64,000 nt of DNA from Bythopirellula sp. (lineage in GTDB: Bacteria; Planctomycetota; Planctomycetia; Pirellulales; Lacipirellulaceae): assembly GCA_028285205.1 (NCBI GenBank), contig JANQQA010000371.1, positions 1 through 64,000 of the forward strand. The letters are read 5' to 3'. Each line of letters starts with the position of its first letter. The stretch's first letter is position 1. The notes beneath the pieces are model-generated. The model was given only the letters and a program-made list of their open reading frames with translations. It was not told the origin of the DNA and did no database searches. Positions 1-64,000 of the stretch are shown here, piece by piece. The position numbers were made by a program, and so were the translations under genes.

Positions 1-1437
1 GTCGCTGACGATCTTGAAGCCGACGACGCTAGCGAGCAGTCAAATCCCACGGCTGCCCAGACCAGCGGCGAGAAGGTCAACTGGCAGGCTCGCTTTGCGA
101 AAGAAACCATCGATCCGGCGGTAGTCCGCCAGCAGGTTCGCCAACTGATGAAGTCGAAACAGACCTCTCAGGCAATCGATTTGATTCAGGCCGCTCTGCA
201 GCAAGGTCAAGCGCAGCCTTGGATGTACGAGTCGTTGGGCATCGCAATGGAGTTGGATGGTCGTCCCAAGAGCGAGATTGAGCGCGTGATCATGTCGGCT
301 TGCGACTTTAGTGACTCCGCTGACGAATTGATGCTGATCGCCAATTACCTGGCGCATATCGGAATCGATTCGCGTGCAGTGGACGTCTACCGCCAAGTGG
401 TGAAAGTTTCACCGTTGCACCACGAAGCCTACGCACTGGGCCTGCGTGCGGCCCAGCGTGCGAAGGATCTGGATGGTATTCGTTGGGCGACTGTGGGTGT
501 CTTGTCGAATGATCGGCCCAAGCAGCAGCAAGCAGTCACCGACACCGCGCGACGCGTGGCAAAATCGGTGCTCGATGAGTTGAAAGCAGCGGGCGATACG
601 ACCACCCACGACGAGTACTATCAGCAGCTTGAGAAAGCGCTCGCTCGCGACGTGGTCGTGAGAGCGACCTGGTCGGGCGATGCCGACGTGGATCTGATTG
701 TCGAAGAACCCGGCGGGTCAATCTGCTCATTGCACGAACCCCGCACTACCGGCGGTGGCGTGTCGTTGGGCGATGACTATTCCAGCTACAACAAAGACAG
801 CTCCGAGGGGCACACCGAGCGGTACTCCTGTGCCAAAGGTTTCCCAGGCACGTATCGCGTGCGAGTTCGCAAGGTCTGGGGCGACGTCGTTGCTGACAAA
901 GTGACAATCGAAGTTTGCAAAAACTTCGGATCAAAGAACCAGCAATACGAGAAGCAACGGATCTCGATTCCAGACGACGCCGACGCGCTGGTGATATTCG
1001 AATTAGAGCAGAGTCGCCGTGAAAAACCGCTGGAGGTTGAAAAGTTGGAGGTCGCGGTGAATCGCCAAGACGCGATCTCGCGGGCGGTGTTGGCCCAGCA
1101 ACTGGACGGGCTTTCCGACCCTCGAATTACTGTGCCGCTAGGTCGCGACCGCAGGGGAGGTAATTTACGTGACCGGCTCGCCTTGGCTGGAGTGCAGGGG
1201 GCTGTCGGCTTCCAGCCGATCATCCAAGTGTTTCCGTCCGGTACACAAATGCAGGTGACCGGGGTCGTCTCACCTGACCGCCGTTACGTGCGTATTCAGG
1301 CATCACCGTCGTTCACCGGTATCGGCAACGTGTCGACCTTCACCTTTGCAGGTGCTCCCACGGGTGGCGGTGGTGGTGGCGGCCTCGGTGGTGGCGGCGG
1401 TGGCGGTCTGGGCGGTGGCGGCGGCGGTGGAATCTGA
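1..1437 (+). CDS. TPR-like protein with secretin-type module and Gly-rich tail (5' partial)
   Basis: The reading frame is open from the first base, so the true start lies upstream; 478 residues are visible. The first half (about residues 40-200) is helical and TPR-like, with phrases such as AIDLIQAALQQGQ and AVDVYRQVVK. A beta-rich segment follows (about 215-340, RATWSGDADVDLIVEEPGG) that resembles DUF2135-type domains. Next comes a segment (VVSPDRRYVRIQASPSFTGI, then GNVSTFTF) that closely matches the C-terminal part of the secretin at 21585-25034. The protein ends in three GGGGGGG-L type blocks. I do not recognise a named family. It is probably an exported or envelope-associated planctomycete protein; no signal peptide can be judged because the N-terminus is missing. 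Confidence 0.75.
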   Translation, partial: VADDLEADDASEQSNPTAAQTSGEKVNWQARFAKETIDPAVVRQQVRQLMKSKQTSQAIDLIQAALQQGQAQPWMYESLGIAMELDGRPKSEIERVIMSACDFSDSADELMLIANYLAHIGIDSRAVDVYRQVVKVSPLHHEAYALGLRAAQRAKDLDGIRWATVGVLSNDRPKQQQAVTDTARRVAKSVLDELKAAGDTTTHDEYYQQLEKALARDVVVRATWSGDADVDLIVEEPGGSICSLHEPRTTGGGVSLGDDYSSYNKDSSEGHTERYSCAKGFPGTYRVRVRKVWGDVVADKVTIEVCKNFGSKNQQYEKQRISIPDDADALVIFELEQSRREKPLEVEKLEVAVNRQDAISRAVLAQQLDGLSDPRITVPLGRDRRGGNLRDRLALAGVQGAVGFQPIIQVFPSGTQMQVTGVVSPDRRYVRIQASPSFTGIGNVSTFTFAGAPTGGGGGGGLGGGGGGGLGGGGGGGI

Positions 1438-1481
1438 TTTGCCGACCCTCGGCAAACGAAGTATCGCTCGGCAGCCTCGGT

Positions 1482-2213
1482 TCACAGCGGCCAGGCGTCA
1501 CCCAACGTGGCGTGCTGTAGTTCGGTGAGTTGGCCAATACCCAGCTGCGCGACTTCGATAAGCGCGAGCAGCTGGTCGTGACTGAACGTGGCTTCCTCGC
1601 CAGAGCCTTGCACTTCGACGAACTGTCCGCTGCCGGTCATCACAACGTTCATGTCTACGTCGGCGCGGACGTCTTCGCTGTAATCGAGATCGAGCAACGC
1701 TGCGCCGTCCACGATGCCGACGCTCACTGCGGCGATCGAATCGGCAATGGGCTTAGCCGACCGGTCGAGATCTTCGATCGAGCGGATTGCCTCGACCATT
1801 GCAATGAAGCCGCCGGTGATGCTCGCCGTGCGTGTGCCCCCGTCCGCCTCCAGCACATCACAATCGACGGTGATCATGCGCTCGCCCAGCGCGGCAAGAT
1901 CCACCACGGCGCGCAGGCTGCGACCAATGAGCCGTTGAATCTCCGAACTCCGTCCATCAATCTTGCCACTACGATCGCGCCGTTTGCGGGGTGACGTGCT
2001 GCCGGGCAACATGTTGTACTCGGCGGTCACCCAACCCTTGCCTTTGCCCTCCAACCACGGCGGCACGGATGCTTCGACGCTTGCTGTGCATAGGATACTG
2101 GTGCGTCCGGCTTGCACCAAAACCCGACCTGGTGCGGCCCCGGGCACATCGCGATTGATTTTGAAGGGTCGCAGGGTGCGAGAATTCTCCCGACCATCAG
2201 TTCTCGACGACAT
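1482..2213 (-). CDS. rph: Ribonuclease PH
   Basis: Phosphorolytic 3'-5' exoribonuclease that trims the 3' ends of tRNA precursors. The 243-residue length fits the family. Typical blocks are visible: an [13 protein letters not shown] start, [51 protein letters not shown] and [21 protein letters not shown] chose ATG 2213 because an AAGGAG sits 10 bases upstream; an in-frame TTG at 2219 is only 4 bases from it. It is the last gene of the minus-strand block ffh-rpsP-trmD-rplS-yraN-rph, separated from yraN by 35 bases. Confidence 0.95.
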
Positions 2214-2248
2214 GTTCAATCCTCTCCTTGGAACGGGTTATTGCTTGC

Positions 2249-2665
2249 CTAGCTAAACATTTGCCGCCGGCCAACAGGTTCGAAGGCATTTTTGATGTGT
2301 CGCACGGTGGGGCGGTGCTGATCCGTTGGCCACACGACTTCGACCACATCGAAGCGGCTGGCGTGTTCCAGTAGACCGTGAGACTTTAGGAAGGCGAGGG
2401 CGGCTCGGGTTTGGCGTTGCTGTCGTTCGGTGTCGACGGCTTCCGCCGGACGGCCCAACTCGGCATCGCGGCGGGTCTTCACTTCGACAAAGACTACGGT
2501 CTGGCCGTCGACCGCAATGATGTCGATTTCGCCGTAACGCTGACGGTGGCGACGGTGGACAATCTTATTGCCGCGACGTTTCAAATAGCGAGCGGCCGCG
2601 TCTTCCCCGCGCTCGCCAAGCGTCTTGGGCGGGAACCTTCGTTTCAGCCACGAGCCGACAGACAT
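2249..2665 (-). CDS. YraN/UPF0102 family endonuclease-like protein
   Basis: A 138-residue member of the UPF0102 (YraN) family, which has a PD-(D/E)XK nuclease fold; its cellular role is not settled. The family pattern is clear: GERGEDAAARYLKRRG near residue 17, then GEIDIIAVDG and VVFVEVKTRRD with the catalytic-type Asp, Glu and Lys. It lies 32 bases downstream of rplS on the same strand, a common neighbourhood for this family (rplS-rnhB-yraN in many bacteria, here without rnhB), so it is probably co-transcribed with the ribosomal genes. Confidence 0.88.
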   Translation of the reverse strand: MSVGSWLKRRFPPKTLGERGEDAAARYLKRRGNKIVHRRHRQRYGEIDIIAVDGQTVVFVEVKTRRDAELGRPAEAVDTERQQRQTRAALAFLKSHGLLEHASRFDVVEVVWPTDQHRPTVRHIKNAFEPVGRRQMFS

Positions 2666-2697
2666 GCCGCACCGCCTTCAGGCAATGGGCAAAGGCC

Positions 2698-3063
2698 CTA
2701 CTTCTTGGCTCGCTCGACGCGGCGTTCCTTGAGGCGGACTGCCTTGCCGGTCCGTTCGCGGAGATAGAAGAGTTTCGCTCGGCGGGTGACACCACTGCGC
2801 TTGACCTCCACCTTCGCGACGCGAGGCGAGTGCAGTGGAAACTTCCGTTCGACGCCCTCCCCGGCCACGATCCGGCGGACGGTGAACATCTCACGAGAAC
2901 CGGAACCGTTGCGGGCGATCACGACGCCCGAGAAAACCTGGATACGTTCCTTCTCGCCTTCGAGAATCTTCGTGTGCACGTCGACTGTGTCGCCGATTTC
3001 GAATTCGGGCGGACTTTCCTTCAGACTGGTGGCTTCGACGCTCTTGAGAAGTTCTTGGCTCAT
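2698..3063 (-). CDS. rplS: 50S ribosomal protein L19
   Basis: Ribosomal protein at the 30S-50S interface, 121 residues, the normal size. The motif FEIGDTVDVHTKILEGEKER and the following IQVFSGVVIARNGSGSRE and TVRRIVAGEGVERKFPLHSP are diagnostic. The ATG overlaps the trmD stop by 4 bases (ATGA), which implies translational coupling in the conserved trmD-rplS pair. Confidence 0.97.
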   Translation of the reverse strand: MSQELLKSVEATSLKESPPEFEIGDTVDVHTKILEGEKERIQVFSGVVIARNGSGSREMFTVRRIVAGEGVERKFPLHSPRVAKVEVKRSGVTRRAKLFYLRERTGKAVRLKERRVERAKK

Positions 3064-3791
3064 GGCTTGGGTTCCTGCTTAGGGCTATCTGTGTGTTCCA
3101 GCAGATCGCCGCGTCGCTCGCGGGTCCGCTCAAGACTGTTTTGTTCACGCCATTTGGCGATCGCTGTGTGATCTCCGCTGAGCAGCACCTCGGGAACTTC
3201 GAGCCCTCGAAATTCTCGCGGCCGCGTGTATTGGGCGTGCTCCAGTAACCGTTTGTTTTCTGGATAGGGACCGCTGGAAAACGAATCCAGCCGGCTACTG
3301 TTCTCGTCTCCCAACACGTCGGGCACCAGTCGAATCACCGTGTCGATCAGCGTCATCGCGGCAACTTCGCCGCCGTTGAGCACAAAATCGCCCACCGAGA
3401 CTTCGTCTGGCTCGAGCAGGTCGCTCACGCGTTGGTCGAAGCCCTCGTATCTGCCACAGAGCAACAAGAGTCGTTTGTGGGTGGCGAGTTCTTCGACCAG
3501 GGTTTGGTTCAGTTGTCTTCCTTGAGGGGTGAGCAGCACCACGTGTCCGGTCTGCTGGTCACGTCCTTGTACGTCTTCGACTGCCTCGACGACCGGTTCC
3601 GGCTTGATGACCATCCCGGGTCCGCCGCCAAAGGGGCGATCGTCAACGCATTTGTGTTTGTCTCGGCTCCAGTCGCGAATATTGTGTAGGTGAATGGAAA
3701 CCAGTGAACGTTCGATGGCGAGCTTCAGCAAGCTCTGGGTCATGTAGCCCGAGAAAATCTCGGGGAACAGCGTCAGCACATCGAATCGCAT
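3060..3791 (-). CDS. trmD: tRNA (guanine-N1-)-methyltransferase TrmD
   Basis: SPOUT methyltransferase that makes m1G37 in tRNAs reading CNN and GGG codons, preventing +1 frameshifting. At 243 residues it has the family landmarks: MRFDVLTLFPEIF start, DRPFGGGPGMVIKPEP (SAM and tRNA binding), LLCGRYEGFDQRV and VSVGDFVLNGGEVAAM, then a C-terminal helical part with GPYPENKRLLEHAQYTRPREF. It sits 24 bases downstream of rpsP. The rimM gene usually found between rpsP and trmD is absent here. Confidence 0.97.
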   Translation of the reverse strand: MRFDVLTLFPEIFSGYMTQSLLKLAIERSLVSIHLHNIRDWSRDKHKCVDDRPFGGGPGMVIKPEPVVEAVEDVQGRDQQTGHVVLLTPQGRQLNQTLVEELATHKRLLLLCGRYEGFDQRVSDLLEPDEVSVGDFVLNGGEVAAMTLIDTVIRLVPDVLGDENSSRLDSFSSGPYPENKRLLEHAQYTRPREFRGLEVPEVLLSGDHTAIAKWREQNSLERTRERRGDLLEHTDSPKQEPKP

Positions 3792-3815
3792 GTGGCCACT
3801 ATCTTCACTCGGGGC

Positions 3816-4346
3816 CTACTCTTCAGCTTTTGGAGCTTCCTCCTCCGCGGCTGGTTCTTCAGCAGCGGCCGCTTCCGCCGGTGCTTCGCTCGTCTCTGGC
3901 GAAGCGGAATCGGCAGACTCTTCGGCTGGTTTCTCAGCCGCTTCTTCTGCGGGTTTCGCTTCGGACTCGGCCGAGGCACTCTCCTCGGGTTTGTCTTCTT
4001 CGGGCTTCTTGGGGAGCGAAGCGGGTGCGCCCGGATCAGGAATGGCTTTAGGTGCCGCCAATTCTTCCAGGGCTGCTTTTTGTTTGTCCAGATGAGTGCC
4101 GTCGGTGCCGTACTTCTTGATGAGTACCGCGACTTTCTCGGACGGCTGCGCGCCAACGCTCAGCCAGTAGTCGATCCGCTCGGCGTTGAGGATCGCCCGG
4201 GCGTCGGTATTCTGGACGCTGGTGTCGTAGGTGCCCAGTTCCTCCAGGGCACGGCCATCGCGCGGTGCTTTGCCGTCGAACGCACATACTCGATAGTAGG
4301 GCCGATGGGTACGACCCATCTTCTTTAAACGAAGCTTGACTGCCAC
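3816..4346 (-). CDS. rpsP: 30S ribosomal protein S16 with long acidic C-terminal extension
   Basis: The first ~85 residues are a standard S16 (VKLRLKKMGRTHRPYYRVCA, then DARAILNAERIDYWLSVGAQPS). The protein then continues for about 90 residues of low-complexity Ala/Glu/Pro sequence, giving 176 residues against the usual ~80-90. The start is GTG at 4346, preceded by a clear TTAGGAG. It leads the rpsP-trmD-rplS group; ffh lies 119 bases upstream with a hairpin in between. The extension probably lies on the ribosome surface; its function is unknown. Confidence 0.95.
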   Translation of the reverse strand: MAVKLRLKKMGRTHRPYYRVCAFDGKAPRDGRALEELGTYDTSVQNTDARAILNAERIDYWLSVGAQPSEKVAVLIKKYGTDGTHLDKQKAALEELAAPKAIPDPGAPASLPKKPEEDKPEESASAESEAKPAEEAAEKPAEESADSASPETSEAPAEAAAAEEPAAEEEAPKAEE

Positions 4347-4421
4347 GAATCTCTCCTAAGATCTGCTAACGCATACCGGCCTGGAAGGGCCTCAATCGAA
4401 TCGCCCATTCTTGCAGATTTA

Positions 4422-4440
4422 GGGGCCTTCCGGAAGCCCC
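4422..4440 (-). terminator. Hairpin between ffh and rpsP
   Basis: GGGGCCTTCCGGAAGCCCC can fold into a stem of GGGG/CCCC plus CTT/AAG with one bulged C and a CCGG loop. It lies downstream of ffh and upstream of rpsP on the minus strand. No strong T-tract follows, so it may be a weak terminator, an attenuator or an RNA-stability element. Confidence 0.35.
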
Positions 4441-4465
4441 CTACAGGCCGCAAAACCTGCCAAAA

Positions 4466-5995
4466 TTAGGCCGCATCGCCGTCCTTGCCGTCTTCCTCGT
4501 CGCGTGGTTTGTTCCGCTTGTTACGCTCTTCCCGCTTGCGGCGGCGCATCTCCTTCTCACGCTCTTTCTTGAGCTTTGCCCGCTCTTTTGGGCTCAGGCG
4601 TTTGCCCGTGCCTTGTTTCTTCTTGGAGAGCTGGGCGTTGGGGTCGGACATGCCAGCTTGCATTTCCCGCACCATCTTCATCCGCTCTCGCACACCTTTG
4701 CCGGCCATCTGGGTCATCATGGTCGCCATCGCATCGAACTGCTTCACCAGGTCGTTGACCTCGTGCGGCTCGACACCTGAGCCCGCCGCGATGCGCCGCC
4801 GCCGGCTTTGGTCGATCGTCTTCATCGGGTTGCGGCGCTCGTCGGGCGTCATCGAATCGATGATTCCAAACAGCCGCTTCATGTCCTGCTCAGGGTCCAT
4901 GTCGCCCATCATGTCGGTCAAGCCGCCCATGCCGGGGATCATGCCCATCACCTTTTGCAGCGGGCCAAGCTTGTTGATCTGCTTGAGCTGTTTCTTGAAG
5001 TCGTCGAGCGTGAACTCGCCTTTCTTCATTCGCTCTTCTTGGGCGAGCATCTCGTCTTGGTCGAACTCGCGCTGCGCTTTTTCGACCAACGACAAGATGT
5101 CGCCCTGACCCAGAATCCGACCGGCCATACGGTCGGGATGGAACTCTTCCAAAGCGTCCAGGTGCTCGCCGGTGCCGATAAATTTGATCGGTACGCCGGT
5201 CACCTGCTTGACGGAGATCGCAGCACCACCGCGGGCGTCGCCGTCGAGCTTGGTCATGATCACGCCGTCGAGTTCCAACGCCTCGTTGAACGCCTTGGCG
5301 CTATTGACCGCGTCCTGGCCGGTCATGCCGTCCACGACGAGATAGACTTGCTGCGGATTGCAGCGTCGGTCGATCTTCTCGAGTTGCTGCATCAGTTCGT
5401 CGTCGACGTGCAGCCGGCCGGCCGTATCGAGAATTACCGTGTCGGCACCCAGCTGCTTCGCCTGCTTGACGGCCGCGTTGCAGACTTTTACGGGGTCTTT
5501 TTCCTGGCGGTCGGAATAGACATCGACGCCCAACTGCTCGCCGAGCACGTGCAACTGATCGATGGCGGCCGGACGTTGCAAGTCAGCGGCAACCAGCAGG
5601 GGCTTGCGTCCCGCGTCTTTGAGCATCCGCGAGAGTTTGCCGCAGCTGGTCGTTTTTCCCGAACCCTGCAGACCGCACATCATCAGCACGGTCACGTCGC
5701 CCTTGCCCTGCAAGTGTAGCGAGTGATCGACCGGACCCATCAGATTGATCAGTTCCTGATGGACGATGCCGACGATCTGCTCGCTGGGATTAAGGGCCTT
5801 GAGCACGCGCTCGCCGAGGGCTTGCTCCGTGACGCGGCTCATGAACTCTCGGACGACCGGGAAGCTGACGTCCGCCTCGAGCAGCGACTTCTCGACCAGT
5901 TTCAGGCCGTCGCGCATGTTGGACTCGGACAGCTTGCCCTGACCACGTAGCGACTTGAAGGCACTGGATAGACCGTCTTGGAGGGCCTCAAACAT
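4466..5995 (-). CDS. ffh: Signal recognition particle protein Ffh (SRP54)
   Basis: GTPase of the signal recognition particle, which brings nascent membrane and secreted proteins to FtsY at the membrane. The 509 residues carry, in order, the helical N domain, the G domain with P-loop [41 protein letters not shown] and [12 protein letters not shown], and the Met-rich M domain ([20 protein letters not shown]) with the RNA-binding [11 protein letters not shown]. The C-terminal ~45 residues are a very basic/acidic Lys-Arg-Glu tail, longer than in E. coli. First gene of the minus-strand translation block. Confidence 0.97.
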
Positions 5996-6288
5996 CGGTG
6001 GGCGAATCCTATCGCGGGGACAAAAAATGGGTGCGAAACCGCGATTCTAACGCATTTTCCCGCTCACGGGCAATCCAGTCGGTTTCGAGGACGGGCTGAC
6101 ACCAGCGGCCACTCGTTCGTCAGAACCGTCACGATCAAGCTGATCCCCAGAATTCCCCATTTGTCGGGTTGGTCAGCCGTGCGTCGAGTGGACAGCCACA
6201 GGAACGTAACCAATGAAGTAGTAGGGGACTCCTCACGTTCCTCCCGACAGCCAGCGTCCGCGCCGAAAACGCAGCAGAGGACAACACC

Positions 6289-7638
6289 ATGACCAACCAA
6301 GTCTTTCCGACTGAAGTCAGCACGATTTCACCGCCACCGAGCCTCCTGCCTCCGGCGATCCCCAAGTCTGAGCGTGGAGGCGCTCCGCCAGTGAAATTCG
6401 TTCCCGTCGAGCCTCAGTCATTCGAGGAATCGGGCCTCGAATCCGAGGACTTGCAGGCGCTGATTCTCAAGCTGTTGGTCAACCGCGCAACAATGACCAG
6501 TCGTGGGCTGTCGGAAACCGTTCAGCTACCCCGTCCCCTGGTGACCGAAGCGCTGGAACAGCTACGCACCGAACTATTGATCTCGATCAAAGGTTCTGCC
6601 GGCCTGGAAGACTACCACTACCAGCTGACCGAAGCCGGTTTCGAGCGGGCTCGGCGTCTGCTCAAGCAATGCAGCTACGCGGGCGTAGCGCCCGTGCCAC
6701 TGGAGACCTACATCGACGCGATGCAGCGGCAGTCGTTGCAAAACAGCCGGCTGGCGTTTGAAGACCTGCAGGCGACGTTCAAAAACTTGCGGCTCGACCC
6801 GACGCTCGTTAGTCAACTTGGCCAGGCGATCAACGACGGTCGCGGACTGTTTCTGTATGGCCCCCCCGGAAACGGCAAGACAAGCGTGTCAGAGCTGGTG
6901 GTCAGTTCGTTTGGTGAATTCGTTTGGATTCCGCACACGATCACCATCGACGGCGAGCTAATTCGCCTTTACGACCCGCGTAGTCACGAAGCGGTCGACG
7001 CCGAGGGGCTGAAACAGGTCAGCTATGACCGACGGTGGATTCTGATTCACCGTCCCACGATCGTCGTCGGCGGCGAATTGACAATGGAGCAACTCGACCT
7101 GCAGTTCAACGACATGACCGGCATCTGCGAGGCACCGGTTCAAATGCGTGCCAACTGCGGAGCCTTGGTGATCGACGACTTTGGTCGGCAACGGATGCCC
7201 ACGTCGGAGCTGCTGAATCGATTAATCGTGCCGATGGAAAAGCACCACGACTTTCTCAACCTTGCTAGCGGCCGACAACTGTCCGTGCCGTTTGACATGC
7301 TGTTGGTGTTCTCCACGAACCTGGAGCCGAGCGACTTGGTCGACGAGGCCTTCCTGCGACGCATCCCGTACAAAATCGAAGTCAACAGCCCCGACGAAGC
7401 AGAATTTGCGAGCCTGTTTGTCGAACTGGCACAGGACTTGGGCTGCGAGTGCGACGCGCAAGCGGTCGCCTACCTGCTGGAGACCCATTACGCGAAGGCC
7501 AACCGGCCCTTGCGTTATTGCCATCCCCGCGATTTGCTGCGGCAGGTTCGCAATTTTTGCGAATTCCATGGTCGCGCGTTCGAAGTGAGCCGTGAAACGA
7601 TTGACGTTGCCGTGCGGAACTACTTCGCGGGACTGTAG
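6289..7638 (+). CDS. AAA-family ATPase with winged-helix-like N-terminal region
   Basis: 449 residues. A Pro-rich leader (1-45) is followed by a small helical segment (about 50-130, LQALILKLLVNRATMTSRGL) that looks like a winged helix, then a AAA core: Walker A GPPGNGKT at 191-198, a Walker B region CGALVIDDFGRQ, and sensor-type FSTNLEPSDLVDEAFLRRIP. The C-terminal helices (YCHPRDLLRQVRNFCEF) resemble the lid of MoxR- or RuvB-like ATPases. Homologues are frequent in planctomycetes and proteobacteria, but I cannot assign a substrate. It is transcribed away from ffh and is followed by tRNA-Pro. Confidence 0.8.
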   Translation: MTNQVFPTEVSTISPPPSLLPPAIPKSERGGAPPVKFVPVEPQSFEESGLESEDLQALILKLLVNRATMTSRGLSETVQLPRPLVTEALEQLRTELLISIKGSAGLEDYHYQLTEAGFERARRLLKQCSYAGVAPVPLETYIDAMQRQSLQNSRLAFEDLQATFKNLRLDPTLVSQLGQAINDGRGLFLYGPPGNGKTSVSELVVSSFGEFVWIPHTITIDGELIRLYDPRSHEAVDAEGLKQVSYDRRWILIHRPTIVVGGELTMEQLDLQFNDMTGICEAPVQMRANCGALVIDDFGRQRMPTSELLNRLIVPMEKHHDFLNLASGRQLSVPFDMLLVFSTNLEPSDLVDEAFLRRIPYKIEVNSPDEAEFASLFVELAQDLGCECDAQAVAYLLETHYAKANRPLRYCHPRDLLRQVRNFCEFHGRAFEVSRETIDVAVRNYFAGL

Positions 7639-7694
7639 TTCGTACGCGATCGGCGATTGCCGGAACCCGACTGAGCGACTATGATGACGCATCT

Positions 7695-8195
<501 letters not shown>

Positions 8196-8912
8196 CTAGC
8201 GGCTGCGTCGCACCACGGCAGGCACGATGCCGATTGGCACCAGGGTGGCGGTGGTGGGTTCGGGGATGACCGTCAGCGATGTTAGCTGGAAATTGAAAGC
8301 CCTTGAAACGCTCGGAGATAAGAAAGAAAGTCGGATCTGGGCACTGTCTGCGATGGGCGTGCGATCTGGGTTGTCCAGGAAGGGGGTCAAGTCTGGCGGA
8401 ACCTCAGACAATTGAACGGAATCTAATGCCGTTTGATCGGCATCCATAAGGAAGAGATCAAAATCCTGCAGCTGCAGGTCTTCCCCTCGTGTTGTTGGAA
8501 TCGATAGTCCTCCCACGGTGGCAGATACGAAATAGTAGTCCATCAGAAAGGTCTGCTTGGGGCGCACAATCGAACCGCCGATAATGGAAACAAGCCCTGG
8601 AGCACCGACTGTGATACTGCCGTTATCACCATGTCCAGAGCCAAACTCCTCCAGTGTCATTGAGATACTCGTCACCGCGCCATCGTATTGCCATGCGTTG
8701 CTTTGAATGGCAGTTGCGGTTGGGTTCGCGCACGTGTCGAAGGTGTACGTTCCGGTTAGTCGTTGCCCCAATGGGACAGGGAAAGCCCAGTACGGTTCGA
8801 CTGTGTTGACTGCTTCAAAAGTGAATGTGATAAGTCCTGCGGACGCGATTGTTGAAATACAAGGAAGAACAGCAATCGAGAAAAATAACACTACTCGAAT
8901 CTGCATGAACAT
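8196..8912 (-). CDS. Secreted PEP-CTERM protein
   Basis: About 238 residues from ATG 8912 (or 236 from ATG 8906); a longer in-frame opening to 9029 lacks signal-peptide character. The N-terminus IRVVLFFSIAVLPCISTIAS is a signal peptide. The C-terminus VIPEPTTATLVPIGIVPAVV followed by RRSR is a PEP-CTERM sorting signal: PEP motif, short membrane segment, basic end. Such tails are handled by exosortase, which is not in this window. The middle is beta-rich and matches no family I recognise. It stands alone, convergent with nothing and next to the usp cluster. Confidence 0.75.
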   Translation of the reverse strand: MFMQIRVVLFFSIAVLPCISTIASAGLITFTFEAVNTVEPYWAFPVPLGQRLTGTYTFDTCANPTATAIQSNAWQYDGAVTSISMTLEEFGSGHGDNGSITVGAPGLVSIIGGSIVRPKQTFLMDYYFVSATVGGLSIPTTRGEDLQLQDFDLFLMDADQTALDSVQLSEVPPDLTPFLDNPDRTPIADSAQIRLSFLSPSVSRAFNFQLTSLTVIPEPTTATLVPIGIVPAVVRRSR

Positions 8913-9163
8913 CCCCGGCACTATGAGGTTATGGAATCGCCTACCACGATGAGTATAGCAGGCGAACTGCCGGATGGTCAAAACAGCCGCCAATGTACTT
9001 GGGGTATAAATATGATTAAGAAGACTCAAGGGTTTTCCTGCTAATACGAAGTAGTGTCGATCGTGTTTGCATAAGTGAATAGTTGCGGCCGTATCCGATG
9101 AAAAATGGATCTGTCGACGGTTGGCAGCGCAGCTTGCTGCGACTGAAGCTTCGATCGTCAGGC

Positions 9164-9991
9164 CTATTGCGCTAGGAACAACGGTCGGTTGGAGTGTTGC
9201 ACGGCGTGCAGCATGGTTTCGCCGAAGATTCTCCGTAGCAGCAGGCTCTTATTGCTGTTGCCCATGACGATCAGATCGGCTTTCCAATCGCGGGCATACG
9301 GGAGCAGACTCATCTTCGCCCCGGAGGCCTTGTAATCGGAGTCCACGCAGTATCCGTGTGACTTCAGATAAGCTACCGCGTGGCGTAGCAGTGCCCGCGC
9401 CGAATCCACGTCGTGCTCGAACGTGACGACCCGGGTCTGCGCGTCTGGCCACAACCGCAACTGAGCAAAACGTTTCATCGCCTTGGCCGATTCCATCGAC
9501 CCGCTGTACGAGACGAGCACCCTGTCGATTTTCGCGTGCTGCGGGGCGACGGTTATCAGGGGGCGTACTCCTGCTTGAACCAGGCGGACGAGTTCCGCGG
9601 GCGGTTCGTCGATCACTCCGTGCTCGAACAGATGTCCGAGTCCGCACACGATTATGTCGTGATAGCGCGCCCAGTGCGCCATGCACTGATAGGGTTCGCC
9701 TTCCGCTCGATACATGGTGTAAGGAACCTCGGCGAGCGTGGCCGCATCTTTGAAGTCTGCGATGACCTTGTCAATGATTCGAGTGGCCTTGGCGAGCCGG
9801 TGCTCGCGCAACTCGGCCGCCACCATGCCGGCACCTACCGGAACTGGTCCGGTGGCAGCCAATCGGTCGGTGTCAAAAATGCACAGGCCCGTCAGCGAGG
9901 CCTGTTGCGTGCGTGCCAAGTCGATGGCGAGCTCCGTGGCGGCCGAAGCATATTGTTGGTCTCCCAGACCTACAAGGATGCGACGAATCAT
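9164..9991 (-). CDS. Universal stress protein, two tandem Usp domains
   Basis: 275 residues formed by two Usp-like halves (about 1-150 and 155-275), the UspE-type arrangement. The first half starts MIRRILVGLGDQQYA. The second ends LIVMGNSNKSLLLRRIFGET, in the place of the ATP-binding G-2x-G-9x-G-S/T signature, but the glycines are only partly kept, so ATP binding is doubtful. It has a GAGGAAG ribosome-binding site. It follows another usp gene by 39 bases and is the last gene of the minus-strand group usp(11585)-CBS-usp-usp, probably expressed from the sigma-54 promoter at 11666-11681. Confidence 0.9.
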   Translation of the reverse strand: MIRRILVGLGDQQYASAATELAIDLARTQQASLTGLCIFDTDRLAATGPVPVGAGMVAAELREHRLAKATRIIDKVIADFKDAATLAEVPYTMYRAEGEPYQCMAHWARYHDIIVCGLGHLFEHGVIDEPPAELVRLVQAGVRPLITVAPQHAKIDRVLVSYSGSMESAKAMKRFAQLRLWPDAQTRVVTFEHDVDSARALLRHAVAYLKSHGYCVDSDYKASGAKMSLLPYARDWKADLIVMGNSNKSLLLRRIFGETMLHAVQHSNRPLFLAQ

Positions 9992-10030
9992 GTCAGTTCT
10001 TCCTCTCTCAAATTGGTGGCACCACCGACA

Positions 10031-10456
10031 CTACCGCAGTACCAAAACGGGGCAGGGTGCCAAGCGGACGACACGCTCGGCAACCGAGCCGATCAGCAAT
10101 CGCGTCAGTCCTGTTCGTCCATGCGAAGGCATGATGATTGCGCCAACGTCTAAGTCCTTCGCGTACTCAGTAATCCGTTGGCCCGGGTCGCCGAACGCGA
10201 CGTGGAATTGCAAGCCTTGGTAGCGTTCGTCAGCAAATTTCTTTCGGAAAAAGTCATGCACGTTCTCTCCGCGAAACTCCTCTGAGAGATTCCCCCAAGT
10301 GACCGCTGGAGAAATGACGGACACATCCGGATCAACGTGCATGACGTGGACCAGGTAAGGCTCTGTCGCGAGTTCTAAAGCTGTCTGGATCGCGTGCTCT
10401 GAGGTCTCACCAAAGTCAATCGGAACGAGCAGTTTCTTGCTTGTAAAACAGCTCAT
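10031..10456 (-). CDS. Universal stress protein, single Usp domain
   Basis: 141 residues covering one Usp domain: KKLLVPIDFGETSEHAIQTA at the start and IIMPSHGRTGLTRLLIGSVA near the end. The nucleotide-binding signature is nearly complete, but the first glycine is Pro (PSHG rather than GSHG). It lies 22 bases after the CBS gene and 39 bases before the two-domain usp, so all three are very likely one transcript. Usp proteins of this class usually support survival in stasis or low oxygen. Confidence 0.92.
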   Translation of the reverse strand: MSCFTSKKLLVPIDFGETSEHAIQTALELATEPYLVHVMHVDPDVSVISPAVTWGNLSEEFRGENVHDFFRKKFADERYQGLQFHVAFGDPGQRITEYAKDLDVGAIIMPSHGRTGLTRLLIGSVAERVVRLAPCPVLVLR

Positions 10457-10478
10457 GATTTATCACTTCCGCTTGGAC

Positions 10479-10952
10479 TCAACGTTCCAACGTTACCAGC
10501 ATCTTGAGCACGTCCGATGCGCTCAGTACGCCGACGGGCCGTCCATCCAGGTCGACGACGATCAGCCGATGGATATCTGCCGTAACCATGTACTTGGCCG
10601 CCTCGACGACCGCACGGTCAGCGGGTACGGTTTGCACAGCGGTCGACATATGGTGACCGACCAGGTCGTCGTCCGCGGGCTCGATGTGAAGGGTCTTTTC
10701 CGGCCCTTCACGGGCAACGACGAAGTCATCTCCACATTCATCGTTGGAATGATTCAACCAGCGCCGTACGAGATCGGAATTGCTCAGCACACCGACGCAC
10801 TTTCCCATTTCGTCCACGACCGGCAGCCCACTGATTCCGTGCTCAACTAGCACACGAGCAGCTTCGCACACCGAAGCGTTCTTGGAGATTGTGTGGACTT
10901 CACTCGTCATGAAGTCCTGAATCGGTTGCTCGTCTAAGTTGGCGCTGTTCAT
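10479..10952 (-). CDS. Protein with two CBS domains
   Basis: 157 residues made of a CBS pair: IQDFMTSEVHTISKNASVCE then GISGLPVVDEMGKCVGVLSN, and VGHHMSTAVQTVPADRAVVE then IHRLIVVDLDGRPVGVLSAS. CBS pairs bind adenosyl nucleotides and often report energy charge. No effector domain is attached, so it presumably acts on a partner or as a nucleotide buffer. It sits between usp genes in the same orientation, with 114 bases to the upstream usp. A related single CBS protein lies at 50785-51279. Confidence 0.92.
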   Translation of the reverse strand: MNSANLDEQPIQDFMTSEVHTISKNASVCEAARVLVEHGISGLPVVDEMGKCVGVLSNSDLVRRWLNHSNDECGDDFVVAREGPEKTLHIEPADDDLVGHHMSTAVQTVPADRAVVEAAKYMVTADIHRLIVVDLDGRPVGVLSASDVLKMLVTLER

Positions 10953-11000
10953 CTGTCAGCCCCACTTTCTCGGCTAGCTGCGCTGCCCACAATTTGTAAG

Positions 11001-11024
11001 CACCCTCCAAGGCACCCTCCAAGG
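11001..11024. repeat. Tandem 12-bp repeat
   Basis: Two adjacent copies of CACCCTCCAAGG, with a third partial CAC, lie in the gap between usp (ends 11067) and the CBS gene (starts 10952). Function unknown; it could be a slippage product. Confidence 0.6.
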
Positions 11025-11066
11025 CACGCGACAGCCTAGGCCCCTGCACTTGGCGGCATCATGTCT

Positions 11067-11585
11067 TTAGTGCAAGCTGAACTTGGTTCGCGGCGGCGAA
11101 TGGCTTCTGGGTTGCGACGTCTCGGTGGCCTCGTCCTCCTCGTCCAATTCCATCGGAGATTTGACAGTCAGAACCGGGCACGCTGCTCTGCGCAACACGC
11201 CTTCCGCCACACTACCCAACAGCACGCGCGATACGCCCGTGCGTCCATGGGTACCCATCACGATCAATTCCACTTTCTCTCGATCTGCGAATGCAACGAT
11301 CTCGTTGACCTCGTTACCCGTCACGTAGTGTCGCTGCACGTCGATCCCAGGTCGTGTCGGCTTTACCTCGTCCAATCGCCCTCGCATTTCGTTTTCCAAC
11401 TGAGCGGGGAATTCAGGAACGTAGGCTAGGCCGCCGTACCCAGCCAGATAAGCGGGAGAATCGTCTGCCACGTGCACGATATGCAGTGTGGCACCAGTCT
11501 CGGCAGCAAGCACCGATGCGTAGCTCAGCGCCGCGTCACTTGATTCGGAAAAATCGGTCGGAAACATGATTGAGTTGAGTTTCAT
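11067..11585 (-). CDS. Universal stress protein, single Usp domain
   Basis: 172 residues. The Usp domain covers about 1-145 and keeps the full ATP-type signature (IVMGTHGRTGVSRVLLGSVA), unlike its two neighbours. About 27 hydrophilic residues are added at the C-terminus (ELDEEDEATETSQPRSHSPP). The start is well supported by AAAGGAG six bases upstream. It heads the usp-CBS-usp-usp group and is preceded by an exact sigma-54 promoter (11666-11681), with -12 some 80 bases from the ATG. Confidence 0.93.
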   Translation of the reverse strand: MKLNSIMFPTDFSESSDAALSYASVLAAETGATLHIVHVADDSPAYLAGYGGLAYVPEFPAQLENEMRGRLDEVKPTRPGIDVQRHYVTGNEVNEIVAFADREKVELIVMGTHGRTGVSRVLLGSVAEGVLRRAACPVLTVKSPMELDEEDEATETSQPRSHSPPRTKFSLH

Positions 11586-11665
11586 CGCTGGCTCCTTTCT
11601 TGGCCTGCTGTTATGTCGGAGGCGACCCTTGAACGACCAACGATCAAAGCCGCACTAGTGAATAC

Positions 11666-11681
11666 GGCAATCGGTGTGCCA
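11666..11681 (-). promoter_or_regulatory. Sigma-54 promoter of the usp-CBS-usp-usp group
   Basis: Minus strand reads TGGCAC-ACCGA-TTGC-C: an exact -24 TGGCAC and -12 TTGC at the canonical 5-base gap. It is 80 bases from the UAS-like palindrome at 11761. Confidence 0.85.
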
Positions 11682-11760
11682 ATCGAAATTGCGAACAGCG
11701 TGCGTAAGGAAGCAGAATCTCCTGCCAATCCAGCCTGTCTCGTTTCATCCACCGGGGGCA

Positions 11761-11778
11761 CTGAGCTATTTCGCACAC
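11761..11778. promoter_or_regulatory. Putative activator site (UAS) shared by usp and cytidylate-kinase-like promoters
   Basis: CTGAGCTATTTCGCACAC matches 13 of 18 positions of the palindrome TTGTGCGAATTCGCACAA, with the right half-site almost intact. It lies between two diverging sigma-54 promoters, 80 bases from the left -24 box and 107 from the right one. Apart from these sites I see no convincing gene in 11586-11985. Confidence 0.6.
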
Positions 11779-11884
11779 CTCGGAGGCGCGCCGCGCCGTG
11801 AGTCGTAACCGAAGTTAATCACCGTTGGTGTGGGATCGCATGGTATTGGTAGGAACGTGCTGGGTATTGCTGGCGGACCATCAT

Positions 11885-11900
11885 CGGCACGGCAGTTGCT
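11885..11900 (+). promoter_or_regulatory. Sigma-54 promoter of the cytidylate-kinase-like gene
   Basis: CGGCAC-GGCAG-TTGC-T matches the -24/-12 consensus except for the first base. It ends 85 bases before the ATG at 11986. Confidence 0.85.
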
Positions 11901-11985
11901 CAATAATTGCTTGGGTTTGAACCGTGATTGCCCGCGATCGTGAGACGGCGGTAGATGCGGTGTTCAATTCAGCGGAGGACGACCG

Positions 11986-12693
11986 ATGACAACCTATGCT
12001 TCGACGCGTGGTGTCGCGCTAGAGCGCGCCTACAAGCACTGGAGAGAACGCGGGGCGTTGCTGGAATTACCCAGCACACAGCCGACCGCACCACCGCTGA
12101 CGATTGCCATCAGTCGCGAAACCGGCGCGGGCGGTACTTCCATCGCCGAAGAAATCGCGGCAGAACTAGGCTGGCCGCTCTACGATCGCGAACTTGTAGC
12201 GCAGATTGCCGAAGATACTGGAGTCCACACGGAACTGCTGGAAAAATTGGATGAAAAGAAGCCGAATTGGCTGACGGATTGCCTAGAGGGGTTTTCGGAT
12301 CATAAGAACATTAGCGGCGCTGCGTTCGCAATCCGGCTACGCAAGATTCTGTTTGCGCTCTATTGCCATGGAAATTGCGTGATTGTCGGACGTGGAGCGG
12401 CACAGATTCTGCCCCCGAAGCATACGCTCCGCGTGCGCTTCGTCGCTCCCAAGAACGCCCGCATCGCACGAATGTCGGAGCTTCTCGACCCAGGTGTAGA
12501 CGTTGAGCAGGCAGTTCTCCAGTCGGACAAAGATCGCGAATCGTTCGTGAAGAGCTATTTCTTCAAGGATCCCAATTCACATACGGGGTATGATCTGACG
12601 CTCGACACTTCGCGATTCTCGCACGCTGGTTGTGCAGAGATCATTCTAAGTGCCATCAAAGCACATCATGAAAACGCCAAAGTTAGTTCCTGA
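11986..12693 (+). CDS. Cytidylate-kinase-like family protein
   Basis: 235 residues. LTIAISRETGAGGTSIAEEI (about 38-57) is the P-loop region of the cytidylate-kinase-like family, where the usual GxxGxGKS is altered; AAELGWPLYDRELVAQIAED follows. Members of this family are often found beside stress genes, but their substrate is not established, and this is not the housekeeping Cmk. The start is backed by GGAGG seven bases upstream. A sigma-54 promoter precedes it, and the sensor kinase gene follows 159 bases later on the same strand, so the two may share a transcript. Confidence 0.85.
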   Translation: MTTYASTRGVALERAYKHWRERGALLELPSTQPTAPPLTIAISRETGAGGTSIAEEIAAELGWPLYDRELVAQIAEDTGVHTELLEKLDEKKPNWLTDCLEGFSDHKNISGAAFAIRLRKILFALYCHGNCVIVGRGAAQILPPKHTLRVRFVAPKNARIARMSELLDPGVDVEQAVLQSDKDRESFVKSYFFKDPNSHTGYDLTLDTSRFSHAGCAEIILSAIKAHHENAKVSS

Positions 12694-12852
12694 GATCCAA
12701 CGACTTACTTCGATCTCACTTGCGACTCGCGGCAATCTGCCCAAGAATAGACTCATTATCGTTGTTCCATGGTGAAGCGGGAAATAACTGAACTGGCCCG
12801 CCAGAGTTGAAGCTGCGATCACGACGAGTCGGGAAGCCGGGTCGGAGGGTAT

Positions 12853-14679
12853 ATGACCGGTAACAGCCGGGAATCGCTTGAATCACTCGAGCGAGAATTT
12901 GGTCGAATTCTTGAACAGTCGCTGGACGAACTCTTCATCTACGATGCCCAATCGCTCGAATTCGTCCAAGTGAACCGTGGGGCGCGAGAGAACCTGGGTT
13001 ACTCATTAGCGGAACTTCGTAAACTGACCCCGGTCGACATCGAGCCCGAGTTTTCTCGGAGCACATTCGAGGCCTTGGTCCTCCCACTGCGTGAGGGAAC
13101 TGAGAAGTTGCTATGCTACAACACAGCCCACCAGCGCAAGGATGGGTCGCACTATCAGGTCGAAGCGCGTCTGCAATTAGCCACATTTCACGGCACTCCG
13201 GTATTTATCGCGAGCGTGCGCGATACGACGGAACGTCTGCAGGCCGAGGAAGAACTGCGCGTCCGCGATCGTGCGATCGAATCGGTGGGGGTGGGGGTCG
13301 TCATCACCGATGCCACCGACCCCAATATGCCGATCGTCTACTGCAATCATGCCTTCGAACAAATCACAGGCTACCATAAGCGGGAAGTGATCGGTCGCAA
13401 TTGTCGATTTCTCCAGCAAGATGATCGCAATCAAGAAGCGCGCCACGCAATTCGCGAATCCGTTCAACAAGGTCGCAAGTGTCAGACGCTGATCCGAAAT
13501 TATCGCAAGGATGGCAAGCTGTTTTGGAATAAGCTGACCATCTCGCCGGTGAAGGACCAAGATGGATCGATTACGCATTTTGTCGGCCTAACCGACGATG
13601 TGACGGCGCGGATCGAAGCAGAAGACGATAAGCGGGACCGCGAGGTACGACTGGCGGCAATTCTCGACACGGCCGTGGAAGCAATTATCACGATCGATGA
13701 ACGTGGTGTTTGCGAGGCGTTCAACATTGCCGCCGAGCAGATGTTTGGTTACTCGGCCGACGAAGTCATCGGCAAGAATATCTCCCTGCTGATGCCTTCG
13801 CCCTATCGCGAAGAGCACGACGGGTACATCGCCACCTATCTGGAGACACGGGTCAAGAAAATCATAGGCGTGGGACGAGAGGTCGTCGGACGACGCAAAG
13901 ACGGCACCGAGTTTCCCATCCATTTGGCGGTGAGCGAAGTGCGACTGAAGGATCGACTTCTGTTTACCGGATTCGTACAAGACATCAGCCAACGCAAAGC
14001 CGATCAGCAGCGGCTCGTGCAGGCAGAACGTCTGGCAGTGCTAGGCGAGGCGATGGCCAGGCTGGCTCACGAGGCGAGGAATTCTCTGCAGCGCATTCAG
14101 ATTGCGGTGGAAACTGCACGTATCTGTTGCACCTCGAATCAAGCATTGGATTCGCAGCTCGACTCAATTGAGAATGCCACCGAGGGCTTAGATGCGTTGC
14201 TGGAAGAGCTTCGCAACTATGCCGCGCCGATGAGCCTCGAGAAGACCGAATGCTCACTGGTGAACATCTGGCGATCCGCATGGCAGGCCATTGAGAGTGC
14301 GCGTGAAGGCCGAGAAACTAAGTTGGTGGAAGTCGTTCCAGACGAAGACGCCCGCGTGACAGCAGACCCGTTCCGACTGGGGCAGTTGTTTCGCAATATG
14401 TTTGAGAATTCGGTTGCTGCGTGTGACGATCCGGTGGTGGTCGCGATTTCCGTATCTCATGATGAGGAAAATTGGACCATTAAGCTCCGAGACAATGGTC
14501 CAGGGCTGACCAGTGAGCAGAAGCAGCGTATATTTGAGCCGTTCTTCACCACAAAAACCAAAGGAACTGGGCTAGGCATGGCGATCGCGCGTCGTATCGT
14601 TGAAGCTCATGGCGGTTCTGTAAGCGTGGGCGATTCGCGCTTCCGCGGAGCGGAATTCATCATTACGCTCCCTTCCTAG
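12853..14679 (+). CDS. PAS-LOV-PAS(FixL-type) sensor histidine kinase
   Basis: 608 residues, no membrane segments, so cytoplasmic. Domains: PAS1 (about 15-130); PAS2 (about 138-255) of LOV type with GRNCRFLQ at 181-188; PAS3 (about 265-380); phosphoacceptor helix with LAHEARN (His406); ATPase with N515, DNGPGL (547-552) and GTGLGMAIA (571-579). In PAS2, Cys184, Arg185, Gln188, Arg201, Asn216 and Asn226 sit at the same spacings as the flavin contacts of Avena LOV2, but the signalling Gln is Thr247. PAS3 resembles the FixL heme domain: EEHDGYIATY supplies His322 and IIGVGRE supplies Arg342, the same 20-residue interval as His200 and Arg220 of Bradyrhizobium FixL. GGAGG precedes the ATG. The partner is probably the activator at 15272-16630 (inference from proximity). 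Confidence 0.92.
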   Translation: MTGNSRESLESLEREFGRILEQSLDELFIYDAQSLEFVQVNRGARENLGYSLAELRKLTPVDIEPEFSRSTFEALVLPLREGTEKLLCYNTAHQRKDGSHYQVEARLQLATFHGTPVFIASVRDTTERLQAEEELRVRDRAIESVGVGVVITDATDPNMPIVYCNHAFEQITGYHKREVIGRNCRFLQQDDRNQEARHAIRESVQQGRKCQTLIRNYRKDGKLFWNKLTISPVKDQDGSITHFVGLTDDVTARIEAEDDKRDREVRLAAILDTAVEAIITIDERGVCEAFNIAAEQMFGYSADEVIGKNISLLMPSPYREEHDGYIATYLETRVKKIIGVGREVVGRRKDGTEFPIHLAVSEVRLKDRLLFTGFVQDISQRKADQQRLVQAERLAVLGEAMARLAHEARNSLQRIQIAVETARICCTSNQALDSQLDSIENATEGLDALLEELRNYAAPMSLEKTECSLVNIWRSAWQAIESAREGRETKLVEVVPDEDARVTADPFRLGQLFRNMFENSVAACDDPVVVAISVSHDEENWTIKLRDNGPGLTSEQKQRIFEPFFTTKTKGTGLGMAIARRIVEAHGGSVSVGDSRFRGAEFIITLPS

Positions 14680-14706
14680 GCATCTTTGCAAGTCCACCGC
14701 CTGGTG

Positions 14707-14723
14707 AGTAGGCATTGCCTACT
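14707..14723. repeat. Inverted repeat after the sensor kinase gene
   Basis: AGTAGGCA-T-TGCCTACT, two perfect 8-base arms around one base, 28 bases after the kinase stop. It directly abuts the UAS-like site at 14724. It could fold as a 6-bp stem with a 5-base loop; no T-tract follows. Confidence 0.45.
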
Positions 14724-14741
14724 GTGTGCCAACTCGCACAG
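14724..14741. promoter_or_regulatory. Putative UAS of the BON gene
   Basis: GTGTGCCAACTCGCACAG matches 14 of 18 positions of TTGTGCGAATTCGCACAA. It is 126 bases upstream of the sigma-54 promoter at 14868. Confidence 0.6.
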
Positions 14742-14867
14742 CTTTCGGGCTCCTGAGGCACATTCCTTCGATGGAAGTCTCAAATTCTTAGGATGCGTGG
14801 GATTTGGCGCTGTCCGGAGTTGGCAGATCCATAGCATGAGTGTTCACCGGGTCGGCACCGTTGCGAG

Positions 14868-14883
14868 TGGCACGACAGTTGCA
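14868..14883 (+). promoter_or_regulatory. Sigma-54 promoter of the BON gene
   Basis: TGGCAC-GACAG-TTGC-A is a perfect match to the sigma-54 consensus, 84 bases before the proposed ATG at 14967. Confidence 0.88.
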
Positions 14884-14966
14884 ATCGGTATCACTTGGCT
14901 GAGGTGGGCAGCAGATCGTAGACGTTGCCGGTGTCAAAGGAGTTGTCCGTATCGGGGGCACTAGTG

Positions 14967-15245
14967 ATGGCCATGGGTGTTATGAAAAACGACTCACGCA
15001 GCAACGAAGCAAGTCGTAAGGATAGCAGTCGAGACTCGCCCAGTTGTCCAGTTACCGATGCCCTGCGCAGCAGCCGCTATACTGGGCTGACGCGTGTGCA
15101 ATGCGAGTTTCGAGCAGGGCAAGCAACTTTGCAGGGTGAGGTGAGCAGCTTCTACCTGAAGCAGCTCGCTCAGGAGATCGCCAAAAAGGTGCAAGGGGTC
15201 AAGGTGGTCGAAAACAGGCTGACCGTAAGTCTCGCAAAGCCGTGA
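14967..15245 (+). CDS. Small BON-domain protein
   Basis: 92 residues from ATG 14967, chosen because GGGGG lies 8 bases upstream; an in-frame TTG at 14925 would add 14 residues, and ATGs at 14973 and 14982 are alternatives. The first half is Ser/Asp-rich. The second half (VQCEFRAGQATLQGEVSSFY then KVQGVKVVENRLTV) is one BON domain, a fold thought to bind membranes or phospholipid and common in osmotic-stress proteins. There is no signal peptide, so it is probably cytoplasmic or peripheral. It lies between the kinase and activator genes under its own sigma-54 promoter, so it is a likely direct target. Confidence 0.78.
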   Translation: MAMGVMKNDSRSNEASRKDSSRDSPSCPVTDALRSSRYTGLTRVQCEFRAGQATLQGEVSSFYLKQLAQEIAKKVQGVKVVENRLTVSLAKP

Positions 15246-15271
15246 TCAAGGAGGATGAACGACTGAAGCTG

Positions 15272-16630
15272 TCAGGCGACCCCTTCGATTTCACTCGGGG
15301 TGATGCTGTATTTTTCGATCAATCGATACAGACTGCGCCTGCTGACGCCCAGCACCTTGGCGGAGCGGAGCTTGTTGCCGTTTTCTTGCTGGAGTGCCTG
15401 TACCACACGAGCGCGGGTCAACGTCGCCAGATCGATATCTGTATCGGGCAGGGCATGATTCTTTGATTTGAGGCTCCCGAGTACTTCGGGGGGAAGATTC
15501 TCTTTTCGCAAGACTTCGTCCTCAGCCAGCATCTTGGCCCGCTCGATGGCGTTGATCAGCTGCCTCACATTCCCGGGCCAAGAGTACTTGTTAATGATCT
15601 CCCGACACTCCGGCTCGAATTCCCACCCTCCGCCCGCGCAATGGTCAGCGAGCAACAGACGGTCTCCATCGCGGGCACGCAGCGGCGGGAGCAGGATCGT
15701 CATGATATTGATGCGGTAAAAGAGATCTTCGCGAAATCTTTTCGCCTCTACCTCCTGCGCCAAATCGCGGTTAGTGGCAGCTAACAGGCGGACGTCGACG
15801 CGACGTTCTTTCAGAGAGCCGACGCGACGGAGCGAGCCATCTTCCAAAACTCTTAGTAGTTTGGGCTGCAGCATCGGCGAGAGTTCGCCGATTTCGTCGA
15901 CGAACAGGGTCCCGCCGTCTGCCACTTCAAAAAGTCCAGGCTTTGCTGTGCTGGCGCCCGTAAATGCGCCCTTTTCATATCCGAATAACTCGCTTTCCAG
16001 CAGCTGTTCAGGAAGCGCCGCGCAGTTAACGACGACCAACGGCTTATCGGCGCGGGCGCTAGACTCGTGGATCGCACGTGCGACCAGCTCCTTGCCTGTG
16101 CCACTTTCTCCCTGGATCAAAATCGGTTTGTCGCTCGGTGCTGATCGATCAATCAACCGGAAGACTTCCTTCATCGCCTGTGAATCACCGATCATGTGAT
16201 GCGTCGGGGCGTGGTGCCTGACCAACTCGCGGAGATGGCGGTTTTCCTTCCGCAGTTTTCCAGCTTCAGCTGCTCTCTGAACAACGGCAGCTAGTTGCTT
16301 CATCCGAATGGGTTTGGCCAGAAAATCGTAGGCGCCAAGCTTCATGGCCTCGACGGCTTTCTCAATCGTGCCTTGGCCGGTCAACAGCACAACTTCCGTT
16401 TCGGGGCTTTCCTTCTTGATCTTTTCCAGCAGGTCAATTCCAGACATGCCCGGCATCACCATATCCAGAATTGCCACCCCAAACTCGCGGCTTTGCATCC
16501 GCTCGTAGGCCGACTCGCCCGAGTCGCCATCTTCGACGGCGTGACCAAGTTGGCGGAAGTAATTGACAAGACCATTGCGCAAGTCGTTGTCATCGTCGAC
16601 AATCAACAAATCCAGTTTTGAGTCCGACAT
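15272..16630 (-). CDS. NtrC-type sigma-54-dependent response regulator
   Basis: 452 residues from ATG 16630; an in-frame extension to 16678 is unlike a receiver start. Receiver domain 1-120 with phosphoacceptor Asp56 (ILDMVMPG) and Lys106; AAA activator domain with Walker A GESGTGKE (174-181), the sigma-54 contact loop GAFTGA (221-226) and Walker B TLFVDEIGEL; C-terminal Fis-type helix-turn-helix (about 419-440, RSAKVLGVSRRSLYRLIEKY). It binds DNA upstream of sigma-54 promoters and opens them using ATP. Its gene has its own exact sigma-54 promoter at 16800-16815, so it is probably self-activated. It is convergent with the BON gene. It is the best candidate to bind the palindromes listed here. 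Confidence 0.96.
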   Translation of the reverse strand: MSDSKLDLLIVDDDNDLRNGLVNYFRQLGHAVEDGDSGESAYERMQSREFGVAILDMVMPGMSGIDLLEKIKKESPETEVVLLTGQGTIEKAVEAMKLGAYDFLAKPIRMKQLAAVVQRAAEAGKLRKENRHLRELVRHHAPTHHMIGDSQAMKEVFRLIDRSAPSDKPILIQGESGTGKELVARAIHESSARADKPLVVVNCAALPEQLLESELFGYEKGAFTGASTAKPGLFEVADGGTLFVDEIGELSPMLQPKLLRVLEDGSLRRVGSLKERRVDVRLLAATNRDLAQEVEAKRFREDLFYRINIMTILLPPLRARDGDRLLLADHCAGGGWEFEPECREIINKYSWPGNVRQLINAIERAKMLAEDEVLRKENLPPEVLGSLKSKNHALPDTDIDLATLTRARVVQALQQENGNKLRSAKVLGVSRRSLYRLIEKYSITPSEIEGVA

Positions 16631-16720
16631 AATTATCCTAAGCGTACGCAACCTACACGGGACCGCAGTCATACTCATTGTAGCCCATCTAATTGAGCGT
16701 TTCCGCCCTGAGGCGTGGAA

Positions 16721-16736
16721 CCGTGCCCTGGCACGG
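16721..16736. repeat. Inverted repeat in the activator leader
   Basis: CCGTGCC-CT-GGCACGG, two perfect 7-base arms, lies between the activator gene's sigma-54 promoter (16800) and its ATG (16630). It could be an operator or an RNA hairpin. Confidence 0.5.
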
Positions 16737-16799
16737 CGAAGACGGGCGATTGGCCGCTGTGAGACTCATATCGCCTGAATTCCTTCGTGACGCCTCAAC

Positions 16800-16815
16800 T
16801 GCAACTTGAGTGCCA
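16800..16815 (-). promoter_or_regulatory. Sigma-54 promoter of the activator gene
   Basis: Minus strand reads TGGCAC-TCAAG-TTGC-A, a perfect consensus match. It predicts a leader of roughly 160 bases before ATG 16630 and implies positive autoregulation. Confidence 0.85.
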
Positions 16816-17009
16816 AGCGACCGACAATGAGAGACCGGCATACCCACGCAGTTTTCTTGCGTTGTCGCCGCAATGGAGAGCTCGAGGATCTACGCACTTT
16901 TCATGTCACTTATTCGTGGTCAGTGGCACTGATCTGGCAAGTGCTCGCCATCGAAGTCAGTCGCTCCGCTGCGCCGTCGTGATCCGGTTTACCGAAGTTC
17001 GTTGAAGAC

Positions 17010-17027
17010 TTGTGCGAATTCGCACAA
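17010..17027. promoter_or_regulatory. Perfect UAS palindrome between activator and hemerythrin genes
   Basis: TTGTGCGAATTCGCACAA is an 18-base perfect palindrome. It sits 78 bases upstream of the hemerythrin -24 box and 195 bases upstream of the activator gene's -24 box, so one site could serve both directions. An identical copy occurs at 52718-52735. Confidence 0.85.
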
Positions 17028-17104
17028 CCGCACACGGCCATAACTTCACAGTTCCCAAGTCCTGGAGAACAGTCGACAACGTACATCAACATCCAGTCTG
17101 CCTT

Positions 17105-17120
17105 TGGCACAGGCATTGCT
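17105..17120 (+). promoter_or_regulatory. Sigma-54 promoter of the hemerythrin gene
   Basis: TGGCAC-AGGCA-TTGC-T, exact -24 and -12 boxes, ending 55 bases before ATG 17175. Confidence 0.9.
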
Positions 17121-17174
17121 CATTTAGCTGCGCTACTTGTCCTTCTGGCATGATTATTTGGGAGCAATGGAGCC

Positions 17175-17621
17175 ATGGTTGATCACGACTACGATCTTGC
17201 CTTTGCGGAGCTGATGAAGACTGAACATGACGATCTGTTCCGGACTATTGATCAAGTGAAGGCAGCACTTCATTCAGACAGCTTCCAACGGCACAGCGTT
17301 AGCGACAAGTTTGTTCAACTATCGGAATTGATCGAGTCGCATTTCCGACACGAGGAGGCCGGTGGGTACATGCAAGAGGCAGTGGCGCGCGCTCCTCACC
17401 TCCGCAAGCGAGCGGCAAAGCTGCAAGAGCAACATGTCGAGCTGCAGGAAGAAATCGACAAGTTGCAACTCCTCGTGCACTCGGGAGTCGAATCAGCTTC
17501 TTGGCTGGAGAGAATCATCACCGATTTCGAGTGTTTCGCGATGCGGCTCCGGGAACACGAAGACAACGAGGCTCGGCTTATCCAAGAAGCTTACAACCAA
17601 AACATCGGCACCACAGAATAA
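17175..17621 (+). CDS. Hemerythrin-like (HHE) protein
   Basis: 148 residues predicted to be all helical. Candidate di-iron ligands are spaced as in HHE proteins: His18 (KTEHDDLF), His56/His59 with Glu60 (ESHFRHEE), His87 (EQHVEL) and His128 with Glu129 (REHEDNEA). Hemerythrin-like proteins bind oxygen or nitric oxide through the di-iron centre and act in oxygen sensing, storage or detoxification. A perfect palindrome and a perfect sigma-54 promoter precede it, which makes it one of the clearest members of the regulon. It is divergent from the activator gene. Confidence 0.88.
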   Translation: MVDHDYDLAFAELMKTEHDDLFRTIDQVKAALHSDSFQRHSVSDKFVQLSELIESHFRHEEAGGYMQEAVARAPHLRKRAAKLQEQHVELQEEIDKLQLLVHSGVESASWLERIITDFECFAMRLREHEDNEARLIQEAYNQNIGTTE

Positions 17622-17954
17622 ATGACCGAGATTGGTTGTCCGGCACAATTGCCGCTGCGTTGAGCGGCGCTCAGATTCTCATATTGGGCCAGTAGATGTA
17701 ACTGTAATTGGCCGCCGTTTGCAATCAATTGTGGGTTCTTCCGCGACAACGCGTTCCGTCGTCGCCTTGGTACGTCCGCCGAGGCTAAGAGCGGTGCGGG
17801 CCGCTGTGTCGGACCTTTCGCGCTTCGGTGACTGCCGACAGTCCTACCAGTTCGTTTCGTGCTTAAAAATACGGGGATTGAGAAGGCGGGGGAAGCTCCA
17901 TGGCGGTCGTCCAGCTCGCCTAACATCCAGAAACAGTTTGGCGTTCGTGTTAAC
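17622..17954. other. Intergenic region, nothing definite
   Basis: A short hairpin CGGCA-CAAT-TGCCG (17641-17654) follows the hemerythrin gene and could end its transcript, but it lacks a T-tract. GGCAC and TTGC within it are too close to be a sigma-54 promoter. No gene seen. Confidence 0.4.
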
Positions 17955-19283
17955 ATGGAAAGGAACGATCTGTCTGCCGCTCCCGCACGTAAGACCATGT
18001 CCGAATTACTTCGCCCACGCATTCGCCAGCTCGAATTGGTCCCGCTCGAAGAAGGGGACGAGCCCAGCTATGCCCTGAGAGATCCGCACGGGTTTGCCGG
18101 TACTGCGGCATTGCCCATGGGTGCCGCGATGCTCGTAACGTTGATGAATGGCCAGCGCACGCTGGGCGAGTTGCAATCAGCGTTCGCTGAGAAGGTGGGG
18201 CAACAGATTGCGCTGGCAGACGTGGAACGCGTAGTCCAACAACTCGACGAGCGGATGTTTTTGGACAACGAGAAGTTCGCAGCGCACAAGGCTGCGATTA
18301 CCGGCGCCTACGATGAACTCGACGTTCGCCCGGCCGCTCATGCGGGAGGCGCCTACCACGGCGAACTGGACGCACTGCAGGCGCAGCTGGCTGACCTGTT
18401 CACGTGCGAAGAGGGGCCAGGCTTGTTGCCATGGGAAGGAAACACCAATGGCGAATTTGCCGGCGATGAAGAACGTCGGTTATGCGGCGTGATGAGTCCG
18501 CATATCGATCTGCATCGTGGCGGTCCAGCGTTCGCTTGGGCCTACGACCGGATCGTGGCTGAGTCGGATGCCGACGTGTTCGTCATTCTCGGCACGGCCC
18601 ACACGCCGCTGAAAGGCATGTACAGTGTGTCACGCAAGCACTTCGATACGCCGCTGGGGACGGTGCAGAATGATCGCGAGTTTGTCGAGGACTTGCGTCG
18701 GCGATTCGTCGCGCGCGCCGGCGAGCAAGAAGCCCAAAGCGTGTTTCAAGATGAGCTGCCCCATCGTCGCGAGCACTCAATCGAGTTCCAAACGCTGATG
18801 TTGCAGTATGTGCTGGGCGAGAAACGCGACTTCGCAATCGTGCCGATTCTAGTAGGGTCATTCCATCCGTTTGTACTTCACAATCGATCTCCCGCCGAAT
18901 CACCGGTTGTCAACGATTTCACGCAGGCATTGCACGAGACGATCGCCTCGTGCGGAAAAAAAGTCTGCTACATCGCAGGAGTCGATATGGCACATATCGG
19001 TCAGCACTTCGGCGATCAAGAGCTACTGGACGACCAGCGGCTCAAGCGTCAGTGGGCAGACGACCAGGTACTGCTCTCGGCGGCTTGTGAAGGCGATACC
19101 GAGGGCTGGTTCGTTCACGTCGCTGCTGTGCAGGATCGAAACCGTATTTGCGGTCTGGCGCCGACCTACACCATGCTGCACGCCATGCAGCCGGGACGCG
19201 GTGAGATTCTAAGGTACGATCAGGCCGTGGCTGACGATCGGACGTCCTGCGTCAGCTTTGCGAGCGTCGCCTTTTACGAGTAG
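17955..19283 (+). CDS. MEMO-like protein with PqqD-like N-terminal domain
   Basis: About 442 residues from ATG 17955; ATG 17997 is also possible, and an in-frame opening from 17859 is less natural. Residues ~20-105 (LRPRIRQLELVPLEEGDEP, LMNGQRTLGELQSAF) look like a PqqD-type winged fold. Residues ~150-440 are a MEMO domain: SPHIDLHRGGPAFAWAYDRI, FVILGTAHTPLKGMYSVSRK, HRREHSIEFQTLMLQYVLG and CYIAGVDMAHIGQHFGD, with the His/Asp/Cys set of the fold. MEMO proteins in bacteria are usually part of the AmmeMemoRadiSam set; neither AmmeMemoRadiSam partner is next to it here. Function unknown. Confidence 0.82.
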   Translation: MERNDLSAAPARKTMSELLRPRIRQLELVPLEEGDEPSYALRDPHGFAGTAALPMGAAMLVTLMNGQRTLGELQSAFAEKVGQQIALADVERVVQQLDERMFLDNEKFAAHKAAITGAYDELDVRPAAHAGGAYHGELDALQAQLADLFTCEEGPGLLPWEGNTNGEFAGDEERRLCGVMSPHIDLHRGGPAFAWAYDRIVAESDADVFVILGTAHTPLKGMYSVSRKHFDTPLGTVQNDREFVEDLRRRFVARAGEQEAQSVFQDELPHRREHSIEFQTLMLQYVLGEKRDFAIVPILVGSFHPFVLHNRSPAESPVVNDFTQALHETIASCGKKVCYIAGVDMAHIGQHFGDQELLDDQRLKRQWADDQVLLSAACEGDTEGWFVHVAAVQDRNRICGLAPTYTMLHAMQPGRGEILRYDQAVADDRTSCVSFASVAFYE

Positions 19284-19358
19284 GCTGACAGGTGCTGAGG
19301 CCGTGTGATAAGCTACTAGCGGTGTTACGAACTCGGCCCCAACCTGTCGGTGAAACTC

Positions 19359-20609
19359 ATGAAACATCTCATTCTTGTTTGTTTGGTCACGATTTCGATT
19401 TCTTCGCACTCAAACGCGGACCATTGGCCGCAGTGGCGCGGGCCGGAGGGAACCGGTGTGGCGGTCGCTGGTGAGTATCCCGCCAAGTTCTCCGCGGAGG
19501 AGAATGTGCTTTGGAAGGTGGAACTCCCCGGTCGAGGCAGCTCGACTCCCGTGATTTGGGATGATCAGATCTTCGTTACCAGCCCGATTGATGGAAAAGA
19601 TGGAGTCATCTGCTACAATTTCGACGGGAAAGAACTTTGGCGGGAGACCTTTGGTCCCGAGCGTGCCGGAAAGCATCTCAACGGCACGGGCAGCAATCCC
19701 TCGCCAGTTACGGACGGCAAGAACGTAGTCGTCTATTACAAGAGCGGTACGGTCGCCTGCTTGACCGTCGATGGCAAGGTGCTTTGGGAGACGAATCTGC
19801 AAGAGCGCTACGGCAAGGACACGCTGTGGTGGGATCTTGGCACTTCTCCAATTCTCGCGGCAGGCAGCGCGGTCATTGCCGTGATGCAAGCCGGTGATTC
19901 CTATCTCGTAGCATTGGACCTTGAGTCCGGCGATGTGGCCTGGAAACAAGAACGCATGTTCCCCTGCAAGAAGGAGTCGGATCAGAGCTACACGACGCCC
20001 CGACTGGTGAAGCTGGACGGTAAGGACGTGATCGTGACTTGGGGAGCCGATCATCTCACTGGGCACGATGCGGTCACGGGCGAATCCTTGTGGGAGTGTG
20101 GAGGATTTAATCCTGATGACGAAGCCATGTGGCGCGTCATCGCGTCGCCTGCGGTGGACGGCGAAGTGGCGGTGGTACCGTACGGTCGCGGTGATTTTCT
20201 AGCGGCCGTTAGCCTTCAAGGCGCGCAAGGCGACATCACCGATTCACACCGCCTGTGGGAACGCGTTCGCATCGGGACAGACGTTCCAACGCCCGTGCTT
20301 CATGGCGACACGGTCCTCTTGCTTACCGACAAGGGCAATGTATGCGGCCTTAGCAAACTCAGCGGCGAAGACCTGTGGAGCGACAAGTTCCCCAGTGCCA
20401 GGGCTAAGTACTATGCGTCGCCAACACTGGCCGGCGACCAGCTGTTTTGTGCTCGGGAAGACGGCGTGGTCATGAGTTGCAGATTGGACAACGGATTGCA
20501 CGATGTCCAGGAAAATGACATGGGCGAGTCGGTCATCGCCACCCCGATCGCGATCCAAAACAAGTTGCTCATCCGCGGCGAAAAGCACTTGTTCCTGGTT
20601 GGGGAATAG
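19359..20609 (+). CDS. Secreted PQQ-like beta-propeller repeat protein
   Basis: 416 residues from ATG 19359 (an in-frame GTG at 19350 adds 3 residues). The N-terminus MKHLILVCLVTISISSHSNA is a signal peptide. The rest is a repeat propeller beginning DHWPQWRGPEGTGVA and repeating GKELWRETFG, GKVLWETNLQ, GDVAWKQERM, GESLWECGGF and GEDLWSDKFP blades, the PQQ/BamB-like pattern. Planctomycetes carry many such proteins, often in sugar or sulfatide catabolism; a cofactor need not be bound. It starts 75 bases after the MEMO gene and may be co-transcribed. Confidence 0.88.
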   Translation: MKHLILVCLVTISISSHSNADHWPQWRGPEGTGVAVAGEYPAKFSAEENVLWKVELPGRGSSTPVIWDDQIFVTSPIDGKDGVICYNFDGKELWRETFGPERAGKHLNGTGSNPSPVTDGKNVVVYYKSGTVACLTVDGKVLWETNLQERYGKDTLWWDLGTSPILAAGSAVIAVMQAGDSYLVALDLESGDVAWKQERMFPCKKESDQSYTTPRLVKLDGKDVIVTWGADHLTGHDAVTGESLWECGGFNPDDEAMWRVIASPAVDGEVAVVPYGRGDFLAAVSLQGAQGDITDSHRLWERVRIGTDVPTPVLHGDTVLLLTDKGNVCGLSKLSGEDLWSDKFPSARAKYYASPTLAGDQLFCAREDGVVMSCRLDNGLHDVQENDMGESVIATPIAIQNKLLIRGEKHLFLVGE

Positions 20610-20665
20610 CGTTGTGTCCGAAAAAGCCGACCGTGGGCAACGCAAGATAGCGACGGTGCGGCCCC

Positions 20666-21160
20666 TTGTTTGAACATCAACGTCACAAGCCGCCGCGGGA
20701 GTTGTCACGACCCCGAGAGCTAGTTTTGGTGTGCGCCCCGATGAGGAGCAACGTCAACCTCTCGCGCATCGCCCGTGGTGCGAGCTGTTGCGGACTGGAG
20801 CGAATCGTCTGCACGGGGCAGACGAAGCTTGAACAACGCATTGCTCGTGATGGTGCGGAAACTCTCCTCATCGAAGTGCATCGCACGCTTCCGCCAGTGC
20901 TGAAAAAAATGCGGGAGGAAGGCTATCGGTTGGTGGGTCTGGAGCAAGCGAGCGATTCGCACGACTTGCACACCTACGCGTTTCAGCGAAAAACGGCTCT
21001 GGTGATCGGTAATGAGCGCACTGGGCTCACTCCCGAGCTATTGGAGTTGCTCGACGACGTCGTAGAAATTCCCGTCTGGGGGATGCCTTACAGCTACAAT
21101 GTTGCCACCGCTACGGTGATGACGTTGTACGAATACTGCCGGCAGTACCCGGATGGGTGA
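20666..21160 (+). CDS. SpoU/TrmH-family RNA 2'-O-methyltransferase
   Basis: 164 residues with the SpoU fold: motif 1 NVNLSRIARGASCCGLERIV, motif 2 ALVIGNERTGLTPELLELLD and motif 3 VVEIPVWGMPYSYNVATATV, which form the trefoil knot and SAM site. The only usable start is TTG 20666: a stop lies 18 bases upstream in frame, and the next ATG (20741) would cut motif 1. It probably methylates the ribose of a tRNA or rRNA nucleotide; the target cannot be told from sequence. It follows the PQQ gene and is convergent with the DUF423 gene, with one base between the two stops. Confidence 0.88.
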   Translation: MFEHQRHKPPRELSRPRELVLVCAPMRSNVNLSRIARGASCCGLERIVCTGQTKLEQRIARDGAETLLIEVHRTLPPVLKKMREEGYRLVGLEQASDSHDLHTYAFQRKTALVIGNERTGLTPELLELLDDVVEIPVWGMPYSYNVATATVMTLYEYCRQYPDG

Positions 21161-21161
21161 A

Positions 21162-21563
21162 TCAGGATGCACTGTCGGGAGTACTACGCCAAGCAGCCAC
21201 CGCAACGAGAACCCAACCGACGATAAACGATAAACCACCCAGGGGCACGACCGCGCCAAGTTTGCTCCAGTCGTCGGACAGAAAGGTCATCGCGTAAAGT
21301 GATCCGCTAAACAAGGCAATGCCGAGCGGAAAGGCGATCCTTGCTGCACGCGACGTTGAAACCTGCGAAACGACCATCAGGCCGAGTGCATGGTAGAGAT
21401 GGTACTTCACGCCCGTCTCGAACCATTCTAAACGCTGCCGCAGCTCGGCTTCGTAACCGAGCTGCAGCAGGCGGTCTTCAAGTCCGTGGGCACCGAACGC
21501 TCCCAGCCCGACTCCCGCGGCCGCCAGCAACGCTCCGAGTGCGAGAGTGTGGCGGCTTGACAT
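21162..21563 (-). CDS. DUF423 (YgdD-type) membrane protein
   Basis: 133 residues with four hydrophobic segments. The pattern LAAAGVGLGAFGAHGLED, then GVKYHLYHALGLMVV, FPLGIALFSGSLYAMTF and LGAVVPLGGLSFIVGWVLVA, is typical of DUF423. The function of the family is not known. It lies just downstream of the large secretin gene (21585) on the same strand, 21 bases away. Confidence 0.88.
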   Translation of the reverse strand: MSSRHTLALGALLAAAGVGLGAFGAHGLEDRLLQLGYEAELRQRLEWFETGVKYHLYHALGLMVVSQVSTSRAARIAFPLGIALFSGSLYAMTFLSDDWSKLGAVVPLGGLSFIVGWVLVAVAAWRSTPDSAS

Positions 21564-21584
21564 GAGGGGGCTTTCTGACGGTGC

Positions 21585-24500
21585 TTATTCGGCGGCAATA
21601 CCTAGTCGTTCCTCTTCTTCTTCTTGAATGATGATATGTGGCGTGACCATCATCATCAAGCTGTCGGTTTCACGTCCGATACCAACGTTGCGGAACAAAC
21701 GGTCGATGTACGGCACTTTTGCCAACAATGGCACACCGAACTCGTTGCGACCTTCACGCAGCCGCTTAATACCGCCGAGCAGCACGGTACCACCGTCGGG
21801 CACGCTGACCGTGGTGGCGACCGAGATCACTTCGAACGTCGGCAGCTGTACGGTCGTACCGCTGGTGACGACGTTGTTGGTGGCTTGGTCGTTTTCGTTC
21901 GTGCCATCTCCGTCGGCATCTGTCGTATTGCTTGAGGTGCTGGTTGTCGTGCTGCCCTCGAATGTGAAGGTATCGACGTTGCCGATCTGGCTGAAGAACG
22001 GCACCAGAGTCAGCCGCACATAACGGCGATCGTCAGACACGACTGCCTGTACCGTCATCATCGTACCCTCAGACAACACGACAATCACAGGCTGCTGAGC
22101 CGCTGCGAACTCACCCACAACCGGGATCACGCTGATCACGAACGGCGTAAAGGCGGTGTCGACGACAATCGCTTGCTGGCCATTGAAGAGTGTCACCTTC
22201 GGAGCCTGCAACACATTCGCCCGAGTATCGCCCTGGGAAGCATTGATCAGGAAGAAGGCTTCGATATCGCTCAGGATGGCAAAGCCGAATTCACCAATCG
22301 GCGTGGCCGCATTCGGACCGCCAAACTGTGGTGTCGTTAATCCAAAGCTGGAGTTTCGGAACGGCACGTCCAGGTCGACACTAAATTCTGGCAGTGCATC
22401 TGTAATCCCAGTGGTGCCACTGGTAATACCCACGGTCGCACTTGGTCGTGTTGGTTCGAAGGTAGCGCCGTCGTTGACGAGATCCCGGACTCCGGCACCT
22501 CCGCCATCTTCAATATTGAAGTCAAAGTCGATACCAATTCGCTCGAAGAAGCTATCCGTGAGACGAATAAATCGAACTTCGATCGTGACCTGGAGATCTT
22601 GCAGTCGACGCAACTGCTCAAGCAAATCTGCAATTTGCTCGTGCACGCGTTGCGTCTGGCTGATCACAAGACTCAAGTTGTTCGGGAACGGCTGAATTTC
22701 GCCATCGCCCGTTCCGTTTTCCATCCAACTATCATGCTCAACCGTCGAGACGATCAAATCGATTAGGGAGTCGAAGTCAGCCGCCGCTGCGCCACCAAGG
22801 CCACCCGGTCCGGCGCTCAACGGCGGCGTTCCGGCACCACCCGTGTTGGGAATGCCCGAACCTAGCGGTTGCTGCAACACGTTGGGATCGGCAGCCGGAA
22901 GGCCATCAAGTGCAGCCTGACCCGGCACGTAGGCCACCGGTCCGGAACCCACACGGCGGATATTGGGCAAAGCTTCGTAGGCGTCGTTAATCAGCCCTTG
23001 AAGTCCCATGTTGTTGGTCGGGACGAAGTTGGGGATTGGCACGACCAAGTCCGCAACGTTGTATACTTCGACCTTCAAATCACCGTCGCGAAGCTGCTCG
23101 CTGGTGACTTTGAGGACTTCGTTCTTGATCACGTACGTGAGGTGCAGCGGTTCAAGGATCAGGTTGAGAGCGCTCTCCAAGGAGATTTCTTGCCCCAAGT
23201 CCAGACTGACCGGCGTGTCGCTGCGCACACCCTCTTGGCCCAAGCCACGTGGATCAAGGTAGATGTTGACCCCTGTCAACTCAGACAAGCTCTGCACCAC
23301 GTCAGCTAGTGCCATGCTATCGTAGTTCGGCAGAATCTGCGTGCGGAGCTTCTGCTGAATCTCCAGTTCTTTCGCGGTACGGCGCCCGCGTCGGTCGCTG
23401 GAGCCCGGGCGGCCCTTGACGAGTTCCTCCCAGTACTTAGGGTCGAACGTCATGGGAGTATTCATCTTCAGCAACGTATCAGCCGACGTCTCGCGAATAT
23501 TGGCGAACGATTCGTATACACCGGCTTCTGACATCTGCGCGATCTCTTCATTCAGAATCGAGCGGCGGATGAACTTGGCGTTCTCCCACAGTTGCTTGGC
23601 AACTGGTTCATTTGGAGCCATTTCGTAGGCACGCTTCGCGATCACTTCCGCCTCGGCGTAACGCTGTTCGTCACGCAAGGTATTAAACTGATCAATCAGT
23701 TCGGCGAGGCGAATTTGAACTTGCTTTCTCACTTCGCGCTTCCGCTCGATGTCATCCATCACGGCCTTGTTGGCACGGTCCAGTTCAATTTCGGCACCGT
23801 GATCGCGAATAAACCGCTCTGTCTCGGCAATGCTAAGATCCAGACGACGCATCAGCTGCGTCTTCATGCCCTCATCCAGTTCCGACTTCTGGACACGCTC
23901 ACCAGCATCCTTCAGCAGCGTCAGTGCGCCTTGAGGATCGGTCGCGCGGAGACGGGCAGCTTCGCCCTGCTGTTTGCCAACTTCGGCAGACATCTGTCGC
24001 GCGATCACGGCTTGGCCGGAGGACGCGGCATTCAGCAGCGATCCGTTACTGGCACCGGGCGCCGCGGCACTATTACCGGGCGTGAGCATTTGCAAGTGAT
24101 CTTGCAGCCGTTGCTGACTGACGATGTCGAGTTCGTTTCGCCGCGCGTAGGCGGCGCGAAACATCTCCAATGCTGCATTTCGGTCGCCCTTGCGAAGAGC
24201 ATTCTCGCCACCTTGAAGCATCTGGAATGCGTCACCTGGTTGCGGTAGCAATTCCGCCGCGGCAGGCAGCGGAGTGAGTTTCCCTGCAGGGGCTTGTGCG
24301 ACGCGAGCGCCAGACAGACTTGGCGAATTGGTACCGGGGACGGTCAAGTCGACAGGAACGGCTTCGAGGGCAGTTGCCTGCTGGATTTGTGTCGGTGCTG
24401 TTCCCGGGATCGTCGCAGGCTGGTTACTCGGCTGCAAAGCAATTGCTTGCTGCACGACTTGCTTGCTGGCCGGATTCTGGAGGCCGTTTGTTGGCGGTAC

Positions 24501-25034
24501 ACCCACGTGTTCTGGCGGAAGCACAGTCGGTCCGGTTTGGCCGGGACTCGCAGTCTTGGGCAAGGTGGCTACTGGCTCCGCGGCCGTATTCTTGGCCGGC
24601 TGGATTTGTTGCTTGAATGGATCCTGTTTGGCCGCGGAAGTGTTGCCATATCTCGGCCCAGTCAGCGAAGCTTGCTGTGCCGTTGCTGCACCCTGACTGG
24701 CCGCAGGTGATTTGCTTGCAAGCTGTTGCAGGTCGCGACGCACCTTGGCGGGTGTGTCACCGAAGTTCAATACCGGGTATTTCACCTTGGCACTTTCAGC
24801 CTTGCGAAGTAGACCCTCAGCTTCTGGCAGCTTGCCAGCGGCCATCGCTTGCCGAGCTTGTCCCAGCAATTTATCGACCTCCGCGCGAGTGAGCGGCGCT
24901 TCGGCAGCTGGTTTTTCGACGGTCTTGGCGGCCGATTCCTCAGCGCTTGCCGTAGACAGATTGTTGAGACAGGCCAACATCATGGCAGACATTAGCACAG
25001 AACGACGACGTGTTTGATTCGTGGACCAGTTCAA
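21585..25034 (-). CDS. Secretin (type II/IV secretion GspD/PilQ-like outer-membrane channel)
   Basis: 1149 residues. Signal peptide (MSAMMLACLNNLSTASA region); a TPR-like segment (40-115); a long Pro/Gln/Ala-rich linker; helical repeats (about 270-500); an N0/N1-like part (LADVVQSLSELTGVNIYLDP); and the secretin beta-barrel, with VPDGGTVLLGGIKRLREGRN and the final GVPLLAKVPYIDRLFRNVGI. This channel lets pili or exoproteins cross the outer membrane. The start is TTG: AAGGAG lies 7 bases upstream, and the next ATG (24992) has no comparable site. A ~50-residue stretch near the end is repeated in the protein at 1-1437. No gsp or pil partner genes are adjacent. Confidence 0.88.
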   Translation of the reverse strand: MNWSTNQTRRRSVLMSAMMLACLNNLSTASAEESAAKTVEKPAAEAPLTRAEVDKLLGQARQAMAAGKLPEAEGLLRKAESAKVKYPVLNFGDTPAKVRRDLQQLASKSPAASQGAATAQQASLTGPRYGNTSAAKQDPFKQQIQPAKNTAAEPVATLPKTASPGQTGPTVLPPEHVGVPPTNGLQNPASKQVVQQAIALQPSNQPATIPGTAPTQIQQATALEAVPVDLTVPGTNSPSLSGARVAQAPAGKLTPLPAAAELLPQPGDAFQMLQGGENALRKGDRNAALEMFRAAYARRNELDIVSQQRLQDHLQMLTPGNSAAAPGASNGSLLNAASSGQAVIARQMSAEVGKQQGEAARLRATDPQGALTLLKDAGERVQKSELDEGMKTQLMRRLDLSIAETERFIRDHGAEIELDRANKAVMDDIERKREVRKQVQIRLAELIDQFNTLRDEQRYAEAEVIAKRAYEMAPNEPVAKQLWENAKFIRRSILNEEIAQMSEAGVYESFANIRETSADTLLKMNTPMTFDPKYWEELVKGRPGSSDRRGRRTAKELEIQQKLRTQILPNYDSMALADVVQSLSELTGVNIYLDPRGLGQEGVRSDTPVSLDLGQEISLESALNLILEPLHLTYVIKNEVLKVTSEQLRDGDLKVEVYNVADLVVPIPNFVPTNNMGLQGLINDAYEALPNIRRVGSGPVAYVPGQAALDGLPAADPNVLQQPLGSGIPNTGGAGTPPLSAGPGGLGGAAAADFDSLIDLIVSTVEHDSWMENGTGDGEIQPFPNNLSLVISQTQRVHEQIADLLEQLRRLQDLQVTIEVRFIRLTDSFFERIGIDFDFNIEDGGGAGVRDLVNDGATFEPTRPSATVGITSGTTGITDALPEFSVDLDVPFRNSSFGLTTPQFGGPNAATPIGEFGFAILSDIEAFFLINASQGDTRANVLQAPKVTLFNGQQAIVVDTAFTPFVISVIPVVGEFAAAQQPVIVVLSEGTMMTVQAVVSDDRRYVRLTLVPFFSQIGNVDTFTFEGSTTTSTSSNTTDADGDGTNENDQATNNVVTSGTTVQLPTFEVISVATTVSVPDGGTVLLGGIKRLREGRNEFGVPLLAKVPYIDRLFRNVGIGRETDSLMMMVTPHIIIQEEEEERLGIAAE

Positions 25035-25897
25035 CGCAACTCTCCTTAGGAGGCCTGAAGTAAGATTCGGCTTAGCCTCTCGACGCTAAAACAGTAGATG
25101 GTTTCATCAACTGACACGTATGTTTGACAAGTCTGATGGATCCTGCAGTCCATCCCTAACGGCACAAAATTCGGCGGTTGAACATATTTCTCCCCGCCTC
25201 TCCTCCACCTCTGCAGGAAACGAGAGGGGGTTAAATACTGGCCCGCTTGGTTCGCGTCAATACCATTACAAATCATCTTGGAAAATTTTCACTCAGTTGA
25301 ATCGAGCCTCGGCAGAATTGGTCTTTAGCTAGCACTTCCAAACGGACACGCAACCACACCGATTGCTTCCCTGACCGACGTGGGGCTTACCAGATAGGGA
25401 ACGCCGGAATGCTCACTCATCGGGTAGGTATCAAGGCTGAACAATAGATGCCATGAGACGGAGTTGTAATTCTCACAAGTCACCCGATTGGCTCATCAGA
25501 GCGGCAGCAGCATTCTTCTGCAGATAATTTGGCGAAACGAGATCCACCAGCGCGCGTGTGAATCCTACGACCGGGCCGTTACCTCGTGCGCGACCGTAAC
25601 AGGTGGACGAATCTTCGAGCCTTCGCTAGTGGCCGCTGATCGGGCTCACAGACCTCGCTTCGACTGTGCCGTTTCTCTGTGAGGGTAGATCTCGTCGCAA
25701 ATTGCCGAACAGTGGCCGATCTCGAACTGACATCCGCGTCCTCGGAAGCCCAGACGCGGTAGACGGTCGGCCCAAATCTGATAAGATGTTGAACTTCGTG
25801 GCGTCGCATTCGGCCGAGTCGAATCTTGCTGTGAGAACCGCGAAGGCTGCACGCGGTGTCACGATCACTAGTCCCTCCCGAAATCTGGGATGACCAA
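25035..25897. other. Long intergenic region upstream of the secretin and tRNA-Leu
   Basis: 863 bases with no frame I trust. The secretin leader with its AAGGAG is at the left edge. A minus-strand open frame at the right edge is the antisense of tRNA-Leu and is spurious. No repeats or RNA fold recognised. Confidence 0.5.
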
Positions 25898-25981
25898 GCC
25901 GGAGTGGCGGAATTGGCAGACGCGCTGGATTCAAAATCCAGTGGCCGCAAGGTCGTGTGGGTTCGAGTCCCACCTCCGGTA
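25898..25981 (+). tRNA. tRNA-Leu (anticodon CAA)
   Basis: Acceptor GCCGGAG pairs with CTCCGGT (first pair G-T), discriminator A at 25981. The anticodon arm CTGGA-TTCAAAA-TCCAG gives CAA. A short variable arm (GGCCGCAAGGTC region) and T arm GTGGG-TTCGAGT-CCCAC complete a class II tRNA of 84 bases. CCA is not encoded. Confidence 0.95.
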
Positions 25982-26397
25982 CTCGCAAATGTTGCGTTCT
26001 CGCTCGTCGAAGGGCCGATGATGACAACCTTCTGGATGATGCCACTTCTCTGGGGTACGATCGGTTAGCGGTGTTGGTAGCTAGTTCGGCGCTGACCGAC
26101 TGGTCGGCCGCACAGAGCCGCCGTGTCCCACCGGCGATCAATCAGATTGGCCTCGGCAGCCTTCTTACCCTGAGTGGCCTCGTTCAATTGCCTCCTCTAT
26201 GCTGCGCGATCGGATCGGCATCGGTTGCGCCGTAAAACGTCGAGATGAAGGGGAATTCACTCTGTGCTAACCAATCCTTAACAGACGGGGCCTAAGCTGC
26301 TCCATCTAGTGTTTTTGGATCGCGGCTTTCCCGTGAGGCAGTTCACCGTAGAGTCGCTCGTCCTCAACATCGCCACCATTCGATTTGGAGTTAGCTC
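25982..26397. other. Intergenic region after tRNA-Leu, nothing definite
   Basis: 416 bases with only short frames lacking family resemblance. I looked for an attachment-site duplication of the tRNA 3' end and did not see one. Confidence 0.4.
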
Positions 26398-27636
26398 ATG
26401 AGTCGCACCAGGGTTTTCGCGTCGATATGCGAAGCAGTCCGTGTTCTAGTATTAGGCGTAGCTGCGCTTCTCTTTCCGATAAGTGCCGCGTCGGCAGTAG
26501 TTATAGAGGTCAATCCTCCAGTCACAACTGGTGACGTTGACGAGTTCGCGATCTCACCCGATGGCTCGCAGATCGCCTTTGTGGGATCGTTGGACAACGG
26601 CCTTGGCGATCAAGTTTATCTGATTCCTATCGGCGGCGGTGACGCGACGAGACTGAGTCCCGATGGTGTGGGCGACGTGGACGGCGGGATTGTATTCACG
26701 CCAGACGGCACAGGTGTCGTGGCCCGCTACGGTGGCGGTCCCGGTAATATCGACAACCAGATGTACCTCATGCCGACCGATGGCTCGAAGACGGCGGCTC
26801 AGCTTACCTTCAATAGCACGAACGTGTTTGACCCGATGGTCAGCGCAGACGGCAATACCTTGTTCTACACGGACGCGCGTGACGATGGTTTCGACGATCT
26901 GGACGATCTAGTCTTCGCCACCTCAATTCCCAATGCTGCGGCGATGCCGGCACCGACGCTCATTACGCCAGACGATGTTGCGGAGATTGACACTGCTGGT
27001 TATGCGTTGGTCGGATCGGATGTCGTCTTTGCAGGCAGTCTGCCCGGCGAGGGTGAGACACGATTCTATCGGACGCCTGCCGACGGCAGCGGAACGCCAA
27101 CCGAGATTTTGGTGTCGAATTTCCCACTTGCCGACGCCGACATCGACGAGATGATGGTCACTCCGGATGGACAAATGATCATATTCGTCGGTGATTTGAC
27201 GACCGACGGCGTCGATGAACTGTACAGCATGCCAATCGGTGGCGGAACGGCGACTCAACTACTGCCTGGTATTCAAAGCTTCGCGGACGTCGGCATCTTC
27301 GCGATCAGCCCGGATGGTTCCGAGATCGCATTTACTGGTGACTACGTAGCCGATGGCGTCGGTGAAGCTTACGTGATTCCGATCACTGGTGGCACTCCGA
27401 TCCGCATCAGCGAAGATCTGACCGGCGTTGGATTCAACGCCGACGTTGTAAATGGTGCTGGCCGGCTCGCGTTCACTGTGGATGGAGACAGCGTTGTCTA
27501 CCTGGCCGATAGCCGTGCCAACGGGGTCAACGAGTTGCACATTGTGCCGGTGATTCCCGAGCCAACTTCGATCGCTCTGTTCGCCACGGCAGCGGTCGCG
27601 GCGATCGCGACCCGACGTCGTGTAAGCGATCGGTAG
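26398..27636 (+). CDS. Secreted TolB-like beta-propeller protein with PEP-CTERM tail
   Basis: 412 residues. Signal peptide up to about residue 33 (VLVLGVAALLFPISAASA). The body repeats blades of TolB/WD40-like type, such as EFAISPDGSQIAFVGSLDNG, GIVFTPDGTGVVARYGGG, EMMVTPDGQMIIFVGDLTTD and IFAISPDGSEIAFTGDYVAD. It ends VIPEPTSIALFATAAVAAIA then TRRRVSDR, a PEP-CTERM signal. It is first of a run of secreted proteins up to 35443. Confidence 0.85.
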   Translation: MSRTRVFASICEAVRVLVLGVAALLFPISAASAVVIEVNPPVTTGDVDEFAISPDGSQIAFVGSLDNGLGDQVYLIPIGGGDATRLSPDGVGDVDGGIVFTPDGTGVVARYGGGPGNIDNQMYLMPTDGSKTAAQLTFNSTNVFDPMVSADGNTLFYTDARDDGFDDLDDLVFATSIPNAAAMPAPTLITPDDVAEIDTAGYALVGSDVVFAGSLPGEGETRFYRTPADGSGTPTEILVSNFPLADADIDEMMVTPDGQMIIFVGDLTTDGVDELYSMPIGGGTATQLLPGIQSFADVGIFAISPDGSEIAFTGDYVADGVGEAYVIPITGGTPIRISEDLTGVGFNADVVNGAGRLAFTVDGDSVVYLADSRANGVNELHIVPVIPEPTSIALFATAAVAAIATRRRVSDR

Positions 27637-27673
27637 GAGCGAGTCGATCTTCCCAGTCGCGAACATACGATCG

Positions 27674-29518
27674 ATGCGAAGTTGCGTTTTGCTAAGTCTC
27701 ACACAACTGACCGTGCTTGCCGTAGTGCAGGCCCGGTCAGAAGTGATCATCAGCGAGATCATGTACAATCCGGACGCCGCTAGCGAAGCGGATCTGGAAT
27801 GGATAGAGATCTACAATGCTGGTTCGCAGACGGTTGACCTTGGCGGCTGGACGTTGGAGGACCTGCAAGATGGACAGGTTTCGTCGCCGTTCCCAGCGGG
27901 TTTGTCGCTCGAAGGTAATGAGGCGATCGTCCTCACCGGTAATATCGCAGCGTTTGATACCCATTGGCGAACCAGCCGCGTCCGTCGGCTCCAACTCGAC
28001 AGCTTTCCAACGCTTGCAAACTCCCCGTCGCCGAGCAACGAAACGGTTGGACTGCGCGACCAGTCTGGCATCGTCCGCGATCAAGTCAACTTTGATGACC
28101 AGGGAGATTGGCCGCGCGACGACGGGAGCCACGGGGCGAGCATCTTCCTGAGGCCCGAAGCTCTCAACGCTTCGGCAAACGATCTGGGTGAGAACTGGCT
28201 ACCCGCGATGCCAGGCGTCTACGGTAGCGTGTTTGTCGACGGCGGAGGCCTGGGCGAAAACCAAGGTTCTCCTGGCGTGGTGGCTACGACTCCGCAGCTG
28301 GACTTCGCACCTTCCCCGGATGCTGTCTGGTCGATGGCCGTGCTGCCCGACACGCAAAACTATGCAAAGTCGTCGGTAAATCGAACGGTGCTCACAACGA
28401 TGACCGAGTGGATACGTGATCAGCGCGACGCCTGGAATATCGAGTTCGTCGTTCACGAAGGCGATATCGTCAACAACAACAACACCAACAATCCTAGTAG
28501 CGGAGATCAAACGAGTACCGAGCAGTGGCAGAATGCGAAGGCATCGCTGAGCGTGCTCGACGGCGAAGTCCCTTACATTCTCGCAACCGGCAATCACGAT
28601 CACGGCATCACCAACGCCCAGAATCGCGATACTCGACTCAATGACTTCTTTGCGGCATCGGACAACCCGCTCGTGGATCCGCTGCAGGGCGGTATCCTGC
28701 GCGGCACGTTCGAGCCAGGGCGCCTGGAAAACGCGTACTACGAAATCGAGGCGCCGGACGGGCGCGATGTGTTGGTCGTCTCGCTGGAGTGGGGCCCCCG
28801 TCAGGCGGCTGTCGACTGGGCGAACCGAGTCGTCGAACAGCCGCGATACCGTGATCACACGGCAATTCTCGTCACGCATTCCTACACCGATAACGACGAT
28901 ACACGCACCACGACTGCCAACACCGGAGGCGTAGCAGGAAACGCTGGCGATGACCTGTGGAACGAATTGGTCAGCCAGAATGCCAGTTTCGAGTTTGTCT
29001 TTAGCGGGCACATTGGCGGCGATGGCTTGGGTTACATAAGCAGCATGGGAGAAGGAGACAATCTTGTCCACCAGATGCTGTTCAACAGCCAGTTCGAAAC
29101 CCGAGGTGGCAACGGCTGGATAAGGCTTTTGGAGTTCCTAGATGACGGAAGAACAGTTCGCTTGAGAACCGTCTCGCCGCTCTATGGTCTTGAACGGACG
29201 ACTTCGGAAAACAATCTACTGCTAGAGATTTCTGCGTTGACGGAGTTTACGGCAGACTTCGATCAAGATGGCGCCGTCGGCGCTGCCGATCTGCAAGTGT
29301 GGATCGACAGCTATGCATCGTCTTCTCTAGCGGACACCGACGACGATCGAGATTCCGACGGGACCGACTATCTGAACTGGCAGCGTGAGTTCGGAATGCC
29401 TGCCTCGCCTTCCCATACCTCCTACGCGTTACCAGAGCCCACATGCCTGCTTCAGTTCGCGCTCGCTAGTTGCTTTCTTTGTGCATTCGGTCCTCGCTGC
29501 GCTTGCGCTCGCGACTGA
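27674..29518 (+). CDS. Lamin-tail plus metallophosphoesterase, dockerin-like repeats, PEP-CTERM-like end
   Basis: 614 residues. Signal peptide (MRSCVLLSLTQLTVLAVVQA); lamin-tail domain (25-140: VIISEIMYNPDAASEADLEW, GWTLEDLQDG); calcineurin-like phosphoesterase (about 215-480) with VLPDTQNYAKSSV, HEGDIVNNNN, ATGNHDHG and FSGHIGGDGLG supplying metal ligands; then a dockerin-like Ca-binding pair (ADFDQDGAVGAADLQVWIDS and DDDRDSDGTDYLNWQREFG); and LPEPTCLLQFALASCFLCAF as a PEP-CTERM-like anchor. Lamin-tail domains often accompany secreted phosphatases and nucleases. It follows the TolB-like gene by 37 bases. Confidence 0.88.
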   Translation: MRSCVLLSLTQLTVLAVVQARSEVIISEIMYNPDAASEADLEWIEIYNAGSQTVDLGGWTLEDLQDGQVSSPFPAGLSLEGNEAIVLTGNIAAFDTHWRTSRVRRLQLDSFPTLANSPSPSNETVGLRDQSGIVRDQVNFDDQGDWPRDDGSHGASIFLRPEALNASANDLGENWLPAMPGVYGSVFVDGGGLGENQGSPGVVATTPQLDFAPSPDAVWSMAVLPDTQNYAKSSVNRTVLTTMTEWIRDQRDAWNIEFVVHEGDIVNNNNTNNPSSGDQTSTEQWQNAKASLSVLDGEVPYILATGNHDHGITNAQNRDTRLNDFFAASDNPLVDPLQGGILRGTFEPGRLENAYYEIEAPDGRDVLVVSLEWGPRQAAVDWANRVVEQPRYRDHTAILVTHSYTDNDDTRTTTANTGGVAGNAGDDLWNELVSQNASFEFVFSGHIGGDGLGYISSMGEGDNLVHQMLFNSQFETRGGNGWIRLLEFLDDGRTVRLRTVSPLYGLERTTSENNLLLEISALTEFTADFDQDGAVGAADLQVWIDSYASSSLADTDDDRDSDGTDYLNWQREFGMPASPSHTSYALPEPTCLLQFALASCFLCAFGPRCACARD

Positions 29519-29783
29519 ACTTAGAGCGCTCGCATCCGTTCTCGGAGACAATTTCCATTCGCTCATATTGCCTTCGTAATCTCTTAACACATGTGGTTGA
29601 TGATGTCCGGAAATTGAAGCAAGTCGAGGTGCGGCCACGTTTACTCTCGTGAAGACAGACTTGAGTTCTACCGACTCTCGATCAACTACCGGTGGAGATT
29701 TTACTGGAGCAGCCTCCACGGGTAGCTCGCGACAACGAGTGGTTTTTCCAAGCAGGGTTAAGCAAGGGAAGGGACAAAAGTTG

Positions 29784-32237
29784 ATGAAGATTTATTTGAG
29801 CGACGAGTATGCAATCACGGCTATCGCAGTGGCGATCCTTATTTCGGTTAGCACGGCGGTCCCAACGCAGCAGTTGCGAGCCGTTGAGAATGCGAACATT
29901 TCGGTCGATGGGGCGGGCAACGTTACCATCCCTGCTGGGCAGTCGTCCGGTGGCTTTTCTGTCACGGGCAATGGTTCGACCGGCCTGATTCCTGTGCAGA
30001 TTGGACCGTCGGCCAACGATGATGCGGCCAATGGAATTTTGATTGGATCGGTGAGTGAGATGGGGCGCGACGTCGCAGGCGGTGGCGGTGGAACTGAGCG
30101 GCTGTGGGCCACCGCGTCCACTAGCCGTGATCCCTCCGGCAGCTTGTCGATTGCCACCCACAAAGCGGGTGCCGATATCGGGGGCACATTGTTTCCCAAC
30201 GGGGCGCCATTCGATGCGAACGTCAACGCGGCCTACTTCCCCTTCGCCGAAGGTTGGGTGGGAGGGACAGTTCGCGCATCTCAGGGTGTAAACTTTGATG
30301 AGTTCGTGCTCAATGGCATGTCGCAGGCGAACATCCAGCAGGATGCCCTCGAAGCAGGGCTTTCCATTGTGTCGATCCCAGGTGTGACCGACACCCGGCG
30401 GCAGGGGATCTTGCTGGCCAACTCAGCGCAGAACAACAACGTATTTACGCTGGCAACACCCGTGACCGACGGGTCGGGTTATGTAGTCCACACGGGACTG
30501 AACAACGATAATGGCGCCCCGCGAGTTAGCGGCCAAGACTTCTCGATGGTCTTCCTGCCCGTCGGTACACCGAACATGACGTTGGCTCGTATCCATCCTG
30601 GACATTCCAACCAGACTGCAGAAGCGCTCGTGCATAGCGGTGACAACATCACATTCACGCACGAAGCTCAGGGACGGTATCGGCTATCAATCGCCGGGCA
30701 GACCCCGGCGACCGGAAGCTTGCTGATTACGCAGCACGGCCGTCACGACGATGACCAGAGTGATTCTGCTGGCAATCGCTCCTCCGACAACATCCCCAGC
30801 TTTGTCCCAGATGGCGATAGCTGGATCTTGCTTTCGGAAGACCTGGACGACGAGGATCCGATTGATGGTCAAAATGGTGGTACGGCGACAGACTTTCCGG
30901 AAGGGCAGGATGCCAATGGGCATGACCCCTATTTTGACTTGGCTTTCATTCCATTTTCGAGCGGACCGTCGGCTCCTGGAGCAATTCCGGCCGTCTCGAC
31001 GTTAACTGGTTTTAACAAATCACGCGTGATTGGTTGGAATGCCAACGTCACCGCCTTCAGCAACGACAATGGACCTGGGGGTATGCGGGCTGACGCGACG
31101 AGTGCAAGTGCCGGCATCACCGTGTCTGGCATTGGCTCGAACCGCGGTGACTATCATTTCTACGTCGACGGCGCGCCACTCTCGTCGAACGAGGGTGTGA
31201 TGCTCAGCACTGTCAGCGAGGGGCTGCGAGACAACAGCGGAGTGGGCGGAATTTTTGAGTACGGCGTTTCGAATACCACTAACGAGTTCGGCAACGAATG
31301 GGCGATTGCCGCGTCAACGGCTGACCCGAGTAATGGTGAGCACAACATCAATGTTTCGGTCGCCTTCTTTGGTGCCGACTCTGGATTCGTGACAGGCACC
31401 AAGGTCTCCGCAGACGATGGCACCGGGCGAGTTGAAATCGTGGTACCTGGAGCGAACTCCCTGACCGATGGCGTTCTCATGGCGACACCGTGGGGAAATG
31501 ACGACAACTTCGTGACCGTTGAGCCGAAGTCCGACGGTTCGGGATGGGATCTGGATAACTACGACAACAGTACCAACATCGAAGACAATACGGGCGAGTT
31601 CGAAGATGGTGTCAACTACGTCTATTTGCCGTACGAGACCGAGAACCTCGTCGCGGGTCGCGTAGACGAGGACGGTTCGATCATCAATTCGACCGACACC
31701 AACGAATTCACGCTCACCAGACAGTCAGCCGGTGAGTACTTGCTCGAAATCGTCGGCAAGACGTTCGATGACGGCATGTTGTTGCTCAATGCGACGGGCC
31801 TTAATGGCAGTTTCGATAACACCATGGCCTACGAACGCTCGGGTGATGATTTTCTGATTCTGGGCTTGGATATGATCACCAGCGACGAAGCCGGATCGGG
31901 TTCGCTCGTCGATCTAGAAGATACGTCGTTCTCGTTCGCTTTTGTTGATTTCGAGAACGACCTTCAAGCTCCTGTGTCGCTGACCGCAGATTTTGATGGC
32001 GACGGCGATGTCGATGCCGACGACCTCGCACAGTGGCGTGGTGACTACGGCAGTAACGGAAACTCTGATGCTAACGGAGACGGTGACAGCGATGGAACTG
32101 ACTATCTGGCTTGGCAGCAGCAGCATACTGGCTCTGCTGCGAGTAGTGGCTTAAGTGTCGTCCCCGAACCCAGCGTGATTACTCTTACTTTGCTTGCGGT
32201 GAGCGGAGGACTAGTAGTTCGCCGCCGCACACGCTAG
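29784..32237 (+). CDS. Large secreted PEP-CTERM protein with dockerin-like repeat and internal duplication
   Basis: 817 residues from ATG 29784; a longer in-frame opening at 29649 would place the signal peptide internally. Signal segment ITAIAVAILISVSTAVPTQQ. The body consists of two related halves: GILIGSVSEMGRDVAGGGGG opens one and GVMLSTVSEGLRDNSGVGGI the other, each followed by beta-rich sequence and a YLPYE- or FLPVG-like segment. It ends with a dockerin-like pair (ADFDGDGDVDADDLAQWRGD, ANGDGDSDGTDYLAWQQQH) and the PEP-CTERM signal VVPEPSVITLTLLAVSGGLV then VRRRTR. No function assignable; a surface or matrix protein is likely. Confidence 0.8.
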   Translation: MKIYLSDEYAITAIAVAILISVSTAVPTQQLRAVENANISVDGAGNVTIPAGQSSGGFSVTGNGSTGLIPVQIGPSANDDAANGILIGSVSEMGRDVAGGGGGTERLWATASTSRDPSGSLSIATHKAGADIGGTLFPNGAPFDANVNAAYFPFAEGWVGGTVRASQGVNFDEFVLNGMSQANIQQDALEAGLSIVSIPGVTDTRRQGILLANSAQNNNVFTLATPVTDGSGYVVHTGLNNDNGAPRVSGQDFSMVFLPVGTPNMTLARIHPGHSNQTAEALVHSGDNITFTHEAQGRYRLSIAGQTPATGSLLITQHGRHDDDQSDSAGNRSSDNIPSFVPDGDSWILLSEDLDDEDPIDGQNGGTATDFPEGQDANGHDPYFDLAFIPFSSGPSAPGAIPAVSTLTGFNKSRVIGWNANVTAFSNDNGPGGMRADATSASAGITVSGIGSNRGDYHFYVDGAPLSSNEGVMLSTVSEGLRDNSGVGGIFEYGVSNTTNEFGNEWAIAASTADPSNGEHNINVSVAFFGADSGFVTGTKVSADDGTGRVEIVVPGANSLTDGVLMATPWGNDDNFVTVEPKSDGSGWDLDNYDNSTNIEDNTGEFEDGVNYVYLPYETENLVAGRVDEDGSIINSTDTNEFTLTRQSAGEYLLEIVGKTFDDGMLLLNATGLNGSFDNTMAYERSGDDFLILGLDMITSDEAGSGSLVDLEDTSFSFAFVDFENDLQAPVSLTADFDGDGDVDADDLAQWRGDYGSNGNSDANGDGDSDGTDYLAWQQQHTGSAASSGLSVVPEPSVITLTLLAVSGGLVVRRRTR

Positions 32238-32346
32238 AAGTAATTTGGGCTCAGCTTCGGCCGCCCGGTCGGCACTTGCGACTTGGGCGGTCGCTCTGTT
32301 TCAACTCGGATTCCATTCCGACAGTAAGGACGCACCAACAGGAGCA

Positions 32347-33351
32347 ATGACTGTGCTGTCTTCCAGAACGATTTCAGAGCGGCGGCAGACACCTGCATCA
32401 TTCCGCGCTTTCACACTCGTAGAACTGCTGATCGTGATTGCGATCATCGGCGTTCTCATCGCGCTACTGCTACCAGCGGTGCAGGCGGCACGCGAAGCGT
32501 CGCGTCGAGCACAGTGTGCGAGTCAATTCAAACAGCTAGGACTTGCGTGCTTGATGTTCGAGGAGTCAAAAAAGCACTTTCCGCCCGCGTATACAAATAC
32601 CGAAATTCTCCCAGGTGCCGGACAGATACGCTGGGAGCACAGTTTTGTTACCTTCCTCTTGCCGTACGTGGAACAGCAACCGCTGGCTGACCGCATCAAC
32701 CTGAGGGAAGACTGGAACGAGCGGCGCAGGAAGAACCCTGATGGCACTACCAACAGCCAACATACTCAGGCAGGTCTACAACTTATGAAATGCCCGTCGG
32801 TACCAGAGCGCGAGTTGGATAACGTTACCGATTATGTTATCTCAACGCATATCAGTACTTCGGGTTCGTCGGACGCTTATCGGCTGTTGAACAGCAGGCC
32901 ACATCGCATCCCCAATCCAGGAGACAACTGGGCAAGCGTCTTGCACCCGTATGTGAACGGGTTCTCCTCCAACGATGCCACCGACGACTACGATCCGGCC
33001 AAGATTCGTTATGTAACCGATGGGCTGTCGAACTCGTTCTTGATCTTCGAAGACGCTGGCCGTCCTCTAGTCTATCGACAAGGGGTGCTTCAGGACGGCG
33101 AGCGAAACGGCCACGGCCTTGGTTGGGCCGACCGGAGCAACTTTATCGCCATTCACGGAGACGATGATTGCGGTGACACGATGATGATCAATTGCTTCAA
33201 TATCGAGGAGGTCTATGGTTTTCACACGAATGGGGTAAACTTTGCATTTGCCGATGGGTCTGTCCATTTCGTCAGCGAAGACATAAACCCTATCGTGTTT
33301 GCCGCGCTGCACAGTCGAGCGGGCGGCGAAGTTGTGGATATGGACTTCTAG
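32347..33351 (+). CDS. DUF1559 prepilin-like protein
   Basis: 334 residues from ATG 32347. Type IV prepilin N-terminus: FRAFTLVELLIVIAIIGVLI followed by ALLLPAVQAAREASRRAQC, cleaved before the Phe by a prepilin peptidase. The rest is DUF1559 (QCASQFKQLGLACLMFEES, then GVNFAFADGSVHFVSEDI at the C-terminus). This family is greatly expanded in planctomycetes. Such proteins are thought to build pseudopili or surface structures; the secretin at 21585 is a possible export partner but is not adjacent. Confidence 0.93.
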   Translation: MTVLSSRTISERRQTPASFRAFTLVELLIVIAIIGVLIALLLPAVQAAREASRRAQCASQFKQLGLACLMFEESKKHFPPAYTNTEILPGAGQIRWEHSFVTFLLPYVEQQPLADRINLREDWNERRRKNPDGTTNSQHTQAGLQLMKCPSVPERELDNVTDYVISTHISTSGSSDAYRLLNSRPHRIPNPGDNWASVLHPYVNGFSSNDATDDYDPAKIRYVTDGLSNSFLIFEDAGRPLVYRQGVLQDGERNGHGLGWADRSNFIAIHGDDDCGDTMMINCFNIEEVYGFHTNGVNFAFADGSVHFVSEDINPIVFAALHSRAGGEVVDMDF

Positions 33352-33400
33352 TAGGCCTCCGGCTTTTAACAACACTGACAGCACAACATCAAGTACCTCC

Positions 33401-35443
33401 ATGCTTCTACGAAAACCGACCGCGGCCTTCACACCGACTTGTGCTCTGATCCTATCAGTCTTTGCTCTGCTTGCGCCTGCTTTCGCGCAGCAACCAACTA
33501 ACGTGGAATCAACCGTTGAGGTACATCGTCATCCGCATTATCAGCCTCATCCGCACCCGACGACGCACGACGCGACGCGTTTTGTGACGAGCCGCTCCAG
33601 CGAAATCAAATTGCCCCTGCCGGAGGAATCGGACGCTTTCACATTTGCGGTGTTTGGAGACCGCACCGGAGGTCCACCCGAAGGAATCGAAGTCCTTAAG
33701 CAAGCGGTTAGTGACACAAATCTATTTGAACCCGACCTCGTGATGACGGTGGGCGATTTGATTCAGGGCTATAACGACACGGCGGCTTGGATGCCGCAGA
33801 TGCAAGAGTATAAGTCGGTGATGGGAAAACTGCTCTGTCCTTGGTTTCCCGTCGCAGGGAACCATGATGTATATTTTCGCGGCGAGAATCGTCCACAGCG
33901 ACAGCACGAAGCCAACTTCGAAATGCACTTCGGTCCGCTATGGTACGCGTTCGAGCACAAGGGAAGTTGGTTTATCGCTCTGTTCAGTGACGAGGGTAAT
34001 CCCGACACGGGTGAGAAGTCTTTCAATGAGCCTGAACTGCAACGGATGAGCCCAGAACAGTTCGAATGGCTCAAATCGGTTTTGGAAAAGGCGAAGTCGG
34101 CGGATCACGTCTTCCTGTTTCTTCACCATCCGCGCTGGCTTGGTCGCAACTACGGCGACGATTGGGAGAAGGTCCACCAGGCGCTCGTTGGTGCAGGCAA
34201 CGTCCGTGCTGTCTTCGCCGGTCATATTCACCGCATGCGCTACGACGGCCCGCGTGACGGCATCGAGTATGTCACGCTCGCCACAGTCGGAGGCGGCCAA
34301 AGTGGCTTATCGGAGGACGCTGGTTTTCTACACCACTACAATCTGGTGACTGTTCGTAAACAACAGATCGCGATGGCTTGCGTGCCGGTCGGCGAGGTGA
34401 TGAACCTCCGCGATGTGACTGGCAAAGTTAGTGAAGACATTCAGCGTATCGCCGCGACCCCACCGGACTTCCCCCGACGCCCAACCGTTGCGACAGATGG
34501 CTCCACGACCTCACCAACTGTCGTTGAATTGTTCAATCCCAGCAGTCGACCCGTCGAGTACGAAGTTAGTCTTGCGCCGGGCGACACGAACTGGGTCTCG
34601 CAGCCCGACCATATTCATCACACACTGTACGCTGGGCAACGGTTTTCGGTACCACTCAAGCTGAAAGCACTGCGCCGCAGCGAGGTGCCGGTTTACGAAG
34701 CTCCTCAGCTCGAGCTACGGGCCGATTATCTCACAGACAATGCCAGATTCTCCGTCAAGGAACGAAGCTTCGCGATCCCGGTCCGATTCGAACTACCACA
34801 GCCAGCGGTTGCTGCGGAAGACCTAGCGCTCCGTGTGCGTGACGGTGAGTACGTCGCGGTGCAAGATCAAGCAATCAACTTGCCAGACGGACCGATGACG
34901 TTGGAATGCTGGTGCAAACCGAGTTCCTTTGGCCAACGTGTCGGTTTGATCGCGAAGACCCAAGGTTCTGACTACGGAATTTTCGTCAGTGGTGGCATCC
35001 CCTACTTCACCGTCCACATCGGCGGGAATTACGTGCAGCCAACCGATCTGAACACGATGCTAGAGGTTGGGTCATGGCAGCACGTCGCTGGGGTTTTTGA
35101 TGGTAAAGCAGTCCGCACCTATGTCGACGGAAAGCTAGTCAGCAGTGGGCCGGGCGAGGGCAGTCGCCGAACGAATCGATTGCCGCTTATCATCGGTGGC
35201 GACGTCGACGGAGCCGGCGGAGCGGTGAGCCCTTTTGATGGGTTGATCGACTCAGTAAGACTATCGAAAGTAGCACGCTATTCCGGTGAGTCTTTCGTCC
35301 CGCAACGCAGGCTAGCAAGCGACAATCAAACGGTGCTGATGCTCAACTTCGACGCGTTTGTCGGCCCGCTAGCCTACGACGAATCGGAATCCATGGCACA
35401 CGCCCGTCGTTACGGCGATGCAAAGTTGGAGCCGGCGAAGTAA
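33401..35443 (+). CDS. Secreted metallophosphoesterase with LamG/concanavalin-like C-terminal domain
   Basis: 680 residues from ATG 33401. Signal peptide ALILSVFALLAPAFAQ. Calcineurin-like phosphoesterase (about 80-330) with FAVFGDRTGGP, VMTVGDLIQG, VAGNHDVYF, FLHHPRW and FAGHIHRMRY, the complete metal-ligand series. A linker region follows, then a LamG/concanavalin-like domain (about 500-660: MTLECWCKPSSFGQRVGLIA, WQHVAGVFDGKAVRTYVDGK). The LamG part may bind glycan, suggesting a secreted phosphatase on polysaccharide or a surface. It follows the DUF1559 gene by 49 bases. Confidence 0.9.
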   Translation: MLLRKPTAAFTPTCALILSVFALLAPAFAQQPTNVESTVEVHRHPHYQPHPHPTTHDATRFVTSRSSEIKLPLPEESDAFTFAVFGDRTGGPPEGIEVLKQAVSDTNLFEPDLVMTVGDLIQGYNDTAAWMPQMQEYKSVMGKLLCPWFPVAGNHDVYFRGENRPQRQHEANFEMHFGPLWYAFEHKGSWFIALFSDEGNPDTGEKSFNEPELQRMSPEQFEWLKSVLEKAKSADHVFLFLHHPRWLGRNYGDDWEKVHQALVGAGNVRAVFAGHIHRMRYDGPRDGIEYVTLATVGGGQSGLSEDAGFLHHYNLVTVRKQQIAMACVPVGEVMNLRDVTGKVSEDIQRIAATPPDFPRRPTVATDGSTTSPTVVELFNPSSRPVEYEVSLAPGDTNWVSQPDHIHHTLYAGQRFSVPLKLKALRRSEVPVYEAPQLELRADYLTDNARFSVKERSFAIPVRFELPQPAVAAEDLALRVRDGEYVAVQDQAINLPDGPMTLECWCKPSSFGQRVGLIAKTQGSDYGIFVSGGIPYFTVHIGGNYVQPTDLNTMLEVGSWQHVAGVFDGKAVRTYVDGKLVSSGPGEGSRRTNRLPLIIGGDVDGAGGAVSPFDGLIDSVRLSKVARYSGESFVPQRRLASDNQTVLMLNFDAFVGPLAYDESESMAHARRYGDAKLEPAK

Positions 35444-35642
35444 TACTAAGCCCATGTGTACCGGAGCGGCGTTTCCAATTCACCTCAGCGTTTCGACTTC
35501 GAGTTGGTGCTCCCGCCTCAAATTTGCGATAAGCCGCGATTGCCGCGCTGATTCGTAGCAGAATTAGCGATATCCGCAGAGAGCTAGCAGTCTAAGGCGA
35601 TCTGGCATCCGCACCCAAGGACCGTTGGTGTCCGCCCTCTAG

Positions 35643-35660
35643 TTGGTCAAATCCGCACAC
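35643..35660. promoter_or_regulatory. Putative UAS of fbp
   Basis: TTGGTCAAATCCGCACAC matches 13 of 18 positions of TTGTGCGAATTCGCACAA, with the right half nearly intact, 81 bases upstream of the fbp -24 box. Nothing else is seen in the 365-base gap 35444-35808 except this and the promoter. Confidence 0.55.
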
Positions 35661-35741
35661 TGATGCTCAAGCGGAAAGCCTTCGAATTGATCAAAGGTCG
35701 ATAGAATCACTTTTTCCGGACGGCGAGTCACCCCCTGAAAC

Positions 35742-35757
35742 TGGCACATCAATTGCA
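35742..35757 (+). promoter_or_regulatory. Sigma-54 promoter of fbp
   Basis: TGGCAC-ATCAA-TTGC-A is a perfect consensus match, ending 51 bases before the fbp ATG. Confidence 0.9.
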
Positions 35758-35808
35758 TCCTAAACTTGGGTTATACACCCACGTTGGTCCATATTTCTGG
35801 GGAAATCG

Positions 35809-36888
35809 ATGAACGGAACAGTGCTCAATCGGCAGATGGAAAATCCGACGATTGTAACAATTCAGCAGCACATTCTTCAGCAGCAGCGTAAGCACTCGCC
35901 TCATGCAACGGGGAGCTTTTCTTGGCTTCTGTCAGGGATCACGCTCGCTACGAAAATGACCGAGGCACGTGTTCGCCGCGCTGGCCTGCTCGACGTGCTG
36001 GGTGCCGCGGGTGAAGTCAACGTGCAGGGTGAGAACCAGCAAAAGCTGGACGTCTACGCGGACGAAGCACTGATCCATTGCCTTGGAGTGCGAGAGAACG
36101 TGGCGATTATTGCGTCCGAGGAAAACGAACATGCCATCACCTTCGACGGCCGCGACGGCCATGGTGAGTACATCGTCGTATTCGACCCGCTCGATGGCTC
36201 CTCCAACATTGATGTCAACGTAAGCGTTGGTACCATCTTTTCCATTCTCAGAATGCCCAAGGGTCTGAGCCCCGATGATGATCCCACGGCTGCAGTGCTG
36301 CAGCCCGGTACTCGTCAGCTTGCCGCTGGGTATGTCGTCTACGGATCTTCGACGATCATGGTCTACACGACCGGGCACGGTGTACACGGCTTCACGCTGG
36401 ATCCGGCGATCGGCGCGTTCGTCTTGAGCCATGAGAACATCCGTATGCCGGAGCAAGGCAGCTACTATTCCTCCAACGATGCGTATTGGGAAGAATTTCC
36501 TCGTTCCTATCGCGACTACCTCACGCATCTGCGTAGTGGAGGTATGGGGCGGCGCTATGCGCTCAGATACATCGGCTCGTTGGTCGCGGACTTCCATCGT
36601 ACGCTGTTACGAGGGGGCGTCTTTCTGTATCCGCCTACCCACAAGAATCCCGAAGGTAAGCTACGCTTGCTGTACGAGGCAAATCCCGTCGCGTTCATTG
36701 CCGAGCAAGCTGGCGGGTATGCTCTCGACGGCACCCGTCGAGTGGTTGAAATCGAACCAAAGGACATTCACCAGCGTACTTCGCTGGTCGTTGGAAGCGA
36801 GTCAGAAATAAGCGCGTTCCAGAAGTTCTGCCACGTCGATCCTGATTCCCTAGCCACCGGGAACGGGCGCTCGTCACTCGAATTCTAG
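35809..36888 (+). CDS. fbp: Fructose-1,6-bisphosphatase, class I
   Basis: 359 residues, near the usual length. The metal/catalytic motif VVFDPLDGSSNIDVNVSVGT is at 124-143; IIASEENE and LLYEANPVAFIAEQAGGYAL are also typical. It hydrolyses fructose 1,6-bisphosphate to fructose 6-phosphate in gluconeogenesis, feeding glycogen or pentose synthesis. GGGGAAA precedes the ATG. It stands alone on the plus strand and its 3' end overlaps the acyl-CoA carboxylase gene from the other strand by 15 bases. Its sigma-54 promoter and UAS tie it to the stress/PHA regulon, which is unusual for this enzyme. Confidence 0.96.
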   Translation: MNGTVLNRQMENPTIVTIQQHILQQQRKHSPHATGSFSWLLSGITLATKMTEARVRRAGLLDVLGAAGEVNVQGENQQKLDVYADEALIHCLGVRENVAIIASEENEHAITFDGRDGHGEYIVVFDPLDGSSNIDVNVSVGTIFSILRMPKGLSPDDDPTAAVLQPGTRQLAAGYVVYGSSTIMVYTTGHGVHGFTLDPAIGAFVLSHENIRMPEQGSYYSSNDAYWEEFPRSYRDYLTHLRSGGMGRRYALRYIGSLVADFHRTLLRGGVFLYPPTHKNPEGKLRLLYEANPVAFIAEQAGGYALDGTRRVVEIEPKDIHQRTSLVVGSESEISAFQKFCHVDPDSLATGNGRSSLEF

Positions 36889-38865
36889 AATCGGCTGGTC
36901 CACAGCAAGTGTGTCTCCGACGGCAGCCAACACCTCGCCGACTTTGCCATCGCGCTCGGCGTGAAGGACATTCTCCATCTTCATCGCTTCGAGAACGATC
37001 AGGCTTTGCCCCGCCTTCACTTCATCGCCCTGGCTCACTAACGACTGCGTCAACAACCCTGGCATCGGTGACAACAGGAACTTCGACATATCAGGAGGCT
37101 GCTTGACCGGCATGCAAGCGAGCAACTCCGCAGCGCGCGCGGACAGAACCATCACATCGAGTTGCGATCCCCAGTGAATCAGGCGGTACTTCATATTCCG
37201 CCGCTCTACTTGAATGCAAACTTCGTTTCCATCGATCGTCCCACGGAACAACGCCTGGCCAAATTGCCATTCGCTCAATACTTCGTAATGCTCGCCTCCG
37301 TACTCCACGACGTGCCCTGCACCGGTGTCTAGCGGCTGAACACGAACGGGATGATGAGCAGCATCCATGACAACGACCCATTTGTCCGGCACTTCGCGCT
37401 CGAATCCGGGTAACTGATCACTAATGTTGGCGGCGCGATCCATGTACCTCCGATGGATTGATGCAGCAACGACGATCAGCAACGCCGGATCGTCGTGGAC
37501 AACATCACTCGGACTAAAGCCGTTGGGGTACGCTTTGCCAATTAGCGTCGTATCGATACGGCCTTCTCGAAACCTCGCATCGTCGACGAGCGCGGCTAGA
37601 AAGCTCACGTTGTGAGATAGCCCGCGAATGCAGAACTCGTTCAGTGCACTCCGCATGTGAGCGATGGCACTGTCTCGTGTTGCTCCACGGGTCACCACTT
37701 TTGCGATCATTGGATCGTAGTGAATGGAAACTTCACTGCCTTCGTAGACGCCGGTGTCGACGCGAACGCAATCAGAGTCTGGCGGAGGCAGGTAGCGAAC
37801 GAGCCGACCGACGGACGGAAGAAAGTTTCGGAATGGATCCTCTGCGTAAACGCGAGCCTCGATCGCCCAACCTGTCACTGTCACTTCGTGTTGCGCGAGG
37901 GGTAACGGCTCCTTGGCGGCAACGCGAAGCATCATTTCAACCAGGTCGAGTCCGGTGACCAATTCAGTCACTGGATGCTCCACTTGCAAACGCGTGTTCA
38001 TTTCGAGGAAGTAGAAATTCCGTGACGCGTCGACGATGAACTCGACCGTGCCCGCCGATTGGTACTCGACGGCTTGAGCCAGCGCGACGGCCTGCTCGCC
38101 CATGGCCTTCCGTGTTGCGTCATCCAGAAACGGCGACGGTGCTTCTTCGATGACCTTTTGGTGGCGACGCTGCAGGGAACACTCCCGTTCTCCGAGGTAG
38201 ATGGTGTTTCCGTGGGAGTCGGCTAGCACTTGGATTTCGATGTGACGAGGTTCCTCGATGTACTTCTCGATGAAGACCCGTTCATCGCCAAAGGCGGTTC
38301 GAGCTTCGTTGGTCGCACGATCAAAGCCATCACGACAATCGTCGTCGTCGTAGGCAATGCGCATGCCCTTGCCACCACCGCCCGCACTCGCCTTGATCAT
38401 GACGGGATAACCGACGTCGTTGGCGATTTCCACGGCATGTTCGGCGTTCTTGATTTCGTCGGAGTAACCAGGGATCGTATTGACCGAAGCGTAGTCAGCC
38501 AACTTCTTGGAAGTGATCTTGTCGCCCATGCACCGAATCGCATGCGGCTTCGGGCCAACGAAAACGATGCCTTCGTCTTCGAGCCTGGTGGCAAACTCCG
38601 CGTTTTCTGAGAGAAAACCATAACCCGGGTGAACTGCTTGTGCTGAGGTCTCGCGGCATGCGGCGATGATTCGATCGATCGCCAAATAGCTATCGACGGC
38701 AGGAGCTGGTCCAATGCAGACGGCCTCGTCGGCCAGGGAAACATGCAACGCGTCCACATCGGCTTCGGAGTAGACAGCCACCGTCCGAATACCCATCCGG
38801 CGAGCGGTCTTCATGACGCGGCAAGCAATTTCACCACGGTTGGCAATGAGAATTTTCTCAAACAT
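36874..38865 (-). CDS. Acyl-CoA (propionyl/acetyl-CoA) carboxylase alpha subunit: biotin carboxylase plus biotin carrier
   Basis: 663 residues. ATP-grasp biotin carboxylase (1-450) with ILIANRGEIACRVMKTARRM, KASAGGGGKGMRIAYDD, EMNTRLQVEHPVTELVTGLD; a linker like that of propionyl- and methylcrotonyl-CoA carboxylases; and a C-terminal biotinyl domain where EAMKMENVL gives Lys629 as the biotin site. It carboxylates biotin with bicarbonate and ATP. The carboxyltransferase partner is immediately upstream (38887-40419), 21 bases away. Propionyl-CoA is a likely substrate given the methylmalonyl-CoA genes in the window, but sequence alone does not exclude acetyl-CoA. Convergent and overlapping with fbp. 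Confidence 0.92.
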   Translation of the reverse strand: MFEKILIANRGEIACRVMKTARRMGIRTVAVYSEADVDALHVSLADEAVCIGPAPAVDSYLAIDRIIAACRETSAQAVHPGYGFLSENAEFATRLEDEGIVFVGPKPHAIRCMGDKITSKKLADYASVNTIPGYSDEIKNAEHAVEIANDVGYPVMIKASAGGGGKGMRIAYDDDDCRDGFDRATNEARTAFGDERVFIEKYIEEPRHIEIQVLADSHGNTIYLGERECSLQRRHQKVIEEAPSPFLDDATRKAMGEQAVALAQAVEYQSAGTVEFIVDASRNFYFLEMNTRLQVEHPVTELVTGLDLVEMMLRVAAKEPLPLAQHEVTVTGWAIEARVYAEDPFRNFLPSVGRLVRYLPPPDSDCVRVDTGVYEGSEVSIHYDPMIAKVVTRGATRDSAIAHMRSALNEFCIRGLSHNVSFLAALVDDARFREGRIDTTLIGKAYPNGFSPSDVVHDDPALLIVVAASIHRRYMDRAANISDQLPGFEREVPDKWVVVMDAAHHPVRVQPLDTGAGHVVEYGGEHYEVLSEWQFGQALFRGTIDGNEVCIQVERRNMKYRLIHWGSQLDVMVLSARAAELLACMPVKQPPDMSKFLLSPMPGLLTQSLVSQGDEVKAGQSLIVLEAMKMENVLHAERDGKVGEVLAAVGDTLAVDQPILEFE

Positions 38866-38886
38866 CGGATTTCGAGTGTCAGAATT

Positions 38887-40419
38887 CTAAAGGGGGATGT
38901 TTCCGTGCTTTCGCCAGGGATTTTCGAGCTTCTTGTTTCTAAGCATCGCGAGTGACCTGCAGATACGTTGTCTGGTAAAGCGGGGACTAATCACGTCATC
39001 GATGAAACCTCGTCGACCCGCAATGAATGGATTGGCAAACTTGGAACGATACTCCTCGGTCAGTTCCGCCAGCCGTTCTTCGTTTCCCCTTTCTTCGCGG
39101 AAGATGATCTCCACGGCACCCTTGGGCCCCATCACAGCAATCTCGGCCGTTGGCCAAGCGATATTGACGTCGCCACGCAGGTGTTTGGAAGCCATCACAT
39201 CGTACGCTCCGCCGTATGCTTTTCTCGTGATCAGTGTGATCTTCGGGACAGTGGCTTCCGCGTAGGCATAGAGAAGCTTAGCACCGTGTTTGATGATGCC
39301 ACCGTATTCCTGCGCTGTACCTGGCATAAATCCGGGAACATCGACGAATGTCAGAATTGGAAAGTTAAAGGCGTCGCAGAAGCGGACGAATCGGGCTGCC
39401 TTGATCGCGGAGCGGATGTCTAAGCAGCCAGCAAGTACTAGTGGTTGATTGGCAACGATTCCGACGGGGTAACCTTCCATGCGGGCGAACCCCACAATGA
39501 TATTCTTCGCATGTTCGGGTTGAATCTCGAAGAAGTCGGTATCATCGACAATCTTGAGGATCAACTCCTTCATGTCGTATGACTTCGAAGGACTATTCGG
39601 AATCAGCGTATCTAACGACGGCTCGGCGCGATCGGCCTTATCTGGCGTTGGGCGATGTGGTGGTGCCACGCGATTGTTGGCTGGCAGATAGTTGATGAAT
39701 CTCCTCAGCATGGCTAGTGCTTCCACATCATCTTCGAAGGCCCGATCGGCGACGCCCGATTTCGTGGAATGCGTCAACGCGCCGCCCAGTTCCTCATGCG
39801 TCACTTCCTCGTGCGTGACCGTCTTTACCACATCCGGTCCTGTGACAAACATGTAAGAACTATCTTTGACCATGAAAATGAAATCAGTCATCGCCGGAGA
39901 ATAGACGGCTCCCCCGGCACACGGGCCCATGATCAGAGAAATCTGCGGCACAACTCCCGAGGCCAGCACATTGCGCTGAAAGACATCTGCATACCCGCCC
40001 AAGGATGCAACTCCCTCTTGAATGCGAGCACCCCCCGAGTCGTTGAGGCCCACGACTGGCGCGCCGACCTTCATCGCGTGGTCCATGATCTTGCAGATCT
40101 TCTCTGCATGGGCCTCCGACAATGATCCACCAAAGACCGTGAAGTCCTGGCTAAACACGAATACAACACGGCCATTGACCGTGCCATAGCCGGTAACTAC
40201 TCCATCGCCGGGGATCGTTTCACCACCCATGCCGAAATCGGAGCAGCGATGCTCAACGAACATATCCCATTCTTCAAAGGTCCCGGGATCGAGCAGTAGC
40301 TCGATCCGCTCGCGCGCCGTTAGCTTGCCTTTCTGATGTTGCTTGTCGATTCGCGGCTGACCGCCTCCGAGGTGCGCTGCGGCGCGTTTCTGTTCCAATT
40401 TGCGGATAATGTCTTGCAT
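38887..40419 (-). CDS. Acyl-CoA carboxylase beta subunit (carboxyltransferase)
   Basis: About 510 residues from ATG 40419 ([20 protein letters not shown], a typical family start); an in-frame opening to 40578 has no family resemblance. Carboxyltransferase signatures: [80 protein letters not shown] and [20 protein letters not shown]. It transfers the carboxyl from biotin to propionyl- or acetyl-CoA. In an operon with the biotin subunit (36874). A second, different copy of this family starts at 63773. No sigma-54 promoter was found upstream. Confidence 0.93.
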
Positions 40420-40639
40420 GGTAAGTTCAATTGAGTGGCGTTGAGCGTTGTTCGGTCCAACTTGTTGCCCGAGGCCACAATCGTTGGTGTGCTGAGGAGC
40501 TAACGGCAAGTCCAATATGGCCAGCCTTAATCGACATCGCCTCGACTCCGCGTGGCGAAAGATGGTCTCTTGCTGCAAACGTCGAGCTATCTGGCACTAA
40601 CGGTTCCTTTCCATCGGCAAGCCGCAGATCATTGTATCG

Positions 40640-41659
40640 TTAGTGGGGCATTTGATTATCGAGTGTATACGACGTAAGTGCCTTCATGTAGTTGGCCCGC
40701 TCCAACGTCCCTGGATTGGGGCTATTCTTACGACTCATGCTTCCCTTAAGTTGATCGATTGATTCGTATTCGTTCTCTTCCATCCAGTGTACGACATCAT
40801 CGATAATGGTGCTTAAGTGTTCCGAGCCCTTCATCAATAGAATACTGGCCAACATGAGCACATCCGCCCCGGCAAGCAGCATCTTCACGGCGCCTTCCAT
40901 GCGATGGATGCCACTGGTCGCGGCTAGCGAGGCCTGCACCTGATCCTTTAAAACTGCCAACCAACGGATCGGAATCCTCGCTTCATGCCGATTGCTCAGC
41001 ACGAGATCTGGCTTGAACTCAAGCGACTCCAAATCGATGTCGGCTTCTAAATAGCGGTTGAAAAGCACCAAGCCGTCTGCTCCGGCAGTGACAAGCCGCT
41101 GGGCAAAATGCGGCAGACTGGTAAAGTTCTGGCCAATCTTTATGGCAATTGGGACCGAAACCGAGTCCTTCACTGCTGCCACGAGATCGACGTATTGCTG
41201 TTCGACATCGGCGGCGGTCAGGTCGGGTTCTGTCGGGATGAAGTAGATATTCAGCTCAAGCGCGTCCGCGCCCGCTTCCTCGATCGCCTTGGCATACCGT
41301 ACCCACCCACCGTTGGAGGATCCATTTAGACTGCCGATGATGGGAATGTCGACTGCTTGCTTGGCGGCCGCCAAGTGATCCAGATACTCAGACGGTCCCG
41401 TCCTGAAATTTTGATATTCAGGAAAGTGAGAGAGCGACTCGGCAAAGGACTCGGCCTGATAGTCGTAGAGTCGCGCCAGCTCTAATTCTTCGTGTTCAAT
41501 TTGTTCTTCAAATAAGGACGGCAAAACGGCCAACGACGCCCCCGCCTCCTCGAGACGCTTTAAGTTATCAAGGTCTCCTGTAAGAGGCGAACAGGCGGCA
41601 GCAGCAAAAGGATTCTTCAATCGAATGCCGAGGTAGCTTGTGCTAAGGTCGACCGTCAT
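40640..41659 (-). CDS. Dihydroorotate dehydrogenase-like protein linked to PFOR
   Basis: 339 residues, a TIM-barrel of the dihydroorotate-dehydrogenase superfamily: MTVDLSTSYLGIRLKNPFAA, GSLNGSSNGGWVRYAKAIEE, PIAIKIGQNFTSLPHFAQRL and GADGLVLFNRYLEADIDLES. It belongs to the branch that accompanies nifJ in many bacteria rather than to PyrD; its substrate is not known, although flavin-dependent electron transfer is likely. It starts 6 bases after the PFOR stop on the same strand, so the two are co-transcribed and probably co-translated. Confidence 0.85.
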   Translation of the reverse strand: MTVDLSTSYLGIRLKNPFAAAACSPLTGDLDNLKRLEEAGASLAVLPSLFEEQIEHEELELARLYDYQAESFAESLSHFPEYQNFRTGPSEYLDHLAAAKQAVDIPIIGSLNGSSNGGWVRYAKAIEEAGADALELNIYFIPTEPDLTAADVEQQYVDLVAAVKDSVSVPIAIKIGQNFTSLPHFAQRLVTAGADGLVLFNRYLEADIDLESLEFKPDLVLSNRHEARIPIRWLAVLKDQVQASLAATSGIHRMEGAVKMLLAGADVLMLASILLMKGSEHLSTIIDDVVHWMEENEYESIDQLKGSMSRKNSPNPGTLERANYMKALTSYTLDNQMPH

Positions 41660-41665
41660 AACTTG

Positions 41666-44600
41666 CTATACTCCTGACTCTTCGAATCCCTCAGAGAGTT
41701 CACGTTCGACACCGGCCATCTGTTCGTAGTAGTGCCATTGATCGTCGATGTCTCGCTGTGCTAGATCGAACAAGTACTCGGCGTGCTCGGGGTTGGTGCG
41801 GGCGAGCATCGCGAATCGGGCCTCTTTCATGGCGAGCTCTTTAAACGGTTTCGTTGGTTTGCGGCAATCGAGCCGGAATGGCCGTTTCCCGGCATGTGCC
41901 TCGCGTGGGTCGTAGCGATACAACGGCCAGAAGCCCGTCTGCACGATCTCCTTTTGATGCGTCATCGAGGTGCTCATGTCGATGCCGTGTGCGATGCAGT
42001 GGCTGTAAGCGAGAATCAATGACGGACCCGGATACGATTCCGCCTCGCTAAAGACGCGAACCGTTTGAGCTGGATTTGACCCCATTGCCACTTGAGCCAC
42101 GTACACATTGCCGTACGAGACGGCGAGCATGCCGAGGTCTTTCTTGCGGGCGGGTTTGCCCCCGGCCGCAAACTTCGCGACGGCTGCCCGAGGAGTTGCC
42201 TTTGACATTTGGCCGCCGGTATTTGAGTAGACGCCCGTATCCAGCACGAGAATATTTACGTCGCGACCCGTGGTCAGTACGTGGTCTAATCCACCGAATC
42301 CGATGTCGTAGGCCCATCCATCGCCGCCGACAATCCAGACGCTCCGATTCACCAGCACATCAGCGATTGCAGACAGCGTGCCGGCTGCCTGGGTTGCAGA
42401 GCCATCCGCACGAGCTAACCGCGAACGCAGCTCGGCGATACGCTCCCGCTGACGCTGGATCGAGGCCTCGTCGGAGACACCTCCCTGCAATAGCTCCTCC
42501 ACCAGCGGCTCACCGACTTCTGTGGCCAAGTCACGCAACAAGCTCTCGGCGTAATCTCGCTTCTGGTCGAGCGCCAGTCGCAGACCCAGCCCAAATTCGG
42601 CGTTGTCTTCAAACAGCGAGTTAATCCACGTAGGACCGCGCCCGTCTTCGTTCGTGCTCCACGGAGTCGTGGGAAGGTTGCCACCGTAGATGGATGAGCA
42701 ACCAGTGGCATTGGCAATCAGCGTGCGGTCACCGAAGAGTTGACTCATCAGTTTTAGGTACGGAGTTTCGCCGCATCCAGCGCACGCACCTGAGAACTCA
42801 AACAGCGGCTGCAGTAGCTGCGTGCCCTTCACCGTATCAGTCTTTGCCAGAGTGCGGTCGAGTTCAGGCAAATCTAGGAAGAAGTCAAAATTGGCTCGCT
42901 CGCGCTCAAGATGCTCGAGCTTCGGCTCCATATTGATCGCCTTGTGCTTAGCCACTTCTTTGCTCTTCGCAGGGCAAACATCTACGCAGACACCGCAGCC
43001 CGTGCAATCGTCTGGAGCAACCTGAATAGTCATCTGGTAGTCGGGCAGATCTTTGCCCTTCCACGACCGAGATAAGAAGCCGTTTGGAGCATCGGCACAC
43101 GATGCGGGCAGATAAGTCTTGGAGCGGATCGCAGCATGTGGGCAGACGAGCGCGCAGAGACCGCACTCGATGCAGATATCCGGATCCCAGATTGGGATTT
43201 CCTGGGCGATACTCCGTTTTTCAATGCAGGCTGTTCCGGTTGGAAACGACCCATCAACAGGCAAGGCACTGACCGGCAATAAATCGCCGCGCCCATCCAG
43301 CAGCATTGAAGTCACGCGTTTGACGAAGTCGTTGTCGTGACTTGCAACTGGCGGAAGGCGGTGTGTTTTGCTCGAAACTTTCGCAGGCACTTCGACTTCG
43401 TGAAGTGCGTCGAGCGCCGCGTCCACGGCTGCGAAGTTGCGCCGTAGAATGGCCTCGCCGCGATTGCCATAGGTTTTGCGAATGGCTGACTTAATGTGTT
43501 CAATCGCTTCTTCGCGCGGTAGCACACCACATAGCGCGAAGAAACAAGTCTGCATGATCGTATTGATTCGCGTTCCCATTTCGGCCTGCCGAGCCACATG
43601 AAGGGCGTCAATCACGTAGAACTTGAGTTCTTTCTCGATTATCTGCTCCTGTATCTCAGCAGGAAGGTGGTCCCATACCTCCGAGGGACCGTAGGTGCTG
43701 TTGAGCAGAAAAGTCGCGCCAGGCTGAGCAATCTTAAGTACATCGATGCGCTCAAGAAAATTGAACTGATGGCAGGCGACAAAATTCGCGCGCTCGATGA
43801 GATAGCTGGAGTTGATTGGTCGGGGGCTAAATCGAAGGTGCGAAACTGTGACCGAGCCCGCCTTCTTCGAATCGTAGACGAAGTAACCCTGCGAATACAT
43901 CGGTGTGTTTTCGCCGATGATCTTCACGGAGTTTTTGCTTGCACCGACGGTGCCGTCGCTTCCCAAGCCGTAGAACACCGCACGCGTGACGTCGTCACCC
44001 TCCGTTGAGAATTCTGGATCCCATTTGAGGCTGAGGTGCGTCACGTCATCGATAATACCAATCGTGAAATGTCGTTGGGGCTCGTCCGCGTCCAATTCTT
44101 GGTACACGCGCGCCGCCATCGCTGGAGTAAACTCCTTGGAGGAGAGCCCATAGCGTCCGCCGATCAGGGCCTCGCACTGATGCAGACGGTTGCCCTCGGC
44201 TAGTGCCGTGAGCACATCTTGGTACAGCGGCTCGCCAATTGCACCAGGTTCCTTCGTGCGATCGAGTGCAGCGATTCGCTTGGCGGTCTTCGGAAGCGTG
44301 GCGAGGAGTGCTGCCGCATCGAAGGGACGGTAGAGTCGGACTTTTATCAGGCCAACTCTCTCTCCCTCAGCAAGCAGCCGCTCCACGGCCTCTTCAACGG
44401 CGCCCGCCCCAGACCCCATCATGACGATCACGCGCTCTGCATCCGGTGCGCCAACGTAATCGAACAGGCTGTACTGACGCCCCGAAAGCTTGGCAAAACT
44501 ATCCATGGTTTGCTGAACGATGCCGGGGACATCCAAGTAAAACGGATTCGCAGCCTCTCTTGCTTGGAAGAATACGTCTGGATTCTGGGCTGTTCCGCGC

Positions 44601-45259
44601 AAGACGGGGCGATCAGGATCCATGGCTCGATCCCGATGTTCCTGCACCAATTGCTCGTCGATCATCTCTCGAATTTGATCCGGAGAGATTAGCGAAATCT
44701 TGTTGACCTCGTGGGAGGTACGGAAGCCGTCGAAGAAATGTACAAAGGGTACACGTGACTTTAGCGTGGCGGCATGGGAGATCATCGCTAAGTCATGCGC
44801 CTCTTGCACAGAACCGGCAGCGAGCATCGCCCACCCGGCTTGTCGCACGGCCATCACATCGCTGTGGTCTCCGAAGATGGAGAGCGCATGCGTGGCGATA
44901 CTACGAGCGGCGATATGAAAAACAGCCGGCAGGAGTTCGCCAGCAATCTTGTACATATTCGGGATCATTAGCAACAATCCCTGAGATGCGGTGAAAGTGG
45001 TCGTCAACGCGCCAGCCTGAAGTGAGCCATGAATCGCGCCAGCAGCTCCAGCTTCACTCTGCATTTCGATAACATCCGGAACGGTTCCGAAGATGTTATT
45101 GCGCGATTGTGACGACCACTTGTCAGACAATTCGCCCATGGGCGACGCTGGCGTGATGGGATAAATCGCGATTACTTCATTCGTCTGATGGGCGATGTAG
45201 GCCGCAGCCTCATTGCCGTCGATCGTAACAAACTTAGCCGACTCCACGTTTCGACCCAT
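41666..45259 (-). CDS. nifJ: Pyruvate:ferredoxin (flavodoxin) oxidoreductase
   Basis: 1197 residues, the full single-chain length. Domains in order: pyrimidine-binding (IAIYPITPASPMGELSDKWS), transketolase C-like, gamma part, a two-[4Fe-4S] ferredoxin module (CIECGLCALVCPH and CTGCGVCVDVCPAKS), and a ThDP domain (ACAGCGETPYLKLMSQLFGD, GGDGWAYDIGFGGLDHVLTT). It converts pyruvate and CoA to acetyl-CoA, CO2 and reduced ferredoxin, an oxygen-sensitive route used when oxygen is low. ATG 45259 has AAAGG directly against it, so GTG 45247 is an alternative start. Downstream is the DHOD-like gene. The gap to the phasin gene (45405) has a possible sigma-70 promoter. Confidence 0.96.
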   Translation of the reverse strand: MGRNVESAKFVTIDGNEAAAYIAHQTNEVIAIYPITPASPMGELSDKWSSQSRNNIFGTVPDVIEMQSEAGAAGAIHGSLQAGALTTTFTASQGLLLMIPNMYKIAGELLPAVFHIAARSIATHALSIFGDHSDVMAVRQAGWAMLAAGSVQEAHDLAMISHAATLKSRVPFVHFFDGFRTSHEVNKISLISPDQIREMIDEQLVQEHRDRAMDPDRPVLRGTAQNPDVFFQAREAANPFYLDVPGIVQQTMDSFAKLSGRQYSLFDYVGAPDAERVIVMMGSGAGAVEEAVERLLAEGERVGLIKVRLYRPFDAAALLATLPKTAKRIAALDRTKEPGAIGEPLYQDVLTALAEGNRLHQCEALIGGRYGLSSKEFTPAMAARVYQELDADEPQRHFTIGIIDDVTHLSLKWDPEFSTEGDDVTRAVFYGLGSDGTVGASKNSVKIIGENTPMYSQGYFVYDSKKAGSVTVSHLRFSPRPINSSYLIERANFVACHQFNFLERIDVLKIAQPGATFLLNSTYGPSEVWDHLPAEIQEQIIEKELKFYVIDALHVARQAEMGTRINTIMQTCFFALCGVLPREEAIEHIKSAIRKTYGNRGEAILRRNFAAVDAALDALHEVEVPAKVSSKTHRLPPVASHDNDFVKRVTSMLLDGRGDLLPVSALPVDGSFPTGTACIEKRSIAQEIPIWDPDICIECGLCALVCPHAAIRSKTYLPASCADAPNGFLSRSWKGKDLPDYQMTIQVAPDDCTGCGVCVDVCPAKSKEVAKHKAINMEPKLEHLERERANFDFFLDLPELDRTLAKTDTVKGTQLLQPLFEFSGACAGCGETPYLKLMSQLFGDRTLIANATGCSSIYGGNLPTTPWSTNEDGRGPTWINSLFEDNAEFGLGLRLALDQKRDYAESLLRDLATEVGEPLVEELLQGGVSDEASIQRQRERIAELRSRLARADGSATQAAGTLSAIADVLVNRSVWIVGGDGWAYDIGFGGLDHVLTTGRDVNILVLDTGVYSNTGGQMSKATPRAAVAKFAAGGKPARKKDLGMLAVSYGNVYVAQVAMGSNPAQTVRVFSEAESYPGPSLILAYSHCIAHGIDMSTSMTHQKEIVQTGFWPLYRYDPREAHAGKRPFRLDCRKPTKPFKELAMKEARFAMLARTNPEHAEYLFDLAQRDIDDQWHYYEQMAGVERELSEGFEESGV

Positions 45260-45316
45260 CCTTTGCCGTTGTCAATTCCACGAACAGAGCGACTGATCAT
45301 CCAAATGCTGCTCGAC

Positions 45317-45345
45317 ATTCGATTACTCTAAGGCCGACATGTCAA
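45317..45345 (-). promoter_or_regulatory. Possible sigma-70 promoter of nifJ
   Basis: Minus strand TTGACA, 17 bases, TCGAAT (4 of 6 to TATAAT), within an inverted repeat GTCAA-N5-TTGAC (45341-45355) that could be an operator. I saw no sigma-54 promoter here. Confidence 0.3.
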
Positions 45346-45404
45346 GTCAGTTGACGATCAGCAACAGGGGTTTGAAAACCACCGCAGCAGCTACGCGACA
45401 GTGA

Positions 45405-45842
45405 TCATGCCGTTGCCTTCGTTGCAAATTCGCTCCACTTATTTGCGGCATCCTGAAACTCTTTCATCTGTGATTCAGAAATGTCGCGGACGCATTCAAG
45501 AGTCTTCCGCATGAACGTTTCTGCTCTCTCACGGAATTCCTCGGGATTACTCGACTCGGCAACGCGAAGCGCTTCCTCAAGTGAATCAAGTGATGCCTGG
45601 TATTGTTGATTGAGGGCTTCACGATGCTTGTTGGCCAAGTCGGAAATCGTGGTTGTCCACTGTTTTTGAAAATCTCGGACTTTGTCGAGCCAAGCCGCTT
45701 GCGGCGTGGGGAAGCCGGGCCACAACGCACCCCATTGCTGAAACAGTTCTTGTTGCATCTTGAGGTTTGATTCTGCGGCGCGCTGCATGTTCTTGAAGAC
45801 TTCTTCGTAGATCGTCGACACGTTCTCAGCTTTGGTGGCCAT
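45405..45842 (-). CDS. Phasin-family PHA granule protein
   Basis: 145 residues, almost wholly amphipathic helix, with no cysteine-rich or enzymatic motif. VFKNMQRAAESNLKMQQELF then QWGALWPGFPTPQAAWLDKV and FQKQWTTTISDLANKHREAL are the phasin pattern (helices with Phe/Trp every seven or so). The same pattern opens the fusion protein at 46580-47803. Phasins coat polyhydroxyalkanoate granules and set their size and number. TAGGAGATA supports the start. It is divergent from phaR, with the direct repeats TGCATTTGCG in between. Confidence 0.88.
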   Translation of the reverse strand: MATKAENVSTIYEEVFKNMQRAAESNLKMQQELFQQWGALWPGFPTPQAAWLDKVRDFQKQWTTTISDLANKHREALNQQYQASLDSLEEALRVAESSNPEEFRERAETFMRKTLECVRDISESQMKEFQDAANKWSEFATKATA

Positions 45843-45951
45843 GATCTTATCTCCTACTTGCGTGGTTGGTCGTCGGAGTTTGTTTGGCCCCGACTCACTA
45901 GCGTTACGTAAATTCTATGCCTTCACCGGCCAGAAAGCAACGCATAATTGC

Positions 45952-45961
45952 TGCATTTGCG
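45952..45961. repeat. TGCATTTGCG repeat, copy 1 (possible PhaR site)
   Basis: First of two identical 10-base copies, 80 bases apart, in the phasin-phaR divergent gap. PhaR repressors bind TGC/GCA-rich sites, so these are candidate operators (inference). Confidence 0.45.
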
Positions 45962-46031
45962 AGAAAATAAAATAATCTACAATTGTAAGCTAAAATTTGA
46001 ATTAAAGTGGAAATAATTGAGCAATCTATAT

Positions 46032-46041
46032 TGCATTTGCG
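46032..46041. repeat. TGCATTTGCG repeat, copy 2 (possible PhaR site)
   Basis: Second identical copy, 36 bases before the phaR start; the stretch 45960-46030 between the copies is markedly AT-rich and may hold the promoters. Confidence 0.45.
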
Positions 46042-46077
46042 CTATGGCCGCGGTATAACGTTGTTGGAGGTTTCGCC

Positions 46078-46572
46078 ATGCAAAACGGCCCAATACAAAT
46101 CAAGCGTTATCCCAATCGTCGCTACTACGCACGCCATACGAGCAAGTACGTTTCTTTGCAGGAAATTGAGAAGCTGATTGACGGAGGTCAGACGGTAGAG
46201 ATCCGCGATAGCCAAACTGGCGAAGACCTGACTCGATCGGTGTTGACGCAAATCATCACAGACCGCCAGCCGGAGAAAATGGATCTGTTTCCGACTGACA
46301 TGCTCCATTTCATCGTTCGCTCTAATGACGTGATGTCCAGTTTCCTTCGCGACTATTTTCGACATTCGTTGACCTATCTGGATTACCTTCAGCAGCACAG
46401 TCCGGCAAAGCAAAGCTTGGCCCAGCCGATGCACTGGGCCAAACTCTGGCTTGATTCCATTGCACCCTCTCCTAAAAAGGAATCGCCGCGAAAGCAGGAG
46501 CCGGCTGAACTCACTTCGCGAATAGAAGAATTGGAGCAACGCATCAAGCAACTCGAATCCAACGGGCACTAG
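46078..46572 (+). CDS. phaR: PHA synthesis repressor PhaR
   Basis: 164 residues. N-terminal PHB/PHA accumulation DNA-binding domain (5-65): IQIKRYPNRRYYARHTSKYV, SLQEIEKLIDGGQTVEIRDS, GEDLTRSVLTQIITDRQPEK. The remainder (about 75-125) is the PHB-binding part, then a Lys/Glu-rich coiled end (SRIEELEQRIKQLESNGH). PhaR represses phasin genes until PHA granules appear and titrate it. GGAGG eight bases upstream supports the start. Divergent from phasin 45405 and convergent with the phasin-SDR gene, 7 bases between stops. Confidence 0.93.
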   Translation: MQNGPIQIKRYPNRRYYARHTSKYVSLQEIEKLIDGGQTVEIRDSQTGEDLTRSVLTQIITDRQPEKMDLFPTDMLHFIVRSNDVMSSFLRDYFRHSLTYLDYLQQHSPAKQSLAQPMHWAKLWLDSIAPSPKKESPRKQEPAELTSRIEELEQRIKQLESNGH

Positions 46573-46579
46573 CCGGCCG

Positions 46580-47803
46580 TTAGGCAGGTGGGTGCCATCC
46601 CGCGTCTGCCCAAAGCTCGCCGCTTACCGCCGAGTTGGAAATCATGAAGCAAACCGCGTCTGCAATCTCTTCCGGGCGAATGAGTCGGCGAAGCTGCGTG
46701 TAGGGCAGTACGTTTTTCTTGAGGAAGTCCTCGCCCAAGGCTTGTGCCATCGGTGTGTCTGTGAATCCCGGGTGAATCGTCGCACACCGCACGCCGTGAA
46801 AAATGGCTTCCTTCATCAGCGTAGCTGCCGCGCCTTCTAGGCCCGCCTTTGCCACCGCGTAGGAGATCTGTCCTTTGTTGCCTTGCGAAGAAACTGAGCC
46901 AAGAAATACGATGGCACCTTCAATCTCTTCTTCCGGTCCCCACCGCTTTAGACCGCGTCGTGTTCGATCTTCAGCAATCCGGGCTACCATCTCGATGGCC
47001 CAGTAGATCGGAGCAATCAGATTGATTTCAATCACCTTTTGGAAGTTCTCCAGAGGATAGAGAATCGCTTTACCGGTTTCCTTGTCTACGCGTACCGATA
47101 GGGCGTCGCGCGTAATCCCGGCAGCCGGAACGCAGATCGTAATCAGACCATGACGGGCATACGCATCGTCGAATACTTGTGCCCGGAACACCGGGTCACT
47201 TGCGTCACCGACATGAACTTCGGCAACATCGCGCTTCTCCGAGTCATTTATTTCTTCCGCCAGTTGGGCGACGTCATCGTTAAGGTCGACCAAGAGGACC
47301 GCCTTGGCTCCGCGTTTGGCCAGATCGCGAGCAACAGCGGCACCAATTCCGCTGGCCGCGCCCGTGACAACGGCAACCTTCTGAGCAATATTCATCGCGC
47401 CTCCTGTTTCTTGCGTGCTGTGTACTTCGACCGCCGTCTGATCAGACCGTCTTGAAACAGAGATCGAATTCGCCTGAGATGGGTTAGATTTGGTTGCAAC
47501 TGCAACCACATCCTTCTGTTGAGGTTTGAAGCCACTGATCGAATCGAGAGTCGTATCGAGTTGCTTGTCCCACAGGTCGAGCTGATTCTGAGCGATGCCC
47601 ATCAGCGCATCGGCCCAGTTCTGGTGAAGTTCTTGCAGCGGGCCAAACCAGTCTTGGCGAGTCGAAACCAAGTTCGGCCAGAATCGAGCCCAACTGTACA
47701 CGAGCTCCTGCTGAAGCTTCAGATTGGCGCCGGCGGTCTGCCGCATGTTTCCTAGAAACTCGTTGTAGGCACTTGCACTTCTGGATGCATCTTGAGCGAC
47801 CAT
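46580..47803 (-). CDS. Phasin-SDR fusion (acetoacetyl-CoA-reductase-like), with internal start
   Basis: 407 residues. Residues 1-90 are phasin-like and similar to 45405 (FLGNMRQTAGANLKLQQELV then WARFWPNLVSTRQDWFGPLQ). Residues 137-407 are a short-chain dehydrogenase: nucleotide motif VAVVTGAASGIGAAVARDL (TGxxxGIG), GSVSSQGNKGQISYAVAK (Ser and YxxxK), PGFTDTPMA. It would tether an NAD(P)H-linked oxidoreductase to PHA granules. An internal ATG at 47395 has AGGAGG close upstream, so a free 271-residue SDR may also be made. GGGAG supports the 47803 start. A sigma-54 promoter lies 51 bases upstream. Confidence 0.88.
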   Translation of the reverse strand: MVAQDASRSASAYNEFLGNMRQTAGANLKLQQELVYSWARFWPNLVSTRQDWFGPLQELHQNWADALMGIAQNQLDLWDKQLDTTLDSISGFKPQQKDVVAVATKSNPSQANSISVSRRSDQTAVEVHSTQETGGAMNIAQKVAVVTGAASGIGAAVARDLAKRGAKAVLLVDLNDDVAQLAEEINDSEKRDVAEVHVGDASDPVFRAQVFDDAYARHGLITICVPAAGITRDALSVRVDKETGKAILYPLENFQKVIEINLIAPIYWAIEMVARIAEDRTRRGLKRWGPEEEIEGAIVFLGSVSSQGNKGQISYAVAKAGLEGAAATLMKEAIFHGVRCATIHPGFTDTPMAQALGEDFLKKNVLPYTQLRRLIRPEEIADAVCFMISNSAVSGELWADAGWHPPA

Positions 47804-47853
47804 GACACGGCTCCCAGCGGTTTGGGTATTCTAATTGGATGTGACGCTAATGC

Positions 47854-47869
47854 AGCAAAGTTCGTGCCT
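47854..47869 (-). promoter_or_regulatory. Sigma-54 promoter of the phasin-SDR gene
   Basis: Minus strand AGGCAC-GAACT-TTGC-T, exact GGCAC and TTGC with 5-base gap. Confidence 0.8.
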
Positions 47870-48034
47870 GTTGTAAGCTGTTCAGGTCGCAGATGGCCGC
47901 GTCGAATGCAAATACATTGGTGCAGACGCGTTATTTGCCTGTGATTTAGAACCAGCCAGAGCGCCGCGCTTGCAGATCATTTATCTGTTTTCATATGCAA
48001 AAATCCGAAAAAGCGTGACAGGGCCGCACAATCC

Positions 48035-48052
48035 ATCTGCGATTTCGCACAG
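48035..48052. promoter_or_regulatory. Putative UAS of the phasin-SDR gene
   Basis: ATCTGCGATTTCGCACAG matches 14 of 18 positions of the palindrome, 166 bases from the -24 box. Confidence 0.6.
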
Positions 48053-48091
48053 CAATCCTCCGAAGTATCGACAGAAGCTCGTTGTCTGCGG

Positions 48092-49522
48092 CTACCATAC
48101 ACCTGTACTTAGGTATTCGTGAATCGATCGCGCAGCAGTGCGTCCAGCACCCATGGCAAGGATTACTGTCGCGGATCCGCTGACGATATCCCCTCCGGCG
48201 AATACTCCTCGCTTACTTGTGCGCAGTGTTCCCTCGTCGGCCAGGATGTACCCCCATTTGTTGGTTTTCAGGTCCGCGGTTGAGGACTGGACTAGTGGGT
48301 TAGCACCCGTCCCAACCGCGACGACCGCGACGTCGCAGGGCAAGATGAATTCAGAGTTTTGAATTGGGATCGGTCGCCTGCGACCAGATTCGTCGGCGTC
48401 TCCCAGTTCCATTTTGACCAGCTTGACGCCCGATAAATATCCCTGATCGTCACCAACAAACTCGACCGGACTATGAAGATTCAAAAACTGAACGCCTTCG
48501 TCCTTGGCATGATGGACCTCTTCCGCTCGTGCGGGCATTTCTTGTTCGCTACGACGATAGATTATCGACGCGGTCATCGCACCTAGTCTCAAAGCCGAGC
48601 GAACCGCATCCATCGCTGTGTTGCCGCCACCAACGACGACGACGTGGCGGCCGCGGCATTCATAGATCGGTGTATCGCTACTGTCGGGCTCGTAGGCCCG
48701 CATGAGGTTTACGCGGGTGAGAAACTCATTTGCAGAGTAGACTCCGCCTAAGTGCTCGCCGGGAATGTTCATAAATTTCGGTAGGCCGGCACCTGTCGCG
48801 ACAAAGACAGCATCGAAACCTTCTTCACCGAACAACTCATCCATGGTGATCGTCTTGCCGACCACAACGTTCGTCTGAAACTCGACGCCCATGCTGCGAA
48901 GGTTGTCAACTTCGCCGCGAACAATATCTTTCGGAAGCCTAAACTCTGGAATTCCGTAGAGGAGCACACCACCAATTTCATGAAGCGCCTCCATCACCAT
49001 GACTTTGTGACCTTTCAGCACTAGATCTCCAGCGCAGCTCAATCCGGCGGGACCGCTGCCCACGATGGCTACCTTTTTGCCTGTGGGCGGAGCGTTCTCA
49101 GGCAATCCAACCTGGCCGGTTGCGCGTTCGTAATCAGCCACGAATCGCTCAAGATGGCCAATTGCTACGGAGCTAAAACGATTGGACAGAACGCACGCAC
49201 CTTCACATTGATTCTCTTGTGGACATACGCGTCCCGTGACGGCTGGAAGAACGTTGTCTTCGCGGATCTTCGCCGCCGCTTTCAAGTACTCGCCTTGCAG
49301 GACGAAGTCAACGAATTCTCGTACTTGCACACCGACGGGGCAGCCGTGCATGCACTTGGGATCTGAGCAGGAAAGGCAGCGTTGTGCCTCCTTCTCCGCC
49401 ACTGCGGACTCAAACCCTCGGTTGACTTCAGCAAAGTTCTGCGCTCGCTCGCAAGCAAGTTGCTCCGGCATCGCCTGACGAGGGATCTTGGTTCGCTCTT
49501 TCGGGGGGAGACGTTCAGCCAT
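48092..49522 (-). CDS. NfnB/SudA-type flavoprotein (GltD-like NAD(P)H oxidoreductase)
   Basis: 476 residues from ATG 49522 (MAERLPPKERTKIPRQAMPE, a typical start); an in-frame opening to 49609 would overlap the upstream gene. An N-terminal Fe-S domain (CLSCSDPKCMHGCPVG and CPQENQCEGACVLS) and two Rossmann folds follow (KVAIVGSGPAGLSCAGDLVL; HVVVVGGGNTAMDAVRSALR) plus GVFAGGDIVSGSATVILAMG. This fold is shared by GltD, NfnB and SudA. Its partner gene 49536 lies directly upstream, which argues for an Nfn/Sud complex (NADH-dependent reduced ferredoxin:NADP oxidoreductase) rather than glutamate synthase, whose large subunit is absent. Second gene of a sigma-54 operon. Confidence 0.88.
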   Translation of the reverse strand: MAERLPPKERTKIPRQAMPEQLACERAQNFAEVNRGFESAVAEKEAQRCLSCSDPKCMHGCPVGVQVREFVDFVLQGEYLKAAAKIREDNVLPAVTGRVCPQENQCEGACVLSNRFSSVAIGHLERFVADYERATGQVGLPENAPPTGKKVAIVGSGPAGLSCAGDLVLKGHKVMVMEALHEIGGVLLYGIPEFRLPKDIVRGEVDNLRSMGVEFQTNVVVGKTITMDELFGEEGFDAVFVATGAGLPKFMNIPGEHLGGVYSANEFLTRVNLMRAYEPDSSDTPIYECRGRHVVVVGGGNTAMDAVRSALRLGAMTASIIYRRSEQEMPARAEEVHHAKDEGVQFLNLHSPVEFVGDDQGYLSGVKLVKMELGDADESGRRRPIPIQNSEFILPCDVAVVAVGTGANPLVQSSTADLKTNKWGYILADEGTLRTSKRGVFAGGDIVSGSATVILAMGAGRTAARSIHEYLSTGVW

Positions 49523-49535
49523 GGGATTTCCGGTC

Positions 49536-50444
49536 CTAGGATGCTGCTTGTGGTCTGCGCGGGCCAACTTCGGGATGTTGTTGACGCAAGTGGCAATGGT
49601 TGTTGTCATCTACTGAAGAAGAGTCCGAATGGAACTCGTCAAGTGCCTTCTGCTCTCGCTGTCGGTACATCTGATTTCGTTGGGAGAGCACCGTGAAGTC
49701 GACGTCATGCGCGTCAAACTCGGGGCCGTCCACGCAGGCGAACTTGCTTTGACCTCCGATCAAGACACGACAGCCGCCACACATGCCGGTGCCGTCGACC
49801 ATGATCGGATTGAGGCTGACGATGGTCTTGATCTGATGTGGCCGAGTTAGACTGGCAACGGCATTCATCATGGGGATCGGGCCGATAGCGAGAACGTGAT
49901 CGACGTCACAGCCCTGGTCGATTAGTTCCTGTAGTTTTTGCGTGACGAAGCCCTGCTCGCCAGCACTCCCATCGTCGGTGACAATGAACAGCTGATCCGT
50001 TGTCTGCTGCATTTCCTCAGCGAGTATCAGCAACTCCTTGGTTCTCGCGCCGACGATTGCAATCACTTTGTTTCCGCTATTTTTCATGGCGACTGCCGTC
50101 GGATAAGCGATCGCCGTTCCAACTCCTCCTCCAATGACAACAACCGTCCCGAACTCCCGAATGTCTGAGGGCTCTCCCAAAGGCCCGACGACGTCCTGGA
50201 TCTCATCTCCGGCTTCCAGACTGTTGATGAGCTTCGTCGTTTTGCCGATGCCCTGAACGACGATTGTGATCGTCCCAGCATCAATGTCAGAATCGGCAAT
50301 CGTCAGTGGAATGCGTTCGCCGTCTGAGTGAGCCCTCACAATGACGAACTGCCCGGCTTTCCGTTTGGACGCGATGCGGGGCGCCTCGATTCGAAATAGC
50401 TTGATGTCCGGTGCGAGAAACCTTGCTTCTGTGATCGAATACAT
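49536..50444 (-). CDS. NfnA/SudB-type FAD/[2Fe-2S] NAD-binding subunit
   Basis: About 302 residues from ATG 50444 (MYSITEARFLAPDIKLFRIE; AGGA 9 bases upstream), rather than ATG 50468, which lacks a ribosome site. A flavin-binding barrel (VIVRAHSDGERIPLTIADSD), an NAD-binding fold (VVVIGGGVGTAIAYPTAVAM) and a C-terminal iron-sulfur motif GTGMCGGCRVLIGGQSKFAC. This is the PyrK-like subunit of Nfn/Sud complexes. It starts the operon with 48092, 13 bases apart, and has a sigma-54 promoter and near-perfect UAS upstream. With PFOR it could convert reduced ferredoxin and NADH to NADPH for PHA synthesis. Confidence 0.88.
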   Translation of the reverse strand: MYSITEARFLAPDIKLFRIEAPRIASKRKAGQFVIVRAHSDGERIPLTIADSDIDAGTITIVVQGIGKTTKLINSLEAGDEIQDVVGPLGEPSDIREFGTVVVIGGGVGTAIAYPTAVAMKNSGNKVIAIVGARTKELLILAEEMQQTTDQLFIVTDDGSAGEQGFVTQKLQELIDQGCDVDHVLAIGPIPMMNAVASLTRPHQIKTIVSLNPIMVDGTGMCGGCRVLIGGQSKFACVDGPEFDAHDVDFTVLSQRNQMYRQREQKALDEFHSDSSSVDDNNHCHLRQQHPEVGPRRPQAAS

Positions 50445-50574
50445 TGGCCCATTTCCTGGTTGGTCCATGGGTTTGGCGGCAGAGTGAGAGGCTCAGCAGA
50501 CGATTTGCGATGCAGCGCCGAGAAACTCGACAGCTTGATTGACTTAGACGGAATGAACAAACGAATTACGTGGA

Positions 50575-50590
50575 AGCAAAAAATGTGCCG
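50575..50590 (-). promoter_or_regulatory. Sigma-54 promoter of the Nfn/Sud operon
   Basis: Minus strand CGGCAC-ATTTT-TTGC-T, exact GGCAC and TTGC. It is about 130 bases before ATG 50444. Confidence 0.85.
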
Positions 50591-50686
50591 CTGTAAACAG
50601 GTTCGCGATCTCATACGAACTCGCCACATAAAGTTCATTGCAGATAGATTTGTCGCACGTCAACGCCCGTGTCCACGCGACAGGCT

Positions 50687-50704
50687 AGGTGCGAATTCGC
50701 ACAC
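50687..50704. promoter_or_regulatory. UAS of the Nfn/Sud operon
   Basis: AGGTGCGAATTCGCACAC matches 15 of 18 positions; the inner 14 bases GTGCGAATTCGCAC are a perfect palindrome. It is 96 bases from the -24 box. The rest of 50445-50784 holds no gene. Confidence 0.75.
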
Positions 50705-50784
50705 ATCGATAAAAGTAGGTCAGCAAGCCATCCACTTAGGTAGGAGGTTGGCGGCTGGATCTAGGTCTCTGCGGCGCCAAAACC

Positions 50785-51279
50785 TTATACGTCCGCATAG
50801 AGCGAAACGAAGTCCAATGAGGTGATGATACCCAAGAGTCGACATTCATTGCTGGTCACAATGACGCGGTGGATCTTCTCACGGAGCATTTCGTCAGCGA
50901 CCTCCTTCACGGACGTGTCTTCGCGAACCGAGAAAAGCTCTCGCGCCATGACTTCCTCTACCGTCACTTCTCCAAACTGCTCCAAGGCAAACGAAGACAC
51001 ACGCACGTGCTCCCACTTTCCACTGTCCGCATCATAGTGCAACGCCATGTCGTCATTCACTTCGGAGGCATATTCCGCATGCTCTTGCTCGAAGTTGAGG
51101 ATGTCCGTGGCAGTAATGACACCAATGCACTTGCCGGCGGAATTGACGACCGGCAACCCTGTGACGTGGTTCTCCGTCATGAGACTCATTGCATCTTGCA
51201 GCGTGTCACGCGCGTAAACTACGATCACGTCGCGTTGCATGATATCTGCGGCCGTTTTACATCTGGTTTGGTCTGCCAT
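50785..51279 (-). CDS. Protein with two CBS domains
   Basis: 164 residues from ATG 51279 (GGAG nine bases upstream); an opening to 51366 is unlike the family. CBS pair: AADIMQRDVIVVYARDTLQD, HVTGLPVVNSAGKCIGVITA, VEEVMARELFSVREDTSVKE and IHRVIVTSNECRLLGIITSL. Similar in layout to the CBS protein at 10479. It probably binds AMP/ATP-type nucleotides and reports energy state to the pathway around it. A weak sigma-54-like site (51554-51568) lies 275 bases upstream. Confidence 0.9.
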   Translation of the reverse strand: MADQTRCKTAADIMQRDVIVVYARDTLQDAMSLMTENHVTGLPVVNSAGKCIGVITATDILNFEQEHAEYASEVNDDMALHYDADSGKWEHVRVSSFALEQFGEVTVEEVMARELFSVREDTSVKEVADEMLREKIHRVIVTSNECRLLGIITSLDFVSLYADV

Positions 51280-52074
51280 GGTTAAAGTCTCCTGCAAAGA
51301 TAAGGGTTCGATTGCATTGCTCGAGTGATCGCAATAGGCTCCTCTGGGCATTAAGGTTCTCGTCACTCGAATTCAGTAGTAGGGGCGGTCCATCGCACCT
51401 AGCGATCTCGGCAATGACCCACGTGTGGACTCGTAATCTGTTGCACATCACTTGCAATGGCCTGTGAAAGAGTGCGACTTTTAGCCTTTTGGACATGCTT
51501 TGAAACAAAAAACGTCGTGTGAACAATGAGAATCTCATCACGACAGACAGCGTGCGAAACCCGTGCCAATTCGTCATGACTGCGATTCACGCATCAATTT
51601 CAGATGGAAATCTGCCAGCGGCTAGTTTGTGGCGGATCTCCGAATTGAGCGGAGAGTGCGTCGGTACTTCAATCGTCAGCAATACACGTGATTCCGCGAC
51701 TTACGGATAACCCGGGATGCTAATCGCTGTGAGCACAGCGTTGTGATTGCTCTAGAAATGCGTGAAGTGTGCCTGCGATCTGCTGCGGTTCTATAATCTC
51801 GACTGAAGTGTCAACGACGTGCAGGAATCCGAGTAATGACCGGCACGATAGCCACCCGCGGTTGTATCTTAGGAGGTATCTGCGCGCAGCGCGCGTATGC
51901 GCGAAAGCAATTTACTAGCACTCATCATGCTCACCCACCGCACAGTGTTCATCAGCGAGAAAAACAATTCGCGACGACCGCGCGTCCGCGTCGAATACTT
52001 GACAAACACCACGAATCTCCGAGAATAATCGCAGCATTGAGGCTATTTATGGCGGAACACAAAGGTGATTAGCT
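51280..52074. other. Divergent intergenic region between CBS and cNMP-binding genes
   Basis: Contains a weak minus-strand sigma-54-like site TGGCAC-GGGTT-TCGC (51554-51568), a palindrome CGCTGTG-AG-CACAGCG near 51726-51741, and the sigma-70 promoter of the cNMP gene. Short open frames (for example from 51836) are basic and low in complexity and are not called. Confidence 0.45.
51999..52028 (+). promoter_or_regulatory. Sigma-70 promoter of the cNMP-binding gene
   Basis: TTGACA at 51999-52004 and GAATAA at 52023-52028 with an 18-base gap. AAGGTG precedes the ATG at 52075 by 8 bases. Confidence 0.45.
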
Positions 52075-52566
52075 ATGTCTGACCAGGCAATTTTGGAAAC
52101 GCTCAAGGAAGTCGCTTTTTTTGAAGGTATGGACGAAAGCGACTTGTCTCGGCTTGCAGGCATTGCGAAGACGGTCGAGTTTCCTGCCAATGCAGATATT
52201 TTCAAGGAATTCGATCTAGCAAAAGACGTCTTTGTTATCATTTCTGGCGAAGTCTCGCTGGTGTCGTGTACGCCCGCCTCTGGCTGTCGCAAGTTGATGA
52301 CGGTGCAAGCGGGTGAAATGCTCGGTTGGTCGCCACTAGTTGGGCGACCTCGTCTGCACGATACAGCCCATACATTGTCGCCCATCAACGCCATTGTTTT
52401 CGACGGCCAGCAAATCCTCACATTCTGTGAAGAGCACCCTAAGTTTGGCTTCCAGTTCATGCATCGAGCAGCCAAAGTGCTTGCTGAACGTCTCAGCGCG
52501 ACGCGATTGCAGCTGCTTGATATCTGCGGTGTGCGATTGCCGGAAGTGCCAGTCGATACTGACTGA
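52075..52566 (+). CDS. Stand-alone cyclic-nucleotide-binding-domain protein
   Basis: 163 residues, essentially only a CRP-like sensor domain: LKEVAFFEGMDESDLSRLAG, KDVFVIISGEVSLVSCTPAS, VQAGEMLGWSPLVGRPRLHD, then the long helix CEEHPKFGFQFMHRAAKVLA. There is no helix-turn-helix after it (the chain ends LPEVPVDTD), so it is not a DNA-binding Crp/Fnr regulator. It may bind a nucleotide or other ligand and act on a partner. It lies just upstream of the perfect UAS of the pha operon. Confidence 0.82.
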   Translation: MSDQAILETLKEVAFFEGMDESDLSRLAGIAKTVEFPANADIFKEFDLAKDVFVIISGEVSLVSCTPASGCRKLMTVQAGEMLGWSPLVGRPRLHDTAHTLSPINAIVFDGQQILTFCEEHPKFGFQFMHRAAKVLAERLSATRLQLLDICGVRLPEVPVDTD

Positions 52567-52717
52567 CTAGCACGAAATCGATTGTGCGGTACCCCCGTGC
52601 ATGGAACTGCGGGTGTGGCGACCGCCATTGAACCAGACGAAAATGACTCTCGCTCAACGGAGCAGTCCGGATTGGTTCGCGTTACCACTCCTCTAATGTG
52701 CGTTTAACAGCCCTAAC

Positions 52718-52735
52718 TTGTGCGAATTCGCACAA
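52718..52735. promoter_or_regulatory. Perfect UAS palindrome of the pha/methylmalonyl-CoA operon
   Basis: TTGTGCGAATTCGCACAA, identical to 17010-17027 over all 18 bases, with the same preceding C. It lies 71 bases upstream of the -24 box. A further half-site CGCACA is at about 52745. Confidence 0.85.
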
Positions 52736-52806
52736 TCAGCGCCGCGTATCGCACAGAGTTATTGCGCGAACTCATACTTTTCCGTCTGCAGTGGCTGCTG
52801 CGCCGC

Positions 52807-52822
52807 TGGCACGTTACGTGCT
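52807..52822 (+). promoter_or_regulatory. Sigma-54 promoter of the pha operon
   Basis: TGGCAC-GTTAC-GTGC-T: perfect -24 box and a -12 box with one change (GTGC for TTGC), 58 bases before ATG 52880. Confidence 0.75.
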
Positions 52823-52879
52823 GTAGTCACAATCCAATGCGGTTGTAGACCTAGTAACGAATAGAAAGGACTTGCAGCG

Positions 52880-54061
52880 ATGTCACGCGAAGTCGTCGTG
52901 CTCAGTGGTGTGCGGACAGCAATCGGTGGATATGGCGGAAGCCTGAAGGACACTCCTCCAAGCGAAATGGCTGCGGTCTGTGTTCGTGAAGCTGTAAATC
53001 GTTCCGGAATCAAGCCGAACGATGTTGGCCATGTCGTTTTCGGCAACATCATTCACACAGACCCGCACGATCATTACCTGGCGAGAGTCGCGGGCGTAAA
53101 CGGTGGTCTCCCTCACGAGGCGCCGGCACTAACGCTCAATCGACTGTGCGGAAGTGGCCTGCAAGCGGTCATAACAGCGGCGCAAACAATTATGCTGGGC
53201 GACGCCGAGGTGACCGTCGCGGGTGGTGCTGAGAATATGAGCCGAAGTCCTTACGTCAGTCCCGCGATGCGTTTTGGCGCGCGTATGAATGACACGACGT
53301 TGGTTGACATGATGGTCGGTGCACTCTCGGACCCGTTCGACGATTGTCACATGGGTGTGACTGCTGAGAATGTCGCAAAGAAGTACGGAGTTTCACGCCA
53401 GGATCAGGATGAACTGGCAGTCGAGAGTCATCGCCGCGCTGGTGCGGCAATCGACCACGGTTACTTCAAAGCGCAAATCGTTCCGATTCAGATTAAGGCC
53501 AAACGGGAGTTGGTGCCTTTCGAAGTCGACGAGACGGTTCGACATGGTGTTACGATCGAGAAACTGGGGCGGCTACCGACCGTGTTTGATCCAGAAGGGT
53601 CGGTGACCCCAGGGAACGCGTCTAGCATCAACGATGCGGCTGCGGCCGTCGTGCTGGCGGACCGTGAATTTGCTGACAAGCGCGGTCTCAAACCAATGGG
53701 TCGTCTCATCGACTATGCGTATGCCGGACTGGATCCCAAATACATGGGAATGGGCCCCGTTCCAGCAGTGAGAAAGCTGTTGGAAAAGACCGGTTTCGGG
53801 CTCGATGACATCGATGTATTTGAGGTCAACGAGGCTTTTGCGTCGCAGGCGCTGGCCTGTTGTCGGGAGTTGAAACTACCCATGGATCGTACCAATCCCA
53901 ATGGTAGTGGTATTTCGCTGGGACATCCCATCGGCGCCACCGGGACGATCCTCACGATTAAGGCGCTATACGAATTGAATCGACTCGGCAAGCAACGCGC
54001 GGTGGTCACCATGTGCATTGGAGGCGGTCAGGGGATCGCAGCCATGTTCGAACACGCGTAA
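52880..54061 (+). CDS. phaA: Acetyl-CoA C-acetyltransferase (beta-ketothiolase)
   Basis: 393 residues, the usual thiolase length. Nucleophile Cys90 in LNRLCGSGLQAV; VFEVNEAFASQAL; His in NGSGISLGHPIGATG; second catalytic Cys in TMCIGGGQG. It condenses two acetyl-CoA (or acetyl-CoA with propionyl-CoA) to the 3-ketoacyl-CoA that starts PHA synthesis. AAAGGA precedes the ATG. First gene of a ten-gene or longer operon behind a sigma-54 promoter. Confidence 0.94.
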   Translation: MSREVVVLSGVRTAIGGYGGSLKDTPPSEMAAVCVREAVNRSGIKPNDVGHVVFGNIIHTDPHDHYLARVAGVNGGLPHEAPALTLNRLCGSGLQAVITAAQTIMLGDAEVTVAGGAENMSRSPYVSPAMRFGARMNDTTLVDMMVGALSDPFDDCHMGVTAENVAKKYGVSRQDQDELAVESHRRAGAAIDHGYFKAQIVPIQIKAKRELVPFEVDETVRHGVTIEKLGRLPTVFDPEGSVTPGNASSINDAAAAVVLADREFADKRGLKPMGRLIDYAYAGLDPKYMGMGPVPAVRKLLEKTGFGLDDIDVFEVNEAFASQALACCRELKLPMDRTNPNGSGISLGHPIGATGTILTIKALYELNRLGKQRAVVTMCIGGGQGIAAMFEHA

Positions 54062-54112
54062 CACCCGTTGCCTAAAAACTTGCTAACCCACCTAACACGT
54101 AGGGAGATTCTC

Positions 54113-54856
54113 ATGGGACGTATCGAAGGAAAAACTGCGTTGGTTACTGGAGGATCTCGTGGGATCGGCCGCGCAATTGCGGTCGAGCTTGCCCGCGAAG
54201 GTGCAAGAGTAGCCGTAAACTACGCGAGCAACGAAGCCAAAGCTCAGGAAGTCGCAGAGGAAATCTCCGCTCTAGGAGAAAAGTGCCTGCTCGTGCAGGC
54301 AAACGTAGGGAAGGCCAACGAGGCGCGTGCGATGGTCGACAAGGTTGCCAATGAGTTTGGTCACTTGGACGTCCTTGTTAACAACGCTGGGATTACACGC
54401 GACTCGATGTTGCCCAAAATGACGGACGAACAATGGGTTGAAGTGATCCAGACGAATTTGGGCGGTTGTTTCTTTTGCACGTCGGCGGCCATTCCCTTTA
54501 TGAGTAATCAAAGCTTTGGTCGTATCATCAATATCAGCTCGATGAACGGACAGGTGCCCGCCATGGGGCAGGCAAATTATAGCGCCAGCAAAGGCGGTAT
54601 CATTGCCTTCACACGAACTGCTGCGGCAGAGTTGGTTCGCTCTGGAATTACCGTGAACACCATCGCGCCGGGATATACGGACACCGACATGTTCGCAGCG
54701 GTGCCTGACGTTATCCAAGCGCAGATTAAGAGCAAGATTCCGATGGGACGTTACGGGCATCCAGAGGAAATTGCCAAGGCAGTCGTTTTCCTCGTCGCTG
54801 ACGGCGATTACATCACTGGTCAGCAGATCAACGTGAATGGGGGGGCCTTCATGTAG
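54113..54856 (+). CDS. phaB: Acetoacetyl-CoA reductase (SDR, PhaB/FabG type)
   Basis: 247 residues from ATG 54113 (AGGGAG seven bases upstream) rather than the in-frame ATG at 54068. TGGSRGIGRAIAVELAREGA (cofactor), NNAGITRDSMLPKM, SSMNGQVPAMGQANYSASK (Ser, Tyr, Lys) and PGYTDTDM. Members of this family reduce 3-ketoacyl-CoA with NADPH to (R)-3-hydroxyacyl-CoA; FabG is the alternative name, but the position between phaA and phaC favours PhaB. Confidence 0.92.
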   Translation: MGRIEGKTALVTGGSRGIGRAIAVELAREGARVAVNYASNEAKAQEVAEEISALGEKCLLVQANVGKANEARAMVDKVANEFGHLDVLVNNAGITRDSMLPKMTDEQWVEVIQTNLGGCFFCTSAAIPFMSNQSFGRIINISSMNGQVPAMGQANYSASKGGIIAFTRTAAAELVRSGITVNTIAPGYTDTDMFAAVPDVIQAQIKSKIPMGRYGHPEEIAKAVVFLVADGDYITGQQINVNGGAFM

Positions 54857-54866
54857 GCTGCTCACA

Positions 54867-55211
54867 ATGACTCAACAAAACAAGAACAACCATGAGACGT
54901 TTAATCCGTTCGATCCAGCCGGCATGCTTAAAGACGTCCGCAACGCGCAGATGGAAGCCTGGGCCAAGATGATGGTGGACTTGGTCCACACGGATGCTTA
55001 CGCCGAGGCGACCGGCGCAATGCTCGATACTTGGCTGAGCTGTTCAGGACCGTTCAAGACGGCCATGGAGAGCAATCTGACCCAGACGCTCAACGGCCTG
55101 AACCTTCCGACGCGTGACGATATCACGCGTCTTGCCGAGCGGCTGACGAACATCGAAATGCGATTAGATGACATGGAAGCCCAAATTGACGAGTGTTTTC
55201 CGCGGAAGTAG
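54867..55211 (+). CDS. Small PhaE-like PHA synthase subunit
   Basis: About 114 residues from ATG 54867. FNPFDPAGMLKDVRNAQMEA and WAKMMVDLVHTDAYAEATGA then LTRLAERLTNIEMRLDDMEA resemble the C-terminal part of class III PhaE subunits and the phasin-like PhaR of class IV, but it is much shorter than PhaE (about 300 residues). It lies between phaB and phaC, 27 bases before phaC, exactly where a synthase subunit is expected. Named by position and helical pattern rather than by a diagnostic motif. It has no strong ribosome-binding site and starts 11 bases after the phaB stop. Confidence 0.65.
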   Translation: MTQQNKNNHETFNPFDPAGMLKDVRNAQMEAWAKMMVDLVHTDAYAEATGAMLDTWLSCSGPFKTAMESNLTQTLNGLNLPTRDDITRLAERLTNIEMRLDDMEAQIDECFPRK

Positions 55212-55238
55212 GACTAGATTTAATCAGGAGCACGCGAA

Positions 55239-56348
55239 ATGACAGACTCAGCCACAACGGAAGTACCTTCTGCCCAGCTGCCGTCATTTGCCGATCTCTG
55301 CGAAGAGTGGCACAAAGCCGCTGAAAAGGCCGAGAGATTCAATCGTCTCATCACGACGGATGCGGAGCTCGCCCCCACGCCAAAAGAAGTTGTGTGGACG
55401 CTCAACAAGGCGAAACTCTATCGCTACATTCCCCAGGTGGAGCAGGAGCAACGCAAGGGCATCCCACTGCTTATGGTGTTTGCGATCATGAACCGCCCTC
55501 ACGTGCTCGATCTTCGAAAGGGCCACAGTTTTGCCGAATACATGGTGCGACAAGGGTATGATCTTTACCTACTCGACTGGGGCGCACCTGGGCCCGAAGA
55601 CAAGAATCTCAAGTTTGACGACTATGTGCTTGAGTACTTACCAAGAGTCGTGCGCAAACTCAAGAAAGTCTCGGGTTGCCAAGAATTCAGTATGCTCGGG
55701 TGGTGTTTGGGAGCGCTAATCAGCACGCTGTATGCCTCGCTACGGCCCGACGATGGACTAAAGAATCTGATCCTGCTGACGGCACCGCTTGATTTTTCCG
55801 ATAAGACTGCCGGAGCGTTCACTCGTTGGACGAGCAACGCTGCGTTTAATCCCGACATGATTGTCGAGAAGCTTGGAAACGTCCCGGGCGAGATGATCGA
55901 CGCGGGCGCAAAGATGCTCAAGCCAGTCGAGAATTACATGGGGAGCTATCTGATGTTGTGGGACAACATTGATAATCCCAAAGCTGTCGAGGCCTGGCAT
56001 GCAATGAATACATGGGTGCGCGATATCATTCCGATGGCTGGCGGTGCCTACAAACAATTGATTAATGAGTTTTACAAGGAAAATCGCCTCATCGAAGGCA
56101 ATCTTCTGATTCGTGGCGAGCACGTGGATCTGTCGAAGCTCACCGCGAACCTGTTAAACGTGATCGCTGAGGCAGATCACATCACTCCGCCTTGCCAGTC
56201 TGAGGGAGTGATGGACTTGGTCGGTTGCGAGGACAAGGAAGTGTTTCGTGTGCGTGGCGGCCACATTGGAATCATGGCCGGACGAGGCGCCGAAAAGAAC
56301 ACTTGGCCGCACATCGAATCGTGGCTCGCCAGCCGATCGGAGCAGTAA
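55239..56348 (+). CDS. phaC: Class III PHA synthase catalytic subunit
   Basis: 369 residues, the class III length (class I and II are ~560-590). Lipase-like box GWCLGA gives nucleophile Cys156; Asp313 is in EADHITPP and His342 in GGHIGIMAG. The enzyme polymerises 3-hydroxyacyl-CoA at the granule surface. AGGAG eight bases upstream fits the ATG. Class III synthases need a PhaE partner, and the only candidate nearby is the short protein at 54867. Confidence 0.94.
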   Translation: MTDSATTEVPSAQLPSFADLCEEWHKAAEKAERFNRLITTDAELAPTPKEVVWTLNKAKLYRYIPQVEQEQRKGIPLLMVFAIMNRPHVLDLRKGHSFAEYMVRQGYDLYLLDWGAPGPEDKNLKFDDYVLEYLPRVVRKLKKVSGCQEFSMLGWCLGALISTLYASLRPDDGLKNLILLTAPLDFSDKTAGAFTRWTSNAAFNPDMIVEKLGNVPGEMIDAGAKMLKPVENYMGSYLMLWDNIDNPKAVEAWHAMNTWVRDIIPMAGGAYKQLINEFYKENRLIEGNLLIRGEHVDLSKLTANLLNVIAEADHITPPCQSEGVMDLVGCEDKEVFRVRGGHIGIMAGRGAEKNTWPHIESWLASRSEQ

Positions 56349-56368
56349 TCTAAGGATAGGTTGATGGC

Positions 56369-57931
56369 ATGATGGAGTGGAAGTCCCTCATTAATGAACA
56401 GTCGCTCGCGTCGGCACTTCCCGGCGAGTACGAGTCTTTCGCCAAGCCCGTGGCAGACGCGCTGTCTGTTTTTCTGCATGGACTTCCCTCTGATCGTCAG
56501 CGAGCGATCCTCACTGCACAAGCTTTGCTGCCTGCGAGTGCAAGCGTCCCCGAACGTCTAGTGCTGCTGGCCCAGAGTTGTCCGGTCTTGCATAAGCTAG
56601 GCCAAGTGCTTGCAAGGGATCAGCGACTCTCGCTCGATTTTCGCCGGCAATTGCAGCAGCTCGAGGCGCTCGCTCCCAGTGTTTCGATGGACGAAATACG
56701 GAGTCTGTTGAGTGCGGAGCTACCGAGTTTGGAGCAACTCGGCCTAACATTGCAGTCGCCACCAATCGCCGAAGCAAGCGTCGCGGTGGTTGTGGGCTTC
56801 CAGGAGCTGGGCCCTCGAGGGCGCAAGGGCGTGTTCAAAGTACCCAAGCCGGGTATTCACGAAAAACTGCACGAGGAACTTGACTTGCTGCAAAGTGTTG
56901 GCGAGCACCTCGACCAGCGCTGCCAAGAACTCGGAATCCCTGCTTTGGATTATCGAGACACATTTGATCGTGTTCGTGATCGGCTTCGGTGGGAATTGCG
57001 ATTGGATCAAGAACAACGACACTTGAAGCTAGCTTACGACCTCTATGCCGATGAAACTTCTGTGGTGATTCCGGAGGTGTACGAAGAGTATTGCACCCCG
57101 CACGTCACGGCGATGAAGCGCATTGACGGGGAAAAAATCACCGACCATGGCTTGGAAGGACGGCGTGATCGGCGGCTACTTGCAAAGTCCCTCATCGAAG
57201 CCCTGGTCGCGCGATGTGTATTTTCGGCAGATCCCCATGCTTTGTTCCACTGTGATCCACACGCCGGCAACTTGCTCTTCACAAGCGATAACAAAATAGC
57301 TGTGTTGGACTGGAGTCTAGCCAGTTCGTTGGAAGAATCGCACCGAGTGGCTATCGTGCAAATTATGCTTGGCGCTTTGTCTTTGCATGCGAAGAAGATC
57401 ATCACCGTCCTGAGTGCGATCTCGGAGCGACCACCGAATCAAGACGCACTCCGCTCAGTCGTTGAGTCTTGGCTGCGACGGATTCGGCAGGGCGAACTTC
57501 CGGGCATGAGTTGGCTTGTCGGAATGATTGACCAAGCTGTTCAAGATGCTAATTTACGACTGAGCTCTGATTTGATACTGTTTCGTAAGAGTCTCTACAC
57601 CCTGGACGGGCTCCTTAGCGATCTGGTCAACGGAGAGTCATCAGATCAGACAGACAAGAAACTGCAGTCAGCACAAATGGATGGCGTTTTGATAGAAACA
57701 TTTCTGAAGCAGTTTCTCGTGGAGTGGCCGAAACGATGGATCACGCAGCCCTACTCGCGCAAGTTCGCGACTCGGCTGTCAAATCTCGATCTCACCTGTT
57801 GGATGTTGCAGGCACCTGTCACTGCAACGCGTCTATTGACGGGGCAGATTCGTGACCTTGTGCAGTTAACAGCGAAGCCCAACGGCGTTCACCAGTACTT
57901 GCTACCTCGCACTACGCGGAGCTCTGTATGA
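56369..57931 (+). CDS. ABC1/UbiB-family atypical kinase (AarF-like)
   Basis: 520 residues. The kinase-like core lies around 120-330: FKVPKPGIHEKLHEELDLLQ, the family-defining HCDPHAGNLLFTSDN and AVLDWSLASSLEESHR in place of the usual LDFG. Members act in ubiquinone synthesis or membrane lipid handling and are often ATPases rather than protein kinases. Here it sits inside the PHA/methylmalonyl-CoA operon: 20 bases after phaC and overlapping mce by 4 bases. No quinone gene is near. A role in PHA granule or cofactor metabolism is inference. Confidence 0.85.
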   Translation: MMEWKSLINEQSLASALPGEYESFAKPVADALSVFLHGLPSDRQRAILTAQALLPASASVPERLVLLAQSCPVLHKLGQVLARDQRLSLDFRRQLQQLEALAPSVSMDEIRSLLSAELPSLEQLGLTLQSPPIAEASVAVVVGFQELGPRGRKGVFKVPKPGIHEKLHEELDLLQSVGEHLDQRCQELGIPALDYRDTFDRVRDRLRWELRLDQEQRHLKLAYDLYADETSVVIPEVYEEYCTPHVTAMKRIDGEKITDHGLEGRRDRRLLAKSLIEALVARCVFSADPHALFHCDPHAGNLLFTSDNKIAVLDWSLASSLEESHRVAIVQIMLGALSLHAKKIITVLSAISERPPNQDALRSVVESWLRRIRQGELPGMSWLVGMIDQAVQDANLRLSSDLILFRKSLYTLDGLLSDLVNGESSDQTDKKLQSAQMDGVLIETFLKQFLVEWPKRWITQPYSRKFATRLSNLDLTCWMLQAPVTATRLLTGQIRDLVQLTAKPNGVHQYLLPRTTRSSV

Positions 57932-58338
57932 AAGCGGTAGAATCACTAAACCATATCGGTATCGCTGTTCACAATATCGAGGACCAGAAGGGCTTTTATG
58001 AGGGTGCGTTGGGCGCCAAGTTCGAGGGCTTCGAAGATGTCCCCAGCCAGAAAGTTCGAGTGGGGTTCTTTCGAGTCAGCAACGTCCGCATCGAACTGCT
58101 TGAACCAACGGATACAGACAGCCCGATTTCAAAGTTCCTGGAAAAACGTGGCGAGGGACTGCACCATTTGGCGTTCACAGTTGACGATATTCAAGCTCGA
58201 ATTAATGAACTGAACGAATCAGGGTTCCGTATGATTGACGAACAGCCGCGTCACGGTTCGCACAATATGAAAATCGCCTTTGTCCATCCCAAGAGTACGT
58301 TTGGCGTCTTGACCGAACTGTGCGAACCAGCACCCTGA
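57928..58338 (+). CDS. mce: Methylmalonyl-CoA epimerase
   Basis: 136 residues of the glyoxalase/VOC fold: ESLNHIGIAVHNIEDQKGFY, LGAKFEGFEDVPSQKVRVGF, IELLEPTDTDSPISKFLEKR, GLHHLAFTVDDI and the final VLTELCEPAP. His and Glu ligands for the metal are in place. It interconverts (2R)- and (2S)-methylmalonyl-CoA. ATG overlaps the preceding stop by 4 bases, and mutA follows 24 bases on. Confidence 0.94.
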   Translation: MKAVESLNHIGIAVHNIEDQKGFYEGALGAKFEGFEDVPSQKVRVGFFRVSNVRIELLEPTDTDSPISKFLEKRGEGLHHLAFTVDDIQARINELNESGFRMIDEQPRHGSHNMKIAFVHPKSTFGVLTELCEPAP

Positions 58339-58362
58339 GACAGACGCGTATCGGATGAACAC

Positions 58363-60462
58363 ATGAGTAAGACACTAAGCATTCAGGATGACTTCCCACC
58401 GACGAGTTATCAGCAATGGCGTGACCTTGCCGAGGCTGACTTAAAGGGTGAGTCATTTCAGCGAAAACTCGTTTCGCACACCTACGAAGGCATTGATGTG
58501 CAGCCGCTGTACACCTCCGACGATTGGCCGTCGGAGGATGACCCAGCGGGCTTCCCGGGAATTCCCCCCTCGGTGCGTGGCGGACGACCGTTGCAAAGTG
58601 TGCAGACAGGTTGGGATATTCGTCAGGAACATGCGCATCCCGATCTGAAAGCCACCAACCAGGCCATTCTCGATGATCTCAACGGAGGAGTGAATTCGTT
58701 GCTGTTGCGGTTGGATTATGCCGCCCGCGTCGGTCTTGATCCTGACGACCCATGTGCGAGCGAGTTGGCGGGGCGCGATGGACTGATGGCGTATCATGTC
58801 GATGACCTTGACGAGGCACTAGCGGGCGTCGATCTTTCGCAGGTTAGCATCACGCTCGAATCGGGCGCCGCTTTTTCGCCTGCCGCTGCGATGTTGACCG
58901 CACTGTGGGAGCGTCGCGCCATTGCTCCCGACGCTAGGCGAGGCGCATTCAATGCGGATCCGCTGGCTGTCCTTGCGCGTGATGGCCTCCAACCCACCTC
59001 GCCGTCGACAGCGCTGACAATGATGGCCGACCTGGCCATGTGGACGTCGGAGAACCTGCCAAACGTCACAGCGGTGCGCGTGGGCACTGCCCCTTATCAC
59101 CACGCCGGCGCTACGGCTGCTCAGGACATCGCGTTTGCGATGGCAACCGCCGTGTCGTACTTGCGTGCCATGACGGATGCCGACATGGAATCGCTGGCCG
59201 CTGCCCGTCAGATACTTTTCAACGTGAGTTTGGGCACTCATCATTTCCTAGGCATCGGAAAGCTGCGAGCCCTGCGAAGGCTTTGGAGTCGTGTGCTTCA
59301 GGCGTGTGGCATCCCCGGGGAAATGGTGCCAATGCGGTTACACGCTCGGACCAGCAAACGCGTTCTGACTCAACGAGCACCGTACACGAACCTATTGAGA
59401 AATACGGCAGCTGTCTTTGCCGCGGCGATGGGCGGCGCAGATATTATTACTTCTGTGCCGTTTGACGCGGCCGTGGGATTGCCGAGCACGTTTAGTCGCC
59501 GCATTGCTAGGAATACGACGCATATCTTGCAGGACGAAGCGCATCTCGACCGGGTGATTGATCCACCGGGGGGAAGTTGGTACCTGGAACGCCTAACGGA
59601 TGAACTTGCGAAGAAAGGTTGGGCAATCTTCCAGGAGATCGAAAAACTAGGCGGCATGCTCGAAGCAATTCAAAGTGGCTGGATCAATGGTCAGATCGAC
59701 TCGGCTTTTGCACCACGAGCAATGGATATTGCCAGCAGGAAAGATGCCATCACAGGTGTCAGCGAGTTTCCAAATGTCATGGAAGAGCGAATTGAGTTTG
59801 AGGAACCGGATCGAGATACGCTGGTATCGAAGGCATGTGAGCGCGTCGCACAGCAAAGAACCAACCGTACGCCGAAAATCCGGGGCACCGGTAGCTTAAC
59901 TTCCTCGATGGTGGAAGCTGCCACGAGCGGAGCAACGATAGGTCAAATATCCCAAGCCCTTGAATTCGAATTTGGCTCGACAGTCATTCCACCGTTGGCA
60001 CCACACCCGTTTGCTGCGCCGTTTGAGGAGTTGCGAACGGCAAGTGATCTATGGCAACAAGAGCATGGCCACCGGCCACGCGTCTTCCTGGCGAATTTGG
60101 GACCGCTTGCTCATCACTCGGCCCGTGCGGCGTATTCAAGAGGATTTTTTGAGGCCGGCGGATTCGAAGTACTGACAAATGAGGGCTTTGCGGACGCGGA
60201 ATCGGCTGCCAATGCGTTTACTGAAAGTGACGCTCGGATCGCAGTGATTTGTTCGTCTGACAAACTTTACCCAGAGGTCGCACCAGCCGCCGCTGAACGT
60301 CTGAAGTCAGCTGGCGCGAGAACCGTCGTGTTGGCAGGAAATCCAGGTGCAAATCAGTCGACTTGGAGCGCTGCTGGGGTCGATCGTTACATCTTTATCA
60401 AGTGTGATGTGCTGGCCACGTTGCGAGAGTTATTGCAAGAGGAAGGCGTGCTGAAGTCATGA
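58363..60462 (+). CDS. mutA: Methylmalonyl-CoA mutase, small subunit
   Basis: 699 residues with the barrel ([60 protein letters not shown]) and a C-terminal cobalamin-like domain in which the B12 ligand motif is absent ([20 protein letters not shown] in its place). This is normal for the small subunit, which does not bind B12. It overlaps mutB by 4 bases. With mutB it interconverts succinyl-CoA and methylmalonyl-CoA. Confidence 0.93.
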
Positions 60463-62651
60463 GTGCAATTCCCAATTTTGCCACTGTTCCCCTGGGAGAG
60501 CTTCCCGACACGGAACTAAAAGCGTCGAAGGCCCGATGGCGAGAGCGCGCGCAGGAGAGTTCCGGCACCACCGTGGATGACTGGCTGACGCCAGAACAGA
60601 TCCCTGTCCAAGCGCTGTACAGCGCAGAAGACTTGAACGACGTCGATCACTTGCAGACGATGCCGGGGATTCCACCGTACGTTCGTGGTCCCTATCCAAC
60701 GATGTATACGTTGCGTCCTTGGACGATTCGGCAGTACGCAGGGTTTTCGACGGCTAAGGATTCCAACGCGTTTTATCGACGTAACTTGGCTGCGGGACAA
60801 AAAGGTCTGAGCATCGCCTTTGATCTGCCGACCCACCGGGGATACGACTCCGACCACCCGCGCGTTTCTGGCGATGTGGGAATGGCGGGCGTCGCGATCG
60901 ATAGCATTTACGATATGCGCACGCTGTTCGATGGGATCCCGCTCGACAAGATGAGTGTTTCGATGACCATGAACGGCGCTGTCTTGCCCGTGATGGCGCT
61001 CTACATCGTCGCGGCTGAAGAACAAGGAGTGGCACCGGAAAAATTGGCTGGAACGATCCAGAACGACATTCTCAAGGAGTTCATGGTTCGCAATACCTAC
61101 ATCTATCCGCCGGAGCCAAGTATTCGAATCATCGCCGACATCTTCGAGTTCACCAGCCAGCGCATGCCGAAGTTCAATAGCATCAGCATTAGCGGCTATC
61201 ACATGCAAGAGGCGGGAGCCACGGCCGACCTCGAGTTGGCGTATACCCTGGCCGACGGCCTCGAGTACGTCCGAACAGGGATTAAGGCTGGGTTGCAGGT
61301 CGATGCGTTCTGCCCTCGACTTTCCTTCTTCTGGGCTATCGGCATGAATTACCTCATGGAGGTTGCAAAGCTGCGTGCCGCGCGGATGATTTGGGCGAAG
61401 CTCATCAAACAGTTTGAACCGAAAAACCCCAAGAGCCTGTCGCTACGGACCCATAGCCAAACGAGCGGCTGGAGTCTTACGGCGCAAGACGTTTACAACA
61501 ATGTGATTCGCACTTGCCTGGAAGCGATGGCAGCCACACATGGTCACACGCAGTCGTTGCACACCAACGCGCTGGATGAGGCGCTGGCATTGCCGAGCGA
61601 TTTTTCAGCTGCAATTGCGCGAAATACGCAGATCTTTCTGCAGCAAGAGACTGACACTTGCGACGTGGTGGACCCCTGGGGAGGCAGCTACGTTGTCGAG
61701 CGTCTCACGCACGATTTGGCCCAGCGTGCATGGCAGCACATCCAAGAGGTTGAGGAGCTTGGCGGAATGACCCAGGCGATTCAAGCTGGGATTCCGAAAA
61801 TGCGCATCGAAGAAGCGGCCGTGCGAACGCAAGCGCGCATCGATTCGGGCCAGCAGGCCGTTATCGGGGTTAACAAATACCGGCTCACCAGCGAAGAGCG
61901 CGTCAACGTGTTGCATGTCGACAATACGGCCGTACGGCAATCGCAGATTGCCAGCTTGAAGCAATTGCGTCAGGAACGAAATCAAGACGATGTCGATGTT
62001 GCTATTGCAGCGCTTCAAGAGGCAGCTTCGAGCGGCACCGGCAATCTTCTAGAACTGGCTGTGAATGCTGCACGGGCCAAGGCTACCGTTGGCGAAATTA
62101 GCAGTGCCCTAGAGGATACCTACGGACGGTATGTCGCGCCGGTGCAGTCGGTGCGCGGCGTGTATACCAGTGAAGTCACCGATGAATCCCAGACTGAAGA
62201 AGTCCTGGAACTGGTAAACTCGTTTGAGACGCTGGAGGGCCGCCGCCCGAGAATCTTGATTGCCAAGATGGGGCAGGATGGCCACGATCGTGGCCAAAAA
62301 GTCATTGCCAGCGCGTTTGCCGACCTAGGGTTCGACGTCGATATCGGCCCGCTGTTCCGAACCGCCGCGGAAACGGCACGTCATGCCGTAGAAAATGATG
62401 TTCACATCGTTGGCGTCAGTTCTTTGGCCGCGGGGCACTTAACCTTGGTCCCTGAGTTGCGGACTGAATTATCCAGTTTGGGACGCGAAGATATCATGAT
62501 TGTCGTTGGTGGCGTCATCCCTCCTGAGGACTATGACGCGTTGTACGACGCGGGAGCCGTCGCGGTCTTCGGGCCCGGCACGGTGATTAGCGAGGCGGCC
62601 ATGAAATTGGTTCGCGATCTTGCGGATCGTTTAGAATTGTCTTTAACCTAG
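60459..62651 (+). CDS. mutB: Methylmalonyl-CoA mutase, large (B12-binding) subunit
   Basis: 730 residues. Substrate barrel with [58 protein letters not shown] and [20 protein letters not shown]; cobalamin domain with [13 protein letters not shown], where Asp607-His609-Gly612 form the B12 motif. It catalyses the adenosylcobalamin-dependent succinyl-CoA/(2R)-methylmalonyl-CoA rearrangement. It lies between mutA and meaB. Confidence 0.97.
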
Positions 62652-62691
62652 CCCCACGCTTCACCCCGCTACTTACCCCGACGCGCCAATC

Positions 62692-63756
62692 ATGAATGGC
62701 CCATCCCCTCGTCGAAGAGATTTAAGCGTGGAGGAGTACTGTGCCGGCGTGCTCGAGTGCGACCCAGCCATCCTGTCGCGTGCTTTGACGCTGGTGGAGT
62801 CCTCTGCAGCACCTCATCAAAAGATGGCGGAGGAGATGCTGGCGCACTTGTTGCCACATACGGGACAAGCGATTCGGGTTGGCATCACCGGTCCACCAGG
62901 AGTGGGAAAGAGCACATTTATTGAGGCACTTGGTATCCAGTTGGTCCGCAATGGCAAACGCCTGGCTGTGCTGGCCGTGGATCCGTCGAGTGATCTAAGC
63001 GGCGGTAGTATTTTAGGCGACAAAACGCGGATGACGAGACTCTCATCCGAGCCTAACGCGTTCATTCGCCCTTCGCCTACGGCGGGAACTCTGGGGGGAG
63101 TGGCACGCAAAACTCGTGAGATGATGCTCATTTGCGAGGCTGCCGGGTTCGATGTTGTGCTGGTTGAAACGGTCGGTGTCGGTCAATCGGAAACAATGGT
63201 TGCCGAAATGACGGATTGTTTCCTTGCGCTAATGCTGCCATCGGCTGGAGATGAACTGCAAGGCATCAAACGTGGCTTGCTGGAATTGGTGGACGTGATT
63301 GCGGTCAACAAGGCGGATGGAGCGACTCGGCAAGCAGCTGAGGTGTCTGCTCAGCAACTCGCTGGTGCTTTGCAGTCAATAAGTGCCAACGGAATCGCAG
63401 TTCCACCAGTCTTGACCTGCAGTGCGATGGATGAACAAAACGTTTTCGCAGTCTGGGAAGAGGTTAAATCGCACTACAACGATCTGAAATCGAACGGCGC
63501 ATTGATGGCACTGCGGCAACAGCATAATGCAAGCTGGGTGTGGAGCATCGTTGATGATCGAGTTCGACAATCCGTGCGAGATCACCCGGCCGTTGCCAAG
63601 ATCCGTGCCAACCTTGAGGCGGAGGTATTGCGTGGTCAAATGACACCAGAATCAGCTGCTCGACAGATACTGGAGGCGTTTGGCGTCCCTATCGGCGACC
63701 ATCGCCAAGCTGTGAATGACGGAAACCAATTACCATCAACCTCGAACACTGTGTAA
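62692..63756 (+). CDS. meaB: MeaB/ArgK-type G-protein chaperone of methylmalonyl-CoA mutase
   Basis: 354 residues. P-loop GITGPPGVGKSTFIEALG with Walker A at 67-74; VDPSSDLSGGSILGDKTRM; VETVGVGQSETMVAEMTDCF; VNKADGATRQ. It guards and reloads the mutase cofactor using GTP. Directly downstream of mutB by 40 bases, the usual order. Confidence 0.95.
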   Translation: MNGPSPRRRDLSVEEYCAGVLECDPAILSRALTLVESSAAPHQKMAEEMLAHLLPHTGQAIRVGITGPPGVGKSTFIEALGIQLVRNGKRLAVLAVDPSSDLSGGSILGDKTRMTRLSSEPNAFIRPSPTAGTLGGVARKTREMMLICEAAGFDVVLVETVGVGQSETMVAEMTDCFLALMLPSAGDELQGIKRGLLELVDVIAVNKADGATRQAAEVSAQQLAGALQSISANGIAVPPVLTCSAMDEQNVFAVWEEVKSHYNDLKSNGALMALRQQHNASWVWSIVDDRVRQSVRDHPAVAKIRANLEAEVLRGQMTPESAARQILEAFGVPIGDHRQAVNDGNQLPSTSNTV

Positions 63757-63772
63757 CAGAGAAGATCAGGCT

Positions 63773-64000
63773 ATGGCCATTTCAAAACAGCTCCTCGACG
63801 ATCTCGACAAGCGCCGCAGTGAATCACGTGTTGGTGGCGGAGAAAAGCGTCACGCGAAACGCACCGAGAAGGGGCAGCTCTCAGCACGGAAGCGGCTGGA
63901 CGATTTTTTTGAGGCGAATACGTTTCAAGAATGGGGTATTCACGTCGACCACGGCTGCCATGACTTTGGTATGGAGAAAAAGTCGATGCCGTGCGACGGC
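63773..64000 (+). CDS. Acyl-CoA carboxylase beta subunit / methylmalonyl-CoA carboxyltransferase (3' partial)
   Basis: The first 76 codons are visible and run off the window: KQLLDDLDKRRSESRVGGGE, GQLSARKRLDDFFEANTFQE, HVDHGCHDFGMEKKSMP. This is the start of the PccB/MmdA family. It is clearly a paralogue, not a copy, of 38887-40419, which has [20 protein letters not shown] in the equivalent place. It is 16 bases after meaB, in the methylmalonyl-CoA operon. Whether it is a propionyl-CoA carboxylase or a methylmalonyl-CoA decarboxylase subunit cannot be told from this fragment. Confidence 0.88.
   Translation, partial: MAISKQLLDDLDKRRSESRVGGGEKRHAKRTEKGQLSARKRLDDFFEANTFQEWGIHVDHGCHDFGMEKKSMPCDG

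Follow-up and report, generated by a model that had tools for sequence, protein, structure and literature searches.

Why would a planctomycete place genes for stress proteins, oxygen binding and carbon storage behind one and the same promoter motif? The question arises from a 64-kb stretch of Bythopirellula sp. DNA (the window), in which the sigma-54 motif GGCAC-N5-TTGC occurs exactly eight times, compared with 0.66 expected copies (mean of 100 dinucleotide shuffles; maximum, 3). The original prediction had named these eight places, as well as a copy with a single altered base before phaA, and all of them were recovered. On the minus strand, a motif at 11667 to 11680 precedes the universal stress protein gene usp (11067 to 11585; Pfam Usp), downstream of which CBS (10479) and two more usp genes (10031 and 9164) follow on the same strand (Pfam Usp, CBS). 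On the plus strand, the motif at 11886 to 11899 lies upstream of a cytidylate-kinase-like gene (11986 to 12693; Pfam Cytidylate_kin2), the one at 14869 to 14882 upstream of a BON-domain gene (14925 to 15245, start possibly 14967), and the one at 17106 to 17119 upstream of a hemerythrin-domain gene (17175 to 17621). Minus-strand motifs also precede the gene of a sigma-54 activator (16801 to 16814), an SDR reductase gene (motif, 47855 to 47868; gene, 46580 to 47803) and an NfnA/NfnB-type NAD(P)H:ferredoxin oxidoreductase pair (motif, 50576 to 50589; genes, 48092 to 50444). The SDR reductase has an N-terminal extension of about 137 residues that reads as phasin-like and has no Pfam match. The altered copy (52808 to 52821, plus strand; TGGCACGTTACGTGC) lies before a plus-strand cluster (52880 to 56348) of phaA/bktB, a phaB-type reductase, a weak PhaR-like subunit and a class III-type phaC, of which phaA/bktB scores above its NCBIfam cut-off and the other three below theirs. 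Genes were called with a simple unpublished in-house codon-usage caller, which leaves some starts uncertain, missed the BON gene and shortened fbp.

The motif is not enriched in the genome as a whole, where TGGCAC-N5-TTGC occurs at 34 sites and the reversed pattern at 28. Five of the 34 sites fall within the window, and hence the dense clustering is local. The sigma-54 signal is thus a local one that is combined with a second element, a palindrome, and is not a genome-wide enrichment of the core motif.

This palindrome, GTGCGA-N2-TCGCAC, is a candidate enhancer located about 80 to 205 bp upstream of the -24/-12 promoters. We reproduced its previously reported scores (18, 18, 15, 14, 14, 13 and 13 of 18), of which 13/18 is at noise level, since five further 13/18 matches lie in the window away from these promoters. 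The palindrome was rescored on its 14 half-site bases in the region 40 to 260 bp upstream of each sigma-54 site, with intergenic positions as the null (at least 12/14 at a frequency of 0.0004, at least 10/14 at 0.086). In the order of their positions, the nine promoters have best scores of 12, 12, 13, 14, 14, 10, 13, 13 and 14. The claim that every promoter has an upstream palindrome therefore holds for eight of the nine, the altered phaA site included (each P ≤ 0.0004), and fails for fbp, whose exact motif (35743 to 35756, plus strand) has no convincing enhancer (10/14; P = 0.09); we dropped fbp from the regulon as unproven. Two palindromes are common to divergent genes, as originally proposed. 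One (11762 to 11777; 12/14) lies between usp and the cytidylate-kinase-like gene, and the other, a perfect copy (17011 to 17026; 14/14), lies between the activator and hemerythrin genes, which implies that the activator regulates itself. Single copies belong to the BON gene (14725 to 14740; 13/14), the SDR fusion gene (48036 to 48051; 13/14), the Nfn-type pair (50688 to 50703; 13/14) and the phaA/bktB-phaB-phaC genes (52719 to 52734; 14/14). Elsewhere in the same genome, palindromes on contigs C28, C52 and C65 are intergenic and lack a -24/-12 site, and those on C220 and C359 are inside genes; the former were not counted as members.

Which protein might act on this site? The activator encoded among these genes (15272 to 16630, minus strand; Pfam Response_reg, Sigma54_activat, HTH_8) has the GAFTGA motif (residue 221) and Fis-type HTH ascribed to it from the start, and in addition a Walker A motif (GESGTGKE) and a receiver domain. 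It thus has the features of an NtrC-type activator (bEBP), and its genome contains one rpoN (PF04552 match). The genome also encodes dozens of other activators. Close by, on the plus strand, lies a histidine kinase gene (12853 to 14679; Pfam PAS, HATPase_c), which follows the cytidylate-kinase-like gene and did not feature in the original prediction. The last of its PAS domains has FixL haem domains as best PDB matches (E-value, 2.4e−32), with the haem His and Arg aligned. The proximal His and the FG-loop Arg, residues associated with haem binding, are present in 6/6 kinases, the window's included. The window kinase has no Protoglobin match up to an E-value of 1. It is the probable oxygen sensor for the activator, and its proximity suggests that the two are partners.

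We therefore read the window as an oxygen-responsive sigma-54 regulon, with a probability of about 0.8 on sequence evidence. This agrees with the earlier view that these genes form one regulon, and the link to oxygen, at first guessed from gene content, now has the support of the FixL-type haem PAS domain and of protoglobins in relatives. We hypothesize that loss of O2 from its haem turns the kinase on and leads it to phosphorylate the activator, which would then bind GTGCGA-N2-TCGCAC, loop to sigma-54 RNA polymerase and open transcription. The genes switched on would be those for the activator itself, usp/CBS, BON, hemerythrin, Nfn and PHA synthesis. Induction of these genes at low O2 would allow the cell, as respiration slows down, to put carbon and reductant into PHA and to protect its energy state.

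Comparison with other genomes shows that the palindrome tracks the activator clade. With at most two half-site mismatches, it is present at 6/6 loci of close orthologues and at 6/8 loci where the activator's N-terminal domain has been exchanged and the HTH kept, and it is absent around 72 other activators (1.11 Mb). Palindromes outnumber reversed-control sites 38 to 7 in the 16 genomes of the clade, compared with 25 to 44 in 23 others (Fisher test, 3e−7; 4e−5 without G038; 5e−4 without G038 and the window's genome), the clade having been taken from the tree after the site counts were known. One genome outside the tree (G014) was counted among the others, although over AAA+/HTH its activator shares 69% identity with the fused type described below; moving it into the clade gives 41 versus 7 and 22 versus 44. 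The controls for the regions around clade sites came from the window's family alone, whose 18 reversed-pattern sites (7 in clade genomes) were all included; the 39 genomes contain 51 such sites, and the remaining 33 (13 in G038) belong to other families. Intergenic positions account for 26/38 clade sites versus 2/18 controls, and pairing with a sigma-54 site and a gene for 14/38 versus 0/18 (10/31 versus 0/18 without the window's genome; P = 0.008). The original prediction required the palindrome to be placed non-randomly relative to sigma-54 promoters, and over 39 genomes this is the case. However, 24/38 clade sites have no recognizable sigma-54 site plus gene, 12/38 lie inside called genes, and of the 25 sites from the 23 non-clade genomes, 5 are likewise coupled to sigma-54 sites. 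An early comparison set 40 sites from the family plus G031, of which 21 were intergenic and 8 had sigma-54, against 17 from the order's other families (10 and 4) and gave similar rates; 5/7 genomes behind the 17 sites had activator relatives of 51 to 60% identity, and hence the reversed pattern was taken as the control instead. In deeper branches (51 to 61% identity) the palindrome is mostly gone, occurring at 1/12 loci and there inside a gene. These branches include L058 in G022, whose activator has an HTH that resembles the fused type; this genome (85% complete) has no site with at most one mismatch. At L057, L068 and L070, the GTGCG-like palindromes seen under relaxed matching were too inconsistent to be claimed as a motif.

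In relatives, the same AAA+/Fis activator either adjoins a protoglobin kinase or carries a protoglobin in place of the receiver. The full-length protoglobin-AAA+-HTH fusion occurs in 10/43 family genomes. All three fused activators scanned have the Protoglobin domain (E-values, 6.6e−31 to 3.5e−35) and all eight checked have the proximal His and GAFTGA, giving them the make-up of globin-coupled sensors, an N-terminal sensor globin with proximal His joined to an output domain. Protoglobin kinases adjoin full-length receiver-type activators at six loci. The surroundings of the activator repeatedly include genes for usp, CBS, BON and hemerythrin in both types. An AU test of protoglobin-activator monophyly gave P = 0.336, which neither establishes nor rejects it. 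The downstream set is broader in relatives than in the window and includes PFOR, a formate transporter (FocA), isocitrate lyase-malate synthase, PEPCK and a CBS protein. We consider it likely that the fusion of a haem globin to the regulon's AAA+ activator, seen in ten Pirellulales genomes, makes an oxygen switch out of one protein, and that FixL-type or globin histidine kinases control the same palindrome and core genes in sister lineages. Haem oxygen sensors would then have been exchanged at least two times on one regulon. Sister lineages keep activator, site and core neighbors and differ in the haem sensor, which is a protoglobin kinase deeper in the tree or a protoglobin that replaces the receiver on the activator itself.

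Might the palindrome belong to another regulator, for example of the CRP/FNR type, and the sigma-54 sites to several unrelated activators? TGTG-N8-CACA has the half-site spacing of CRP sites, a cNMP-binding protein is encoded at 52075 to 52566 (with homologues at L049 and L050), and other activators abound in the genome. However, this protein, the sole CRP/FNR-type candidate examined, is 163 residues long, leaves about 42 of them beyond its binding domain and matches no HTH. Moreover, site abundance follows the activator clade, the spacing between sites and sigma-54 promoters is that of enhancers, and domain-exchanged activators with closely similar HTHs keep the motif beside their genes at most loci, making another owner of the site improbable. 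That the window is just locally rich in functionless sigma-54-like and palindromic matches deserves hardly any credence: the lack of genome-wide enrichment and the stray 13/18 palindromes would fit such chance, but the local motif count, the per-promoter null, the cross-genome tests and the conservation at orthologous loci all oppose and already contradict it.

A different doubt concerns the signal. The activator and palindrome could be right and the same haem and PAS domains respond to NO, CO, redox state or energy charge. Haem PAS domains and globins bind NO and CO as well, and the window kinase has additional PAS domains. On the other hand, the best matches are FixL and AfGcHK, both O2 sensors, and the target genes suit oxygen limitation. 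We regard a signal other than oxygen as rather unlikely and retain the reading of an oxygen-responsive regulon.

Gene regulation in planctomycetes is poorly known, and the window offers a defined set of predicted activator, DNA site, sensor and targets that is testable in culture. Genes for stress response, oxygen binding and carbon storage appear to be turned on at low oxygen by the activator through its palindrome, a control that would couple PHA storage in these planctomycetes to a shortage of oxygen. Related bacteria appear to keep the switch yet rewire it to different haem oxygen sensors. Three sensor arrangements on one conserved output make the evolution of signaling input directly testable and, if our reading is true, amount to a natural domain-swap experiment in input rewiring. 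In the fused globin-AAA+ protein, O2 control of a sigma-54 activator could be studied in a single polypeptide.

Among known systems, the window's may work most like NmpRSTU of Myxococcus xanthus, in which, according to the available part of the published account, an NtrC-like sigma-54 activator under the haem-binding protoglobin kinase NmpU acts from an inverted-repeat enhancer upstream of -24/-12 promoters, regulates itself and has CBS, USP and hemerythrin proteins in its regulon, the CBS gene mxan_4236 being induced in hypoxia via NmpR (PMC11841059). These traits have predicted counterparts in the window or its relatives, and nmpSTU homologues in Planctomyces were noted in 2018 (PMC6211767, as far as its available text goes). 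The same portion of PMC11841059 also brings out differences. NmpR sites (GCGCA-N5-TGCGC) are paired, mostly 14 to 15 bp apart, whereas the window site stands alone: the best second match within 120 bp (10/14 at 52763) is not a strong one. Nmp relays its signal through four parts, among them NmpS and NmpT, whereas the FixL-type kinase is probably the direct partner here and some relatives bear the globin on the activator itself. The Nmp sensor is a protoglobin kinase, found in some relatives, whereas the window kinase carries PAS domains instead; and that portion of the text names no PHA, Nfn, PFOR or glyoxylate genes for Nmp. Within 188 genomes from the phylum of a Myxococcales MAG, the best activator match is 48% identical, NmpR itself lying outside this comparison.

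The activator shares its domain plan with AtoC, the nearest NCBIfam equivalog model (NF008469; E-value, 2.4e−124), but at 415.6 bits it falls short of the 714-bit cut-off and is not AtoC. The probable oxygen sensor, a FixL-type haem PAS kinase, recalls FixL-FixJ. FixJ is a LuxR-type, non-AAA+ regulator, whereas the regulator nearby is an NtrC-type AAA+ protein that uses sigma-54. The relatives' Protoglobin domains with their proximal His resemble globin-coupled sensors such as AfGcHK, the closest solved structure, and HemAT. In those sensors the output is a kinase or chemotaxis domain, whereas the fused proteins of the ten family genomes have as output a sigma-54 AAA+ activator complete with an HTH.

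The exact sequence GGCAC-N5-TTGC occurs at eight sites in the window against 0.66 expected, which bears out the original count, and the palindromes (GTGCGA-N2-TCGCAC, 14 half-site bases scored) were found at the same places as before. The original prediction put a palindrome upstream of every sigma-54 promoter; this holds for eight of the nine, which reach the 12/14 level, and not for fbp. The frequency of a 12/14 half-site match 40 to 260 bp upstream is 0.0004 under a null of 20,000 draws of window intergenic positions over 600 bp away from the promoters, taking the best match for each. From promoter to palindrome centre the eight span 82 to 204 bp, the usual distance for activator sites. The activator gene (15272-16630, minus strand) is probably autoregulated, since a perfect palindrome lies 204 bp upstream of its own promoter. 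Related predictions may be found in the 2004 work of Studholme and Dixon on Pirellula activators.

Across the window's own genome (7.89 Mb, 373 contigs, with the window at C160:1-64000), TGTGCGAATTCGCACA is found at 41 places with up to three mismatches, compared with 14 for the reversed pattern, and at 12 places with up to two, 5 of them inside the window. Two of the seven latter places outside the window combine a sigma-54 site with a gene: on contig C3 an exact site faces a cytochrome c gene, with a one-mismatch site in the opposite direction, and on C326 a one-mismatch site accompanies the gene of a 1408-aa isocitrate lyase-malate synthase protein. Among the 27 three-mismatch places outside the window four were examined, and two (C71 and C259) have a one-mismatch sigma-54 site 208 to 230 bp before a gene.

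Across the order there are relatives of the activator, sharing either its full domain plan or the AAA+/HTH part. A palindrome with at most two half-site mismatches is present at all six loci of 69 to 76% full-length identity (L002-L007), at 6/8 loci alike only in the AAA+/HTH part (L020-L027) and at 1/12 deeper loci (L008-L019), there within a gene. Around 72 other activators (40 to 45% identity; 1.11 Mb) we found no palindromes and three reversed patterns; in this comparison the deeper group of 11 loci has two contigs doubled (L060/L066 and L061/L067). At one mismatch or fewer, the 16 genomes of the clade, two sister branches of the activator tree defined once the site counts were known, hold 38 palindromes versus 7 reversed-control sites, and the other 23 genomes 25 versus 44 (Fisher, 3.3e-7; 3.7e-5 without G038, which alone supplies 13 control matches; 5.2e-4 without G038 and the window's genome). 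Intergenic positions account for 26/38 clade sites versus 2/18 controls, and a sigma-54 site with a downstream gene for 14/38 versus 0/18, or 10/31 versus 0/18 with the window's genome left out (p = 0.008). The corresponding values in the other 23 genomes are 13/25 and 5/25.

With a sigma-54 site, palindromes in relatives precede genes for a formate/nitrite transporter (G007, perfect palindrome; G017), PFOR (G019), PEPCK (G009, palindrome within a short called ORF), a CBS protein (G004) and a type II/IV secretion ATPase with a fused Usp domain (G017, L170:3237-4904; exact site). Genes with a palindrome and no recognised sigma-54 site encode PFOR (G023), isocitrate lyase-malate synthase (in G004, some 400 bp from a perfect palindrome) and fatty-acid desaturases (G004, perfect palindrome, and G006; L144:3199-4194 and L152:3236-4222). 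Others of this kind have no obvious fit to the regulon, among them genes for a SpoIIE-type phosphatase (G009), for an acyl-CoA dehydrogenase (G019) and for secretion ATPases (C28 of the window's genome, and G019). Because the same gene families recur in different genomes, the target set gains independent support. PMC12316311 describes UspA and T2SS E-type proteins as enriched for sigma-54 promoters in Planctomycetia, in agreement with these targets. Desaturases are oxygen-requiring enzymes, and both genomes concerned carry a globin-fused activator. The 1408-aa protein (L036:6458-10684) is a planctomycete fusion of glyoxylate-cycle enzymes, with a malate synthase and an isocitrate lyase domain in one chain; its homologue in G004 is at L143:2-2689, and both have a palindrome upstream.

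Other genes of the window deserve brief mention. None of the palindrome matches found in the window lies upstream of PFOR (41666-45259), which does have one in G019 and G023; in several relatives the activator has PFOR, the dihydroorotate-dehydrogenase-like gene (40640-41659) or both nearby. The PHA genes are flanked by propionyl-CoA carboxylase (36874-40419) and methylmalonyl-CoA mutase/MeaB genes (58363-63756), which suggests propionyl-CoA units for PHA. One gene (27674-29518) combines a lamin-tail domain with a calcineurin-like phosphoesterase, and its neighbor has a near-threshold PEP-CTERM match.

The window kinase (12853-14679, plus strand) has several PAS domains, the last of which matches FixL haem domains (best seven PDB sequences, E-values of 2.4e-32 to 7.8e-30); the EHDxY histidine and IIGxGR arginine align with FixL and are present in 6/6 kinases examined. 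The activators of L049-L056 begin with about 165 residues of different sequence, identified as Protoglobin in the three scanned (4.8e-31, 6.6e-31 and 3.5e-35), with AfGcHK as the closest solved structure and the proximal histidine in 8/8. At E ≤ 1e-5 the window kinase had no homologue in L049-L056 (L052 is only 5 kb long). At L058, L059, L060, L061, L068 and L070 a protoglobin kinase adjoins a full-length receiver-type activator. Full-length fusions occur in 10/43 family genomes; none reached E ≤ 1e-110 among five candidates scored in each of 294 phylum genomes, a search that a diverged fusion could escape, and the AAA+/HTH part alone did so in nine, the window's among them. In the tree (315 AAA+/HTH columns), the fused activators and L058 form one starred clade (100/99), sister to the window clade (100/99) with unstarred support of 92/83. 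The remaining protoglobin-kinase loci and L057, with a FixL-type kinase, lie on deeper branches, and a tree constrained to keep the fused activators together was not rejected (p = 0.336). L049 and L050 encode, close to their activators, homologues of a 163-aa cyclic-nucleotide-binding-domain protein of the window (52075-52566) that has no HTH match.

We propose that the FixL-type kinase would be switched on by low oxygen and phosphorylate the activator, which would then drive the sigma-54 promoters. We infer the low-oxygen direction from general knowledge of FixL, a hypoxia-induced NmpR target and the anaerobic-type targets. Among the open-access matches listed, which include a general review of globin sensors (PMC3820574), none deals with a sigma-54 activator fused to a globin. 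The closest system found is NmpRSTU (PMC11841059; PMC6211767), whose NmpR target mxan_4236 is induced by hypoxia (PMC11841059).
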